Assembly: GCA_032622095.1 (NCBI GenBank)
Contig: CP136069.1
Coordinates: 70,269,319-70,333,318 of the forward strand
Reading direction: 5' to 3'
Origin: Siphonodentalium dalli
Lineage: Eukaryota; Mollusca; Scaphopoda; Gadilida; Siphonodentaliidae
DNA length: 64,000 nucleotides
Numbering within the stretch: position 1 is the first letter of the stretch; each line of letters opens with the position of its first letter. Shown here piece by piece: positions 1 to 64,000 of this stretch. The notes beneath the pieces are model-generated. The model was not told the origin of the DNA and ran no database searches. It saw nothing but the letters and a program-made list of their open reading frames with translations. The position numbers and the translations under genes are program-made.

Positions 1-59
1 AAACTATATGCATATATCTTATATTGTTCTATAACAGTGCATTTTGAAAGGGTTAATGT

Positions 60-735
60 TGTAGATATCAAAATAAATGATGATCAGTCACATTCACGAG
101 ACTGCTCTGACTACATATATTTCTGCTTCTAGAAAAGATCACAGAATCAAAACATCCATATCAAATCGCATTTAACTATTTAATTACACATATAATCACA
201 CGATTCAACATAAAAAGTACATATACAACTGCGTTATTGTTCCGTTTCTGTGCGTCCAAAAGTCCAGATTTAACCGTTGCATAAGACCCTACTTTCGATT
301 GCTCTCTCGTGAGATTCATCAGGGAGAATTCTTACATCTTTTATCAAACGTTTCTCTTATACTCTGCAATGAATATCCTCAAATAATTCAAGCGTTTGTT
401 CTATCTTATAGGACTAGCAATTACATATTGCACAAAGTGTAAATTTCATTCAGTTTTCTCCATTTTGGCGGCCGTTTTGGGAAAGACATTCTACAAAATT
501 GTTTACGGCTAAACATTGTTTGTCAATATTTAAATTTATTACGAATTTGGCATTAATTGTTACACCTACCGCAGAAATTCAACAATTTAAGATATTAACA
601 ACCATATTGGGCGCCATCTTGAATAGAGAATTTTTCCCAAAGCGGATTTTAGCGGATTTTGGATATGTTATTCCTCAAATTATGCCCGACAAAACTACAC
701 CAAAAACAGCTTGTTAATAATTTTTTCTAGGTCCA
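60..735. repeat. Dispersed repeat R1, copy 1
   Basis: This segment matches 60465-61090 over most of its length. Shared landmarks in the same order are the block around 76-105, a gcttctagaaa block near 125, a caaactgcgttatt-like block near 230, and the 'aaagcgga-tttt-gatatgtta' block near 640-670. A shorter, more diverged third copy lies at 9985-10265. No open frame of note is present; the ORF at 499-717 has no recognisable domain. Copy 1 and copy 2 each end shortly before the acceptor of an exon from an unrelated gene (991 and 61099). The element class is unknown and I saw no clear terminal repeats. Confidence 0.6.
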
Positions 736-737
736 AT

Positions 738-937
738 GCTTCAACGACCAGACTATAGGTCGTATGTTGAACTTATTAACTGAAAATTTCCATTTTATAA
801 ATAGTACTCCTTCTGTACTTTTATGATCTGTCGTCTGCTTTTTTTTCTTCTGAAAACCACTCCAGATGAATAATGGACCAGTCCGATATGTACTGTTTTA
901 ACTGAGTGAGATAATCCATTTAGTATAGAAATGATTA
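738..937. mobile_element. 5'-truncated TTAA-type MITE (copy A)
   Basis: This segment matches the inner and right parts of the MITEs at 2943-3221, 17840-18066 and 32771-33046. It shows the ttcaac...gttgaactta hairpin, the gaataat-gacca block near 870, and the right end tagtatagaaatgattaa, ending on TTAA at 934-937. The left terminal repeat is missing, and the copy abuts repeat R1. It lies 53 bases upstream of the transporter exon, so it is intronic. Confidence 0.5.
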
Positions 938-990
938 ATAAACAGTCGACCATTCGCCGCGCAGTGACTATTGATAATGTTATGCTTCAG

Positions 991-2391
991 GTGTAGGAGC
1001 TGGCTGCGTTGGACCCCCAACGTTCATACTACTCAGCAAATATTTCGACAAATATCGGGCGAAGGCCATGGCGCTCGCTTCATGTTCTCCGTGTGTAGCT
1101 TCGTTCGGGTTTCCACATTTCTACGAATATCTCATCGACGAATTCGGACTCCGAGGGGCCCTGATTCTCATCAGTGGTATTCTGCTTAACACGTGCGTCG
1201 CGGCATCCTTTTATAGAGATCCGCCGACCAATCGGAATAACCGACATAAAACACCGGAAACAGACGGAAAATACCGAAGTGAGACGAAGCCACAATACTC
1301 GACGATTCTACATGAGGACAACTGCGAACAATTAGATACATCTAAACAATTGGATGGTTTATGCTATGATGGAGTTTCAAGTGTAAAGAATGGGTTTGTT
1401 CCTTTGGTCAGAGGGTCGTATGTGGATATTCCAGATCTGCCACAATTTGAAGATTTGACTGACATGGTATTTGATGAAGCTAGGAAGAAATATTCACTTT
1501 TTGGGCGAAATCAAGTTGACAAATCGAAAAGTATCCATACCAACGAACCTTTACGCTATCATGCAGTCCCGTGTGTGGAGAATGTGTGTATTCCTTTGGT
1601 TGCCAGTGGGTCGTGTTCGGAACATTCAGATCCAGCTGAGCCCATCCACTCGACTGAATTAATATGTCATGAAACTAGGAATGAAAGTTTGCTGTTATTT
1701 CATTCGTCGAGTTCAATGCAAACCGATCGCAGCGGCGAATGTCGAAATGTGCATCTAAATGGCCAGCTTTCGAATGAACCACACACTCGGGAAGAATCAG
1801 CTTTGCTTCGAGAAGACACGTGTCGAGGCCATGTAATTGCAGTGCACTCAGAGATAGAACATGAATTACTATCATCGGGTGTAATATGCGAGTCGGAGGA
1901 CAATGAAGCCGAATATAAAACAGAGTTTGACTTTGGACTCATCAGAAATCCAAAATTTATAAGCATTGCAGTGACGTATACGTTAGCAGTTTTCACGTAT
2001 TCTTTAGGGTTAATAGTGGTACCGGTGTACGTCAAGGAGGAAACGAATGACCCATCCAATATACCGATAGCCGTGATGCTAATTTCCGGTGCAGAGGCTG
2101 TCGGGAAATTAATATTTGGAACGGTAGCAGACTTCCGGTTGATTTCAAACCGGATGTTGTGGACATTTTGCATGATTATAGCTTCATTATCATTGATTGG
2201 TCAAACTGTCGCCCACTATGACATCATATTATTAATTCTGACAGCCATATTTGGATCGACATCCGGAACATCGTTTGTTCTCGTGAATCTTGTGATTATA
2301 GAAACGTTGGGAGTGGATGAACTCACGTCTGGTCTTGCGTTCTGCAACCTGTTCTCTGTTATTGGAACACTATCATCACCCCCTTTGGCAG
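991..2391 (+). CDS. Monocarboxylate transporter-like MFS protein, internal exon
   Basis: This exon encodes most of an SLC16 (MCT)-like major facilitator protein, a 12-helix plasma-membrane carrier; the substrate cannot be told from sequence. The exon starts after the acceptor atgcttcag at 981-990, not at the ATG at 1068, because the frame is open upstream and reads like the MCT TM4-TM5 loop (LLSKYFDKYRAKAMALA). Next come FYEYLIDEFGLRGALILISG (TM5-TM6, an MCT family pattern), a long hydrophilic loop of about 240 residues (roughly 1205-1920), and TM7-TM11 (1945-2390), with SGAEAVGKLIFGTVAD around TM8. It ends at donor gtaagt (2392) after one base of a codon, so the ORF tail to 2450 is intron. 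The N-terminal exons (TM1-TM3, with the usual DGGWGW-like motif) are not in the window. Confidence 0.9.
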
Positions 2392-2942
2392 GTAAGTTGT
2401 TACACGACAAAGGACAAGTACTATATTGGTGGGGATACAATACAGTATAATGACGTTGCAGATGTGAATCTACTTGTTAAATTGAATGCGCATGGTCAAG
2501 ATGATATTTATAGTAGAGTACTACATCGAAACATGGTCATAATGATGCAGTCATATTTAATTAATTTGTGCACAAACTGGCATTGTATAATATGTCACAC
2601 CATATGCATGGCTGTTTAGTTAGCGAAAACTGTGAACGTCAAATAATGGTCGAACCCCAACTGACATTGTCTATTATCTACCGGAAGCATCGACGCTCTT
2701 TGTAAGAGGCTATTATTGGATTTTTTTCGCTAGGCTGACAAAAATTCAAAACGTGTTAAATGCACGGATGGTCTTCGTTATAGGTTAAAATTTAGAAGTA
2801 ACAGTTACAAAATTCTTAAATTTTCCTCAAGAATATTGAAATAGTATCGTATATTGATAGCATAGCTGCGATATTTTCTACAAAACACACTTTGTGTGAG
2901 CCTGGCGTTTGTTTACACACTGCGCGTAAGAGTTATTTTTTT

Positions 2943-3221
2943 CTAACCCTTTCTATATTAAATACTCATTGACGAGTAGTCTCCCTGTGAAATGTTCAGA
3001 TAATAAGTTCAACAAACAAACATAGACCGTTTGTTGATCTTACATGTATAATCTGAACATTTCAAACCTATGATTATGAATCATTCTGCTCATATTGTAT
3101 CTATTTTTCTGTATGCTGTCAGCTTCTATAACCTGAACCATCATGCAAATGAATAATAGACCATTCCAATGAATACTTTTATAACTGATTGGGAGAATCC
3201 ATTTAGAATAGAAAAGGTTAA
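2943..3221. mobile_element. piggyBac-like MITE (copy B) in the transporter intron
   Basis: About 280 bp. The left end is CTAACCCTTTCTATATTAAA (TTAA mutated to CTAA) and the right end is tagaatagaaaaggTTAA. Terminal inverted repeats starting CCC next to a TTAA target are typical of piggyBac-type elements. No coding capacity. Close relatives lie at 738-937, 17840-18066 and 32771-33046. Confidence 0.65.
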
Positions 3222-3369
3222 ATATAGATCCAATTGTTCATCTAATTTCGATCCAAATGAACTTTATAATTCTAATATACACCCCATCTACCTGCTTTCA
3301 TTATATATTCACATTTGAACGAATGTTGGTTCAAACTTGGAGGATTATAGGTCAAACATTTTTTTTCAG

Positions 3370-3506
3370 GACTGCTAAAGGACAGGACTGGCAGCTGGGA
3401 TGGCTCATTATATCTGGGCGGGTCAATGTTACTGGCAGGAGTTATATTTCTAAACACGAGATACATCTTCCGTAAAGTGAAAGGACTGCGACGGATACGA
3501 CAGTGA
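3370..3506 (+). CDS. Monocarboxylate transporter-like MFS protein, last exon
   Basis: This exon starts after the polypyrimidine-rich acceptor tttttttcag (ending 3369). Its first two bases complete the glycine codon left open by the exon ending at 2391, giving PPLAG-LLKDRTGSWDGSLYLGG and then SMLLAGVIFLNTRYIFRKV and a basic tail to TGA at 3504-3506. This is the TM11-TM12 end of an MCT: the G-x-LxDxTGxWxGSLYxGG pattern, one last helix and a short charged C-terminus. The exact phase match and family fit make the splice call strong. A TIR element begins about 25 bases past the stop, so the 3' UTR may lie inside it. Confidence 0.88.
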
Positions 3507-3529
3507 TGTGATGGCCGACTCACGTACAC

Positions 3530-4105
3530 TGTAAAGAGCGTGCGATAAGCAAATTTAACACTCAATTTTTTGGTAGAGTTATTCACCGTGACCCGCTCAA
3601 CACCGAATGCTTGAGTTGCGAGGATAAAAGCGAATGCTATGGTGTAATTAACATTGTGGCGGCAGTCTTATCCAACCTAACTATATACGACGATGGATAA
3701 CCGCGACACACCACGTATCACTGGTAATCACCATGCACCTACCGTCTATGCATGTATATGCAACGGTAATAGCTTTACACAGGTCTACAATTTACACAAA
3801 TTGTCATTACGCGGTCATTATATGTTTTAGTCAAGACACGAATTATCATTATTTAATTAATACTGTTATAAAATAACACATATAATAAGTATAGTTGTCT
3901 GTGTTTTGTGGCAAATTTAAGTGATTCTTGGTGAACCCTGGTCAGTCTCCATGATTTCCGTTGAGTTATTAATCCGCTCCGTGCAAGTTCACCGTGGAAC
4001 ACGGCGGACAAAACATCACCGTGAAGCACAGTATACTCATAGTGGGGTTCTCCGGGCTTTGAGTGTTTTGCTTATCGCACACTATTTACACACTATACAA
4101 TGTAT
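3530..4105. mobile_element. TIR element just after the transporter stop
   Basis: The left end (tgtaaagagcgtgcgataag..., 3530-3568) is matched in reverse complement by the right end (4058-4105), sharing gtgcgataagcaaa and acactcaa. The body of about 570 bp has no coding potential; the ORF at 3921-4187 lies within it and matches nothing I know. A further piece of the same terminal sequence (ttcgcttatcgcacactctt) is at 58165-58185. The class is unknown. Confidence 0.5.
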
Positions 4106-4241
4106 GGGACAATTTAGTACACAACAACGATTTATTACATTCCTATGTGTGATTTATCTTGATTTCTCGAGTGCTTATAAACGATAATTTCACTAGTGAA
4201 TTATGTCACTTTAACTAGCTCCTTATGTTTTCATGGTATGT

Positions 4242-5596
4242 GGCTTATACGGACCCTGGCTCTTACGGACCCTGGCTCTTACGGACCCTGGCTTTTACTG
4301 ACCACCGGCTGATACGGACCCTGGCTTATACGGACCCCGGCTCATACGGACCTCAATTAAAATATGCAATTTTCAAATTTATATTTATGAATTTAATATA
4401 TAATTATGATTGTCATTTCACACATATATCTGTATTAATTGAGAATTTTTGTGATTTTTTTGGTGATTTTCAAACTTATATTTATGAATTTAACCGATTT
4501 TTTCGTTTTTTTTCAAACTTATATTTATGAATTTAATATATAATTATGATTGTATTTTCACACATATATCTGTATTAATTGAGAATTTCGGTGATGTTCT
4601 GGCTTGAAAAAGCATTTATTGAGTCGCGATAATTAATCTCTTCATCATTGTATAAACACGCATGTGTGATCCCTTTATGTCGTTGTATAAACAGACACGC
4701 GGTGATAAATGGTCAGTGAATGGTGATCAGGATCCACTGAGTTTGATTTGTTACGAAAACATGTTAGTAAAAACACAACTTGTTTCAACTGATTTATTGT
4801 CCCTTGTATACACACTCGTGTGTGATCCCTTATATTGTTTTATAAACAGACACGCGATGATGAATGGGGGTCGTCCTGTTCACCCGGCGCCTATTGTTTC
4901 GGTAGGTGTTGGGGCAGGTGTGATAATCCTCATCATCACAGAGCTGCCGACTATAGTTTTTATCATAATTGTTACTGGGAATTGGTGGCGATGGCTAATT
5001 TCGGACTGTGACAACACTGGACCGCAGGTGTTTTGATATGGACTATAATCTCCGCCGGCCAAGTCATTAATCTCTGCCTGCCGGGTGAACAGGATATACC
5101 CGATGAATGGTCAGTGAATGGTGATCAGTATGAATCCACTGAGTTTGATTTGTTATGAAAACATGTTAGTAAAAACACAACTGGTATATATTCAACTGAT
5201 TTATTTTTGACTGGCATAATTCCACAATGACTGCATTGAACCTGAATGTTCTACTTGAGAACACACCGCTACTACTCGTAGAACTGCCAACAAACTACTG
5301 AAAGAAGCCGCCAAGCTGTACGCCCCAATTTAGATAATGTTCGTCTGATGTAACGTTGTTCCATTTTTGTTATCATCAGATTTTTTGTTATCTCAGTATG
5401 TATGTTGTCAGTATTTTGATTTTATTTAAATAAACATAAAAAATAAAATTGTATATTTTAATTGAGGTCCGTATGAGCCAGGGTCCGTATAAGCCGAGGG
5501 TCCGTATAAGCCAGGGTCCGTATCAGCCGGTGGTCCGTAAAAGCCAGGGTCCGTAAGAGCCAGGGTCCGTAAGAGCCAGGGTCCGTATCAGCCGGC
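4242..5596. mobile_element. Inverted-repeat element with tandem-repeat ends
   Basis: The left end (4242-4355) is a tandem of a ~15 bp motif, ggctcttacggaccct and variants, about seven units. The right end (5449-5596) carries the same units in the same relative order on the other strand, so the two ends form a long inverted repeat of about 110 bp that continues into an AT-rich tattttaatt stretch. Inside are a direct duplication of a ~150 bp AT-rich unit (4375-4600) and duplicated blocks containing gtgatcccttta, tgaatggtgatcag and aaaacatgttagtaaaaacac at 4655-4860 and 5100-5200. A 23-codon open remnant ends near 5330. No transposase is recognisable. It could be a foldback-type element. Confidence 0.55.
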
Positions 5597-5696
5597 ATTC
5601 GTGACCATACGAATACGCGCTATCAAAATGTATGCGTCATGGGTATATAATGACGGTATTATTCGGATTTCTGGTGAATCAGATGTTTATAATGGA

Positions 5697-5872
5697 ATAT
5701 AATAAACAGAATACAGAATAATCACTTGATTGAACTGGTGATGTAAAATAATTCATTCGAGACAGGGACTATTTTGTAAAATGCGCTCTCGTGTATGTAC
5801 AACGTCTCTGCCTCTCATGAGTTATTTCACGTCACCAGTTCAATCAAGTGATTATTCTCTATTTATTATATT
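5697..5872. repeat. Imperfect palindrome upstream of the Crypton
   Basis: The arm 5716-5751 (gaataatcacttgattgaac...) pairs with 5821-5857 almost perfectly; weaker pairing continues outward to an ATAATAAA/TTTATTAT end. The loop is about 70 bases. It looks like a small foldback MITE. No TSD was established. Confidence 0.6.
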
Positions 5873-6081
5873 TTCAGCAACTTTTTCTGCCAAAATACTA
5901 ATCTTATCCCCACTCCCGGAAGTGCCACGATGTTATCCTACTCCCAGAGGTTTATCCTACTCCCAGCGATGACGGACTATATTTATCACAACCTCGCACG
6001 TTCCGAATTACGTAATTCGAAGTGCACGTTTTGGGTTACTCCCCTTACACCAAAATAATTGTCTTCTGTCGAGCTGTCAAA

Positions 6082-7247
6082 ATGTCACTGCAGTTGTCAG
6101 AAATGGATTTAGGAACGATTGATGATGACTTTTTACGCCAACTTTTGGAATCGGACATAGATTATGGTAACGTTGATAATTCGGTGACTGCCGATGCCAG
6201 CGAGAATGTTTCGGGACCTGCGGAATCGAATTATCGATCCAACGGGAGATTTCAAATGATGGATGATGAGCAATTGACTAACTTTATGGCCGAAAATGAA
6301 AATGAAAATACATTAAAGAAAACCATGTTGGATGTTAGGTTATTCCAGAATTTCTTGAAGGCAAAATATGATTTTACATCAGAATTTGCGGAACTCGAGC
6401 CTGGAACTCTTTGTGAGTACCTATGTCACTTCCTTGTGTCTGTGAGACGGCGAGATGGTGATGAATATGAACCCACCACACTCAGGGCATTCTACTCCAG
6501 CATTAGTAGATATCTGAGAAAAGCTGGCTACACTAAGTGTATTGTGCAAGACCCTATTTTTGCAAGATCTAGGGACGTTATGAAAACCAAACAAAAGCAT
6601 TTGAAATCCATTGGGAAGGGAAATAAACCACTCGAGGCCGACCGATTAACAAATACCGAAATTGATCAGCTGTATGAGAAGAATGTATTGGGCTCATGCT
6701 CCCCAGAGTCATTGCTAAATACAATGTGGCTCACATTTACCACTCACTGTGGGATGAGAGGCGGCCAAGAGCAGTACGATTTGCTGTGGAGCGACGTTCA
6801 AATTGGAAGCGACGAAAGCGGAAAACAGTACATATTTATCGAGAAATAACGCCAGACAAAAACCAGAACAGAGTTTTGAAAGCAAAGGCATATGAAACAA
6901 CAACAACAACACAAGAAAGGAACCCTTTTTATATTTACAATATATTCAAAGAGAAACGTCCGATAAACATGTTATCGCCAGATTCGCCATTCTATATTTA
7001 TATGGTATCGGATACACAGAAACAGATTGATGTAAACACCTACGTCGCGAGTGGGCAAAATGGTTCAAAAATCAGCGCCTGGGTATAAATCAAATTCGAA
7101 AATTCATGCCGCAGATGAAAATTGATGGTGAATTATCTGCAGAGACAAGACTCACAAATCATAGCACAAGGAAACGCTTGATTCAGGAACTAAATGATGC
7201 TGACATCCCATCACACCATATAGTTCAAGTGTCTGGGCATCGCAATA
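6082..7247 (+). pseudogene. Crypton-type tyrosine recombinase (DUF3504), N-terminal and core part
   Basis: This is the transposase-like recombinase of a Crypton DNA transposon, of the kind also domesticated in animal KCTD1/ZMYM/QRICH1-like proteins. From ATG 6082 (an in-frame ATG at 6022 is possible) the frame runs to a TAA at 6847. The core shows a FLKAKYDF N-lobe, the helix YEPTTLRAFYSSISRYLRKAGY, then NTMWLTFTTHCGMRGGQEQY with the first catalytic Arg. The family TKTR motif follows the TAA in the same frame, then a one-base shift near 6872 moves to the frame of KEKRPINMLSPDSPFYI (6950-7005). A second shift near 7050 leads to EWAKWFKNQRLGINQI, then TNHSTRKRLIQE (catalytic His and Arg) and VSGHRNIN (second His) up to the insertion at 7248. 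One stop plus two shifts make it non-functional as read. Base use resembles its surroundings. Confidence 0.85.
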
Positions 7248-8813
7248 TTAACCCTTTGAACCCTGACGCCCCACAGTGATCGACACCCTGACCCGGGGCT
7301 CCCAGTGGTATTTCCGCTTAAATTAGACAGTGTCTAGTCGCATGGTGTTGATTATGTTCAAACTGTGACACAGGTCTGAAACTTTACAGGTTAGTCCCCC
7401 ATGGATCAGCGATCAGTATAAGATCGCGAGACTTTGCCTCGCGGCAATTCCTTGGTAACGGTTGCTAGGCAACTACCCGGAATTTACTGGGAAATGTAAA
7501 TATAGCTTATAGCATCGTTATTCAACCCCAGTGATTGCGTTTTTGATACAGGTAATACCCTAACGTGAAATTTGAGATATACCCGACCAGAATAGTGAAC
7601 CAAATATCCCATTTATGGGTAGCAACGGTTGCTAAGCAAATACTACTAATGATCGAATGACATTGCACTAACTATTCAGTGGTATGTTTTGCCTTAATTT
7701 AGACAGTGTCTATAGTCGCGTGGTGTTGGTTATGTTCAAAGGGGGCACATAACTGAAACTGTACAGGCATGCTATGCATGCATGGATCAATGACCATTGT
7801 AAGGCCGGGATACTTTGCCACCCGATCTCTCCTTAGAAACGGTTACTAGGCAACTACCCGAAATTTGCAGGATAAACGAATTCTAGCTTTTAACGTTGTA
7901 ATTATACATCAGCGAATTGCGTTTCGATGCAACCAATATCCTAATGTGAAATTTAAGATATACCTGACCACGTGCGAGTAAGTCAACTTGATATGTGATA
8001 GACTTTTTGCCGCATGTGGCATAACAGAGACTGGTTTTACAGAGACCATGCAGAAACAACGTAATTTCCCGTAACATATCGTGGCCCCATTGTTCAAGTA
8101 AGCTGTCTAGATTGTGTCTACTGAACATGTGAAACATGCAACTATATGTCATATATAGCGCCACAATTCACTTAAACGCATTTTTCAAAATGGATTATAG
8201 CCTGCGCGCATGTGCATATTTTCCTACCCGTTTCTAGCGGGCAGCCAATCCATATACACACCTTTGCCAGCGCTGACTTCAATAGGCCCATTTAAATATA
8301 TATATTAGTTGGTATGTCGTATATAAGTACGTTATAAACCATTTATTTGTCATTGTGCTGGTCTGCGCATGCGCGAATAAATCAACTTGATAGGCGATAG
8401 ACCCTTCCCCATATGTAGCAGAACACTGACTAATATACGCGAGGGTAATTTAAACTGAAATTGTGTGTCTAAATTATGTCTGTTCTGTACACACACGGGG
8501 AACACGAAATTATATGCCCTAAATATAGCGGCACAGTTCGCTTAAAATATCGTATGTTTTTGTAGATTATATGCTATGCGCATGCGCATATATTTCTACC
8601 CGATACTAGCGGCCAACCATTCCATACGAACCATGGGCGCCGCTGACATATGTGGGGGCAATTTAAATATAAATCAGTGGGTCTGACGCTCGTTATACTA
8701 TATATAAATTTGCTACCGAATCATGTCATCGCTGCACCGAAATATCGGTGTTACGGGATATAGTCACGGTTCGTTTGCACCTAAATATCGGTGTTACGGG
8801 TTCAACGGGTTAA
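7248..8813. mobile_element. TTAA-flanked (piggyBac-like) non-autonomous element inside the Crypton
   Basis: TTAA at 7248-7251 and again at 8810-8813 bracket a 1558 bp insert that starts CCCTTTGAACCC and ends GGGTTCAACGGG, an inverted pair. Removing the insert and one TTAA rejoins the Crypton frame exactly (see the C-terminal part). The body is two different internal duplications. About 365 bp (7310-7600) is repeated at 7678-7965, sharing tagacagtgtcta and tgttcaaa and a ggcaactaccc block. About 330 bp (7970-8290) is repeated at 8370-8690, sharing tcaacttgata and the aatttaaatata end. No transposase is recognisable; the internal ORFs are short and anonymous. Confidence 0.85.
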
Positions 8814-9165
8814 TAGCATTAATACTTATTCAAGGATGAACACTCACCAGGAAATATCTATATCTGCTATTTTGTCCAACGAGTGACCTGCTGAAATTCC
8901 GGAAAATCCACCAGTTCCCGTGCACAGTCAGAAAACACAAAATACATCACCAAAAGCACAGACCACCAATGTGTTATCGACATCAAATTCCAGCTCAGTG
9001 AATTTGCAGGATCAACACCAACTGGGGAAACATTTTTGGTTACGCTACACTTCGGAATGCAAAGATCGAAGTCGTGATAAACAATTGTTCCCACAAGTGT
9101 ATTTGCACCAAGAGAATGAAAACAGTGCTGAAATCCACTTCAGTATCTTCAAGCAGTTCCACTGA
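8814..9165 (+). pseudogene. Crypton tyrosine recombinase, C-terminal part with catalytic Tyr
   Basis: Directly after the insertion the frame reads SINTYSRMNTHQEISISAILSN, which is the segment that follows GHRNIN in DUF3504 recombinases and carries the nucleophilic Tyr (about 8826). A TGA at 8884-8886 may be the natural end. The same frame stays open beyond it to 9163-9165 (Ser/Gln/Asn-rich, with no domain), so a read-through or degraded tail is possible. A polyadenylation-type AATAAA sits at 9261-9266. The Crypton has no terminal inverted repeats, as expected for this class, so its outer limits are not defined. Confidence 0.75.
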
Positions 9166-9569
9166 TATTCGAGTGCATATTCCAAATGAAAGTGAACAGT
9201 GATATAGATCTAGGAAGGCTTATCCACGCAATGACATTCCAAAACAGTTACTAATTTAATCAATAAAGTTTGTTGTTTGTTTGAAAAATTCCTCCGAAAA
9301 ATCCCCTTTGAAGTTGGTGGCAATAGGAGAAATCAGCAATGAAATGACGTCACGTTCCTTATACGGGGTAAAATACTATGGCGCGCGCGGCTATAGTAAA
9401 AAATAAATGAATGAGTGACGTAATCGATTTACCTTATTTGGGTTGTTATCTTATCATTGCGCGTAATTTAACGGAAACATTTAGGTCAATATTCAGAATC
9501 GGAACATCTTCTCAATGCATTTTATTAGAGTTGTGTCGTGACAAACTGTTGGGGAAAATATAACAAACA

Positions 9570-9724
9570 CAATAGTTAACTGTCATCAGCGACGAGTTCA
9601 CGAAGTTTCTCCTCTCGTGAGATGCGAGGATTATTTTTCACTCGGCTAACGCCTCGTGAAAAATAATCTTGCGCATCTCACTCGAGGAGAAACTTCGTTC
9701 GTCGCTGATGACAGTTAACTATTG
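9570..9724. repeat. 155-bp near-perfect palindrome (MITE)
   Basis: The arms are 9570-9645 and 9650-9724, starting CAATAGTTAACTGTCATCAG and ending in its complement. Near the axis they contain tcacgaagtttctcctc and attatttttcac with their complements. It would fold into a long hairpin and has no coding potential. It lies between the Crypton and repeat R1 copy 3. Confidence 0.75.
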
Positions 9725-9984
9725 TCTATTTATTCTGATGTTATATCATGCACATTCGTCTTATGTACAACGGAAACAGACAAAATAGTAGGAACGCTAC
9801 TCTTAAAGAATAAAGCTTTTTCCAACTCTTTTTGTGTAGAAATTGGAAATTTCAAGACCAATCAGAGTATATTAAAACAAAGCAAATAAACAAATCCTTG
9901 AGTTGGATATGCGTGATTGAAATTAGTATCTTTAAGGGCAGAAGTTTTTATAGTTCGTTCTTATTTACCAACTCGGTTGAATAT

Positions 9985-10265
9985 TCATGCTTTTTCTGCC
10001 GTTGTAAAATTTCATTAGTATCCGACCACTTTGGCAGCCATTTCTGGGTCTGGTTTGCTGTTGTTTGGTTTACACACCGCCTATTATTTCCACTTTTCAT
10101 GTTACAAACACTCGAACGCAAACGCGCCATTAATTTCCATACACATATGTCCGTGTTATGCTTGTAGTTAAGACAACATGCGGTATCCATAACCATGCTG
10201 GACGCCACCTTAAATTATTAAAGTTCCCCAAAGCGGGTTTTAGCGAATTTTGGATATGTTGTTCC
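9985..10265. repeat. Dispersed repeat R1, diverged copy 3
   Basis: A gtaaaatttcatt...ttggcagccattt block near 10005 and the aaagcgggttttagcgaatttt block near 10220 match 440-480 and 640-670 of copy 1. Other parts are too diverged to align by eye. Confidence 0.4.
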
Positions 10266-10535
10266 ATTGAAATTTGCGCATGTTTTGATATCAATTAACA
10301 CACATCTCAATTGATTCAATTCAATTTATTCTGTTACTCGATATGTAGATATTACAGACATGAGGGTTGGGCTACAGCACGACATGCAATAAATCCGCAC
10401 GGACTTGGCGGATTATACTCAATTACATCAGCACAAGTTAGGGGCATATGCATATTTTGCATTACATATACATGTATACATTGTATATACTGATTTTATC
10501 TCGTCGTGCCGGTTGTTCCTATGTACTTCTGACAG

Positions 10536-10661
10536 GATATGTGCGGAGAATCTTCAGATCAACACAAACACAAAGAATGTAAATTATGCCACAAATCACT
10601 ACTCTGGCTATATGTCCGTAGCGATCATGTTCCACCAGTAGAAGACATGGGAACTTTTTGA
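10536..10661 (+). CDS. Possible small terminal exon, unknown protein
   Basis: A pyrimidine-rich stretch and acttctgacag (ending 10535) is followed by 41 open codons and TGA at 10659-10661. AATAAA lies 33 bases further on (10694-10699). The peptide starts DMCGESSDQHKHKECKLCHK and continues SLLWLYVRSDHVPPVEDMGTF; the C-x-x-C with nearby His could bind zinc. No matching upstream exon was found and no family is recognised. It could be a decayed transposon end. Confidence 0.2.
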   Translation, partial: DMCGESSDQHKHKECKLCHKSLLWLYVRSDHVPPVEDMGTF

Positions 10662-10699
10662 AGATCGGTCGGGGAACTGTACAATATTGAGAGAATAAA

Positions 10700-11700
10700 A
10701 CGCAGGTAATATATTCCTTTGTCAGTATACCTGCATGTTCCTTAATACTGTATTTCGCGGTAAATGAATGTCCCAGCTCGAGATGTCATTATTTAGGTGA
10801 CTTTGTTGAGCCAATTTTGATTTGCATTACATATACATGTAATTGTGGAAGTTCAATGTTTATTGCAATACCGACTCACAAAGATCATACAATCTCGAGT
10901 TAGGATCACCCCTATTGTGAAACCGATTATCAAGGAAGACGTATTGACAAAGAAATATATTCCATGTGTTGAATGTTCAATGTTATAAATTTCCAGTCAG
11001 AACAGGTCAGAGACTCAGAACATCACAAAATGTCTTGAATGGGTGGAATATGATCATAATGATCTCTACGTACGTAGTCAGACATCCGGTAGCAACACGA
11101 ATGACAACATTTGTGTGTGTGAAGAGAACGGAGACTGAAGCCGCTGACTATTCTGGCTGCATCATCATGAAGTCGGCCATGTATGGTCAAGTATGTAGAT
11201 CAGTAATTTAGGTGGACGACCCCATACATAATCAGAATAATTCACCCAAAGGTAGTCCGTATACGTTTCGTAACTACTGTATTTCACAAGGGCGTTATAT
11301 GTGGGGAACATTTAAATACAACGTAAAACAATTGTTGTTTTTAAAAAAATGTATAATTTGTCGCAAACTGACTCACAATAGTTCTGCACAAATCGCCGAG
11401 ACAGCCTTCGTATAATATAAAATGTTGAACAACTTACCAAAAATGCTAAAAACAAATTGCGAATAAAGACTGAACAGCCTTTGTTCAATAAATAAAACCA
11501 CAAAAGAGATATGTAATATACAAGCATTTACTGTAGGCTGTCCAAACGTTTCAGTTGTTCAGCTTCATGGTTGTCCGGAACGGTGTCAGCTCAACACATT
11601 TAGAGAATTAATGATAACCAGATACTCAGAACTTGTATATATTACAAACATCTAGCTGTCTCAGCAGGGGCTAACAAACTGTCGACAATATACTTAACAG
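10700..11700. other. Intergenic stretch, nothing recognised
   Basis: AT-rich sequence with short ORFs only (for example 10966-11211 and 11212-11415) that show no domain. A plus-strand AATAAATAAAA at about 11487 has no gene to serve. This is the space downstream of the minus-strand lectin gene; I did not find its poly(A) signal with confidence. Confidence 0.5.
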
Positions 11701-11776
11701 CCAATATGAACAAATCGATATTCATCTGCAATGTAAATGTATTTCAGTTGCCCCTCTTGTTTTGGCTATCCAATTT

Positions 11777-12197
11777 TCATTTGTTCGTCTGTGGTTTTCC
11801 CCAAATCAGCTTAAAATTTGCCAGAAACATCTTCAGATCTCCACAAAAAATGACAATAATCGCCGATGCAATGATGACGATTCCAAGACTTCCGGAGGCG
11901 ACGGCAAATGGTGTGTCGATTCGAGCGCTGCTCAGCTTCCGTTTGTGGTGTGAAGTTTCGTTTCTAGCTACCCTGTTTGTTTCTAGTTCTTGTAAGATCT
12001 CATGCAGTTCTGAAGCCGTGACATGAGGTTTCTTTGTGCATCTGCATTTTTTGACACATTTGGGCCAGTCACCTGGAAGTATTGTATGATGGTGTATCTC
12101 TTCCCTGAATAATATTTGTATAGATTCATTCAAGGATACAACACAACGGGTGTATGTGATGGGGCGGGGTGGCAGCGAGACAACCACACGGGAACTT
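11777..12197 (-). CDS. Lectin receptor gene: terminal exon (Cys-rich stem, membrane helix, tail)
   Basis: Last exon of the minus-strand multi-CTLD gene. The acceptor is ttctttgtgacag (exon begins at 12197) in phase 2, matching the donor of the mucin exon at 16431. The peptide holds a short extracellular stretch with paired cysteines (WPKCVKKCRC), the amphipathic ELHEILQELETN, two possible N-glycosylation sites (NES, NET), then KRKLSSARIDTPFAVASGSL and a helix GIVIIASAIIVIFCG, a short cytoplasmic tail and TGA. The Cys cluster, basic KRKLS and a single C-terminal helix form a tail I know from lophotrochozoan lectin and EGF-type receptors (family memory, not searched). The upstream ATG at 12257 belongs to intron. 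Topology: type I, about 20 residues inside. Confidence 0.75.
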
Positions 12198-12199
12198 CT

Positions 12200-12747
12200 G
12201 TCACAAAGAAGTATAATTGAAATCAATTTATTTCCACGAAATAGGACAGAAAGTTCCATTTGTGAACATTATACTGTGCGAATCTGAAGCATATAGGCCC
12301 AGAGTTTTTTGTTTTAGATAGATAGATTTATTTATTTGTACAATAAGCATAACATTATACAGTTAAACTAAATGATATTGTACAGGGACTGCAGACTTCC
12401 TGCAGTTCCTTAAATTAAAAACAAATTACCCACTAAATAGCGGTAATTGTCAAATGATCAGTATATATATAATATATATAATATGATATCCGCAGACCAA
12501 TTCAATTGTACATGTAGGCGTGAAATGTCAATACAAATATGTCATGTAAGTATATCATGTAAATAAGGACAGAAAGACAGTGAACCTTAATACTAGTCAT
12601 ACTATAGTCATAGTATAGTCATAGTCTTTTGTAACACGTTTAAGTGAAAGTGTGTAAAACCGGATGTTTGCTTATGTTTCCGGGGGAATAACGGAAATGT
12701 GTCTTTAAATAGCAGGTTTTGTAGAAAGTTTGTTGTCAGAAAAATAG
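12200..12747. other. Intron with a probable retroelement 3' tail
   Basis: A stretch of about 110 bases from 12310 (gatagatagatttatttatttg, then tacaataagcataac and agggactgcagactt) reads like the reverse complement of a LINE/SINE 3' end. Something similar follows the TA microsatellite at 55200. The rest is AT-rich with short cat/agt near-repeats at 12590-12625 and no coding signal. Confidence 0.35.
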
Positions 12748-13312
12748 ATATGTCTAATTTTGGTACGCAGGAAAATATCAGAACGGTGTACCCTGTTGTT
12801 ACGTCGGGTACAAAGGGTACATTTCAGAAGTATAAATTTAGAAACTTATAAACCATATTTTCGGAACTAATTTACAACCCATTGGTATACACACGGGGTA
12901 CACGTGGCTACTTGTTACTTTACCTATCAGTTAATGTTACATTGGTTACTTTTATTTAGTTTTCTTATAAATCCCAAGGTACCTGGTTACATGGGGTACA
13001 AATTAGACAACATATTCCCGGAACTACTTTCAGGCCCATTGGCACATGGGGTACACATGGTTACTTTTGATTACTTTACCTATCAATAATGTTACATTTG
13101 TAACTTTTTTTCTTAGAAATCTCAAGGTACCTGGTTACATTTGGTACACATTAGAGAAATTATTCCCGAAACTACTTTCAGGCCTATGGCCACATAGGGC
13201 ACTGAAAGTAATTCTAGGAATATGTTTTCTAATTTGTACCCAATGTACCCGACGTAACAACGGGGTAGAAAGTTTATGATTTGTTTCGGCGTACCAAAAT
13301 TTGTCATATATG
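12748..13312. mobile_element. TIR element with internal ~185 bp tandem units
   Basis: The outer arms are 12748-12800 and 13245-13312, starting atatgtctaattttggtacg and ending in its near complement cgtaccaaaatttgtcatat; the gttacgtcgggtac block near 12803 pairs with gtacccgacgtaac near 13250. Between them, two or more direct units of about 185 bp share the ggtacctggttacat, ttcccg-aactactttcaggcc and ggggtaca blocks. The ORFs in it follow this repeat and are not genes. It is intronic to the lectin gene. Confidence 0.55.
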
Positions 13313-13534
13313 CAGAAAGACATAGAGCATATATAAACAGCATCACGTGAGTAAATTGAAAATGGGAATTTTAGTGATGTAATCACCAACTATGTCGCGC
13401 TTTACGGTTGTTTAGTTGCGTGTTTTCTTTTGTTGTATTCAGCATGCAAGAGGGCGTTCATTACCTGTGTCGGATATGGTAAAACTAATAAGCGTCTTGT
13501 TTATGGTGCGTCAATATGACGGGCAAGAAAATAT

Positions 13535-15950
13535 CAGGTTTGCACCATGTGACTTACTTGACCAATGAACAAAATAGTACAGGAAAATATCCGATGGAGG
13601 CAGTGCACGCAATGGCATGTTATCGTCTTTGGGTGATGTGTGTTCAACTTGGTTGGTGGTCATCGTCATCCGTTAAATAATCCCCAAGGGATGCGCTGGT
13701 AACCGTTCACACACTCAAGTTATGATCATACAATATTATCGCCTGTTTCAAAACTTGACTTCATAATTCTATGTTAGATTGGTTGACATAGTCACTGAAC
13801 TACTATATGGACAATTATGTGTGTCGGGGGCGTATGTATTTTGAGGGTTTCCGTTGACGGAGTATGTCCATGTTGGATTCCCAACTGCACCCACCCATTG
13901 AACCAGGCCAAATCCAAAGAATACATAATTCATGCACCTCTCCCCTCGTCTTTGAATTCGCACCTGGTACCTCACAACCCTTGAATTTTGACTGGACATC
14001 ATGCAGTCATGGAGGGACATAGGATAAATTCCAAACCAATATTTTGACCAAAAGTAGGAAGAAATGCAAATGTTGGTCTAAAACCACAAATTCCACATAC
14101 ATTACTGGTTGGAAAAGCTGACTACCCATTGTTGGTGTGAAATGTCTAACTAACATTGTGTCAGATATGACATTTCCAACTAGTTGGCGAGGGTCCCGTG
14201 TCCCCATATGCACCCCTGTAAGTTTGGTAACGTAATATACACAACAGCTCCACGAACCGAACAAAATCCACAACTCTAGAACAATTCATATGAGTTCTAA
14301 TTGGGGTGGGGTCATCCGATTTACCAGAAAGCCATAATAACTTTTGTCACACCACACAATTATGCACGTACTATGAATTTGTAACATATGCGTGTACCTA
14401 TTTCCAAATAACGTGACCACTTTCTCATTATATATAGAAGGTATTTAGGCATGAGAGCAGCAACGTTGCTACAAGTCCATGGGTGCCTCATCTCCCCGAC
14501 TTCGGTAATACATGTCAAAAGTAGGAAATTCCATGTTATTAACTGCAAATATGGACTATAGGTTGTTTACCGGACGAAATTCACTTGACCCAGCACGACT
14601 CATACTCTTCTGACTGAGATTAATCAACGCCATCTAATCCGCCGCGTTCTCGATGGCGTAATCTTTGCAGCAAGAAAATATCAGTGTACAATTGTACCTG
14701 ATATTTTCTTGCAGATATGTACTTGCAGCTACAAGTGGACGCGCCAGTATGGTGCGTTCACATGAAGCTGCAAGAAAATATCTGCAAGAAAATATCAGGT
14801 ACAATTGTACCCAGTTATTTTCTTGCTGCAAAGATTACGCTCGTGAAAACGCGGCGGTTTTGATAGCGTTGATTGAGCTCAATCATAACAGTATTAGTCG
14901 TGGTGGTTCAAGTGAATTGCGTCCGGTAAACAACCTATAGTCCATATTGACAATTCATTACATTATGAAATTTTCAACTCAACATATATTACGGTAGTCG
15001 GGTGGGATGAGGCACCCACCGACCTGAAGCCACGTTGCTGCTCTCGTGCATAAAAACCTTCGATATATATGATAAAATGGTTACGTCATTTGGAAATAGG
15101 TTCACGCCTGTTATACTTTCAAAGTACATGCATATGTGGGATGACAAAAAATATTTATGGTTTTGTGGCAATCGGATGACCCCACCCCCACCGATACCCC
15201 ATATGAAGTTTTGGCTTGGTTCGTGGGGTTGTGGTGAATATTACATTACCATATACACAAGGGTGCGTGTGTGGACATGGAACACCCTCTCACTATGGTC
15301 AAAGTGTTCACTAGTTGGAAATTTCAAACCTGACAAAATATTAGTTGGAAATTTCACACCAACAACGAGTTGAGATTGGTCTGGTAGTCTGATTTTCCAA
15401 CCAATAATGCATGTGGAATTTGTTGTTTTAAACCAACATTGACATTTCTATTACTTTTGGTCAAAATAGTGGTTTGAAATATCTTGGAGGTCCCTCCCTC
15501 CCCGGTGTTCAGTCAAAATTTCAGGTTAAAAACAAGGCATGTGAGGTACCAGGTGGGAAATTCAAAGCCGAGAGGAGGGGTGCAAATTTAATTATGTGAT
15601 CTTGGTATTTGGGCTTGGTTCAAGGAGGGATTGCAGTTGAAAATCCAACATGAACATCCTCTATATATATATACGTCCCTGCACACATCCATATAATACT
15701 TCAACGATTCTGTCAACTCATCTAAAATGGAATTAGCAAGTGAATTGTTGAAACAGACGATACTATGTGATCGAGTGCGTGAATGGTTACCATCGTATCC
15801 CTTTGAGATTATTTAACGGATACAGATAACCACCAATCATGGTGAACTCTTATCACCCACAGGCGACAACATATCAGTGCACTGACTCCATCGGATATTT
15901 TCCTGTATTATTTTTTGCATTGGTCAAGTAAGTCACATGGGGCATACCTG
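13535..15950. repeat. ~2.4 kb imperfect palindrome (giant foldback) in a lectin intron
   Basis: The arms 13535-14740 and 14750-15950 are reverse complements along most of their length. Outer ends: caggtttgcaccatgtgac against gtcacatggggcatacctg. Further in: the ccgatggag block, cctctcccctcg against gagaggaggg, gaccaaaag against cttttggtc, aactagttgg against ccaactagtt, and a core at 14655-14840 where gcgtaatctttgcagcaag pairs with cttgctgcaaagattacgc. The motif gcaagaaaatatcaggt recurs at the core several times and just outside the left end (13523), with a variant at 12768. Divergence between arms is visible by eye, so the structure is not recent. No transposase; short ORFs only. Confidence 0.8.
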
Positions 15951-16430
15951 TGTCGCTATAAATAACTTGTCATGTGGTCCATGCAGTATGACGCCACAGC
16001 ACATACTAATATCGCCTATATAATTATTTATCAGATGCTTCAAACTGGCGCTATTTTTAGTTATGTGACAACTCTGCGACTGAAGACATTCAGACACTCA
16101 CCGAATGGCTACATCGCTTTGCTGATACTATGTTGTGATTGGTTGATTCTGACGTAATACTTGTTTGTGGTAATAGGGATCCCCAAATACTCCAGACTCA
16201 GTACAGCGTGATAGTTGGTGAGTCTGTGTTTTAACCGGAACTGGCTGATAGCCCAAAGATCCCATTTCGGCTACCAGTGGACTTTTTATACCGGTTTGTT
16301 TTCTGTCAGTCCGGGGAGTCTGTGTGGTGTTCGTGTGCCCGGCGGCATTGAGAAATGTGAGTAATCACATCCGACATCCCCTTTGCCACAATAGCATAAA
16401 ATACAAAAACTACGCAGTGTGTCGCCTCAC

Positions 16431-17679
16431 TTCAAGTAAAATAGTAAATTAAAATCGTAACACGCACTCATTTGTCTGCTTCTCGTTGTTACTGACGTGG
16501 TTGTCGCGGATACATTCGAGGTTGTTGTGGTTGTCGATGTTATGAATGTGACTGTTGGGGTGCTTGTCTCTGTTGTTGTGGTTGTCGATTTTGACATCGG
16601 GGTTGCCGTTTTTGTTGTGGTTTTTGCTGTTGTTGTGGTTGTCGAAGCTGCCGTTGTCGTGGTTGTCGTTGCTGTTGTGGTTGGAGCTGTTGTTGCGGTT
16701 GTTGTCGATGTTGTAGTTGTTATTGTTATGGTTGTTGTGGTTGTCGGTGTTTCTGTTGTCGATGTTGTTGTGGTTGTCGATGTTGACGTTGTCGGTGTTG
16801 TCGTTTTCATTGTGGTTGTTGCTGTTGTTATGGTCGTCGAGGTTGTTTCGGTTGTCGACGTTTCCATTGTCGGTGTTGTTGCAGTTATCGATGCTGTCAT
16901 TGCGGTCGTCAATGTTGCCATTATGGTTGTCGATGTTGTTGTGGTTGCCACTGTTGTCGTTGTGGGTGTCGAAGTTGTCATTGTGCTTGTCGTTTTGGCT
17001 GTAGTGGTTGTAGTTGTCGATGTTTCTGTTGTCGTTGTGGTCTTGGTTGTCGCTGTTGTTGTCGTTATAATTGTGACTGTTGGGGTGTGTGGTTCTGTTG
17101 TTGTGGTTGTCGATGCTGCCGTTGTCGTGGCTGTCGTTACTGTTGGGGTTGGAGCTGTTGTTGCGGTTGTTGTCGATGTTGTGGTTGTTATTGTTGTGGT
17201 TGTCGATGTTGTTGTGGTTGTCGATGTTTCCGTTGTCGATGTTGTTGTGGTTGTCGATGTTGCCGTTGTCGATGTTGTTGTGTTTATCGATGCTGTTGTG
17301 ATTGTAGCTGTTATTGTGGTTTTCGATGTTGTTGCTGTTATATTGGCTGTTGTTACGCTTGTCGATGTTGTTGTGATTGTAGCTGTTGTTGTGGTTTTCG
17401 ATGTTGTTGTGGTGGTTCCTGTTATATTGGTTGCTGTTGTGGTTATCGCTGTTGCGGTTGTCGTTGTCGCTGTAGTTGTCGATGTTGGTGTGGGTGTAAC
17501 GGTTGTTGTGGTTTCCGTTGTCGCTGTAGTTGTCGTCGTTTTTGTTGTTGTTTCAGTTGATATTGTCGTCGTAGCCGTTGTTGCCGAAGGGTCCGTCCAC
17601 GTTGTTTCTCTCGTAGTTGTTGATCTCATGTTCGTTGTGAATGAGCTCCCCGCTGTCAAGCTTGTTGTGCTGTAACCGG
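16431..17679 (-). CDS. Lectin receptor gene: mucin-like Thr-rich stalk exon
   Basis: The exon starts at 17679 after acceptor cttattttag in phase 1, completing the codon left by the CTLD exon at 21770 (...CQAES-AGYSTTSLTAG). It ends AA at 16431 before donor gtgagg, phase 2, which fits the terminal exon at 12197. About 415 codons follow almost entirely in Thr, with some Ala, Ser, Val, Ile and occasional Pro, in imperfect repeats (TTTTTSTTETSTTTTT-like). The C-terminal end, SRQMSACYDFNLLFYLK, leaves the low-complexity zone. Such a segment would be densely O-glycosylated and act as a rigid stalk between lectin heads and membrane. The frame stays open over 1.25 kb of triplet-like repeat, and only this frame has matching splice sites. 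The antisense Val-rich frame is a shadow. Confidence 0.8.
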
Positions 17680-17839
17680 CTAAAATAAGTGGTAGTCCCA
17701 TGTATCAGTCTCCAAGTAATCGATATAAATTGTATACATGTAAATGTAATTAAACAACAAAAACAACACGATCATATAACGCGATTAAACGTCATAATTA
17801 GCGACTTACTTGTCTCAACAAATATGTTAGAAACATTGC

Positions 17840-18066
17840 TTAACCCTTTCTATACAGAATGGATTCTCTCATTCGGTTATACAAATATTCATTGGCATGG
17901 TCTATTATTCAGTTCTATAGTATGTATTCAGGTAATAAACAGACAGTAAAGCAGACAATATAAGTGCAGAGTGATTCATATTCATTGTTCATTGTTGGGA
18001 AATGTTCAGATAATAAGTTCAACGAACGATTACTCATCAATGAGTATTTAGTATAGACAGGGTTAA
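17840..18066. mobile_element. piggyBac-like MITE (copy C)
   Basis: 227 bp with TTAA at both ends (17840-17843 and 18063-18066). The ends TTAACCCTTTCTATACAGAA and agtatagacagggTTAA are inverted relative to each other. The body has aaatgttcagataataagtt, shared with copies B and D. It lies in the intron between the mucin exon and the fourth CTLD. Confidence 0.75.
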
Positions 18067-18069
18067 CGC

Positions 18070-20940
18070 CCACATTGACCCTATATATATCCTGGATGCT
18101 TGCAACTCATAATAGCTCGAATAGCCGATTTCCATTCGTTTCCAACGGCAATCGTTTCAAAACAATATACAATGTTCTGGTTGTCACAGTATCACCCCAT
18201 GTGAACTGGTCCTGTTCTGAGAGGTAGCAGCGGTTAAGCTCCTGGTCGCACACTCTTAGATATAACAATCCGTATAGGTCCTTCATAGTACCTATATATC
18301 TTTTAGAACCTAAGGAATAGGTACCGAGAAGGATTAGGTTCTATATATTGATATAATACCTAAGCATTTGGTACTAGCCGATCTCGGAACGAAATGGTGA
18401 CCCACGTGATTGCATCACGTGATACACGATACAATTCCGAAAACATAGCGGCGTCCGGCCACTTGAGGCGATTGAGTTTTTTACAGTATATAAAAATGGA
18501 CGGAAGACACAAACTAATAGCAGGCTTACACACATTATGTTGGAATCGATCTCGGCCTCGGCTTACATTCTGTAGCGTGTGCCCAATTAGGTACGTTGTT
18601 CTCTGACTGGAGGTATTTAAGAATAAGGAAGTGAACTTCTCGGAAATTTATCGACATATTTTTTGTGTGAAATTGGACCTAACTTGCTTCTTAATAACCT
18701 GGAATATTGTTAGCACTGTGTGGATTATGTTTGTATATGAACGGGACAAGATGTTATAACCTCCGAAAATTAACGGGCGCTAATCATTGATATTTTCCAC
18801 TGCAAGAGAGCAGCAATGTTCAGTGAACCGACAGACAGCAACATGCTGAGTCATTGAGTGCAGTGGGGTTACACTTGACATGCACGACAGTATTGTGAAT
18901 TTCAAAAGACAGATACTTAAGATTAACAAAATTAAAAACGGTCAATTAACTCACAAGAGTCAACCACTGGTGACTAGAATTACGAGACATACAACAGTGT
19001 AGAAATTAGTCAGAATTATGACGTCACAGATCAGTCATGAATCATGAGTCAGTCACAAGTTTGATGGCTACAACATACAAGTACATGTACAAAGGACGAT
19101 GGATCACATTCTTCAATTTTCATCGAAACGTGATTTCAGAACCATGTCGCCATAATATATCGCCGGTTAGAGTCTGCTATTCTTTTGATCGTAACGCCGG
19201 TGACGCTGTGATATTGTTGTGATATATTTATGGAGTGACGGATAATCTCGGAGACACGGATCAAATTCTGGGACACACATTATCACTGAATCCGTCACAA
19301 GCTTGTATTAGAAGTTGACTTTGTTCACTGTAACGTACTACTGTACAGCTATGCTCTAATTAATCGTCCCTTTTAACAACGTTGTAGGGCATTAATGACA
19401 CCGGTTATACCTTACCGCCATTCAACCACGGTCAAGTGGTTGACATGTGGCAACCGCTAGTAATCTGTCTATGGTACTAGTAATACTGTTTTGCGACCAC
19501 TGTACTCCGCAATAATTTTTCACATGGCCACCTTACACCCAGTCCAGCTTTTCGTGAGCGCCATGCATCATGTTAACAAAACAATATTTCAATTAATAAT
19601 TTGTTTACGGTTAAATCTGGTTAAATCAGCATTCGAAGTTGGCCACTGACCGACATTTGCAACCGCATCATCAATGCAGCGTCAAGCCATGCCAGAAATA
19701 TACACTCTGTGGTGGTTATAATGCTGACTTTAAAAAGGTACGAAGGTCGGCCATGGCAGGATTGACCATGGTTAATAGCATCAATGCAGTCGAGTAACTT
19801 GGTAATATCGGTGGTCAACGTCGTTAGGGGGGGGGGTCAATTAGAGCTTAGCTGTATACATACATGTAGACCATTCCAATGTACAGATGCATCATGTTCT
19901 TATCAAAACATGTGTGGCTATCATTCTCAACGATTCGGCCATTTCCGCTTTTCCAGGAAATAACCTCTCCCATAATTGGAAACCATATTCGCGAAATTCT
20001 ACATTATATGGCTCTGGTGATCAGGCAATGACATTGACTCGATGACGCATAGCTGCGAATGGAGAATAATTTATTCACTATGGCTGTACCAAACTGGATT
20101 ATATATTAAATGCATATATAAGCCCCATATTATACCTGTTAATTATCGATCGATTAATTTATGGCCGCGCATTTAAAAATACCCCGAATTATTCTACATC
20201 CCCATGCATCTGCCATTTAAGTCATATAGGTCAACAAGATGTTAGCTCATGTTACGTCGCTTCGCATTTTTAGTGTGTTTTATTTGGATATACAACTCAT
20301 TACCCAATTGGCAGTTGACCAATCAGCGAACAGGGTTTAGTGTAACACATACGCTATATGTAAATATTTAGGTCGTGGTAGTTGTTACTGTTGCTGCTGC
20401 TCCGATAATCGAATGACATATTTCGCTTGAAGGGATCCGAGGCCGCAGCGGGTTAATATGCATACAATATAAACGTCTGTAAAACAGCACCATATACTAA
20501 GAGGAATATGGAGAAATAGATAAACTGTTTTCTTATATTCATTATAGATAGTTCTCTATTAACGAAATTTCGCAACAACTGAATTGCTATATAAAATAAC
20601 TGTTACGGCGTTTTGTTAATAAATATCGATAATCGTGTAGTATATTAAAATATAGAGTCTGATTATGATTTCCGAAATTTATCAATGCTTGACCTTTTCC
20701 AATGTTTAGCATCAAGTGTTGATTAAACTTTGGTATCTTATTGGATTAATTGGACTTGTATCGGACCATTAAAACTGGCTGATGTTGCTCATATATGTAC
20801 ATCAGCCGGGTTTATTTGATAAACCATGTGATTCCATTTCGTAGCGGCCCAACACACTATATTAGATGATTTGCGAATCATGTGATTGAATGACCATATA
20901 TACCACCCATAGTCATGTTGTCCTACTAATAGGCTATGTC
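18070..20940. other. Intron, mostly featureless
   Basis: 18251-18375 is a small imperfect palindrome beginning cacactcttaga, the same start as the ends of the element at 27290-28486, with taggttct and aggtac pieces. A G9 run is at about 19828. No ORF here shows a domain and no extra CTLD exon was found. Confidence 0.4.
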
Positions 20941-20945
20941 TATGG

Positions 20946-21311
20946 GTCAAACTGATGCCGTTACAAAACATTATCGTTATGTTTGCTAAAGTTATTTTTT
21001 TCGCGGTGTTCGGATAATCTGAACATATCAGGAAAAGCAATTATGTGTATATCAAACATTTTAAACACCATATATTTTGCGAAATATTTTAATACTGTTT
21101 GCAGTAGTTGATGCAAATCGACAATTATCTAGTTGGCTAAACACGTCGTTTGCAAACACCAGTGTAACCGTTATTCAATTTTTTAGTGTATGTTCTTGAA
21201 TGTTTCATAAAGATACTGACTTTTTCACAAATAGCTCAGGTCACCAAAATCCGTGAAAGTGACAACTTTAGAAAAAAGTGGAACTTTTTCGTAACGGCAT
21301 CAGTTTGTCGT
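20946..21311. mobile_element. ~365 bp MITE with AAACTGATGCCGTTAC ends
   Basis: Left end AAACTGATGCCGTTACAAAA (about 20948) and right end ttttcgtaacggcatcagttt (about 21308) are inverted repeats, both flanked by gtc, a possible 3-bp target duplication. No coding capacity. Intronic to the lectin gene. Confidence 0.5.
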
Positions 21312-21454
21312 ACCAGCATCATAGCACTTCAGCAGAAACCACCACCATCATAGCACATTAGCAAGACCAATTGACCAGGGGTAAAACCGGTGTTATACGG
21401 CGGCGATGCAAGTCTATCCGTCTGAACATGACTATAATTACCAAGAGCTGATAT

Positions 21455-21720
21455 GTCTCGGCCGATATCCAACTAACCAAGTAATAACCTCGTTAATAAT
21501 TAGATAAACAGTATTGTGGTAATACCATCAATATATATTCCAATATAAACAAAATAAATAAATTTACATATTAAATGCGATGTTGAGGAGTTGTAAATGT
21601 GTGTATGACCACGCACGTTATATGTCCGAATAGATATTCATCAGCCCTCGGTAACTTCATAAGTTACATCGGGCTGATACATCGGCCGATATCCAACTAA
21701 CCAAGTAATAACCTCTAAAT
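21455..21720. repeat. Direct repeat containing a ggccgatatccaacta block
   Basis: The segment ggccgatatccaactaacca with agtaataacctc occurs at about 21461 and again at about 21683. Related pieces (gggctgata, cggtaacttcataagttac) sit between. A related tattcgg/gatatcagcccgatg cluster is at 48060-48150. Part of a dispersed family; class unknown. It ends about 50 bp before the CTLD exon. Confidence 0.4.
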
Positions 21721-21769
21721 ATCATACGGATGTTAGTAAATTTGAGTGTCCAACGAAGAATATACTCAC

Positions 21770-22041
21770 CCGACTCAGCTTGGCATACAGCGACGGCGAA
21801 AGTTGGGACGGATGTAGGCAACTGAATATCAATGGCAGAACAATCGACATTAAACCACCCAAAACTAAACTTATCAACAACAACACAGTCTCTATTAACT
21901 CCGCCGATAGGAAACTCTGGAAACCAGTGCTGCCATGATGGGGAGGTTATGCCCCCATCCCAGGATGTCCAGTCGCCTTCCATGTGACGGTCGTTTGTTC
22001 CAATGTGGAAAAATCCAAGAACAAAATATTCGTCATGCAAG
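21770..22041 (-). CDS. Lectin receptor gene: CTLD 4, second-half exon
   Basis: Acceptor ctttttttcag, exon from 22041 in phase 2 (joins INE-V-LHDEYFVLGF), donor gtgagt at 21769 in phase 1. The reading includes VLGFFHIGTNDR (the WIG-like strand region), WTSWDGGITSPSWQHW, NRDCVVVDKFSFGWFNVDC and VAVCQAES: the last two long-range Cys of a C-type lectin fold, but FHIG in place of WIG and no EPN/QPD motif. Classical Ca-dependent sugar binding at site 2 is therefore unlikely. It is longer than its sister exons by about 11 codons before the last Cys. It is the CTLD nearest the stalk. Confidence 0.85.
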
Positions 22042-22513
22042 CTGAAAAAAAGAGTCTGAGGTCAGTCCATTCGACCATCGACTAAAAACATCGTTTATTC
22101 AGGGCAGCTAATTTTCCGCTGTGGTATATTATTCGGCATGCATGCATGCGAAATTTGAATTTAGCTAATTAGAGTTTTATTTTCTTTGCAAGCTACACGT
22201 TCGAATACAAATTCGACATTAAATATGTTAAGATATTTTCAACAAAGGATCCATCTGGCAAAATACATTGAATTTTAGATATCGTCTCCCTTATATACAC
22301 CGCACTCTAGTAAACCATGGTGAATACAAGTGTGGTGATTGCAACAGGTAGAATGATGTAATGTTACCATGGTGTTAATCTGGTAAAACTCGTCTAGTTA
22401 ATCGTCACCATATTATATGCACACATGTGGACCAACCCATGTATTTACTCCAGTGAAATGGACCCATCCATGTATTTAGCCAGTATATTTACCGGGATGT
22501 GAGTATGTATGTG

Positions 22514-22690
22514 GCAGGGTTGGGGTAATCGTTATCAGTAAGCGTAATCAATGTAATCGATTACACAATTTGGAGTAATCACATGTAATCAGTAATCATG
22601 ACATTTTGTTATTACAGGTAATCGTAATCGTAGTCAATTACTTCCAAATGTATATACGTGTAATCATGATTACATTTTGATTACTGTTTT
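22514..22690. mobile_element. hAT-like MITE fragment
   Basis: Begins CAGGGTTGGGGTAATCG, typical of hAT-type TIRs, then runs into taatc/gatta-rich near-repeats (tcaatgtaatcgattacac, aatcatgattac) that are partly palindromic. No clear right end. Another CAGGGTTGGGG end lies at 27548. Confidence 0.45.
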
Positions 22691-23183
22691 ATTTCTTTTA
22701 CTAAAATATCAATATGGGTGGATATTGGATACATATTGTCTCATACTGTAGTACTGTGGAGTGTGAACAGATACAATCAACATATTAGAGAATTAATACA
22801 ATTTTTCCATGTGTTATGTCAGTGCTGCATTGTGTACATTCTGGCAGTGGACACAACTAACAACATCGAATTGTTGAATACAGCATGAATGGCGCTAAAC
22901 TTGTGATACAACACATCCATTCGAATGACAATGGAATGTTATAATATTAGTAAATATGCCAGCCAACATACCGGTATTGCTATGTGGTGGCTCTACAGAA
23001 TACTTCTACTTTTAAATAAGTTACTTATTGTGCCACTTTGTCAATTATGTAATTTTGTAACAATGTATACCGGAGAGGGGCTCAATACGCTCTTTAAAAC
23101 ACTTCAAATATTTCCGTTTTTTCGTCAAAAACACTTTTTCAAATATCTCCGTTATTTAGTTAATAAAAATATTTTCTTATTTT

Positions 23184-23265
23184 AGGATCACATATCAAAA
23201 TGAGAGGTTATGGTGATCCCCTGTTCGTGGGATCACCATATCCTATCATTTTGATATATGATCCT
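23184..23265. repeat. 82-bp palindrome
   Basis: aggatcacatatcaaaatga (23184) pairs with tcattttgatatatgatcct (ending 23265); the loop is ctgttcgt. Two further ggatcacatatt copies follow at 23310 and 23334, so it is probably the end of a larger repeat. The ORFs over it are anonymous. Confidence 0.6.
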
Positions 23266-24184
23266 GCCTTCATTGAGCCACGAGTGACTCCTGAGATGAG
23301 GATCACATATTATATGATACCCTATCCTACGGAGGATCACATATTGTTTGATATCTACACCCGTGCGCATGGCCTGGAATGGCATATATGTGATTACATA
23401 AGGTGCTACACTCGTCCCTGAATTAAGGATGTTCTTGCCCCACTCTGTTGTCTTTTGAGTATGACACCGGGTACGCTTGTTTTCCACTGATTATCTAACA
23501 ACATATGATTTTATTCTTATAATAGAGACAGAAACACATTAGCTGCGTACAGTGCTATTATGAAAACAAGTTATCGCTCATGCCCTAAATTGTAAACACA
23601 ATCAAGTAAAAGCCCTGTAAAACATGGTATAATAGGCTCTACTCTGCATGGTAAAATATGTTAAAGTCAGGTAAACATGATACTCTGTTAAATCTTGTTT
23701 ATTATCAATGCTTACAAAACATTATCCAACATGGGAGCCTATGTACCAGCAATTTTACTATTTATTGCAGTCAACATTGCAGAGTCCTGCGTGGTTGAAA
23801 TACGTTTTGTTGTGGTAGTGCGTAAGTGTAGACTTAAATCATATCTAAACTGTTACAGGGACAACACACCAAACGTTTGTCTTGAAATAAGACTAAGATT
23901 ATACAATAATTCCCCTTGTATTACTTGTATATTATTGTATGGTATTACTTGTATATTATTGTATGGTATTACTTCACCTCATTCCGAAATCACAGGATGT
24001 GTTATTAGCTGCCACATAACATTAATACTAGATAATGTAGAACCCATGTATACTCTCTCTGACTGGAACCAACCCATATAGAAAAGTACCATCGTTGTGG
24101 CGCCAGGTTTTGAAGTAATTGACGACTTTTGAAGTAAAATTATTTAAAGGGCGTTTTTTTCCCGAGGAAATCTATATTGACTAA

Positions 24185-24575
24185 TACCCCCGTCACAATC
24201 CGCTGCGATGAGGCCGGCGCCGAAAAAGAATCAAAGCGCCAAGCTAAACGCACTAAGGTCTCCAAGAACCGATTGGTGACGCAGTGGACACTGGCTAGGT
24301 CGGGAGAGGGTCCACATGGTCGCCCTTGAGCACCAGAGCGCCGCGCTTATTTTGTGCATGCACGAAACAAGCACAGAGGTTAGGCGCCCTGACCAGGGCG
24401 CAGTACTGTCGACGTGGCAGCGCAAATCGAGCGTCCCGTTGACGTAGCAAGGATGCATACAAGCTACTCGTGGTCGCAGCAAGAGCTCAATCTTGTCCTT
24501 TGCGACTGCAGAAAGCTTACTCAGACTATCACTACGTGCCTCTCCCGTCCACCAATATACATCACCATAGCACAT
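24185..24575. other. GC-rich island in an AT-rich intron
   Basis: This stretch is clearly richer in G+C than its surroundings, with gcgcc, cgcgc and ccgtcc clusters and a gcgccctgaccagggcgc inverted repeat near 24385. A 145-codon minus-strand ORF crosses it (24231-24668) but shows no domain and no splice frame fitting the lectin gene. It may be a transposon or SINE-like insert of different origin. I could not see tRNA-type A and B boxes with confidence. Confidence 0.35.
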
Positions 24576-24723
24576 TACTAGGGACATGCACATTACCAGG
24601 GGTGAGTCCGCAAAAAGGAGAAAGATAACTGACCTTTTTTTCTTAACAGATTCATTTTGCACCCCCACCCAACATCATAGCATTGTAGCAGAACCTTAAT
24701 CATGGTGGTAAAAGTGAACTCAC

Positions 24724-24904
24724 ACTTCGTTGATTATGAACTGTCGGATGTTGTCGTCAGTGAGTTCCACTATATCTCCCCCGCTCTGTACACAGAAGTC
24801 GACTGCAGCTAGCGTGCTCACGTATCCACTGTTGCGCCAGTAACATTTTCCTGTTGTGTTGAATGTGTGTCCAACAGTTTCACATGGCGAGACATATTCG
24901 TCGA
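24724..24904 (-). CDS. Lectin receptor gene: CTLD 4, first-half exon
   Basis: Acceptor gaatcattgcag (exon from 24904, phase 1), donor gtgagt at 24723 (phase 2). It reads DEYVSPCETVGHTFNTTGKC then YWRNSGYVSTLAAVDFC and SGGDIVELTDDNIRQFIINE. This is the N-terminal half of a CTLD: the extra N-terminal Cys, a KCYW strand, A-x-x-x-C in helix 1, GG, and a Q-F helix 2. Joined to 21770-22041 it gives one full domain of about 150 residues. It was not an ORF by itself and was found by reading the reverse strand for the pattern. Confidence 0.85.
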
Positions 24905-25019
24905 CTGCAATGATTCGGTAAGTACGCTAATCCTGTCACAGTGTCGGCGTTTATTACATTATCCGACCCTTATTTACTAACCCCATTCTATATGTATAAT
25001 CTATTATATATTTTGGAAC

Positions 25020-25335
25020 TTCTGTATGTGTGTATGTGTGTATGTATGTGTGTATGTATGTATGTATGTATGTATGTGTGTATGTGTGTATGTATGTACA
25101 TGTATGTATGTATGTATGTGTTATAGACTTCAAAACTGCTCGGCCGACCGAATTTTGTATGCATGCCTACTTTAATCCCGGGAAAAATATGGGCGGGTCC
25201 AATTTCACATGCGACCGTGTCCTTGACATTGACATTGACCTCGTTCATATACGTAATATAGGCAAATTTTCTAGACCTCCCCCGATCCGACTCAAATTTG
25301 GTATGTAGGCCTACTTTGATCCGGAGCGGGTCCAA
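25020..25335. repeat. Microsatellite plus solo copy of the 63 kb tandem repeat
   Basis: (TATG)n/(TGTG)n from 25025 to 25120 is followed by ttatagacttcaaaactgct, cgaccgaatttt, tcccgggaaaaatatgggcg and gcgaccgtgtccttgac. This is the same unit that is tandemly repeated at 63160-64000. A second partial unit is at 25285-25365. The 4-mer repeat also precedes the unit at 63110, so the two travel together. Confidence 0.7.
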
Positions 25336-25694
25336 TTTCCAGTGCGGCCGTGTCCTTGACCTCGCTCATATACGATCATATATGCATGGACCAATCGAAC
25401 AATAGGTTTTTTCTTCTCCTAACACTTTGCAACGTTGTTCCCTAAATAGCCCGGGCGAAGTCTGGCACACCAACTAGTGCAGTGTATATTTACTTGCCAT
25501 ATATTGAACACCAAAATATGTCTCATCAAGTACTTAAATTAAGACCCACCAGATTGGCTTTAAAAAAAAATGAATCCAATAAGTTGAGGAAAAACGTCCA
25601 CCGTCTATAAGTACATGCATGTGTGTGAACGACCCACATGATATCCCGTAGCGCTCACTTGAGTCACATCCCTGGGTTCCAGAGAAGTAAGTGT

Positions 25695-25930
25695 ACCTCA
25701 AATGAATATAACAATAGTATTTTATTATAGGTTACCTGGGAGATGAACAACTTATATTCATTAGAGTTCATAGTACGCGTGCCCCACATGAAAATAACCA
25801 TAGTATTTTATTATATTTTTCATGGGAGATGAACAACTTTTATTCATGAGAGTTCATGGTAAATGCACCCCACATGAATATAACCATAGTATTAAATTAT
25901 ATGTTACCTGGGAGACGAGCAATTATATAT
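25695..25930. repeat. Tandem repeat, ~87 bp unit, about 3 copies
   Basis: Units share atgaatataacaatagtatt, ttacctgggagatgaacaac and agagttcatagta, starting near 25698, 25787 and 25873. Not coding. Intronic to the lectin gene. Confidence 0.6.
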
Positions 25931-26800
25931 GGTATTCCATGATGGCGCAAGCGACGAGGTTGATGGTTCATTTGGGCTGGCTTACGGAGCTGGTTCAAAT
26001 GCGCAACGGGAGGTAACCCGATTCCCCAAGTCTGGACAAGTATTTCAGTTATGTTCTTGGAATGGGTTGTTTTGAAACGCAGTGGAGTGAATTCCCGGCG
26101 AAACTAACATTATGCACGGTCTTTCCTCCTCCCATAAAACTGACAACGTCATGATAATGGCCCAACGATTCAAACTCCACCAAACTCCAATAAACAAAGT
26201 CAGGATCAACAAAAGAGAATGAAGTTATTATATTTGTTTGAATGCCCTAAATGCATTTTTATGCCAAAATAAGTCTATTTTGCGCTTGAAAATTTATTCG
26301 GTAAAACTATTGCCATTTGGAGACCCTGATCTAGAGAAGAATGAAGACGAGGTGATTTTAAAAACTGTCCAAGATATTATAAGAGCCACCACATCTACAG
26401 ACACAGCAAACATTCAAAATAATATGAAGTTGAAAAGAAACGCACCTGAAGGAATTCGATTCTTCCAAATACCGTGCATATCAATCATTGACAATAGCAC
26501 ACAGAGAGGATATATGAAATGATACTAATTTTGACGAATGGTCACCTTAAAACTAATAACAAACTCTTGGGTTAAAGTGGGACTCGCACTAATACAAAAC
26601 TGTCATTTAGGTTGTGTAAATTTCTTATATATATGAATGCACTGTTACCATTCCGCAATATTTTTTATTTAGTGTTGAGGTATTCGACCCATCTATGTGA
26701 CTAACACTTGTCCTCCAATCCAGTCGCAATGTTCTATTAGTAAATAAATATGTTTAAACCAACACAATATCGAGCATAGGTTGGGCTTTTAAATGAACTC
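25931..26800. other. Intron; one anonymous plus-strand ORF
   Basis: The plus-strand frame 26238-26522 (94 codons) reads like ordinary protein in composition, with DEVILKTVQDIIRAT and an FECPKC upstream of it in another frame, but I recognise no family and see no splice context. The rest is AT-rich and without repeats that I could see. Confidence 0.25.
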
Positions 26801-26802
26801 AC

Positions 26803-27041
26803 CTGGCCGCTCGCAGATTGATAGAATGGTGGCGTCCCGATTCAAACAATGAGTATCGTACCACAGCATAGAGCTCCTATCTAAATACACACACCTCCCG
26901 TCACCGTTTGGCTGACCTGGTGCCCATTTCTGATAATCAACGACAGTTTCCCCACACACCCAGTGTGTTCCGTTATGGAAGGGACATATCCATAGGTAAT
27001 CAAACTGCGGCGTCAGCCCACCACCTAATCCACTGTCGAAT
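26803..27041 (-). CDS. Lectin receptor gene: CTLD 3, second-half exon
   Basis: Acceptor caattttcag (exon from 27041, phase 2, joining GNL-FDSGLGGG), donor gtgagt at 26802 (phase 1). Motifs: DYLWICPFHNGTHW, WAPGQPNGDGRCVYL, MLWYDTHC, ILSICERP. The loop tripeptide is QPN followed by GDG, and WYD stands where WND is expected. The Ca site 2 region is partly kept, so sugar binding is possible but its specificity cannot be read. N-glycosylation sequon NGT present. Confidence 0.87.
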
Positions 27042-27289
27042 CTGAAAATTGATTTAAAAGTGTAACCCACACCTACGTGACATGTATATATGCCTCCAAA
27101 CACCATGCAGGGCTCATATTGTATTTGTTTTTATATATTAACTAAATATTGATAATTAATCAACAGATATACTGAAGTCTGATCAGGGCTAGGTCACCAA
27201 TAGTTCCGTCCCGTTATATACTATTCTATAACAGAACGATATATATCATGTACCCTGACAGAAGAAGGTAACGTGATGGTGTGATTTGA

Positions 27290-28486
27290 TACACTCTAAG
27301 AAATAAGGGTTCTTTGTGGTTCTTTGAAGAACTCAAGGGTTCTCTTAAGAACCCATAGGTTCCTCGGTGTCAGAAAAGGTTCTCTGTAATCGATAGGGTT
27401 CGCCGGTGTTTGACTAGGGTTCTTTTGGATGCTGAAGGGTTCATGACCAAACAATAATGCAGTTGTTACATGTACCATGGAGCCGAATTGAGTGATGAAC
27501 ATGAATAAAACATCAACCAGAGAGAAAGGAGGAGTATGTGTTTGTTCGCAGGGTTGGGGAACAGTAATGTATAATAGTAATAGTACTCTACTATATATTT
27601 CGATACTTTCGTGTGTGTGTGTCCTTTATAAACTCGAAAACAGCTCGACCAATTGAGCCAAAACTTGCTATCTAAGGGTAAAAACCACAGGCAGTGCACT
27701 CAGACCATTATAGTTTACGGAATGTCGCGATATACGCAAGAAGAAAACATACTATATTATCATCGTACGCTATTCCATCTGGAGTTCTTATAAAGGTTAT
27801 CTAAAGAACCATGTTGGGATAGATTATGGTTCCCTTAAGAACCATGTTCTGATATATGATAGGTTCTCTGAAGAACTCTCGTGTGATAATCGTAAAATAC
27901 ACATAAATATATGTTAAAGTGCAGACTATTTCACCATCTTCGGGTATTCAAGAATATGAATCACACAAAAATTAAGCGAATTGTATATGGAACGTGTAGG
28001 TATAAGCTGCCTTGTATATATCATTCCCCAAATGCTTCAATATTATGACAATCTATTAGTTATTATAAAACACCTCAAAGTGCACTGAACGTCGCGATAT
28101 ACGCAAGAGCTCAAACATACTATATTATCATCGTACGCTATTCCATCTTACAGGTTCTCTGAAGTTCTCTGTTGGGGTAGATTATGGATCCCTTACGAAC
28201 CCTGTTCTGATATATGAACGGTTTTCTGGAGAAACCTCGTGTGACCCTTATGATTGTGTCCTCCGAAGTACCATCTGGGGTTCTTATAAAGGTTCCCTGA
28301 AGAACCATGTTCATATTATGGTTCCCTTAAGAACCATCTTGGGGTTCTTCTGTTGAACCTTATGATATGGTTCTTCAGTAGAACCTTATGATGGGGTCCT
28401 TCGAAGCACCAAATAAGGTGTTCCTATTGTGACAAGGTGAAGAACCTTTTTGGGTTCTCGGAAGGACTTCTGGTTCTAAGAGTGTA
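27290..28486. mobile_element. TIR element rich in GGTTCTT/AAGAACC
   Basis: Ends TACACTCTAAGAAATAAGG (27290) and ggttctaagagtgTA (ending 28486) are inverted, with TA at both borders. Inside there are many ggttctt...aagaacc units at both ends (27300-27440 and 28150-28470). A direct repeat of about 70 bp containing gtcgcgatatacgcaag and catactatattatcatcgta lies at 27722 and 28087. A hAT-like CAGGGTTGGGG end is nested at 27548, followed by a fragment resembling the 63 kb repeat (27620). No transposase. Confidence 0.55.
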
Positions 28487-28489
28487 TAT

Positions 28490-29125
28490 TGTTTACATAC
28501 GTTTTATGATAGCGCAATCAATCGAAAATCTCTGAAAATATGGCTTTGTTTACTTATAAATATTGTTGCTGTTATATTAAAGGGACCTCTGATATACTCA
28601 TGTTTGATATAATCATACTCGGGAATGGCTGTCCTTTATGTTCATATGTGCAAAACGTCCATTTGACCTTCATGCATGTAATCCGAAGACATACACGCAA
28701 GATTCACTACCGCCCAAGATTATGTGCGTAAAGTTTGTTATAGAAGAGTAACGGAGCGGGACTCGGTAAAAAAACAAACGACATCCCAAGCTGTTATGGA
28801 CCGAGAAGACTTGGTCTAATGCGGGGTCAACTTCATTTTTCCGAAATCCGTATCGGCCTATTAGCCATAGCCGTGCAACATTAACATTAAATTATTATAC
28901 AACTATTTTTGAAGAATTTGAACTATCTGATATTGTCAATTATGAGGCTTATTAATATAATGCTCTTTACAGATAATTTTGACATGAATCCTTGAGTAAT
29001 ATTACAGCTATCTGTCATTTACGATGTATACGGCAAATTACATGTGCAATAGTATTGTATGCAATGGAGTGACTGTAGTGCACTCCTCAAATATATCAGA
29101 ATACTTTATGCATGTACATGTATAC
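28490..29125. other. Intron, nothing recognised
   Basis: AT-rich; the short ORF 28540-28731 has no domain. A weak ctg/cag context precedes the CTLD exon donor at 29129. Confidence 0.4.
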
Positions 29126-29129
29126 TCAC

Positions 29130-29304
29130 AAATTTCCGGCTAAGAAATCAGTTTCATTCTGATCCTGCAGAAAACTAACAGTGCCGCCATGCACGGAACA
29201 GGCCGCCACTGCACCGAATATATCGACAAATTCTGAACTCAGCCAATAGCACTTCCTCGTGAATTTGTTGTAAATAGCGTTGGTTGCCCCGCATGATCCT
29301 GTGC
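29130..29304 (-). CDS. Lectin receptor gene: CTLD 3, first-half exon
   Basis: Acceptor gcacattttag (exon from 29304, phase 1, completing the glycine begun at 33116), donor gtgagt at 29129 (phase 2). Reads GTGSCGATNAIYNKFTRKCY, WLSSEFVDIFGAVAACSVHG and GTVSFLQDQNETDFLAGNL: N-terminal Cys, KCYW, A-x-x-x-C, GG, F-L helix. It joins 26803-27041 in frame. The longer ORF to 29368 includes intron. Confidence 0.87.
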
Positions 29305-29684
29305 CTAAAATGTGCATGGAAACTATTCGATACTTCCTACGATTTAAATGGTAATTTCCATGTTGCATTAGAATTAATTCTGGTAGAGCCTGTCAATAAC
29401 CGCACCACTAATACCCATGCGGTGCACTATAACCTAGATACACCAACAAGACTCGTGCTAACATTTTCAAAGAAATGAAATTTAAACTAACAACAGTTAT
29501 TATAACCACAGCCGACATAAATCAAGGACACACGCAGCACATTGTCCATTGCGTGCCACTATAGCCAGTAAAAAACTACGAATTGATGACGTCACTTGAT
29601 AAATCGACAATAAGAGGTTATGTGCATGCTTTATGTGTGTTTTTTTGTTGTGAACGTTTTCGATCGTTTGACTTCTGCTTTCAG

Positions 29685-30350
29685 ATTTAGTTGAAAACAC
29701 TATACCAGCCGCAATAGGCGTCACTGAGTGCTTGCCGAAACGATGTGTAACTCCTGTTCAGTCAAGTGAACTACAGTTGGGCGGATATGAGTTATTCTTT
29801 AATACAAATCCAAAACGTGGTATAGTGATCTACACCAACACATTGTTAAAAGCAGAGATATGTAATTCCGTTGAAGGATCAGACTTCGATGAGCAAATAT
29901 GGTGCAAATGGAACATTAACGGCACGAATGTGTTGTTGGGTGTATATATCGAAGCCCAAACAGTGACCGCAAACACAAAATCATTAAATGATGTTACGGA
30001 GCAATTCAGTCCAGACAAAAGGTTAACAGGCAACGTGATAATCACTGGCGATTTCAATTTCCTTGATATTCTCTGGAACAACGGAACAACAACATCAACA
30101 GAAGACGAGGATGTTGTGAACGCAACAAAAGAATCCATGTTAGAACAACTTATAACGGAACCGACTCGACACAGAGTCTACTTACCTATATACGTCGAAT
30201 TATCGCCATTTAATGTCGCCCAATCAATGACGTTGTTGCTGGCATCAAAAGTCCACGCACTAGCTGACTGTGGCGTGATTGTACTGTTAGCTTCTACCAT
30301 TCCGTTTGCTAAAATATTGAGCACATGTCGGACTCCTCATCTCGAGTCTA
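29685..30350 (+). pseudogene. LINE endonuclease domain fragment
   Basis: Part of the AP-endonuclease-like domain of a non-LTR retrotransposon (CR1/L2 type by memory). It reads PAAIGVTECLPKR, GGYELFFNTNPKRGIVIYTN, EQIWCKWNINGTNVLLGVY, then VIITGDFNFLDILWNNG with the GDFN motif that holds catalytic Asp/Asn, and ITEPTRHR. After that the frame drifts and the product ends at 30353. No reverse transcriptase follows in the next kilobases, so it is a truncated, decayed copy. It lies in the intron between CTLD 3 and CTLD 2, antisense to the lectin gene. Confidence 0.8.
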
Positions 30351-30448
30351 AATAATTGGATGTTTTAACAATTTGTATAAAGAGGAAACATTATCGAAAC
30401 TCAAGTACCGTGCCAGTGGAATAAACCTCTCATTCAAACACATGTCTA

Positions 30449-32254
30449 ATCCAAGTTTCCTTCGACGTAAATCGGTAGGAACAACAGAGACCTTTAGAAA
30501 AATTCACTATTACGATTACGGATATGATATATTGTCCTAGTAAGGTGGACACCATCATAACTTACATACGATGGTTAATTGGCGAGACGGCATATGCCCC
30601 AATATATTCAGTACACATATATTTGATGGAAAGCAATGTGTGTCTCTTTCAGATAACATGTTCTTATCCGTGTGTTATACACCACACTGATAATGTTAGA
30701 GCGTCCCCAATCAGGACTGATGGCACAGCATCCTTGACAATTCTGCACATAATTAAACTGCGTGGGGTATATCTCGTCTCACATAAGAAACCCGTGCGTA
30801 CAGATCGAATTTTTGGCCGTATACTGGCAGGATATTGTCCATATCTGTAATCGTAATTGTGATTTTGAGAAAGGTCTCGATTACTACATGGTTTACGTCG
30901 AAATACGGTTGCCTTAATCTAAGCGCGTAATTCACTGCTCGTCTAAAATCCCAAAATAATTGCAATGAAATGTCGCAATTATGACAGTAAACCGGTTTAT
31001 TCCATAGAGAATATTTTATTTGTTCTGAACTCCACAAGAGTTACCAACTGAAATTAGTAAATTTAGTGTGAAAAATATAGTTTATCACAATTTTTACATT
31101 ATGTCAAAAGAATACGCACTCATGCACTTGACCTCGCGAACTTTGTAACATTTCGGGTCTTCTCTAGACGTAAACAAACATATCAAATCTGAGGCTAGTC
31201 ATAAGAACACTGTTTAAATAAATGTTTTAATTCATCAAATTAATAGGACACAAAAATAAGGCACAGACTATATTTATTGGATCCGTACAGCAAATATACA
31301 TAGACAAAAAGGGACACATAATAATTCAATAGTGAACATATCTTGTATTCCCGAAAAATCATTTAATATGGAGCACTAAATAAGACCTAAAGTAATCAAT
31401 TTCATATAAATTTGAACGTTGCAACTCAGTTATGCACATATATCAAGATATCACACGAAACCCCTATTACATCATTAAAAAAGCCATTACATACATGTAT
31501 GTCCTTACTTCTCACTAGTTATGAATATATAGGCGCGTGCTTCCGGGCGGCGCGTGCACATTAGTTACATATAACATGGCATCGCGCCAACAAAATGACC
31601 GCGCGTCTTTACATTGATTTAGGTAGATAAATAATATTTCGAAGAGCCGCGCATGACACCAACACCAGACAATGCAACATGATTGCTTTGTTCATTAAAA
31701 GTAAAGTCTTGTCCAACATCGTTGCCCTAACGAAAATAGACACAGAAACAAACAGGCAAATTGGGGGATTATATTTTCTTTCGCCAACCACAGAGCGCAA
31801 TACTGTCGTAAACGTGTGTGAAGCGTCTCAGCCAACGCTGTAAATGTATGTATTTTGCAGCTTCTTTTAAGAATTTTGATTTGTTAAAAAGGTATAACGA
31901 TCTTGTTTGTTTCATGTGATATACAAGATCTTCAACTCGTTAGTCGTTATCTTGGGATATAAAATTGTATTGGTATGCAATCACACAATTACACGGCATA
32001 TAATAAGCGTAATTTAACACAACAGTTAGATTATAACATAACATCGTCACCCTAAGATATCACCCTTGCCGATAAATGTAGCATTATGTATTGATTTATA
32101 CGATAAAGTCGATTAAAATTGAGGAAAATTCCCGCCACAGTCGCCATTGGATCTGGGCGTAAAATATGGAACATTATGGATATCGTACTTCGATGTAAAC
32201 CAGTATTACCCCTACCGATTTCACTATCTGGTTTACGTCGAAGGAAACTTGGAT
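30449..32254. repeat. Widely spaced inverted repeat
   Basis: atccaagtttccttcgacgt (30449) is matched in reverse by acgtcgaaggaaacttggat (ending 32254), with atcggtagg/cctaccgat next to it. A further ggtttacgtcgaaatacggtt at 30889 and cttcgatgtaaaccag at 32188 belong to the same family. The ends of a 1.8 kb element are one reading; several small insertions are another. The interior has no domain. A gagaatactaaccgt segment at 32299 repeats the CTLD 2 exon border at 33103. Confidence 0.35.
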
Positions 32255-32770
32255 CAACACCAGCCCAACCATGCAGGCATTCGAAAATATAGATACGGTT
32301 GAGAATACTAACCGTTTCTCTGACCACCCGATCCACCTTCATGTACATGACTCAGGCCTCAAGCTCAAATATGTTAGGCTAACAGGCAACATTGTATCAA
32401 CGACACTATATAACAATAGCTCTAGCAGAAGTTACGCCGTAAAAGTGAAGTTTAGAAAAGACGCTTACTCCCGTATTCGTCCACAATGTATGTTTATTTT
32501 TAATATTGTTCCAGAGATGTTTCCCGTTGTGGTTTCCATCTCTGGACTTACTTAGTAAACGTGACTTGTATCGAAATAACGCACACAATGAGAGTTATTG
32601 TTATATGTTGTTATTGTTAGCTCTATTAACTGTATACGGTCTGCTCGTAATGACATAGCGGATGCATTGTTAATATTTGTTATCGATAAAAGGCTGCTTG
32701 AAGCTATGACAGAGAGCATAGTGTCAGTTCGTATGTACACCATGCTTCTCTTTCTTCACCAGATAACCCA

Positions 32771-33046
32771 TTAACCCGTTCTATACTAAATTGATTCTCC
32801 CGATTAATTTATAAAAATATACATGGGTATGATCTGTTATTCATTTGGAGGGTTCTTCTGGACAAATTAAAAGACGACAGTGTGACCAAAAGATGATACA
32901 AGTGCAGAATTATATTCCAATTCTTATGTGGGAAATGTTCAGATAATACGTTCAACAAACGACATTTGGTCATCTGATGAACTTACTATTTGAACATTTC
33001 CTAAGACAACAACTCGTCAATGGGTATTTAGTACAGACAGGGTTAA
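32771..33046. mobile_element. piggyBac-like MITE (copy D)
   Basis: 276 bp with TTAA at 32771-32774 and 33043-33046. The terminal repeats TTAACCCGTTCTATACTAAA and ttagtacagacaggGTTAA are inverted. The inner part shares aaatgttcagataata and a gttcaacaaacga...tgatgaac hairpin with copies A-C. It ends 70 bases from the CTLD 2 exon. Confidence 0.75.
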
Positions 33047-33115
33047 ACGTTGTACAGTTTGCAGCAATTAAAATACCCCATCCATTCACCCCACTATAGG
33101 ATTGAGAATACTAAC

Positions 33116-33363
33116 CGTCCCTCTGGCATAGAGCTAGCGCCAGCATTCCTGTGCATACTACTGATGTCCACCCACCAGAGAGCCCGTCAATCATCGCGCA
33201 GTTTGCACCGGTGTTTTTAATGAATTTTGACGCCGGCATTCCACTGCTTGACCAATTGAACCAGACCTGAGTCGAACCATCCTCAGCCATCCAACCAACT
33301 TTATCTCTCTCAATGCCGATCCAAGCTTTTGTCGATAAGTGGTTGATATCAGTTATATTTATT
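33116..33363 (-). CDS. Lectin receptor gene: CTLD 2, second-half exon
   Basis: Acceptor gcttccatcttag (exon from 33363, phase 2), donor gttagt at 33115 (phase 1). Reads INITDINHLSTKAWIGIERD, VGWMAEDGSTQVWFNWSSSG, TGANCAMIDGLSGGW and ALALCQRDG. It has the WIG strand, W-x-x-DGS, an NC-A-I strand and the last Cys, but no EPN/QPD-type triplet; it is probably a non-sugar or atypical binder. It joins in frame to 39536-39716 upstream (KTNA-INITD). Found from reading the reverse strand; it is not a stand-alone ORF. Confidence 0.85.
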
Positions 33364-33369
33364 CTAAGA

Positions 33370-35765
33370 TGGAAGCGTCAAAGAAAGGGCAATAAACCTA
33401 TCATCACATGTAACATACTGACAGGTTATATCTTTTCCTACCAATTGACACCATTCGCACAATAAACTACTACTGAATTACGAATAGGCTACTGTCGTAA
33501 CATGTTACCATAATTGTGTTCTTTCTATCATTTGTCGTTTTGCCTTAACCGTAGTTACGATTACGGTTTCGAGAAGCCAAGCAGTTTTTCATGCAACCAT
33601 CGAATCACCAACTGACTACAAACAATCACGGAAAACAGAACCATATCACCTTACTGCGAGAGGAAAGAAGTTTCAATGGTACTTTTTTGTCACAAACGGA
33701 CTTGTGGTCGTCATTCTGCGAAAAAAAAAATTGGATCGTCCGTATTATTTGCGACTACAGTAACTATTAGCTATTCGTAACTATTATCATTATGCAAAAG
33801 ATGTCCATTGGAAATTAAGTCGGACATAATTATATGTTACGCTATGTAATCTTACATGTACATTTGCACCAATAAGTGCATGTAATTTACAGCGTCTATA
33901 GAGCTGCGAGTGGGGTTACCTTGGTTCAATTTGTAAGATTAATCTTCAACATGCGCTATCAATGGGCATACTTACGAGCGAGAATCTAACTGGCTGCTGT
34001 CATGACACTTTAGTCCAGCCACAGTCATGTCTTGTCTTGTAATATTACATGGTATGAACGTAATTTATTTAGCTTTTTACGAATTTGCATTAGTATATCA
34101 CTGTCGACTACGTACAGGGTGCAACAACTTGAACTATGACATGTATCGTAATAATCAAAGAGAATCTCCCAAGTGTATTTGTGGCGAAATAGAAATATCC
34201 CACGCCTTTCATTACTGCCAATTATATGAGGCCGGGTGATATATACATGTATGGGCGGCCATTTGGGTGATCATTACGTCAAATAAAAATCAATAGGCGT
34301 TAACTAATAAATATAAGTCAATTCCAACTTAAATAGAAGTTAAATGCAAATTAAATTATGTCGAATAACAATATGTGAACTGTAAATTAGTAAATGCCGA
34401 ATTACAGCGAATAAGACAATTCCAACTTATCAGCAGTCCTTTTAAAATCAATAGACGTCAAACTGAATAGTAATAAAGGCCGCATAAGGGCCGAATACAG
34501 GCGGTGCCTGCTAAATGTTGACAAATACGTCTATTTAAAAAAAAACGTATGTTCAGTTGGATTTCTGTTATTGGCTTTAATTCGGCTTTTATTAGTTTAC
34601 ATTTGACCACTATTAATTTTAAAAGGACTTCTGTTAAGTTGGAATGACTTATTGACAATTCATCTGACTTAAGACACAATAAAGGTAGCTATAGCTTCAA
34701 TTGTGGTAACATTCATGGATTAAACTTATCCGACCCAATGGTGTGGAATAAATACAGAAAACAACTTGCATAATAATCTAGAATCTGTTATCGAACTCGT
34801 TGCGAACGGCGCAAGTCACATTTCACACAAGCTCAGTTTTCGTGAAATACATCCTTGCACCGCCGCCACTCATACGTTAAAAGATTATCGGTTAAGATGC
34901 GAGTATAGTGTTCTGCCTATCTAACCAAGTGTTATCATCCATAAATTCAAATCATGATATGTATAGTAGATGACACCAACACGCTTTGAAACAAGCCAAA
35001 TCATATTCTCATTTATTATTAATATTGTATGCACATAGTGATTTGAATGTTGGTTGAGACTAAAACTGTTTAAACTACACGTATGATCACGCATTGTCGT
35101 AGATTCCTACGATATTGATGGAAAGTGCTTGAAATCCCACTTTTCAAAATCTGGAGTATTTTGTGGCGCTTTTTATCAATGTGTAGTATTTTTTAGAAGT
35201 GGTATTTTTAACACTAAGATTTTGTGTGACCTCTGTTCCATACATTGTAGTGAACACAATGTTAACTTATTTAAAGTACGCATACAACATTCTACAAACA
35301 AATCCACTCTATGAACAGATCTGTCCACGTGTCACGGTTATGTAATTCACTTAACGGCGTTACGACTCGACGACTACACTACTTGACACCTTTTGCGCAA
35401 TTATATTGATAAGAATTACGAATAGCATATAATATTCGAAATTATTCCGTCAGTCCAATAACGCTTTCGCAGAATTGACGACTATGGGTCCGTTTGTGAG
35501 AAAATAGTGCCGTTCAAACTTCTTGCCACTCATGGTAAAGGGATATGGGTCTGTTTGCCTTTATAATTTTTTACGCAATTACAGAACGCGCGTGACAACG
35601 CATGCTTTGATTCTGATTCTCGAAACCGTAGTCGTAAGCACGGATATGGCAAGACGACAACAGACAGAACGAACACACATTCTAATGACGTGATAAAATG
35701 TACCATATTCATAATTCTTATCAAAGTAGTTAATTATGCGAAATGTGTCCGCTGTACAAAATAGC
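33370..35765. other. Intron with a LINE fragment, otherwise quiet
   Basis: Apart from the LINE piece at 34078-34239 I see an A10 run at about 33720, AT-rich sequence and short anonymous ORFs (35129-35314, 35530-35773). No CTLD-like exon found here on the reverse strand. Confidence 0.4.
34078..34239 (+). pseudogene. LINE ORF2 C-terminal fragment (zinc-knuckle region)
   Basis: Reads RLRTGCNNLNYDMYRNNQRE then SPKCICGEIEISHAFHYCQLYE. R-L-R-x-G-C-x-x-L ... S-x-x-C-x-C-G ... E-x-x-x-H-x-x-x-x-C is the pattern that follows the reverse transcriptase in many animal LINEs. Only this end is left; nothing matches before or after it. Confidence 0.65.
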
Positions 35766-35774
35766 GGATGCAAC

Positions 35775-35974
35775 TTTACGACTGCACGACATTACTACTT
35801 TACAGTATCACGATGCTACGACTATTCGATTCATTGACATTACGATAATACGACTCTACGACTTAACCAAACTACGACTCTACAACTATTCGACGTGACG
35901 ACTTTACGACCACATTGATCAACAACTCCATGGCGTCACACTTTGACGACCATAAGACTATACGACTCTAAAGG
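35775..35974. repeat. Degenerate CTACGAC minisatellite, left block
   Basis: Irregular repeats of tacgactctacgac, gactttacgaccat and ggcgtcac. The order gatcaac-ctccatggcgtcaca, gacgaccataagactatacg is found again at 37825-37880, to the right of the inserted element. The two blocks are one satellite split by the insertion. Confidence 0.65.
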
Positions 35975-37672
35975 TTGTTCCACACCGGGCGCGCGCGAGC
36001 GATTATAACGGCCGTTTTCTAACGTCCGTAGCCGTTCAAAGCGCGCGATTTTTATGTCCGCACCGCAAGCGACTGAAACGCTTCGTCGCGCGCGATAGTC
36101 AGGTTATTATTCTGTGTGTACGCTAATTTCAGGGGAGTCAGGTGGCTGCATGGGGGATACCCCCACCCCACACACTTATGACTAATGTGTAGGGTTTCTA
36201 CAAACAACGTGTAGCCCTGCTACACAACCATTATTAATTTTTTATCTTAAACATATTTTACACAATAAATGGGTCAATTTATACACATGTATACACACTG
36301 GTGTGCATAAAATCAACACCTATGCCTTACACATGTTGTGTAAATTCTTACACATATATATCGTAGACAAGAATGTAAAGTTCAGTATTCCGAACTGTGG
36401 GTATATAGTATTCATGGCAAATGGAGATTTATATGTTAAAACTTTCATGGCGTACAATGGTACGTAATATTTTGCTCTGTCATGTGTGAGTTTTCGTTTT
36501 AAATGAACAAACCATGGTCGTGGTGTGGTTGCACGTGATTAGTATTAGCATATTACAACAATCATATAAACAAGAGTAAGAGCAGTATTCTTCATGAAAG
36601 TTTTAACAAATATATCCTCATATATCATTAATACAATACTCACAAGTCGGAATTCTGAACTTACATTCCTTGTCTACAATTTGTTTATTCTCGTCACTCA
36701 AAATTACATGGGTATTGAGACAGTAGTAAATTGTATTCCAAAACATATACTCAAACAATATCGTCGTCATGTAGCAGACTATGAAACTGAAGGTACGCAA
36801 TGCGCACAATCTACATTCTTACACAAGTGTGTGTAATAAAATGTACACATTATGTGTAGAACGGCACTTGGTCAATGTATTTGTATGTAAAACTACACAT
36901 TGCTATGTGTATTAACCGGGTTTACACATTTGATGTGCACTCGTTTCTACACATTAGTTATAATAGTGCTCCCACCCGGTAATACGCGATTAGTATTAGT
37001 TGATGAATGCATTGTCTCATGTTTATCACAGCGTCTTTTGGAATGAGCTAGCTTCGTTATATTCTTTATCATTTCCCCTGATTATACCAAAATATAATTC
37101 ACCAGCCAATGGAGCAGATTATACGGTCCATGATTTTAGTTCTTTACAAGGAATACACTGAATATATTAATCAAGGTGGAATTTCAGTCACGAAAAATAA
37201 CAAAAATAAATGGTTTAATTATTTGGTCATAGAGACATACAGTCATACAGACACACATGGCATACATGCATGCATACATACATACATACATACATACATA
37301 CATACAGTCATACAGACACACACAGTCACACAGACACACATGTGCCATACAGACACACATGCGTTGTACTTCGATTATTAGCCTCTCGCTAAAGTCCTCC
37401 ATTATCGCGGCGACAAATCAGTGTGCCGTCATCAAATAGAAAAATAACGGTCGTATAAACACCTATTTGAGAGCCGTCCAATTATCTCGCTGGTTTGCAA
37501 CAAAGCGACAATTCGACGAAGCATAAAATCACTGCTATAATCGCCTCGTGGTCAGCGAGTCGGTCGCTTGCGGTGCGGACATAAAAATAGCGCGCTTTGA
37601 ACGGCTACGGACGTTAGAAAACGGCCGTCATAATCGCTCGCGCGCGCCCGGTGTGGAACAACCTTTAGCCTG
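35973..37672. mobile_element. 1.7 kb TIR transposon in the satellite
   Basis: Terminal inverted repeats of about 110 bp (35975-36085 and 37555-37670), very GC-rich, start AAGGTTGTTCCACACCGGGC and contain gcgcgcgcgagcgattat and aacggccgttttctaacgtc. TA flanks both ends (35973-35974 and 37671-37672), suggesting a TA target. The interior lacks a transposase but holds a second TIR element (36173-36966) and (CATA)n/(CAGA)n microsatellites at 37260-37350. Non-autonomous, since no recognisable ORF remains. Confidence 0.75.
36173..36966. mobile_element. Nested TIR element rich in TACACA
   Basis: Left end CACTTATGACTAATGTGTAG and right end ctacacattagttataatag are inverted repeats. The 790 bp interior is full of tacaca/tgtgta motifs near both ends. 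It sits inside the 1.7 kb element, so it is the younger insertion. The two ORFs at 36594-36836 are anonymous. Confidence 0.6.
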
Positions 37673-38010
37673 TATGCATGCGACTTAACAACTCTACGAC
37701 GTCACGACTTTACGACCATATGGACCATTGACTCATAAGACTCTACGGCGTCACGCCTTGACGACCACTAGACTTGCAACTACGACCTTACAACTATACG
37801 ACGTCACGACTTTACGACCATATTGATCAACGACTCCATGGCGTCACACTGTGACGACCATAAGACTATACGACTCTACGACGTCACGACTTTACGACCA
37901 TATGACTCCACGGCGTAACGACTTGACGAACCTGAGACTCTACGAATCTAAGACTCTACGACTCTACGACTTTATGTGTCTACGACTTTACGACTTCACG
38001 GCCGACTGGA
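37673..38010. repeat. Degenerate CTACGAC minisatellite, right block
   Basis: Continuation of the satellite at 35775-35974: cgacgtcacgactttacgac, ggcgtcac, actctacgactctacgactt and related units, ending near 38005. Confidence 0.65.
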
Positions 38011-38164
38011 TGGCGGAAACCTGGTACATTTTGGAACATATACATGTATATAGATTATGCATGTGACATTATTGCAAGTCGTGCAACAAGATTTCATTTG
38101 ATGACTGCCTTCGTTCTTAGTATTCGTGACAAACAGCGCTGGACATTCTAATTGAAGCTCAGCT

Positions 38165-39480
38165 CAGCCGTGAGTGTCTCTCCAGAAAGCCAGAGGACAG
38201 TTAGGCATTAAGTTCATATAATTCCTATAATGGATTGTTATTTCTGCACATTCAGTTACATTGGCACGTCAGCGGGTTACAATTAACTATATTTATATAA
38301 GGATTAACTGTCATGTTGACTGTTTTTATGGAGATGTAACCGTGAGGTAAGTGGTCATAACTTGTATGTAAAACCCGAATCCTTATATTTATACACATTT
38401 AGCGAAAAAGCCACTTTTGTAAATGTATTTAAATCGAAAAGTGTATCGTGACAAAACCAGCCCAAAATAACCCATAGCACCCTTGGCAAAAGTTAACAGG
38501 AACAGTTGAAACCCGATGTTTTATTAAGTAAATCCTGCGCGAATCCATATGCGCCCAAAACATTACGCGTTCGTCTTTCCAAACCCAAATGACGAATCGA
38601 TGTTGTTATGAGCTTGTAGTTATTAGCTGGTGCGCATTCACCGAGAAATAACTGCAACTAGCCACGTGGGCGCCGACCAATCAGAATGCTGGATTTAGTG
38701 ATGACAAAACTTAGTATGTAAATATACTGAATTAATGCATATGTCCCCTCACCCAGACAGGCCACAGAACACTTCGGCAATAGGTCCATATACTGGGTTG
38801 TTCTTTCTGTATATTTAGTTACCGGTTCAGCGGTTTATATATAGTTAATAGATGTTTACACTATAAGCTAATACGCTTGCCCACGCAGACCTACATGTAT
38901 ATGTATTTTCCCCTTCTATGCCTAACCGTATATGTGATCGGATTTGCTGCTTTTTCTCTCGAAGAGAAAGGAAACGAAATATTAATAGAGACGTTATAAT
39001 GAACTCCGAAGTGTTCAGAACTGGCCCCGATTACTACAAGTTCCCCCCAGACAGGCTGCAGAACACTTCGACATTCGGTCAATATACTAGGTTGTTGTTT
39101 CTGCACTTTTACACACCGTAGTTACCGTGTCAGCTGATTATACATAAAATATGTTTAAACTAAACTAATACATACGCGTACGATATAATGAAGTACTGCA
39201 TAAACCTGGCCCCGATTACTACTAATTGAGAGATAGCAGAACTCCTGAGTATCAGATTTGGATACTGCTTTGCTGTTTCTCAAAAAGCACTTATTCGTTG
39301 TCAGGTTGAAGACACCTTTTGGGATAATATCGATGAACTGTATATAAAGTTCGTTATTCGATATGTATTGCCCTGCTCGGAGCTGTCCCCATATTATCAC
39401 AATTTTCCTCTTCGAGACCGGCCACAACACAATTTGGCATCAGGTTTATAAATTGAGTATTGTTTTTATACACATTTAGT
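38165..39480 (-). pseudogene. Row of decayed copies of the CTLD 2 first-half exon
   Basis: Upstream-side copies resemble the intact exon at 39536-39716 and its flanks. The clearest is 39170-39345, which keeps catacgcgt (donor side), tggccccgattactac, atcagatttggatactg, ttgctgtttctc and gtcaggttgaagacacc in the same order as the exon. Partial copies lie at 38990-39120 (gacaggctgcagaacacttc), 39405-39520 (ccggccacaacacaatttgg), 38755-38840 and, weakest, 38170-38290. Stops and indels break all of them. An ORF at 39155-39430 (VFNLTTNKCFLRNSKAVSKS) preserves part of one. This is tandem exon duplication followed by decay. Confidence 0.65.
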
Positions 39481-39535
39481 TACATCGTCACATGGGTTTA
39501 TGAGTAAAATATTTTGAAACTAAACTGTTACATAC

Positions 39536-39716
39536 GCGTTCGTCTTAATGAAGTCCTGTTCAATGCTGTCCTCAATTACTACTGGTGTTCCATCAGACAG
39601 ATCACAGAACGATTGAGCATCAGATTTGGACACTGCGTTGCTGTTTCTCCAATAGCACTTGTTCGCTGTCGGGTTGAAGACACCGGTGGGCTCACATGGG
39701 TGAACTGTATCTGGAA
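39536..39716 (-). CDS. Lectin receptor gene: CTLD 2, first-half exon
   Basis: Acceptor gacaattttcag (exon from 39716, phase 1, completing the codon from 42595), donor gtatgt at 39535 (phase 2). Reads PDTVHPCEPTGVFNPTANKC, YWRNSNAVSKSDAQSFCDLS and DGTPVVIEDSIEQDFIKTNA: N-terminal Cys, KCYW, A-x-x-F-C and an acidic helix 2. It closely resembles the CTLD 4 first half (both have KCYWRNS), so the two domains are probably duplicates. It partners with 33116-33363 about 6 kb downstream, across the decayed copies and the 1.7 kb element. Confidence 0.85.
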
Positions 39717-40074
39717 CTGAAAATTGTCAGTATGTGCACATCACTGGCACTGTTATATGCTATCAGAGACGTGGCGAAAGGAGCTTGGTGCATGCGATGT
39801 TTGTAGTTTTGTGTTCCATGTACATGTATGTTATTTGCACTGTTTCTGGAACTGAAAAAAATATTATCGATATGCGTACAAGGGTGCTACGGTTCACTGG
39901 TGCTGTTTGATGACCTCCGGAACGTGGCGACAGGGTTTTAAATTCCCAACTTTTTAAACTCAATTAGAAGACTTGATAAGAGACAATATACGAAGTTTCT
40001 CGTGTCTTTATCTCTATATGAAAAATATCGCCATCATTTTGCATATATGGCAGATTTTGGTGCAGAAAAAAATA
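39717..40074. other. Intron: small direct repeat of the exon border
   Basis: actgtttctggaactgaaaa at about 39839 repeats the exon acceptor region tgaactgtatctggaactgaaaa (39701), and catcactgg...gacgtggcgaaagg near 39740 recurs as ttcactgg...aacgtggcgacagg near 39894. This is another short tandem duplication with one decayed acceptor. Confidence 0.45.
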
Positions 40075-41490
40075 CAGCGCATTTGTAACCAGTTACTGGG
40101 TTACAGATACGTCGTGTTTTTTTTTACAAGTCGACTCAACGTTTGCTCGTGTGTTAGCTCCGACCAGTAACCCGGTTACAAATATTTTTTTGGCATTTGG
40201 AGTTACATTAGGAAGTCGTTTAAAAAATCCGACTTGCTTGTTTCTTGTCACATAGAAAATATTTCGCCCATCCTTCTTTAAAAAGGGTTACAAAGTTACA
40301 TTTGGAAGTCGTTTAAAAAATGCGACGTGTTTTTTGTTACATAGTTACAAATGCTTATCAGAAAATTACTCCAATTAGAAAAATGAAAATATTTCACCTA
40401 TCCTTGCTAAAAAAGGGTTACAAAGTTACACTTGGAAGTCGTTTAAAACTGCGACGTGTTTTTTGTTACATAATTACAAATGCTTACCAAAAAAATGTAA
40501 CTTTGTAACCCTTTTTTAACAAGCATGGGTGAAATATTTTCATTTTTCTAGTTGGAGAAATTCTCTGATAAGCAATTGTAACTATGTGACAAAATACATG
40601 TCCCATTTTTGAAACGACTTCCAAATGTAACTATGTGACAACAGCACGTCGTATTTTTGAAACGACTTCCAAATGTAACTTCGTGACCCTTTTTAAAACA
40701 AGGATGGATGAAATATTTTCATTTTTCTAATTGGAGTAATTTTCTGATAAGCATTTGTAACTATGTAACAAAATGCACGTCGCATTTTTGAAACGACTTC
40801 CAAATGTAACTTTGTAACCCTCTTTTAGCAAGGATGGGTGAAATATTTTCATTTTTCTAATTGAAGAAATTCTCTGATAAGCATTTGTAACAATGTATCA
40901 AAAAACACGTCGCATTTTTTGAAACGACTTCCAAATGTAACTATGTGACAAAAACACGTCGCATTTTTGAAACGACTTCCAAATGTAACTTTGTAACCCT
41001 TTTTTTTAGCAAGGATGGGTGAAATATTTTCATTTTTCTAATTGGAGTAATTCTCTGATAAGCATTTGTAACTTTGTGACAAAAAACACGACGCATTTTT
41101 TGAAACGACTTCCAAATGTAACTATGTGACAAAAAAACACGTCGAATTTTTGAAACGACTTCCAAATGTAACTTTGTAACCCTTTTTAAACAAGGATGGG
41201 TGAATTATTTTCATTTTTCTAGTTGGAGTAATTCTCTGATAAGCATTTGTAACTTTGTGACAAAGAACACGTCGCATTTTTGAAACGACTTCCAAATGTA
41301 ACTTTGTAACCCCTTTTTAAACAAGGATGGGTGAAATATTTTCATTTTTCTAATTGGAGTAATTCTTTGATAACCATTTGTAACTATGTAACAAAAACAC
41401 GTCGCATTTTTGAAACGACTTCCAAATGTAACGTCGTAACAAAAAACACGTCTGATATTTTTGACTTGTAACCTCTGTAACCCGGTTAGA
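40075..41490. repeat. Satellite array with an internal inversion
   Basis: A compound repeat of a ~48 bp and a ~131 bp part sharing cgacttccaaatgtaac, tttgtaaccctttttt, caaggatgggtgaaatattt and ctgataagcatttgtaac. From about 40505 to 41460 the units run in one orientation; from 40180 to 40500 they run the other way (ggaagtcgtttaaaa first). The array is therefore head-to-head with an axis near 40495-40505. At least five long units are on the right side and two on the left. Short outer pieces (gtaaccagttactgggttac) mark the left end. ORFs inside are repeat translations. Confidence 0.8.
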
Positions 41491-41714
41491 AATGCATAAC
41501 GTATATTTCGTGCACCAAATCTGGACATATCTATCATTTTGTCCAAAAGGTTTTTCTACAAACAATAACCACTTCTAAAGTTTGCAGTAATATTCAAGCT
41601 ACCATTAAACCATAGACTCATACATATGGAGCCATCTCAATCACTCAAGATCACCCCACACGTGCCTGGAGACTGGGCGATCAGTCACACACACTATAAA
41701 TGTTATAGTATAGC

Positions 41715-41925
41715 ATCAACAATACAAATACACTTCCAGTTATCTCGGGGTTGATATAAGCTTTGTGAATCGTCCATTCTGATTCCCCACCCACATCTAC
41801 CGTGATACATTCGAAATAGGTATATACACATCTCAGAGATGGCCACCATAAGCATCCATTTACAGTCAATCGGTATCCTCGTTGATTCACAACCTATCAT
41901 GTGTAATGCTAAAGGGGCTAAGGCA
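41715..41925 (-). pseudogene. Decayed CTLD first-half exon
   Basis: After a possible acceptor cacatgatag (near 41896) one frame gives CESTRIPIDCKW, and the next frame gives RLTVNGCLWWPSLR, YTYFECITVDVGGESEWTIH. Together these echo the CTLD first half (early Cys, C-x-WW, F-x-C, GG-E), but the motif is spread over two frames. It lies between the complete CTLD 1 and CTLD 2 and has no matching second half. A frameshifted leftover of exon duplication is the simplest reading; a genuine exon with unusual sequence is less likely. Confidence 0.4.
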
Positions 41926-42594
41926 CTCAACGTGGGTTCATGTGAAATAACATAGTTAAAAACAACTATCTCCAACAAGTACATGAAAAAATAAGTCGAA
42001 TTTGTTTTTATTTTCGTTTTTAATAACTCTCCAATAATGCGACTGTGCATGGCATAACCATTGTCATGTAAACATTACTGTTACAGAGGAATTACCGATA
42101 AAAGTCAAATTAGTCCAATGAAATACCAAAGTTTATTTTAAATTTTACAGGAAAAGGTCAAAGCTTTGAAAACTATTCAGAAAATCATTCTCAGACTAAA
42201 ATGTTTGAACGTATTGCATGCACGATTCGCGATGTTTTGTAGCAAATCACTTTCGTTGTATTTAAGTAGTTTGCGAGTTGCTTGCGAAAGTTCCCCACCC
42301 ATACCAGGACAATATTGTTGGTATATTGTCATTATGTATAATATGAAACGTTTAATATGTATATATATATAGTGTCAATAAAGAATTAATAAACAAAATT
42401 CACCATGCAAATCTCCAACTGCCGCTGATTCAGACATGAAATAGCCAACTGTCCCAAACTTTGAACAACGCTGAGGGAGGGTGAGACCCTCTCCCTTGAC
42501 GTCAAGTCCATTCATATATATATACGTTGCGTTATCGACAACTGATAATTTACATACCACCACGAGTCGTCACAAGGAACGTTAGACATCCTAC

Positions 42595-42830
42595 CTTGCA
42601 ATTCACAGACCGTTAATGGGTTCAAATCTTCCATCCCGCAGAATGTATCAAACCACCGCCAGTTTGCCGGTTGTTCTCTCCATAAAATACATTTACCGTC
42701 GCCGTTCGGCTGTCCTGATTCCCATTTCGTCCACGTCGTGATCGATCCGTCCCAGTTTCTCCATTGATTCATGTTCGAGTCGTACCTACTCCCAATCCAG
42801 AAGGAATCAGTACTGGGTGCACTCGGTATC
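42595..42830 (-). CDS. Lectin receptor gene: CTLD 1, second-half exon
   Basis: Acceptor atgattttcag (exon from 42830, phase 2, joining SDHL-IPSAPS), donor gtagga at 42594 (phase 1; weaker than the others). Motifs: DSFWIGSRYDSNMNQWRNWD, GSITTWTKWESGQPNGDGKC, WRWFDTFCG, LTVCELQ. This is a well-kept CTLD core with WIG, W-DGS, QPN-GDG loop and the last two Cys. CTLD 1 and CTLD 3 share the GQPNGDG loop. Confidence 0.87.
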
Positions 42831-42834
42831 CTGA

Positions 42835-45385
42835 AAATCATTAACATTAGAGACCTCTATCTATCTTGCAATTGTGTCATGGCCTGATTTTTTCTATTAT
42901 AAATATCAGCAATGCTATTTCAGACAGTTATGTTTATGCGGGGGAGTTTTAGACTGAAAACATCTAACTTTTCCCTCCAAGCAATATCAGACAACATACC
43001 GAGGGGGTGATGTCGTGAATAACATCATCGCAGTCTGGGCTGGACAAGGTTGGCGGGGGTCTATCCCCCGACATGGCCGAAAATCGGGAACAATTTCCAA
43101 GCGTGGTCTGAGTTTAGGGACATCTTAGATCGATACATGGCCATTTCGATAAGAAATGAGAACTTGATCCCGCTCACAGAAGCAAGCAAATGTGAAGCAA
43201 TGAACACTCATGCTGTGTACCCTGCCTCCATATATATGATACAAGATAAGTTCCGCATAACACTGAGTGTGAAGAGTTTCCCTCGAACAGCGGACTTATT
43301 TAATTCAGACTTTAGTATGGTACGTGTCCACACCTGGTTAAGTTGTCCTACTAATTTGATATGATGCTGGGATCGTGCTGAATTTCTATGGTCGATGCTG
43401 CTATGGAAAAGATATGCTATTGAGAAAGAGTACCGTAATTTATTCTAAAGTTGTCATGTATAATATAGGATGCGTGGCTAACCCAACTGATTTGAGTATA
43501 CGCCAGTGTTTGTATGAAACATTTAAGAACATACGCTAAAAAATGGGGTTAATACAGTGTATATGACCCAACTCTGACCCAACGTTTAGACAGATAGAAA
43601 GATAGATGAGAAATTAAAAAAATTCAAAGACCAGTTCAAACTCGTCGTAATAACTTGACATAGATCGACACCAAAGCACAGCACAGTCTACAGAAGTGAG
43701 TGTTTTGGCATAAGATTGAAAAAACGAGAAGGAAAATCGCGACCAGTAATAAGTCGCATTCAAAGGAGAAGACACAAGAGACAACGTCACGTTCAACGCA
43801 ATAAAACACAATAAAGCGGAAACACACAAACTGTTGCACGAAATTACGTCTATACTTCAATCCAGACTTCGCACTCTCCAAGAGTTCTGTGAGAAAAAAT
43901 TATTGCAGAACAAATTAATCATATGTAAGAAAGAAACGTACCCACATGAACAAATGACATTTAAATTGGACGAATGTTCAAAATGTTCAAAACAGTAACT
44001 GTTATTGAAGAAAAATGACGGGGAGAATATTGGACTGCTTTGGAAACAAACACTAGTTTGACACCTTTCGTATTTTGAACGACAAAAGATAACTATTACG
44101 AATAGGGTACTACATCACTAGAATTTGTGTTCTTTATATTCGTTGTCGTTTTCCCTATTCATTATTACGATTACAGGTGATGGATTTTCAATAAAACTCA
44201 CAAATGCATGATATATTAATAAATTCGCGGCCATGTTTTGATTTTGTTCTATACCAACATGTAAGTTTTAAAACTTTATTTCAATATTTCAATAATCTAC
44301 TCACCCATCGTGCTCTGTTTTGTCATTATCTCATTCAATTTTGTCTTCCACTTACTACTGACCATTATACACATTATTCTGTTCTGAGGAGGTGGCTCTA
44401 TATATAAGCATTTATCATGCGGGCCTACTATATTTACCAATGAGAATTGAGACAAACTAACTGGATATGAGGGGATATTAGGTTCACATTGATTGACATC
44501 GACCCCATATGAAACGCCAAGGGGGGAGGTATGGATTAATATGGGATTTGTATACGCTATCGTATTTTTTCTTGGAACTCTGCCGCCTCAGGCATAATCT
44601 GCAGTGTATACGCCCTGTCACTATCTCGCGGCCATATTGGATCTACCAGGTCCGGTTCCGTGGTATTAGTGCTACAGTTCAAAGTTTTGGAGTAGCATTC
44701 CATATATGGAACTAATGAATAATAAAAAAGCTTCATATATGGAAATGCTACTCCAAAACTGAGCTGGATGAATCCTATAGGGCCGCGACCCAGTGATATC
44801 CGTTATTTTAGTTTATCGGTTATCAAAGTTTCAATGACTTAAAAACGTAGTACCATGTACCAATACCGGCATATGATATATTTAACTAATTTTAAAGATG
44901 CATAAGTTAACCAACAACCTGAATTGGTACCAAACATCAGGTTACGAGCCATTAACTGAGTGCGTTGACGTTCTACATCTACGTCCATGGTGCGTAACTC
45001 TGACGTGGCATAATTTAATAGTGACTGTGATATGTGGCACGTTTAGCTTACCAGACAATACCAGTATCTAATTCAATTTCTCACATGGAAATCATGATAA
45101 AAGCGTACCATAACTCTTAGTTTCCGGCTACGTTGTCATGTGCACATTAATCTCACTGAGCCTCATGATGCTCAGCGAGATTAATTCCGAGTTCGGCTAG
45201 CGCCTCACCCGATATTAATCGCACTTCGCCTCATCTGACACTGTATATTCGTCAACTAATCGCAATGTAATTTTAATAATGCGTGTTGCCAAAAAATCGT
45301 CACCCCTTCAAGTAATTATATGCATATTGGTGTCATCATGTCTCATTATTATATCTTTGGGAAGAATTAGAAAGTGTTTAAACCA
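42835..45385. other. Intron: palindromes, otherwise nothing recognised
   Basis: 44676-44766 is a hairpin (agttttggagtagcattcca against tggaaatgctactccaaaac). 45147-45187 is a smaller one (attaatctcactgagc against gctcagcgagattaat). The ORFs 43050-43364 and 43614-43881 show no domain. No extra CTLD exon was found. Confidence 0.45.
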
Positions 45386-45391
45386 ACTCAC

Positions 45392-45563
45392 AGATGATCC
45401 GAATTGAATTTACTTTCTAAGCTGTTGTTGACAGCAGCGGGAGACCCGCCATCTCTAGCACATAATTCCGCTCCTGTTGTGAAGTTGCCCGGCTCATCGC
45501 TGATCCAGAAACATTTGTAGCCAGATGGGTAATATACAGCGTTTGATGCTGGACATAGTTTAC
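45392..45563 (-). CDS. Lectin receptor gene: CTLD 1, first-half exon
   Basis: Acceptor gaatatactccag (exon from 45563, phase 1), donor gtgagt at 45391 (phase 2). Reads GKLCPASNAVYYPSGYKCFW, ISDEPGNFTTGAELCARDGG and SPAAVNNSLESKFNSDHL: early Cys, KCFW, A-x-L-C, GG, helix 2. Sequons NFT and NNS. This is the most upstream exon of the gene that I can call with confidence; the phase-1 start means at least one more exon (signal peptide or another domain) lies at higher coordinates. Confidence 0.85.
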
Positions 45564-45589
45564 CTGGAGTATATTCAAACTATATAATA

Positions 45590-46075
45590 CATATTTGTTC
45601 AATACATTGGCTAAATGATAAATGATAAATTGAGCAATCTTCAAATGCATCTTGATATCTGGTGTGTTGTTCACCGTTGATGACAACTTGAGCAATATTG
45701 AATATAATTTCTTGATATTTGGTGCGTAGTTCACATTTGAGAAGACTCAGGCCAAATTCCAATTGGGTCACAGTGCGATGACGGAGTTATGCCACTTTTC
45801 TGACTTAGAAAATTGTTGTTTTCGGACTGTCTGGATAGAAACTTTAGCAATATTCAACACAATTTCTTGACATTTGGGATGTGGTTCACAGTTGAGAAGA
45901 CGCTGGCCAAGATCGAATATGGTCACGGTCCAGTGATTGTTGACGGATTTTTGCTCTTTTTAAACTTAGAAATTAGTTTAATTTTATACATTGTCTAAAT
46001 GATAAATTGAGCAATCTTCAAATGAATCTTGATATTTGGTGTGTGGTTCACTATTGGGAACATGCATGTCATCGT
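45590..46075. repeat. Tandem repeat, unit with ttgagcaat...cttgatatttggtgtg
   Basis: Near-repeats of gagcaatcttcaaatg, cttgatatttggtgtg, tggttcacagttgag and aagac-c-ggccaa appear about five times, from 45605 to 46060. Intronic or upstream of the lectin gene. Confidence 0.55.
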
Positions 46076-46184
46076 CAATGTGAAGTCAACTATTTGCCAG
46101 AATTTCCTTTAAAAAAAGACAACGTCCACAAAAGCCACCTCGTTTTGGGGGACGTGGTGTCTACGACCTTTTATTTGATATGAT

Positions 46185-47440
46185 ACATGCTGATGGGTAG
46201 GTCCTGCTAATGTGATACGATGTTGATGGGTCCTGGTTATGTTGATAAGATGTTTATGGGACCTGGCAATTTGATACCATCTATGTTAGTGGGTCATGGT
46301 AAACTGATATGACGCATGGTGATGGGTCCTGATAATTTGGTATGATTTCTGGTAATTTGATACGATCTCGATGGGTCCTGGTAATTTAATATGAGGCATG
46401 TTGATTGGTCCTGGTAATTTGATATCATGTTGATGATTCCTAATAAATTGATACGATGTTGATGGGTCTTGGTAATGTTATATCATGTCGATGATTCCTG
46501 GTAATTTGATGTGATATTGATGATTCATGGTGATTTGATGTGATGTTGATGATTCCTGGTAATCTGATACGATATCGATGGGATACTAGCAATTTGATAT
46601 AATGCATGCTGGTGGGTCCTGGTAATTTGACACGATATCGATGATGACTTTTGCTAATTTGATATTATGTTGATGGGACCTGCTAATTTGATATCTTGAC
46701 GGGTCCTTCTAATTTGATATTATGTTGATGGAACGTGCTAATTTTATATGACGTTGGCGGGTACTGATAATTTTAAATGATACACGATGATGGGTCCTGC
46801 TAATTTGATTTGATGCAGGGTGATGGTCCTGCTAATTTTATATGGCGTTGATGGGTCCTGCTAATTTAATAAGATTCTGTTTGGTTCTGTTAATTTGATA
46901 TGATGCATGGTGCCAGTTCCTTGTAATTAGATATGATGTTGATGGGTCCTGCTAATTAGATATGATGTATGTTGATGGTTACTGCTAATTTTATATGATG
47001 TTGATGGGTCATACTAATATGATATGATGTTGATGGATCCTGGTAATTAAATATGATGCTGATGTGCCCTGATCATTTGATATGAAGTTGATGGGTCCTG
47101 GTAATTTGATATGATGTTGAAGTGTCCTTGTCATTTGATATGAAGTTGATGTGTCCTGGTCATTTGATATGAAGTTGATGGGTCCTGGTAATTTGATATG
47201 ATGCATGTTCATGCGTCCTGGTAATTTGATATGACGTTGATGGGCCATGCTCATGATATGATGTTGATGTGTCCTGGAAATTTGATGTGATGTTGATGGG
47301 TCCTGGTATTTGGTATGATGCATTTCTACTTGTCCTGGAATTTTGACATTATGTTGATGGGCCATGTTAATATGATATGATGTTGATGAGTCTTGGTTAT
47401 TTGATATGATGTTGGTTGTTCCTGGTAAATTGATATGAAT
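46185..47440. repeat. Minisatellite, ~27-32 bp unit, about 40 copies
   Basis: Irregular tandem of gatgggtcctggtaatttga followed by tatgatgtt. Lengths vary between about 25 and 34. The 183-codon minus-strand ORF 47009-47560 is a translation of it. A separate short block of the same unit is at 47770-47845, with about 300 bp of unrelated sequence between. Confidence 0.8.
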
Positions 47441-48607
47441 AAATAATTGTATTGGATAAAGCATGTACGTATACAATAGGGTTGACAAAATATTGGTGAA
47501 AAATACAATGCACATACAGAATCCGGGCGACCCAATGGCCGTCTTTTCAACATCGCCCAATAGCCTAGTAGCTCATTTTGTAGTTTAAATATTTTCTCAA
47601 TAGCTGTTGAGACATCCCAACTTCAATGCCAAAGGAAGTTTTCTATGTATAAGAGAGTCATATATGCGTTTTAGTGAGTTTCTTGGAAATGTTTTTAGCC
47701 CTATTTAGACACTGTACAGTTTTAACTACTTTGTTTCGGAGATAATAATGGGGGTGCTTGAATTCCAATTGATATGATGCGCGTTGATGTGTCCTGGTAA
47801 TTTGGCATGGTGCTGATGGGTCCTGCTAATATGATATGATAATGGGAGTACTGTTTTGATGGGTTTAAATATTTTATAAAGTTACCATAGTTTACAAAAT
47901 GGGATGATGTTTGAATACTAGGCGTGTGTTTATTATCGGGTGTGTTTCGACTATGTACGCCGCGGTACTCCGCCGGAAAAGGGCCCGATTTCTCTCCCCT
48001 GAAAACTGTCGTCTGCATTTCCAAGACAAAATGTCAAAATTGCTACGATAAACTTTCTTTATATCCTTATATATTTAGAGAATATCACTTAGTTGGTCTG
48101 ATAATAGGCCCGATATCAGCCCGATGTAACCTTATATCAGCCTGACACCGAATCTGGCCTATGATATCAGACAATCCAAGTAATATCATATTTATTAATT
48201 AGGTCGCCTCTTAGTTACAGACAACTGTTTCATATGAGTGACGTCCGAAAAACCGTTATCTACGCGATATTTAGCAGTGCGGTAGATTTACGGTATGCCA
48301 TACAACCATATTACTCGGATTTGTGATGTCGTGAAATGATATTAATCGGATTGGTGATGTCGTAAACTCTGTTTCAGGGCAAAGTAGAGTTCGATAACAG
48401 GCTGTTATGGATAAAAAGTGTCATATCTAATTAATAACTTACATAATTATATCTAGGTTATATCAGCTTAAATGGTGCTTACAGGTTGACAATTTCGGCC
48501 ACAACAATGGGTGAAACATTACCGGTTAGGATAGTCACTTCAATGGAGATGATATCATGCAGTCAATGTATACATGTATACATACCAACAATTGCTCTCA
48601 CAAATTA

Positions 48608-48958
48608 TTATCGTGTAACCAAGTAAGTATCCATGTGCTGTGTGTCACTGACAACCACACAGTCGAAGGTTGTATTATACATTACACCTCCTCCCAAAAT
48701 GAATGAACGGTCAGAATCGTGTATTGCTACCAGTGCAGTCGGAATCCAGCGCATATTAATCCGATATATGGCAGTAAACCACCAGGTATAGAAAGGTGTT
48801 TTCATGTAGATGTCATGCACTATTTGATAAATATAGCATTGTTTGTCGACTACGCGGGTATATTTCACCTTGCCCAGAAATTGCGACTTCCGATCGACCA
48901 CGAGAGCTGTGTCCTGTATTGTATAGGGTTGTGCTAAGTGTAGCACACTTCTATACAT
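48608..48958 (-). CDS. Possible exon of unknown function upstream of the lectin gene
   Basis: An open frame of 116 codons on the lectin strand. It reads like folded protein: TALVVDRKSQFLGKVKYTRV, CYIYQIVHDIYMKTPFYTWW, RWIPTALVAIHDSDRS, GGVMYNTTFDCVVVSDTQHM. TTFDCVVV is close to NRDCVVV of CTLD 4, and YTWW-RW could stand for the CTLD core. However the last Cys is absent in frame (IIICESN appears one frame off at the end) and no splice pair in the right phase was found. Either a decayed CTLD second half or an exon of another domain. Confidence 0.3.
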   Translation of the reverse strand: MYRSVLHLAQPYTIQDTALVVDRKSQFLGKVKYTRVVDKQCYIYQIVHDIYMKTPFYTWWFTAIYRINMRWIPTALVAIHDSDRSFILGGGVMYNTTFDCVVVSDTQHMDTYLVTR

Positions 48959-49593
48959 GAATATAGTAGCGTGCTAACTGTAGTACAACACTACCTAATT
49001 CGTATGTAAAAAAGCGATGTTTAGAGACCCACATCTCGAGAACATACATGTGTATACCGAAATATATATATCAATTTACTGAGGCGTCCAAAATGAAACT
49101 ATGTTAATGTGAGCTATTTCTTCAGCTTCGGTGTGAAACATATTTGATTTGAGTCAACACTTCATAGCACAGAGCGACCATATTTTTGAAGTTTTGAAGT
49201 CTAGTTATCGAATGCCATATTTGGTGATGCCTGCTCTAGCTACAATTCCCATGCACGTGTCATCAGAAATAAAAACAAATGTATTCTTTCATGTGTGATC
49301 GGCATGGTATTATAACTTGTCTGTATAACTATATATCCGATTGCCAACTATATCATAAGTTACTGTCCATTTGATTTATGGCGATAATTTTCATCGTCCT
49401 TTATTCCGAGAATAATATCCAACCACAAAAGTCACCCTAACCGGAACGTCGCGTGACTCCCGAAATGTTCATTATGGTATCCGCATATATTTCCGGTAGA
49501 AATTTTGCCAGGCTGACAACCACTCGAGGTGTCAAATCAAAGCAAAAATAATTATGGTTCGCCCGAAGCCGAAGAATAGTAAAATATGAGTGC

Positions 49594-49864
49594 TTAACCC
49601 TTTCATGGGGTTCATGAATGTAGGTACGCTGGTGCAGCATTAAATATCCAGTGCCGGTGCATTCTCTTATATATTCGAGTCTCTCATAGGGAGCCTAGCA
49701 TATATAAGAGAATGCACTGGCTTACAAGGCAAGGTTAATATTGTCAGGCCGATGTATTCTCTTATATATGCGAAGCTCCCTATGAAAGACTCGCATATAA
49801 AAAAGAATGCATTGGCACAGGATTTTCGCAACATTTCAGGACGATCCAGTCATTGAAGGGTTAA
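49594..49864. mobile_element. TTAA-flanked MITE with internal hairpins
   Basis: TTAA at 49594-49597 and 49861-49864. Ends CCCTTTCATGGGG and cattgaaggg are a short, imperfect inverted repeat. Inside are two hairpins built from gtgcattctcttatatattc, gagtctctcatagggagc and complements. The left half recurs at 58463-58555. Piggybac-type target but a different family from copies A-D. Confidence 0.65.
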
Positions 49865-49931
49865 ATCTGACAGGGTAGATTTAAACATATACATGTAGAA
49901 ATACCGAGGAGTGATCACAGGGTGCACTTAC

Positions 49932-50129
49932 CTTCTATCTGCCGAGTTTTCAACAAACTCAAAATCACCAACACAGAAAGGGGATGTTTTAGCAGTGACC
50001 TCCTCATCTCTACAGAAAATAATGTACGACAGTCCAACTATACTTGGTTCCCGTCGTTGTGCATATATATCGATTTGATCCGGGGTTTCAACGGCACCAG
50101 TCTTCTCGACATAACTACCGTTGAATGCA
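49932..50129 (-). CDS. Possible exon ending in a phase-2 donor
   Basis: The frame ends ...FEFVENSADR at a strong donor gtaagt (49931) in phase 2, the same phase as the intron inside the CTLDs. It reads GAVETPDQIDIYAQRREPSI, VGLSYIIFCRDEEVTAKTSP and FCVGDFEFVENSADR. It lacks the KCYW strand, and the acceptor is unclear (a TGA lies just before the open part at about 50134). Possibly the first half of a degenerate CTLD 0 paired with 48608-48958, but the phases could not be joined. Confidence 0.25.
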
Positions 50130-50334
50130 TACAATCAACCCTGTTTACTATAAAGACCCCTGCAAGTCTCTGTTAATAAGATACTCCTTATTGAATTTAA
50201 TAAACAATGACAAGTTCGAGTCGGAGTGAGATACATCCGTGTCATGCCGACCCCCAAGTTAGCACGAGTGGGATGGAAATCGACCAGACTTGTGCATCAA
50301 CTAGCTCTACAACACGAATGTTGATGGTGGTCGC

Positions 50335-50442
50335 CTTTCTCCTGGGTTCTGTCAATAATATGGCATCTACATTGTGTTCTTTCGAGATCTTTCTCCTGGG
50401 TTCTGTCAATAATATGGCATCTACATTGTGTTCTTTCGAGAT
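50335..50442. repeat. Perfect 54-bp tandem duplication
   Basis: tttctcctgggttctgtcaa and the following bases through ttcgagatc occur twice back to back (50335-50388 and 50389-50442). The period of 18 codons keeps the plus-strand ORF 50207-50458 open, but that ORF (Ser-rich start, then a hydrophobic stretch) has no other support as a gene. Confidence 0.8.
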
Positions 50443-50459
50443 CTGTGTTTCCCGTTAGC

Positions 50460-51945
50460 ATCCCGTGCCAATTTGAGAAATTGGGTTAAATTAAAAAAGG
50501 GGTAAAATAGCCGTGCTAGCCACAAGGAGAAGGTTACTAATGGGAAAACACCAGAGAAGAAATAATGATGTATGTTTTTAGGATATTGTTGTGTTATTTC
50601 GTCCGAATTTGTTATGACGGTTTCAAAGAAGGCCGTCAAGATGGCGGCTTGAAATCGCGAAGTCTTAGTTTTTATTTAAACACGAACCATCTGTATAGCT
50701 CTATCTGGAGTCCCAGTCGCCAGAAATGAGTATATGTCAAGAAGCTGGTCAGGCAAACAAGATATAACAATAAAATCGGACCTAGTATATAACTATATGT
50801 ATATGTGTATCACCGGGGATGACATGGTTACAAGGACCTTGTTCCTGTTATCCCCGAGCGCAGATCATTATGTAGATAAGTATGAATAACATATACATAT
50901 GCATGTAATATACACCCAATGATGTCCATGGCACAATCATAACAGTTTATCAGGAGAGCTGAAAGCGATATCGCGCTACATAATAAAAGAGCCTAAATTA
51001 ATTGCTATTGCAACATGCTACACATCTTGGATTATCGCAATTCACCGTTACCGACTGGAAGCTGGGTTATTAAGTGCAGATTGGAAGGATTTCATATTCG
51101 ATATCAGTTTAGTTTCGCAGTTAATTTCGGATCATATTTTATATGAACGAGCATATACAGGTAATTTCGTGTTAAATGTAGTTTTGGGGTTTTAAATGTG
51201 AGCTCGCCGTTTATCTTATATTGTTGATGGATGTAGCAACATAATTAAGGAATGGTTTGGGCAGTGGAAAAAATTCCAGTCATGAGTAAATATGGCGACA
51301 TTCAGCCAATACAGGTCTTTAAGTTCAAGTATATTCTGTGATAGAAAAAGTCATTCAGTGCGGCTATATTTAGATTTACACATGGCGCGTATGGCCCTCT
51401 TTTGTTGTATAAATATTCGACTATTGCACGATGCGTGTCCCCATATTTATACACTATAAACAGATGGCTTTGCGCTAATGCAGAGTATATGGTTTTGAGT
51501 GCATTGTTAGATATTAAGAAAATCGATGTTAATAACCACATATTGACATAACAGATAATTTGAAGTGAGAGAGTATAGCCATGTTAAGCCACACGTAAGT
51601 GTAACGTGTAACATGTGTTATTATGGTATGGCTATGGAGATGTACATGGAGGGAACCATCAGGCGATTTTACGGCGCTAAATCTACACGTTTATAGAATA
51701 TCAGATAACGTCTAGCAAAACTTGCAAATAGCAGTCGGTGGGGAGTGAAAGTGGCCATGAATCGACCAGCTATATGCTGAATTGGCTTCAATCAAATTAA
51801 GATCATTCCGCGCAAGCACACCGCTCGTTCTGTTGTCAAAATATTAGCACGTGAGTCAGGTGACCTCCGTGTCCAATGTCAACACTCCTCACAAGTTACA
51901 GTTACACACACGCGTGGCTGAACCTCGATATTGACTGGTACCTAG
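50460..51945. other. Nothing recognised
   Basis: AT-rich with short ORFs only. No repeat shared with the rest of the window was noticed. Confidence 0.4.
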
Positions 51946-51950
51946 ATATA

Positions 51951-52446
51951 TTATTACGCTCGCTCCGCGTGTATTCTGAAGTAGAGATTCTACTTTCGCC
52001 TGGGCGCATGGGTGTTTTATTTATATAATGGGCATTTTTGGGAGGATTAAAAGTCGAACTGCGACCGGAGTCCGAGTCTGGTAAATGGTGCAGTGTGGAA
52101 TTTCAATTTCGTTAATTGTCGTTAGCATTATGTCAATAATGTTGGCTTTTGGTTTGTGATAAGCTATGCCAATTACAAATAAAATATATGAAAAAGATAA
52201 TTTGTAAGTCTTATATTTCAACTTTTATAGGCATGTTTCGTTCTGCAGCCCACCGAGGGTTGTGGTTGGAGATAGCCGAGTCGGCCGCCGGTTCGTTAAT
52301 TAGGTGCTGGTTGTTATTGTTAATTTAACGGAATTCTGAGTTGGTCATTCTCAAAACCAATATATTTTATATTCTATAATACAAATCATGGGTATATAAT
52401 ATATGATCTTGAGCGCGTTACCTTTTCTGACATTGGTTTTCTTGTG
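51951..52446. repeat. Dispersed repeat R2, copy 1
   Basis: About 495 bp, shared with 58733-59225 and 59417-59926. Landmarks in order: ctccgcgtgtattctg, aaaagtcgaactgcg, tttcaatttcgtt, aagataatttgtaagtctta, cgttctgcagcccacc, ttaattaggtgctggttgtt, ttgagcgcgttacc and cattggttttcttg. No ORF, no clear TIR. Class unknown. Confidence 0.75.
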
Positions 52447-52449
52447 AGT

Positions 52450-53500
52450 TATTGTGTAGCCACTAGTCTAATGATTAAATGTGCTATGTCGTATGCCTGA
52501 TTGGTCCGTATTGCTTCTGTCACAATATTATTGCATGAGTGTGTGTTATGGCGGTTGGGATACATGTACATATATATGCTAGTGTATATTGATCCATTCG
52601 TGTATGTGTATGTGTGCCCTCAATTCCTGCATTTGTGATAAGGTGTCAGCTTTGCCGAATCTAATGTAACAGCGATTCCAGTCCAGAGAACTTTTATACT
52701 GATACAATAAATAAAAACGCAACACTCTTGTTTGATATTGATCGTCCACATGGACTTCGGTCGGTCAAAGCGAGTTATACAATCAATCTTTTAAACAGAA
52801 TCATTGGAACTGTAACATTGATTACAATAATCGATGCATTTGTCGTCATACCGGGCACTAGTTAGAACTCAATGTTTCTTTGCAAAAATAAGTATTTTAG
52901 GCCATTAAAAACAACATACTAACATAAAATAGAACCACGAAAATGGAAATTGGTAAATTTCCGAAAATTGGAATCAATATTCAATTTATACATGTTATAC
53001 TCATATGTGTTTTAGATTGTGCCATTATGATTACAGAACAGAAAACCATTTCCACTTTTTTTCTTCAAATTACAGTGTACGTATGGGCGTAGCAAGAGTT
53101 CAATGGGTTCGCACGAACCAGCCCTGGTGGAATTGTTTTGTTTTTAATATTTTTTATTTATATAAGTTATTTGCACTATATACTACACATATTTATGCAA
53201 TCAAACAAATAATATTAATAATTGTAGTGACACCACAGGTGGGAGTGGGGGTCCTTGTACACTCACCATTCATTCTCCTTGCACACCATACAGTATATCG
53301 ATCAGTATTTATAAATAACATACTATACAAAATATATATATATATCTTCGACTGTCAAAAACATATATAGTAACATTTCAGTCTTTGTACACATATATAA
53401 TTAAAACAAAAACATGTGTTGGATTGGTATCTGGTTCCATTTCCTTGTATTGGGGGTATTTGGGTTTTGTATCATAATTGTTTTGATTGCCTTATTTAGC
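52450..53500. other. Nothing recognised
   Basis: AT-rich; the ORF 53005-53370 includes a taggcgtagcaagagttc-like stretch and no domain. Short TA run at 53330. Confidence 0.4.
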
Positions 53501-53507
53501 TATGGGT

Positions 53508-53990
53508 TTAACACTTTGTCAAAGTTCCCCATTCCTCTTGAAATTTCAACAGTCTACCGCCTCTCAAAGTATTGATCTGTTCTATATGAGATCGGCTTAC
53601 TAATTCGTTCAAGAACGTTTTCAAAGATAATTCAATGGGGTCGAATTTTGTTTTATAAATATAGTACTTTAATATAATTAAAATCATGTTTTTTTATATT
53701 GGCGTTCTTTTCCGACGAAACGCCGAATAATATGTTACATTTTGTAAGTTGAATATCTGGTATGTTGGTGTTCACCCAGTGTTGGACTGTTTTTAAGAAG
53801 CGTGATACTATAGGACAGTCAAAGAAGATATGGGATATTGATTCTATCATTTGACATCTATTACAGTCACTATCGTTTGTAATTTTCATCTTCTGGAGTA
53901 ATTGTTTTGTCGCTAAAATTCTGGTATTTATACGGAACTGGAACCATCGCAACCTGGTGTCAGAAAGTGATTTAAACTAATTCGTTCAAG
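53508..53990 (-). pseudogene. LINE ORF2 C-terminal fragment
   Basis: Minus-strand remnant of a non-LTR retrotransposon after the reverse transcriptase. It reads RLRWFQFRINTRILATKQLL, QKMKITNDSDCNRCQMIESI, SHIFFDCPIVSRFLKTVQ: the W-x-x-R-I ... C-x-x-C ... H-x-x-x-x-C pattern. After a break near 53650 the next frame continues FDPIELSLKTFLNELVSRSH and GRLLKFQEEWGTLTKC to TAA at 53510. It lacks everything upstream of this region. Confidence 0.75.
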
Positions 53991-54179
53991 AACGCCCTGG
54001 TGGAAACATAGTTCAGATTTGTTATCTGAAGTGTAAGCCAGATTTATTTAAGAGATTCTGTCGATGTCAACTAAAGAGTCGGAAAATGCTGTGAAATTGA
54101 CTGAAATGTTAATCGTTAAATATTAAAAGTTCCAATTTATAAGGTTGATATTTATCTAATAGCTTGTGGTTACGATGAT

Positions 54180-54557
54180 GTGTTGAAGACTGACATTGGC
54201 AACTCAAGAACTATTGCCGCTTTTGTTGGTTGGATTAAGAAGCACAACAATTGTGCTTTTGTTCAGAATTCTAGCGGCATTCGCAGTGATAGTTTATGGA
54301 AGAAATCGATAGGTGTCATCTCTTGTGTGGCTCAAACGTACAAGTACCACGTTCGCAAACTTAGCTGTCACTGCAACAAGGACAGTTGTTCCTCGATTTT
54401 GAATATAAAATTACACTGCTCAGACATCTCCATTGATAGTTGTTATAGTTCTGGTGTCAGTCATAAACTCCCTCTTCTGTTTGTACTTGAACATAATTCA
54501 AGAAAGTTCAATAATTTTCTATGTTGTAACACCTTCTGTATGGATGTCGATAGATAG
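54180..54557 (+). CDS. Anonymous Cys-rich ORF
   Basis: 125 codons from an alternative TTG-type start; the frame is open a little upstream. It reads GNSRTIAAFVGWIKKHNNC, SDSLWKKSIGVISCVAQTYK, KLSCHCNKDSCSSI, LLFVLEHNSRKFNNFLCC. Composition is protein-like, but no family, ATG or splice signals were recognised. It could be a transposon relic (LINE fragments flank it on both sides). Confidence 0.2.
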   Translation: MLKTDIGNSRTIAAFVGWIKKHNNCAFVQNSSGIRSDSLWKKSIGVISCVAQTYKYHVRKLSCHCNKDSCSSILNIKLHCSDISIDSCYSSGVSHKLPLLFVLEHNSRKFNNFLCCNTFCMDVDR

Positions 54558-55157
54558 ACTACTCGAGTTTTGATAACTTGTGCAGTACGTAACTCAGTTT
54601 ATAAGCTTGATAACTGACATTCAATGATTCAAGTTGAGAGTTTCTTTCTGTATTATAGGGGTAATGTGGTTTAAATATGCTTATATACGATGAAGCTGTG
54701 GTGGTTGATTGCGTTGGCTTCGGTCAAATGTGTTTTTTTTTTACATTTATTACATAAGTTCATCTATACTATTTTTTGTCGTATATAGAGAAAGCACTTA
54801 TCATAGGCGTATTAAAGTAGCTTTTTTATGTGTCGATATTATTTTATGAGCCGATCTGCATGTCGCATTCGATCGATGGAAGACAGTGGGCGAGATTCTC
54901 ATGGACGCCATATATCGTTTTTCTGGGGAAACGCATTTCAGCATCTCTTCTCTTTGGGGGCCCTTAACCTTTGTGCTCTCTCACATAAGTTTACTGCTGC
55001 ATTTACAGCCAAAGTCCATATCTGGGGTAAAACTTACCTGCTGTAAATAATTCACATGGGGAAGGTGTCGATGGCTCGATGCGATATGCAACTGATGTGG
55101 ACACAAGTAAAACCAATTTTTATCTCGGAAGATGTAGAGTTGTTTTGCTGCATTGAC

Positions 55158-55159
55158 GT

Positions 55160-55201
<42 letters not shown>

Positions 55202-55300
55202 TTATTGACCTCCATAACTGAAGAGTTTATCAAATGTTATACATGTATACAGTATCAAGGTAGGCTAACATTTTAACCAACATGACAATAAACAAATAAC
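55158..55300. repeat. (TA)n microsatellite followed by a retroelement 3' tail
   Basis: About 20 TA units (55162-55199), then ctttattgacctccataact and tgttatacatgtatacag, which read like the reverse complement of a LINE/SINE 3' end (compare 12310-12420). The TA run may be the tail junction. Confidence 0.5.
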
Positions 55301-55701
55301 AGTATATATGTACACAAAATGACACAAGTGCCACCAAGACATGGTATACATCTCAGAATTAGCTGTTATTTCCAATTTATATTTGATGGTCTAGCATTTT
55401 AGAACCAGATAGAAATTAATGGCAGTTTCAGTGTGTTGGCCTCATTCAATCGCCAACACGCATGATTACCCTGTTCATATATGGATGAGAAGACAAAATA
55501 TTTTTGAATAAAAAATTTCTTTTCATTATATGGACTAATTAAATAGTATGACAACGAGAGATTAATTACTCAATAATATTTTAATATATAAAACGCCAGA
55601 GGCTGTAGACAAGGAGTCCCACTCTCATCATATACATATCTTTGCTTTGCGGTGAGGTACTCGCTACTATCATAAGACTTGTTTGGCAGAATGTTTGGTT
55701 T

Positions 55702-55703
<2 letters not shown>

Positions 55704-55743
<40 letters not shown>

Positions 55744-55770
55744 AGAGAGAGGAGAGAGATAGAGAGAGCG
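55704..55770. repeat. (GA)n microsatellite
   Basis: gagagaga tract of about 35 bases, followed by interrupted gaga/gagc units to 55770. The ORF over it gives Glu-Arg repeats and is not a gene. Confidence 0.9.
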
Positions 55771-55799
55771 AGATATTGTTTATTCCTTCATATCAATGA

Positions 55800-56145
55800 A
55801 GATATCAAATTCATTCACGTTGTTGGGTACTAAATTTTGCTCTAATCCGGCAGAGAATCGGCAAGTCAAATACATTGGGAAGATTGATGAATCTAATAAA
55901 TCGATAGATAATTGGAAGTATAGACTCGTAATAAACTGCATGGGTAAAATTACTTTGATAAAATATATTATAATACAAAAAAAATTTCACCTATTTATGG
56001 CTTTGCCATATCCAGATAAATAGTTCATAGACAAAGTGAATATTACTTTGTTCAGATTTATTTGGAATGTGAAACGTGATAAAATAAAACGGATGCAATT
56101 GTACGCAGAATATCAAAACAGTGGTTACATAATGGTGCGCCTAAC
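55800..56145 (+). pseudogene. LINE reverse transcriptase thumb-region fragment
   Basis: Reads VKYIGKIDESNKSIDNWKYR, LVINCMGKITLIKYIIIQKK and FHLFMALPYPD, then TAG at 56021, and in the same frame FIDKVNITLFRFIWNVKRDK. The W-x-x-R-L ... GKI-x-x-IK ... LP-P ... F-x-FIWN order is the segment after the RT fingers/palm in many animal LINEs. Opposite orientation to the remnant at 53508-53990, so it is not the same insertion. Confidence 0.75.
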
Positions 56146-56149
56146 TTAT

Positions 56150-57820
56150 TTCTATTAAAATAACGTGGACCTGATCACAACAACAACTCAATGAAAACTG
56201 AAAACATTTGGCACCAAAACAAATAATACATGACCCTCCATTTGCGACATATGGTTCAAAATATATAACAAGATGCGTTTCAACTATTTGGAATCCTTTC
56301 TGTGAGACGTCTTTGTAGCTTGTCGTAATTTTATGGACAAAAAAAGATGAATTATTGATAGACGACTCAATGATAGACGTTTCTGAGAGGAGGACAATGG
56401 CATACTGTTCATAAATATTATATCTCACGCGACTTTCTCGCGTTCTGATTGGCTGCACACTGCTATACTATTTTACGATAATATATATACCACAGTCGGA
56501 TTCCTACTCGCCTGCTATTATTTTTCTATTTATAGTGACACACTCATTTCGTGCAATTTGATTGCCACCTGAAGACACGGCCAATCTGAAATTATAGCGC
56601 CCGCTCTCCCGCGGCGAAGCCGCGGAAGCGAAGCGACCTAGGGTATACGTATGTGGATATGAGATATACTAATCGACTCTTTCAGCCCAATCTTAAAATA
56701 GATTGAAATTACCTAAAATAGATAATTTATTCATAACTCAAGGGTCAGCCGAGTCCAAATTTTTTGTTGGCGACGGCCGCCATTTTTTATTGATTAAAAC
56801 CACCTCGAAATGTGCAAAATGCTCCAGGGCAAAAATAAATAACTTTGTTCCGGCAAATGTTAGCTATACTTCATCATATGTAGGAACAACATGTTCCTAA
56901 AGCCAAAGATATTTAAAAAATTGAATGTAAATTAAACCAAAGCTCTGGTTAACAAAAATGTTAAATTGCATGAAAAAGTTTTGTTTACATATTTTATAAA
57001 ATTATTAATAATATTTGCCCCGAAAGAGGAATATAGGGGCCTTACTGGTCGTTTAGATATTATCTTCCATTTTCTAACGGTATTTTCGCCTAAAAGATTG
57101 ATGAATTATTCTCGAAGTTCAAGGCCGACAAAGTGAAACTATAAGTTCCGATTGAAAGATCGCATAGTCCTTTTAAGATAACTTTTTGGAAAACCAGTAA
57201 AGGCGTCATGACAACAAGACGTGCATCATGACGTCACAACATACATCGGCGCGCAAAACTCCAGACACAGGACTGCGTCGATGGCCAGACAGCTGATACA
57301 CGTGTTACACGGTCAGGATAAACGACACATCTGCCAAACATTTACGTTATATGTGATTATTTACATATATATAATTGTCTTGTGTCCCGTTACGGTTTAT
57401 CATCAAATCCTTCTAAAGATATAAAATCATCCGATAATCCCATGAACAGTAACAAACGGGCGCAAATTACGTTTACGTATGATCATATTATATTGTACCT
57501 TACTTGTTGCAATATCGGTATATTTATATATTGATAGACTTCTTGGTGAATTTATTGATCTTACGTATGTCCGATCATTGCTATCCAATGTGTTTAATTT
57601 TTTTAATTTAATTGGCAAGCGGACAGTCTTAATTTATAATTGCCAGTGAACGTTATCTATAACTTCCTTTTCTGTTTTATCAAAGATAAACAAATTATCA
57701 AAATATTCCCGTAAATTGTAAGATCTGAGACCGATTTCCAAAATTCACGGTGTATAAGTAACAATTTGACAAAATCAGATACAAAAATTGTGTGAGAATT
57801 GATACCGATGTTCGATATAA
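56150..57820. other. Nothing recognised apart from a small GC-rich hairpin
   Basis: ctcccgcggcgaagccgcgg at about 56608 is a short strong hairpin (ccgcggc/gccgcgg) with gaagcgaagcgacc after it. The other sequence is AT-rich; ORFs have no domain. Confidence 0.4.
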
Positions 57821-57827
57821 TATAATA

Positions 57828-57964
57828 AATAATGCATGTCTTGTCGTTCACTATGCCAAAATAGTGGTTCTCGAGGAGGAACACTCCACACGCCTGCGGC
57901 TCGTGGACTATTCCTCCTCTCGGACCACTAATTTAGCATTGTGAACTCCAAGCCATGCATTATC
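57828..57964. repeat. 137-bp palindrome (MITE)
   Basis: ataatgcatgtcttgtcgtt (57828) and the arm with ttcactatgccaaaatagtgg and ggaggaaca pair with gttcctcctc-like, ccactaatttagcattgtgaa and ccatgcattat (ending 57964). The loop lies around 57890-57900. A plain foldback insertion. Confidence 0.65.
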
Positions 57965-58139
57965 TATATAATGATATGTTCACAATTTAACAAGCTACAA
58001 TATATCGAATCTCTCGGAACTAAGAACAACATCACCACAAAGGTTATTAAAATGAACCGATCAAAATATGGTTAGAGTTCAAAATCCAAAAATTCCCGAA
58101 AATATGGTGTCACAGTGTATCCCGGCGATCAACAGTGGG

Positions 58140-58215
58140 TTTAGTGCAAGGTGTTCCCCGGTGTTTCGCTTATCGCACACTCTTCGCGTATTGTATTTGA
58201 CCGCCGCGGTCTTAT
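58140..58215. repeat. End fragment of the element seen at 3530-4105
   Basis: gtgttccccggtgtttcgct followed by tatcgcacactcttc resembles the right end of the element downstream of the transporter gene. Only one end is present. Confidence 0.4.
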
Positions 58216-58462
58216 CTTTCATGTCTGTATGTATATAGGATCATGCCACGCACGCGCACCTTATAGATAACCACCAACACATATATTTTCCGATCCCAGG
58301 CCGCCATGTTGTTCTTAATTGTTCTTCCGTTCTTCGTTTCTTCTTGTTTCGGGTAAGAGGGTCCATTTAAAGAACCAAAGTCCGTTTTCATACCAAATAA
58401 TTTCAGAATTAGAAGTTTACCAGGCGAAAGAAGTATTAATAATACGATAGCTTGTCCGCTCT

Positions 58463-58560
58463 TTAACCCTTTCATGACGGGAGCTAAGCTGGCTAAGCAT
58501 TATATATCCTGTGCCAGTGCATTCTCTTATATATTCGAGTCCCCCACATGGAGTCTTTTT
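58463..58560. mobile_element. Partial MITE, relative of 49594-49864
   Basis: TTAACCCTTTCATGACGGG, then tgccagtgcattctcttata and tattcgagtc: the left third of the 49594 element. The right part is missing. Confidence 0.6.
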
Positions 58561-58732
58561 CTAGGCTGACACAAATAAATCCTAAAACTAACCAAAATTG
58601 CCTATATACCTGTGGCAGAGACTGTGTTTATACCTGGGTATTATATTTCGTTATATTCACCAAGGTCACATATACTATACGTTTCCTGTAACCAACCGCA
58701 CCACGGCGTGTACCCCTTCTCCTTAATCTTAC

Positions 58733-59225
58733 TTATTAGCGCGCCGCGTGTATACTGTTCTGCAAATTTTAATAGCCGTGGGCCCGTGGGCATTTTATTT
58801 ATAGATAATTGGGTTTTCCGGTTTAAAAGTCGAACTGCGCGACCAGGAGGCCGAGTCCGGTAAAAGGTGCAGTTGGGAATTTCAATTTCGTTTATTGTCC
58901 TTTACATTATTATGCCAATAATGTTGATTTTTGGTTTGTGACAAGCTATGTCAATTACCAAAAAATGAAATTTAAAAGATAATTTGTAAGTCTTATATTT
59001 CAACTTTTATAGACATTTTCCGTTCTGCAGCCCACTGCTGGTTGTGGTCGAATACGGTCGAGTCGGCCACCGGTTCGCTAATTAGGTGCTGGTTGTTATT
59101 GTTATTTTAACGGAATTCTGATTTGGTCGTTCGCGAAACCAATATATTTATTTTCTATAATTACAATCATGGGTAAATAATATATGATCTTGAGCGCGTT
59201 ACCATTTCTGGCTATGGTTTTCTTG
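58733..59225. repeat. Dispersed repeat R2, copy 2
   Basis: Same block order as copy 1 at 51951. Begins ttattagcgcgccgcgtgta and ends ggttttcttg. About 190 bp separates it from copy 3. Confidence 0.75.
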
Positions 59226-59416
59226 AATCTAGTTGCTGCACACAATGCAACAAATAGCAACAATGAGTCTATTACGAAACCGATTTTGTTGCAGCATGAA
59301 AGTTAGTCTTACATACATGTGACATACGTGTATGGTTTATTATCACGGATAGCGTTGAAGTATATTACTAGTATGTATAGGGCAAGGTTGTGCACTTCAG
59401 TTTCTGCGTTAAATTC

Positions 59417-59926
59417 ATTACGCGCGCCGCGTGTATACTGGTGTCCAAATTCTTGTTTCGGTCGGGCGCTGGAGTTTTCGCTGGGGTTTTTATTTATAGA
59501 TATTGGGAATGTTTGGGACGGATTTAAAAGTCGAACTGCGCCACCCAGAGGCCGAGTCCGGTAAAAGGTGTAGTTGGGATTTTCAATTTCGTTTATTGTC
59601 CTTTACATTATTATGTCAATAATATTGATTTTTGGTTGGTGACAAGCTATGTCAATTACAAATAAAAGAAATGAAAAAGATAATTTGTAAGTCTTATATT
59701 TCAACTTTTATAGACATTTTTCGTTCTGCAGCCCACCGGGGTTGTGGTCGGAGACGGCCGAGTCGGTCGCCGGTTCGTTAATTAGGTGCTGGTTGTTATT
59801 GTTATTTTAACGGAATTCTGAGTTGGTCATTCGCAAAACCAATATATTTTATATTCTATAATTACATTCATGGGTATATAATATATGATCTTGAGCGCGT
59901 TACCATTTCTGACATTGGTTTTCTTG
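59417..59926. repeat. Dispersed repeat R2, copy 3
   Basis: Begins cattacgcgcgccgcgtgta and ends cattggttttcttg. It is closer by eye to copy 1 than to copy 2 in its last 150 bases. Confidence 0.75.
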
Positions 59927-60464
59927 TTAATTAATCATCACGCCAAATGAAACGACCACGCACTGTGTGGCGAAATATGATTTCGTGTGCTACATGCCCG
60001 AAATAATTTTTTACCAGACTGTTGAATGTATTCTTAGCAGAACAAAAACGAACATTAAAGGCGTAAGTTATTGGGTTTGGTCATTCTCTCAATATTGCTA
60101 TTTATGGTATTGTGTGCAGCAGATATGTGTAACATTCAGGATAATGGGTACACGCGGTGATGCGATTGCAGAAAATGTAATACGTTTCGAGTCTCTGCAA
60201 CAGATTATGTATAGGCAATTTTGGTTAAGTTGAGAATTTATTGAAGATAGTCCATGGTACTCCCTCGTATTTTGACAAATTGCGTTCATAGTATACCACC
60301 ATGCTTTATTGTAAAAAAAGCGAGATAATCGTGTTTCATAACTTGACGGAGGCAACTATAACTACTATTTTAAGACACGACAATATAGGATCTACATATT
60401 TTACCCAGTAATCTATAAATAGCTCTCATACTGTTCAATAGTAGCGAATATTGAAAGATTGGAT

Positions 60465-61090
60465 GTGTAGATATAAACATAAATGATGATCGGTCACCTT
60501 CGTGAGACTTCTCTGAGTACACATATTTAAGCTTCTAGAAAGGTCACAAAATAATTACATCCCTATTAAATCCCATTTAACTGTTTAAGTACACATATAT
60601 CACACGATTTAAAATAAACAGTACATATAACTCAAACTGCGTTATTTTTTCTGTTTCTGGGTGCACTGGGTTGTATGAGACCGTAAAATCATTCTTCTAC
60701 GCATAATTCGAGAACTAATTCACTCTTATAGGACCAGCTATTAAATTTTCAACAAATTCTAAATTTCATTCGATTTTGTCTATTTTAGCGGTCTTTTTGG
60801 GACAGACATTCTACCGATATAGTTTACGACTAAGCATTGTTTGTGTGTATTTTATAGTATTACTAATTTGGTATTAGTTAGTGCACATACAACAGACAAT
60901 AAGAATTTATTCGATACCAACTGCCATCATGGACGCCATCTTGGATTATAAAAAATGTTCAAAGCGGATTTTGAATATGTTATACATGTATAGAGGATAT
61001 GTTCTTCTTCGAAATGGAATTAAAACAAACTTAGTCCAAATTTTTTCTAGGTTGACCCTAAACTTTGAGTTTATCGACCAGACTATATAT
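60465..61090. repeat. Dispersed repeat R1, copy 2
   Basis: Matches 60-735 with the same block order: aaatgatgatcggtcacctt, gcttctagaaa, caaactgcgttatttttt, gtttacgactaagcattgtt, caaagcggattttgaatatg and ttttttctaggttgac. It runs almost up to the acceptor of the EF-hand exon. The ORF beginning at 60881 starts inside this repeat, so its first ~70 codons are not coding. Confidence 0.6.
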
Positions 61091-61098
61091 ATTTTCAG

Positions 61099-61235
61099 TC
61101 AGACCGGGTCAGATTCAGTATTCGGGGAATACAGCACATTCGCTTTAGAGCTTTTCCAGGGCTCCGACAAGGATGGTGATGGGTATTTTACGTCGTCGGA
61201 TCTGGAGGCGATTCTAATGTCCTACGACATCGATG
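61099..61235 (+). CDS. EF-hand protein, single exon
   Basis: Acceptor atatattttcag (ending 61098) in phase 2, donor gtgagt at 61236 in phase 1. Reads QTGSDSVFGEYSTFALELFQ, GSDKDGDGYFTSSDLEAILM and SYDIDG. The EF loop is DKDGDGYFTSSD: Asp at 1, 3 and 5, Gly at 6, hydrophobic at 8, but Asp rather than Glu at 12, which often lowers Ca affinity. The exon stops four residues into what may be a second loop (DIDG). Calmodulin-like or another EF-hand family cannot be told. No other exon was found with confidence, so the gene is partial or decayed. Confidence 0.7.
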
Positions 61236-61475
61236 GTGAGTCACGTGATATCGTCGTAGTCCATTAAATTTAAACGGACATGGTCCATTGTGAACCAATT
61301 GCAACACGCTTGTATTATATGTGTACATGTATACCACTGATTTAACCAGTACTGGTAAAGGGGTGGCTAATTGCTAACTAAATATACAGGGTACACGGAC
61401 CCCAGTACCTACCACGCTAGAATGGTGCAAACTTATATTAGCCATGTTAGAATTGCGATCGGTCACAATACCTAT

Positions 61476-62249
61476 TAGTCCAGAGGGCTAATATGTGTAC
61501 CCTTGCACCCCTGGGACTTAACTTTACCCCACTCATTTTGTTCCTATTTATGTCATTCAACTATTCAGAAATGTTAAAAAGAAAAAACAATGGACGTATA
61601 GACTCCAGTCAAGATGGCGTCCATCATGGCCGCCGTTTTTCAGTCTAGGCCCCAAGCCAGTTTGATGCAAATTATAGCGGGAAAAAATCCATTATTTCTG
61701 GTAATGTTAATGGTGACAATAGTAAGAAAAAACCATGGTGCATCAGACATGTTAGTATTCAGTATACAGAAGGCAGAATATCCAATTGTATACATAAACG
61801 ACAACTTGTAAGCGATTGCATGGCACGCTGGGGCAATATATACCATTTTCCATTTTTTGCGGCCATTTTGGCAGCCATTTTGAACTACAGTAACAATTTT
61901 GGTTCCAATGAGTTGGAATATTCATAGGTAATGATATGCTTCACTTACATTACAAAGTTCTGTTCATTTCTTGTTGAAATATGACTAGAATCCCAATTGT
62001 GATTATTTTGTGAAATGTTATACCGCATTCTGTAAAATCGAATTTTTGAGGGATCGGAAGGGGCTAGGACACCATTAATTGCATATTTCATTGCTGATGG
62101 CTGCCATCTTGTCTGGAGTATACACGGCCACTTTTTTCTTGTTAACATTGCTTAAAAATTGAAGGACATAATAAGGAACAAAATGAGTGGGGTATAAAGT
62201 TAAGTCCCAGGGGGGTGCAAGGTTACCCCTATTAGCTCCCGGACTTTAT
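61476..62249. mobile_element. ~770 bp TIR element
   Basis: Left arm 61476-61580 and right arm 62145-62249 are inverted repeats of about 100 bp, sharing gggacttaactttaccccac, tcattttgttcct and ttgcaccccctggg-like blocks. The inside contains short gccgccatttt/ggcagccatttt repeats. No transposase; ORFs 61614-61811 and its antisense are anonymous. Confidence 0.65.
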
Positions 62250-63060
62250 ATAAAGCGTCAACATAAAATGGAATAATAACAAAGCGCGGGGAATATTATA
62301 AGTTATTGTGGTCGCAGGGTGGTAATTTGCATGGTTTGACATTGACGGGTTGGAGTTTATGTCACGGAGCGACGTGGTCGAACATTGGCTCCAAGCCGTT
62401 AATACAACGCCATGTAACGCCATATTACTGTGAATCAGCCACAATAATGTATGTTATGTTCTGCCGACAGTATGTTATGTTCATTGCAATTTGACATTTA
62501 TTTCTGAAGAATGCTTAGCTTATAGGGGAACGACACCCTGGATAAAATCGACTATCATTATTGATATTACTCCCATCTATGTACGATTAAATATGCACAT
62601 ATATGTTAAATGCACTGCGGGCACATGTACATGTATAAAACTGTAGTGAAAATCAAAGTATACAAAATTCGAATGTCCTGCAATCCACTGGGGGATTCCA
62701 TTTATATCGGTCGATGACGCCGTCAATCCGCATTCCGGTTTGAATGTGTTTTCTTCCATGCGATTTTCTCTGACTGTTTCCGTTAAATTCTTCGCATTAA
62801 TAGCAATTAAAACAGCAATATATATGTATTTATTAATTTACTGTGACGAATAATGATTTCAATGGGTTCTGTCGGGTACAGTTTGAACCTGAATTCACGG
62901 ACGATGAGCTGGCCAATTTCTTTAGCGTCCAATTCAGCGGGTGTGTTTGGGGTGAAACCACGATTTCTTGGTCGCTTGGGATTGAGTGGTGTGTGTGCTA
63001 GGAATGTGATACTATTGCTAGGGATGAAGATTCAGTTTGCTGTCAGGAAACAGAATATTG
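62250..63060. other. Possible decayed second EF-hand exon; otherwise nothing
   Basis: At 62865-62950 the plus strand can be read DFNGFCRVQFEPEFTDDELA then NFF, which resembles an EF loop entering its second helix. There is, however, no acceptor upstream in an open frame, and the phase does not fit the exon at 61235. A cluster of inverted ggtc/gacc pieces is at 62310-62400. Confidence 0.25.
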
Positions 63061-63105
63061 TAGAAAGCTAATACCTGATGATCAGTCATCTATTTTATAT
63101 TTTGC

Positions 63106-64000
63106 AACTTCTGTATGTCTGTCTGTCTGTCTGTCTGTATGTATGTATGTATGTATGTTATTGACTCAAAAACTGCTAGACCGATCCGACTCAAATTTGG
63201 TATGTATGGCTACTTTGATCCCGGGAACAAAATGGGCGGGTTCAATTTCACATGCCACCGTGTCCTTGACCTCGCTCATATACGCTCATATAGGCATGTT
63301 TCTTGACCTCGACCGATCCGACTAAAATTTGGTATGTAGGCCTAATTTGATCCCGGGAACAATATGGGCGGGTCCAATTTCACGTGCGACCGTGTCCTTG
63401 ACCTTGACATTGACCTCGCTCATATACGCTCATATTGGCATGTTTCTGGACCTCGACCGATACGACTTTAATATGTATGACTACATGGGCGGGTCCAATT
63501 TCACGTGCGACCGTGTCCTTGACCTTAACATCGCTCATATAGCCATGTTTCTGGACCTCGACCGATACGACTCAAATTTTTTATGTTGAACTACTTTGAT
63601 CCCGGGAAAAATATGGGCGGGTCCAATTTCACGTGCGACCGTGTCATTGACCGTGACCTCGCTCATATAGGCTACGCTCATATAGGCATGTTTATGACCT
63701 CGACCGATCTGACTAAAATTTGGTATGTTGACCTACTTTGATCCCGGGAACAATATGGGCAGATCCAATTTCACGTTCGACCGTATCCTTGACCTTGACC
63801 TCGCTCGTATACGCTCATATAGGCATGCTTCTGGAACTCGACCGATCCGACTCAAATTTGGTATGTATGCCTACTTTGATCCCGGGAACAATATGAGTGG
63901 GTCCAATTTCACGTGCGACCGTGTCCTTGACCTTGACCTCGTTCATATACGCTCATATAGGCATTTTTATGGACCGACGCTGTATATTCTGCCCAGACGG
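63106..64000. repeat. Tandem repeat, ~130 bp unit, about 6 copies, with TCTG/TATG microsatellite
   Basis: (TCTG)n(TATG)n at 63113-63158 leads into units starting near 63179, 63311, 63453, 63560, 63700 and 63840. Each has gaccgatccgactcaaattt, ggtatgtaggcctactttga, tcccgggaacaatatgggcg, ggtccaatttcacgtgcgac and cgctcatatacgctcatata. Shortened units are present (63453, 63560). The array runs off or ends near the window edge (ctgtatattctgcccag differs). A solo copy with the same microsatellite is at 25020. ORFs here are repeat translations. Confidence 0.85.

Follow-up and report, generated by a model that had tools for sequence, protein, structure and literature searches.

The window analysed here, a stretch of 64,000 nucleotides from the genome of the scaphopod Siphonodentalium dalli, carries a real animal gene for a predicted cell-surface protein, in which four C-type lectin-like domains (CTLDs) are mounted on a Thr-rich, mucin-like stalk. 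This gene belongs to a multigene family of about fifteen relatives, to which its layout is common as far as they can be read. With a probability of roughly 0.6, we propose that the family encodes membrane-tethered, multivalent lectin-like receptors that have a role in recognition and whose stalks change length by in-frame repeats.

Gene structure and its recurrence in the genome

Ten exons on the minus strand, running from 45563 to 11777 as originally predicted, splice in perfect phase into a 1,069-codon frame ending in a stop (Table 1). All nine junctions among E1-E10 are GT-AG, and the intron phases alternate, with phase 1 at CTLD borders and phase 2 inside CTLDs. The proposed division into four two-exon CTLDs is borne out by these phases and by the PF00059 scores of the joined domains (42.0, 38.6, 31.3 and 26.0 bits for CTLD1 to CTLD4, all four above the cut-off of 22.6 bits). 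A PDB search with CTLD1 matched solved CTLDs of surfactant proteins, the mannose receptor and others. E5 has an alternative acceptor six bases upstream that leaves the phase unchanged.

Table 1. Exons and related features of the gene, in positions of the window
Feature	Positions	Strand	Basis
E0, candidate signal-peptide exon, MRRSLLKHPLSVLVILSLLKTRQIE; donor AAG|GTAAGT, phase 1, fits E1	49932..50007	-	signal-exon scan
E1, first half of CTLD1	45392..45563	-	splice sites/phase, PF00059 on joined CTLD
E2, second half of CTLD1; QPNGDGKC and WFD	42595..42830	-	splice sites/phase, PF00059; motif invariant in family
E3, first half of CTLD2	39536..39716	-	splice sites/phase, PF00059 on joined CTLD
Decayed extra E3-type half exon (relic) inside intron 3	39227..39316	-	32.9 bits against half-1 profile
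E4, second half of CTLD2; triplet MPA, no WND-type Asp	33116..33363	-	splice sites/phase, PF00059
E5, first half of CTLD3	29130..29298	-	splice sites/phase, PF00059 on joined CTLD
E6, second half of CTLD3; QPNGDGRC and WYD	26803..27041	-	splice sites/phase, PF00059; motif invariant in family
E7, first half of CTLD4	24724..24904	-	splice sites/phase, PF00059 on joined CTLD
E8, second half of CTLD4; triplet FPI	21770..22041	-	splice sites/phase, PF00059
E9, one-exon Thr-rich stalk, 404 codons	16468..17679	-	composition; same-place exon in 14/15 paralogs
E10, juxtamembrane CxxxCxC and conserved stretch, transmembrane segment, ~21-residue tail, stop	11777..12072	-	composition, family conservation

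Since E1 itself begins in phase 1, the start/signal exon is absent from the ten exons originally listed, and the N-terminal exon is placed outside their span. At the strictest setting, the 18.4 kb that lie upstream of E1 inside the window yield E0 as the sole candidate; matches of its type numbered 0 in 200 Markov sequences and 2 on the plus strand in the remaining window. No signal exon as good as E0 was found in eight paralog upstream stretches (10 kb upstream of E1 in six, L009-L014, and the C5 stretches L060 and L061), and tblastx of paralog upstream regions against the window gave repeat-like matches only, among the best 30 matches listed. By eye, a clear signal-peptidase site is not seen in E0, which we regard as an unproven candidate for the signal-peptide exon of the gene.

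Searching the genome with the tail exon returned 25 matches, from which the window copy and 15 paralogs on C9 and C5 were examined, nine weaker matches (E 8.6e-5 to 0.0097) being left out. All ten exons recur in the window order in two other genomic copies, which upholds the prediction of a single gene uniting the CTLDs with a Thr-rich stalk in one exon and a membrane exon. Paralogs repeat the sequence of CTLD exons, Thr/Ser-rich exon and tail over about 7-80 kb, and because the same series returns at paralogous loci, the series in the window is more than chance. When each run was cut wherever the order failed, breaks appeared at three points: C5_C and C5_E each have, between E3 and E6, a half exon that matches E7 (32%) slightly better than E5 (29%), and the 119 Mb region has an E5-like match ahead of an E2-like one. 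The tail exon was not found for the copies at 77 Mb, nor for C5_D.

Constant and variable parts of the protein

We take the Ca2+/sugar ligand positions in CTLDs from comparison with mannose-binding protein A, and a sugar-binding CTLD as one with an EPN/QPD-type triplet, a Glu ahead of the third Cys and WND. The triplets of CTLD1 to CTLD4 in the window copy are QPN, MPA, QPN and FPI, such that the QPN-GDG loop survives in two domains and the other two no longer carry the sugar-binding motif (MPA and WTS in CTLD2, FPI and WFN in CTLD4), just as had been predicted. The loop is a rule of the family, beyond the window copy: QPN-x-DG-x-C is kept in 11 of 11 CTLD1 and 11 of 11 CTLD3 sequences (10/11 E2 and 10/12 E6 family matches were included; the three left out all lie at 119 Mb). 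In CTLD2 (3 paralogs) and CTLD4 (7 paralogs), the motif varies between EPN, EPT, EPS, QPD and QPA or is gone. CTLD1 and CTLD3 of the window copy have QPN and the Asp of W-x-D but neither the canonical Glu preceding the third Cys nor the Asn of WND; these domains in general are without that Glu, and mostly without that Asn, so their Ca2+ binding is not assured. QPN is reported to be common among bivalve lectins, and MmCTL4 (QPN/WSD) to bind mannose, xylose, lactose and maltose (PMC12842671, PMC5877582).

The closest half-exon pairs within the gene are E2-E6 (35%) and E3-E7 (42%), and a tree joins E2 with E6 (support 0.83), while E1-E5 (27%) and E4-E8 (31%) are not clearly mutual best matches. 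These similarities suggest an ABAB origin, with CTLD1 paired to CTLD3 and CTLD2 to CTLD4.

The stalk exon E9, originally put at about 415 codons, has 404, including 241 Thr, 40 Ser and 14 Pro. Its open frame alone proves little, because it overlaps three further long frames, one of 367 aa on its own strand and two of 404 and 257 aa on the opposite strand. Its status as a coding exon is instead supported by codon-position bias (second base C in 323/403, third base A in 234/403; chi-square p 3.5e-11) and by a Thr/Ser-rich exon in the same place, ahead of the tail, in 14 of the 15 examined paralogs; in the remaining one, the sequence read stopped short of this position. The scan covered phase-1 exons, and donors are weak in 4 of the 14. 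Across the family, stalk length ranges ~50-fold, from about 33 to about 1,940-1,967 residues, the longest being a near-simple in-frame ACN array in which 1,637 of 1,939 codons specify Thr and 248 Met. Stalks may lengthen and shorten by gain and loss of in-frame repeats, with repeat slippage as the putative cause. As in transmembrane mucin-like proteins, E9-E10 set a long ectodomain rich in Thr, Ser and Pro beside a membrane span; the stalk is probably heavily O-glycosylated.

E10 encodes, in order, CxxxCxC, a conserved juxtamembrane stretch, one membrane span (peak hydropathy 2.55), a short tail and a stop. Its earlier description as a Cys-rich plus membrane exon holds for the membrane part, the Cys being limited to the CxxxCxC cluster and one residue at the membrane segment. 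The tail encoded by E10, which can be written CxC - ELxxxLxEL - TSRYRR - DDTPFA - membrane span - GD, is a conserved feature of the paralog family; its 'lophotrochozoan-type' label is tentative. Molluscan haemocyanin (PF14830) and the annelid erythrocruorin linker (PF16915), looked for as markers of the taxon, matched neither this genome nor any of the control genomes, an outcome that carries little weight. No Tyr follows the membrane span in the window copy, whose cytoplasmic tail carries no ITAM/hemITAM YxxL-type or other signalling motif. By eye, YSLL occurs immediately next to the membrane in one of 16 tails, that of the 39.015 Mb copy.

Relation to known lectins

ScCTL-1 of the razor clam Sinonovacula constricta, compared here by its published description, also combines four CTLDs of differing motif with a C-terminal membrane segment, and is reported to bind bacteria; its triplets are HPD, EPD, EPN and MPT, unlike those of the window gene, and a mucin stalk is unmentioned in the available part of the source (PMC12842671). 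The scallop lectins CfLec-4, AiCTL-9 and Cnlec-1 share the four tandem CTLDs, and microbe binding is reported for the first two (PMC12842671, PMC5877582). AiCTL-9 and Cnlec-1 are described as secreted and CfLec-4 as without a signal peptide, and, unlike the window gene, none has a stalk or membrane anchor mentioned in the text available.

Vertebrate group XIV proteins (CD93, CD248, CLEC14A, thrombomodulin) resemble the window gene in being type I proteins with a CTLD, a Ser/Pro/Thr-rich stretch and a single span, but are described as having one CTLD followed by sushi and/or EGF modules (PMC11021320). In the window gene, four CTLDs are joined in phase and lead straight into the stalk, E8 joining E9 in phase with no sushi or EGF modules between them in the predicted exon chain; by eye, the group XIV tail sequence is unrelated. 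The mannose-receptor family (group VI), which has N-terminal ricin-B and fibronectin II modules, likewise consists of multi-CTLD type I membrane proteins, and mannose receptor chains are among the PDB matches of CTLD1. Group VI is described as having at least 8 CTLDs (PMC514892), against four and a mucin stalk in the window gene: no further half-CTLD exons (E<=0.05) turned up on the sense strand of the 18.4 kb that precede E1 in the window, nor in the 10 kb upstream of E1 in six paralogs. Rlec of the prawn Macrobrachium nipponense is, like the present family, a multigene family of C-type lectins in which the number of coding tandem repeats outside the CRD varies, a variation attributed to slip mispairing; it is described with one CRD, 1-9 units of 30/33 bp and a signal peptide, a membrane segment being unmentioned in the available text (PMC7536079), whereas the window family combines four CTLDs with a membrane anchor and a Thr-rich stalk that can approach 2,000 residues.

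Lectins with several CTLDs, membrane-bound C-type lectins on Ser/Thr-rich stalks, and families of lectins whose repeats vary have each been described before. What looks new is that a single expanded gene family unites all three, with the exon plan fixed and the stalk varying ~50-fold in length; it appears to be a variant, so far undescribed, of a recognition receptor of known kind. No description of multi-CTLD, mucin stalk and variable repeats in combination was found in the open-access papers searched (subscription papers and preprints lay outside the scope).

Proposed function and alternatives

The product would be a type I membrane protein with four CTLDs at its outer end, followed by the single-exon Thr/Ser stalk and then by the conserved juxtamembrane stretch, a single span and a very short tail. 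Its fixed, Ca2+-site-like loops in CTLD1 and CTLD3 (QPN-x-DG-x-C ... D) would be the likely constant glycan-binding part, with the variable triplets of CTLD2 and CTLD4 either conferring copy-specific specificity or marking spacers, and the stalk, by repeat gain and loss, would set the distance of the heads from the membrane. Because its tail is without tyrosine, the window copy may act by multivalent capture or adhesion, or signal via a partner. Surface display and binding of Ca2+ and sugar are predictions from sequence, and a role in recognising microbes or other cells, most likely an immune one, is suggested by analogy with the bivalve multi-CRD lectins. A more specific version, which we put forward tentatively and think somewhat doubtful, is that two pairs of heads, one fixed (CTLD1/CTLD3) and one variable (CTLD2/CTLD4), are displayed at differing heights as the stalk exon expands and contracts through in-frame Thr-codon repeats (about 33 to about 1,950 residues), diversifying the repertoire by reach as well as by binding site.

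Pooled CTLD exons are under purifying selection, with dN/dS of 0.25-0.39 in 10/10 pairs of C5 copies (E1 of C5_E was not recovered for this comparison). Diversifying selection on the pooled exons was considered and left no sign, and an arms race at these exons is therefore not favoured. Single exons reach values near 1 (E3 of B-D, 1.01; E6 of B-C, 0.93, among C5 copies), and the tail gives 2.53 for B versus C and E; with 1 synonymous change and 8 non-synonymous ones, this value is too thinly based to interpret.

Such constraint would also suit an ordinary adhesion, barrier or feeding lectin of the epithelial glycocalyx, holding mucus, food particles or symbionts with no immune role, its stalk length being near-neutral repeat drift. 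Consistent with this reading, the longest stalk is close to a simple array, the window tail is devoid of signalling motifs, and bivalve lectins are reported to recognise food as well as microbes (PMC12842671). We judge it unlikely, if the most serious alternative; the expansion of the family, with CTLD2/CTLD4 motifs that vary, would be unusual for a fixed structural component and weighs slightly against it.

Repeat-rich, length-variable stalks occur in some gamete proteins, and the stalk would suit a gamete-recognition protein, but no result points to gametes and the CTLD exons are conserved, making this role highly improbable. The introns of about 4.1 and 4.4 kb on either side of E9 might mark a boundary between a secreted four-CTLD lectin, whose gene would end near E8, and a separate mucin-like membrane protein encoded by E9-E10, but E8 has a phase-1 donor with no stop ahead of it and in paralogs the CTLD exons are likewise succeeded by a Thr/Ser-rich exon and the tail, leaving little room for this division. 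It is just as improbable that the window copy is unexpressed or decaying while the rest of the family works, as the E3 relic, the loss of the last CTLD Cys from one copy in the 77 Mb region and a start exon known as a candidate might suggest, against the ten open exons with GT-AG sites.

If expressed as predicted, this family of tethered lectin-like receptors would provide a natural series for how stalk length governs recognition and adhesion through the glycocalyx, and would allow a test of whether invertebrates diversify receptors by reach.

Ten exons of one gene and their copies

In the window (C9:70269319-70333318, of a 2.23 Gb genome in nine contigs), we found ten minus-strand exons from 45563 to 11777, with GT-AG at 9/9 junctions and a spliced reading frame of 1,069 codons that closes with a stop. 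Each C-type lectin-like domain (CTLD) is coded by two exons (E1-E8 for CTLD1-CTLD4), with phase 1 introns at its borders and a phase 2 intron inside. All four joined CTLDs passed the PF00059 cut-off; when second-half exons were scored alone, two of the three tested exceeded it and E6 fell narrowly below. The stalk exon E9 codes for 404 residues, including 241 Thr, and the tail exon E10 runs from a CxxxCxC cluster through a charged stretch to a membrane span (hydropathy peak 2.55, 19-residue window) and about 21 cytoplasmic residues. Because E1 opens in phase 1, the ten must lack a first exon; the best candidate was not significant against real-sequence controls, and a control scan of plus strand 1-45563 gave two similar hits (Table).

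The tail exon has 25 matches in the genome, comprising itself, the 15 paralogs that the examination covered, and nine weaker matches (E 8.6e-5 to 0.0097). Searches with the four CTLDs gave 77 matches; 8 of these are exons of the window itself, and the majority of the others lie within the same C9 and C5 regions. All ten exons, stalk included, occur in window order in two further C9 copies (21.20-21.26 and 38.97-39.02 Mb), in which E1-E3, E5-E8 and the tail were called by similarity and E4, in its place between E3 and E5, by profile search (enriched profile 25.9 bits, first profile 14.4 bits); E4 in a third copy sought by profile was weak (8.2 bits, E 0.0012). The remaining copies hold exon subsets, in some one CTLD exon and the tail only, and at 39.024 Mb nothing but stalk and tail. 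Exon-order runs were split wherever order failed, which occurred in three places (C5_C, C5_E and 119 Mb).

Among paralog second-half exons, 29/30 were closest to their positional counterpart in the window, a match that is partly circular for the 20 E2/E6 pieces, labelled from the CTLD similarity search; 9/10 of the non-circular E4/E8 pieces fit. Within the C5 group, C5_C and C5_E arose by recent duplication (pooled CTLD dS 0.057), and each has a decayed second copy of the stalk-exon start. The genome as a whole holds at least 150 scored PF00059 matches, from 1,097 first-look candidates, and its C-type lectin repertoire is very large.

Table. Features of the window and stalk lengths of the family copies
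Feature	Position	Strand	Length or score
Candidate first exon	window 50007-49932	minus	not significant
Extra E3-type CTLD half exon, intron 3, decayed	window 39316-39227	minus	32.9 bits
Open frame, Major Facilitator match	window 978-2447	plus	490 aa; 77.2 bits
Open frame, both matches just below cut-off	window 6016-6846	plus	DUF3504 29.5 vs 29.7 bits; QRICH1 29.1 vs 30.8 bits
Non-LTR-type element endonuclease, PF14529, intron 4	window 29672-30352	plus	29.1 bits
Tandem array, intron 2	window 40255-41440		units ~130-181 bp
29-bp tandem unit upstream of E1	window 46200-47438		~42 times
Tandem cluster of family copies	C5 55.04-55.42 Mb		~five copies
Two family copies, opposite orientations, tail exon not detected, last Cys lost from one CTLD3 exon	C9 76.97-77.21 Mb
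Stalk	C5_A		~33-44 residues
Stalk	C5_B		~36-49 residues
Stalk	20.49 Mb		~44-65 residues
Stalk	137.88 Mb		~50 residues
Stalk	C5_C		~60 residues
Stalk	119.26 Mb		~62-79 residues
Stalk	20.41 Mb		~64 residues
Stalk	119.11 Mb		~95 residues
Stalk	39.106 Mb		~117 residues
Stalk	39.024 Mb		~143 residues
Stalk	202.056 Mb		~144 residues
Stalk	202.02 Mb		~225 residues
Stalk	window copy		404 residues
Stalk	39.015 Mb		~497-516 residues
Stalk, longest, single open exon	21.26 Mb copy; paralog stretch L001 1782-7685, C9 ~21.25 Mb		~1,939-1,967 residues

The stalk exon

In 14/15 examined paralogs the last CTLD exon is followed, ahead of the tail, by a Thr/Ser-rich exon whose splice sites are phase 1; the fifteenth is C5_E, where the sequence examined stops short of the expected stalk position. 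The phase is a fit and not a test, because the scan sought phase 1 only, and donors are weak on four of these exons (39.015, 39.024, 39.106 and 119.26 Mb). Of 1,939 codons in the longest stalk, 1,637 are Thr (~84%) and 248 Met; stalks that are not simple repeats also exist, Pro/Ala-rich at 202.02 Mb and Ala/Ser-rich at 39.015 Mb. Within the window's E9, the second codon position is the most constant (C in 323/403) and the third the least (A in 234/403; p 3.5e-11), as would be expected if Thr, Ser, Ala and Pro were conserved.

Lectin heads and selection

The original prediction, that two CTLDs keep a QPN-GDG loop and two have lost the sugar-binding triplet, becomes a family rule for the kept pair, and for the other pair a variable state among paralogs. 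The QPN-x-DG-x-C loop and the Asp of W-x-D are present in 11/11 sequences for CTLD1 (E2) and likewise in 11/11 for CTLD3 (E6), each set being the window and 10 paralogs, five of them close C5 relatives; one copy, at 38.97 Mb, has a complete WND in CTLD1. In CTLD2 (E4) the window has the triplet MPA, and three paralogs show EPT, QPD or loss of the triplet. In CTLD4 (E8) the window has FPI; of seven paralogs, three have EPN (one of them at 39.106 Mb), one each has EPS, EPT and QPA, and one has lost the triplet.

Neither the Asn of WND nor the canonical Glu ahead of the third Cys, both located by the ligand positions of mannose-binding protein A, is present in CTLD1 or CTLD3 of the window copy, and these absences count against easy sugar binding. 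On the other side, bivalve QPN lectins can bind sugars, as described in PMC12842671 for MmCTL4 (QPN/WSD), which by analogy would count for binding by the QPN heads.

Pooled CTLD exons (E2, E3 and E6, with E1 in one pair only) gave dN/dS of 0.25-0.39 in 10/10 pairs among five C5 copies, whose CTLD exons are coding and constrained. General diversifying selection was not seen in these pooled exons, with exceptions in single exons and the tail.

Known lectins and a proposed working

Four CRDs with a C-terminal membrane segment are already known from the lectin ScCTL-1. Group XIV receptors carry Ser/Thr-rich stalks on a single CTLD (PMC11021320), in contrast to the four of the window gene, and Rlecs are a lectin family with variable coding repeats (PMC7536079). 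Bivalves are reported to have CTL expansions and unusual domain architectures, mucin going unmentioned in the main text (PMC10140915). In the open-access literature searched, we found no description of four CTLDs, a mucin stalk and a membrane tail in one family.

From the signal exon through lectin heads and a mucin stalk to the membrane and a short tail, the order would be that of a type I receptor, whose stalk may keep several lectin heads at a distance from the cell. Mucin rods extend 0.2-0.25 nm per residue, at which the window stalk would reach ~80-100 nm and the longest ~400-490 nm. Just outside the membrane, R-x-[KR]-R (RYRR or RYKR), a furin-like pattern, occurs in 8/16 aligned tails (paralog stretches L003, L004, L005, L052-L054, L057 and L058, for example), and the window tail has HKRK at this position. 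Tyrosine is absent from the window tail, in contrast to oyster CgCLec-HTM, which signals via a hemITAM according to PMC12842671. Multivalent capture or adhesion, or partner-mediated signalling, is thus the better guess at the mode of action, and by analogy with four-CRD bivalve lectins (PMC5877582, PMC12842671), the likeliest predicted use would be microbe recognition.
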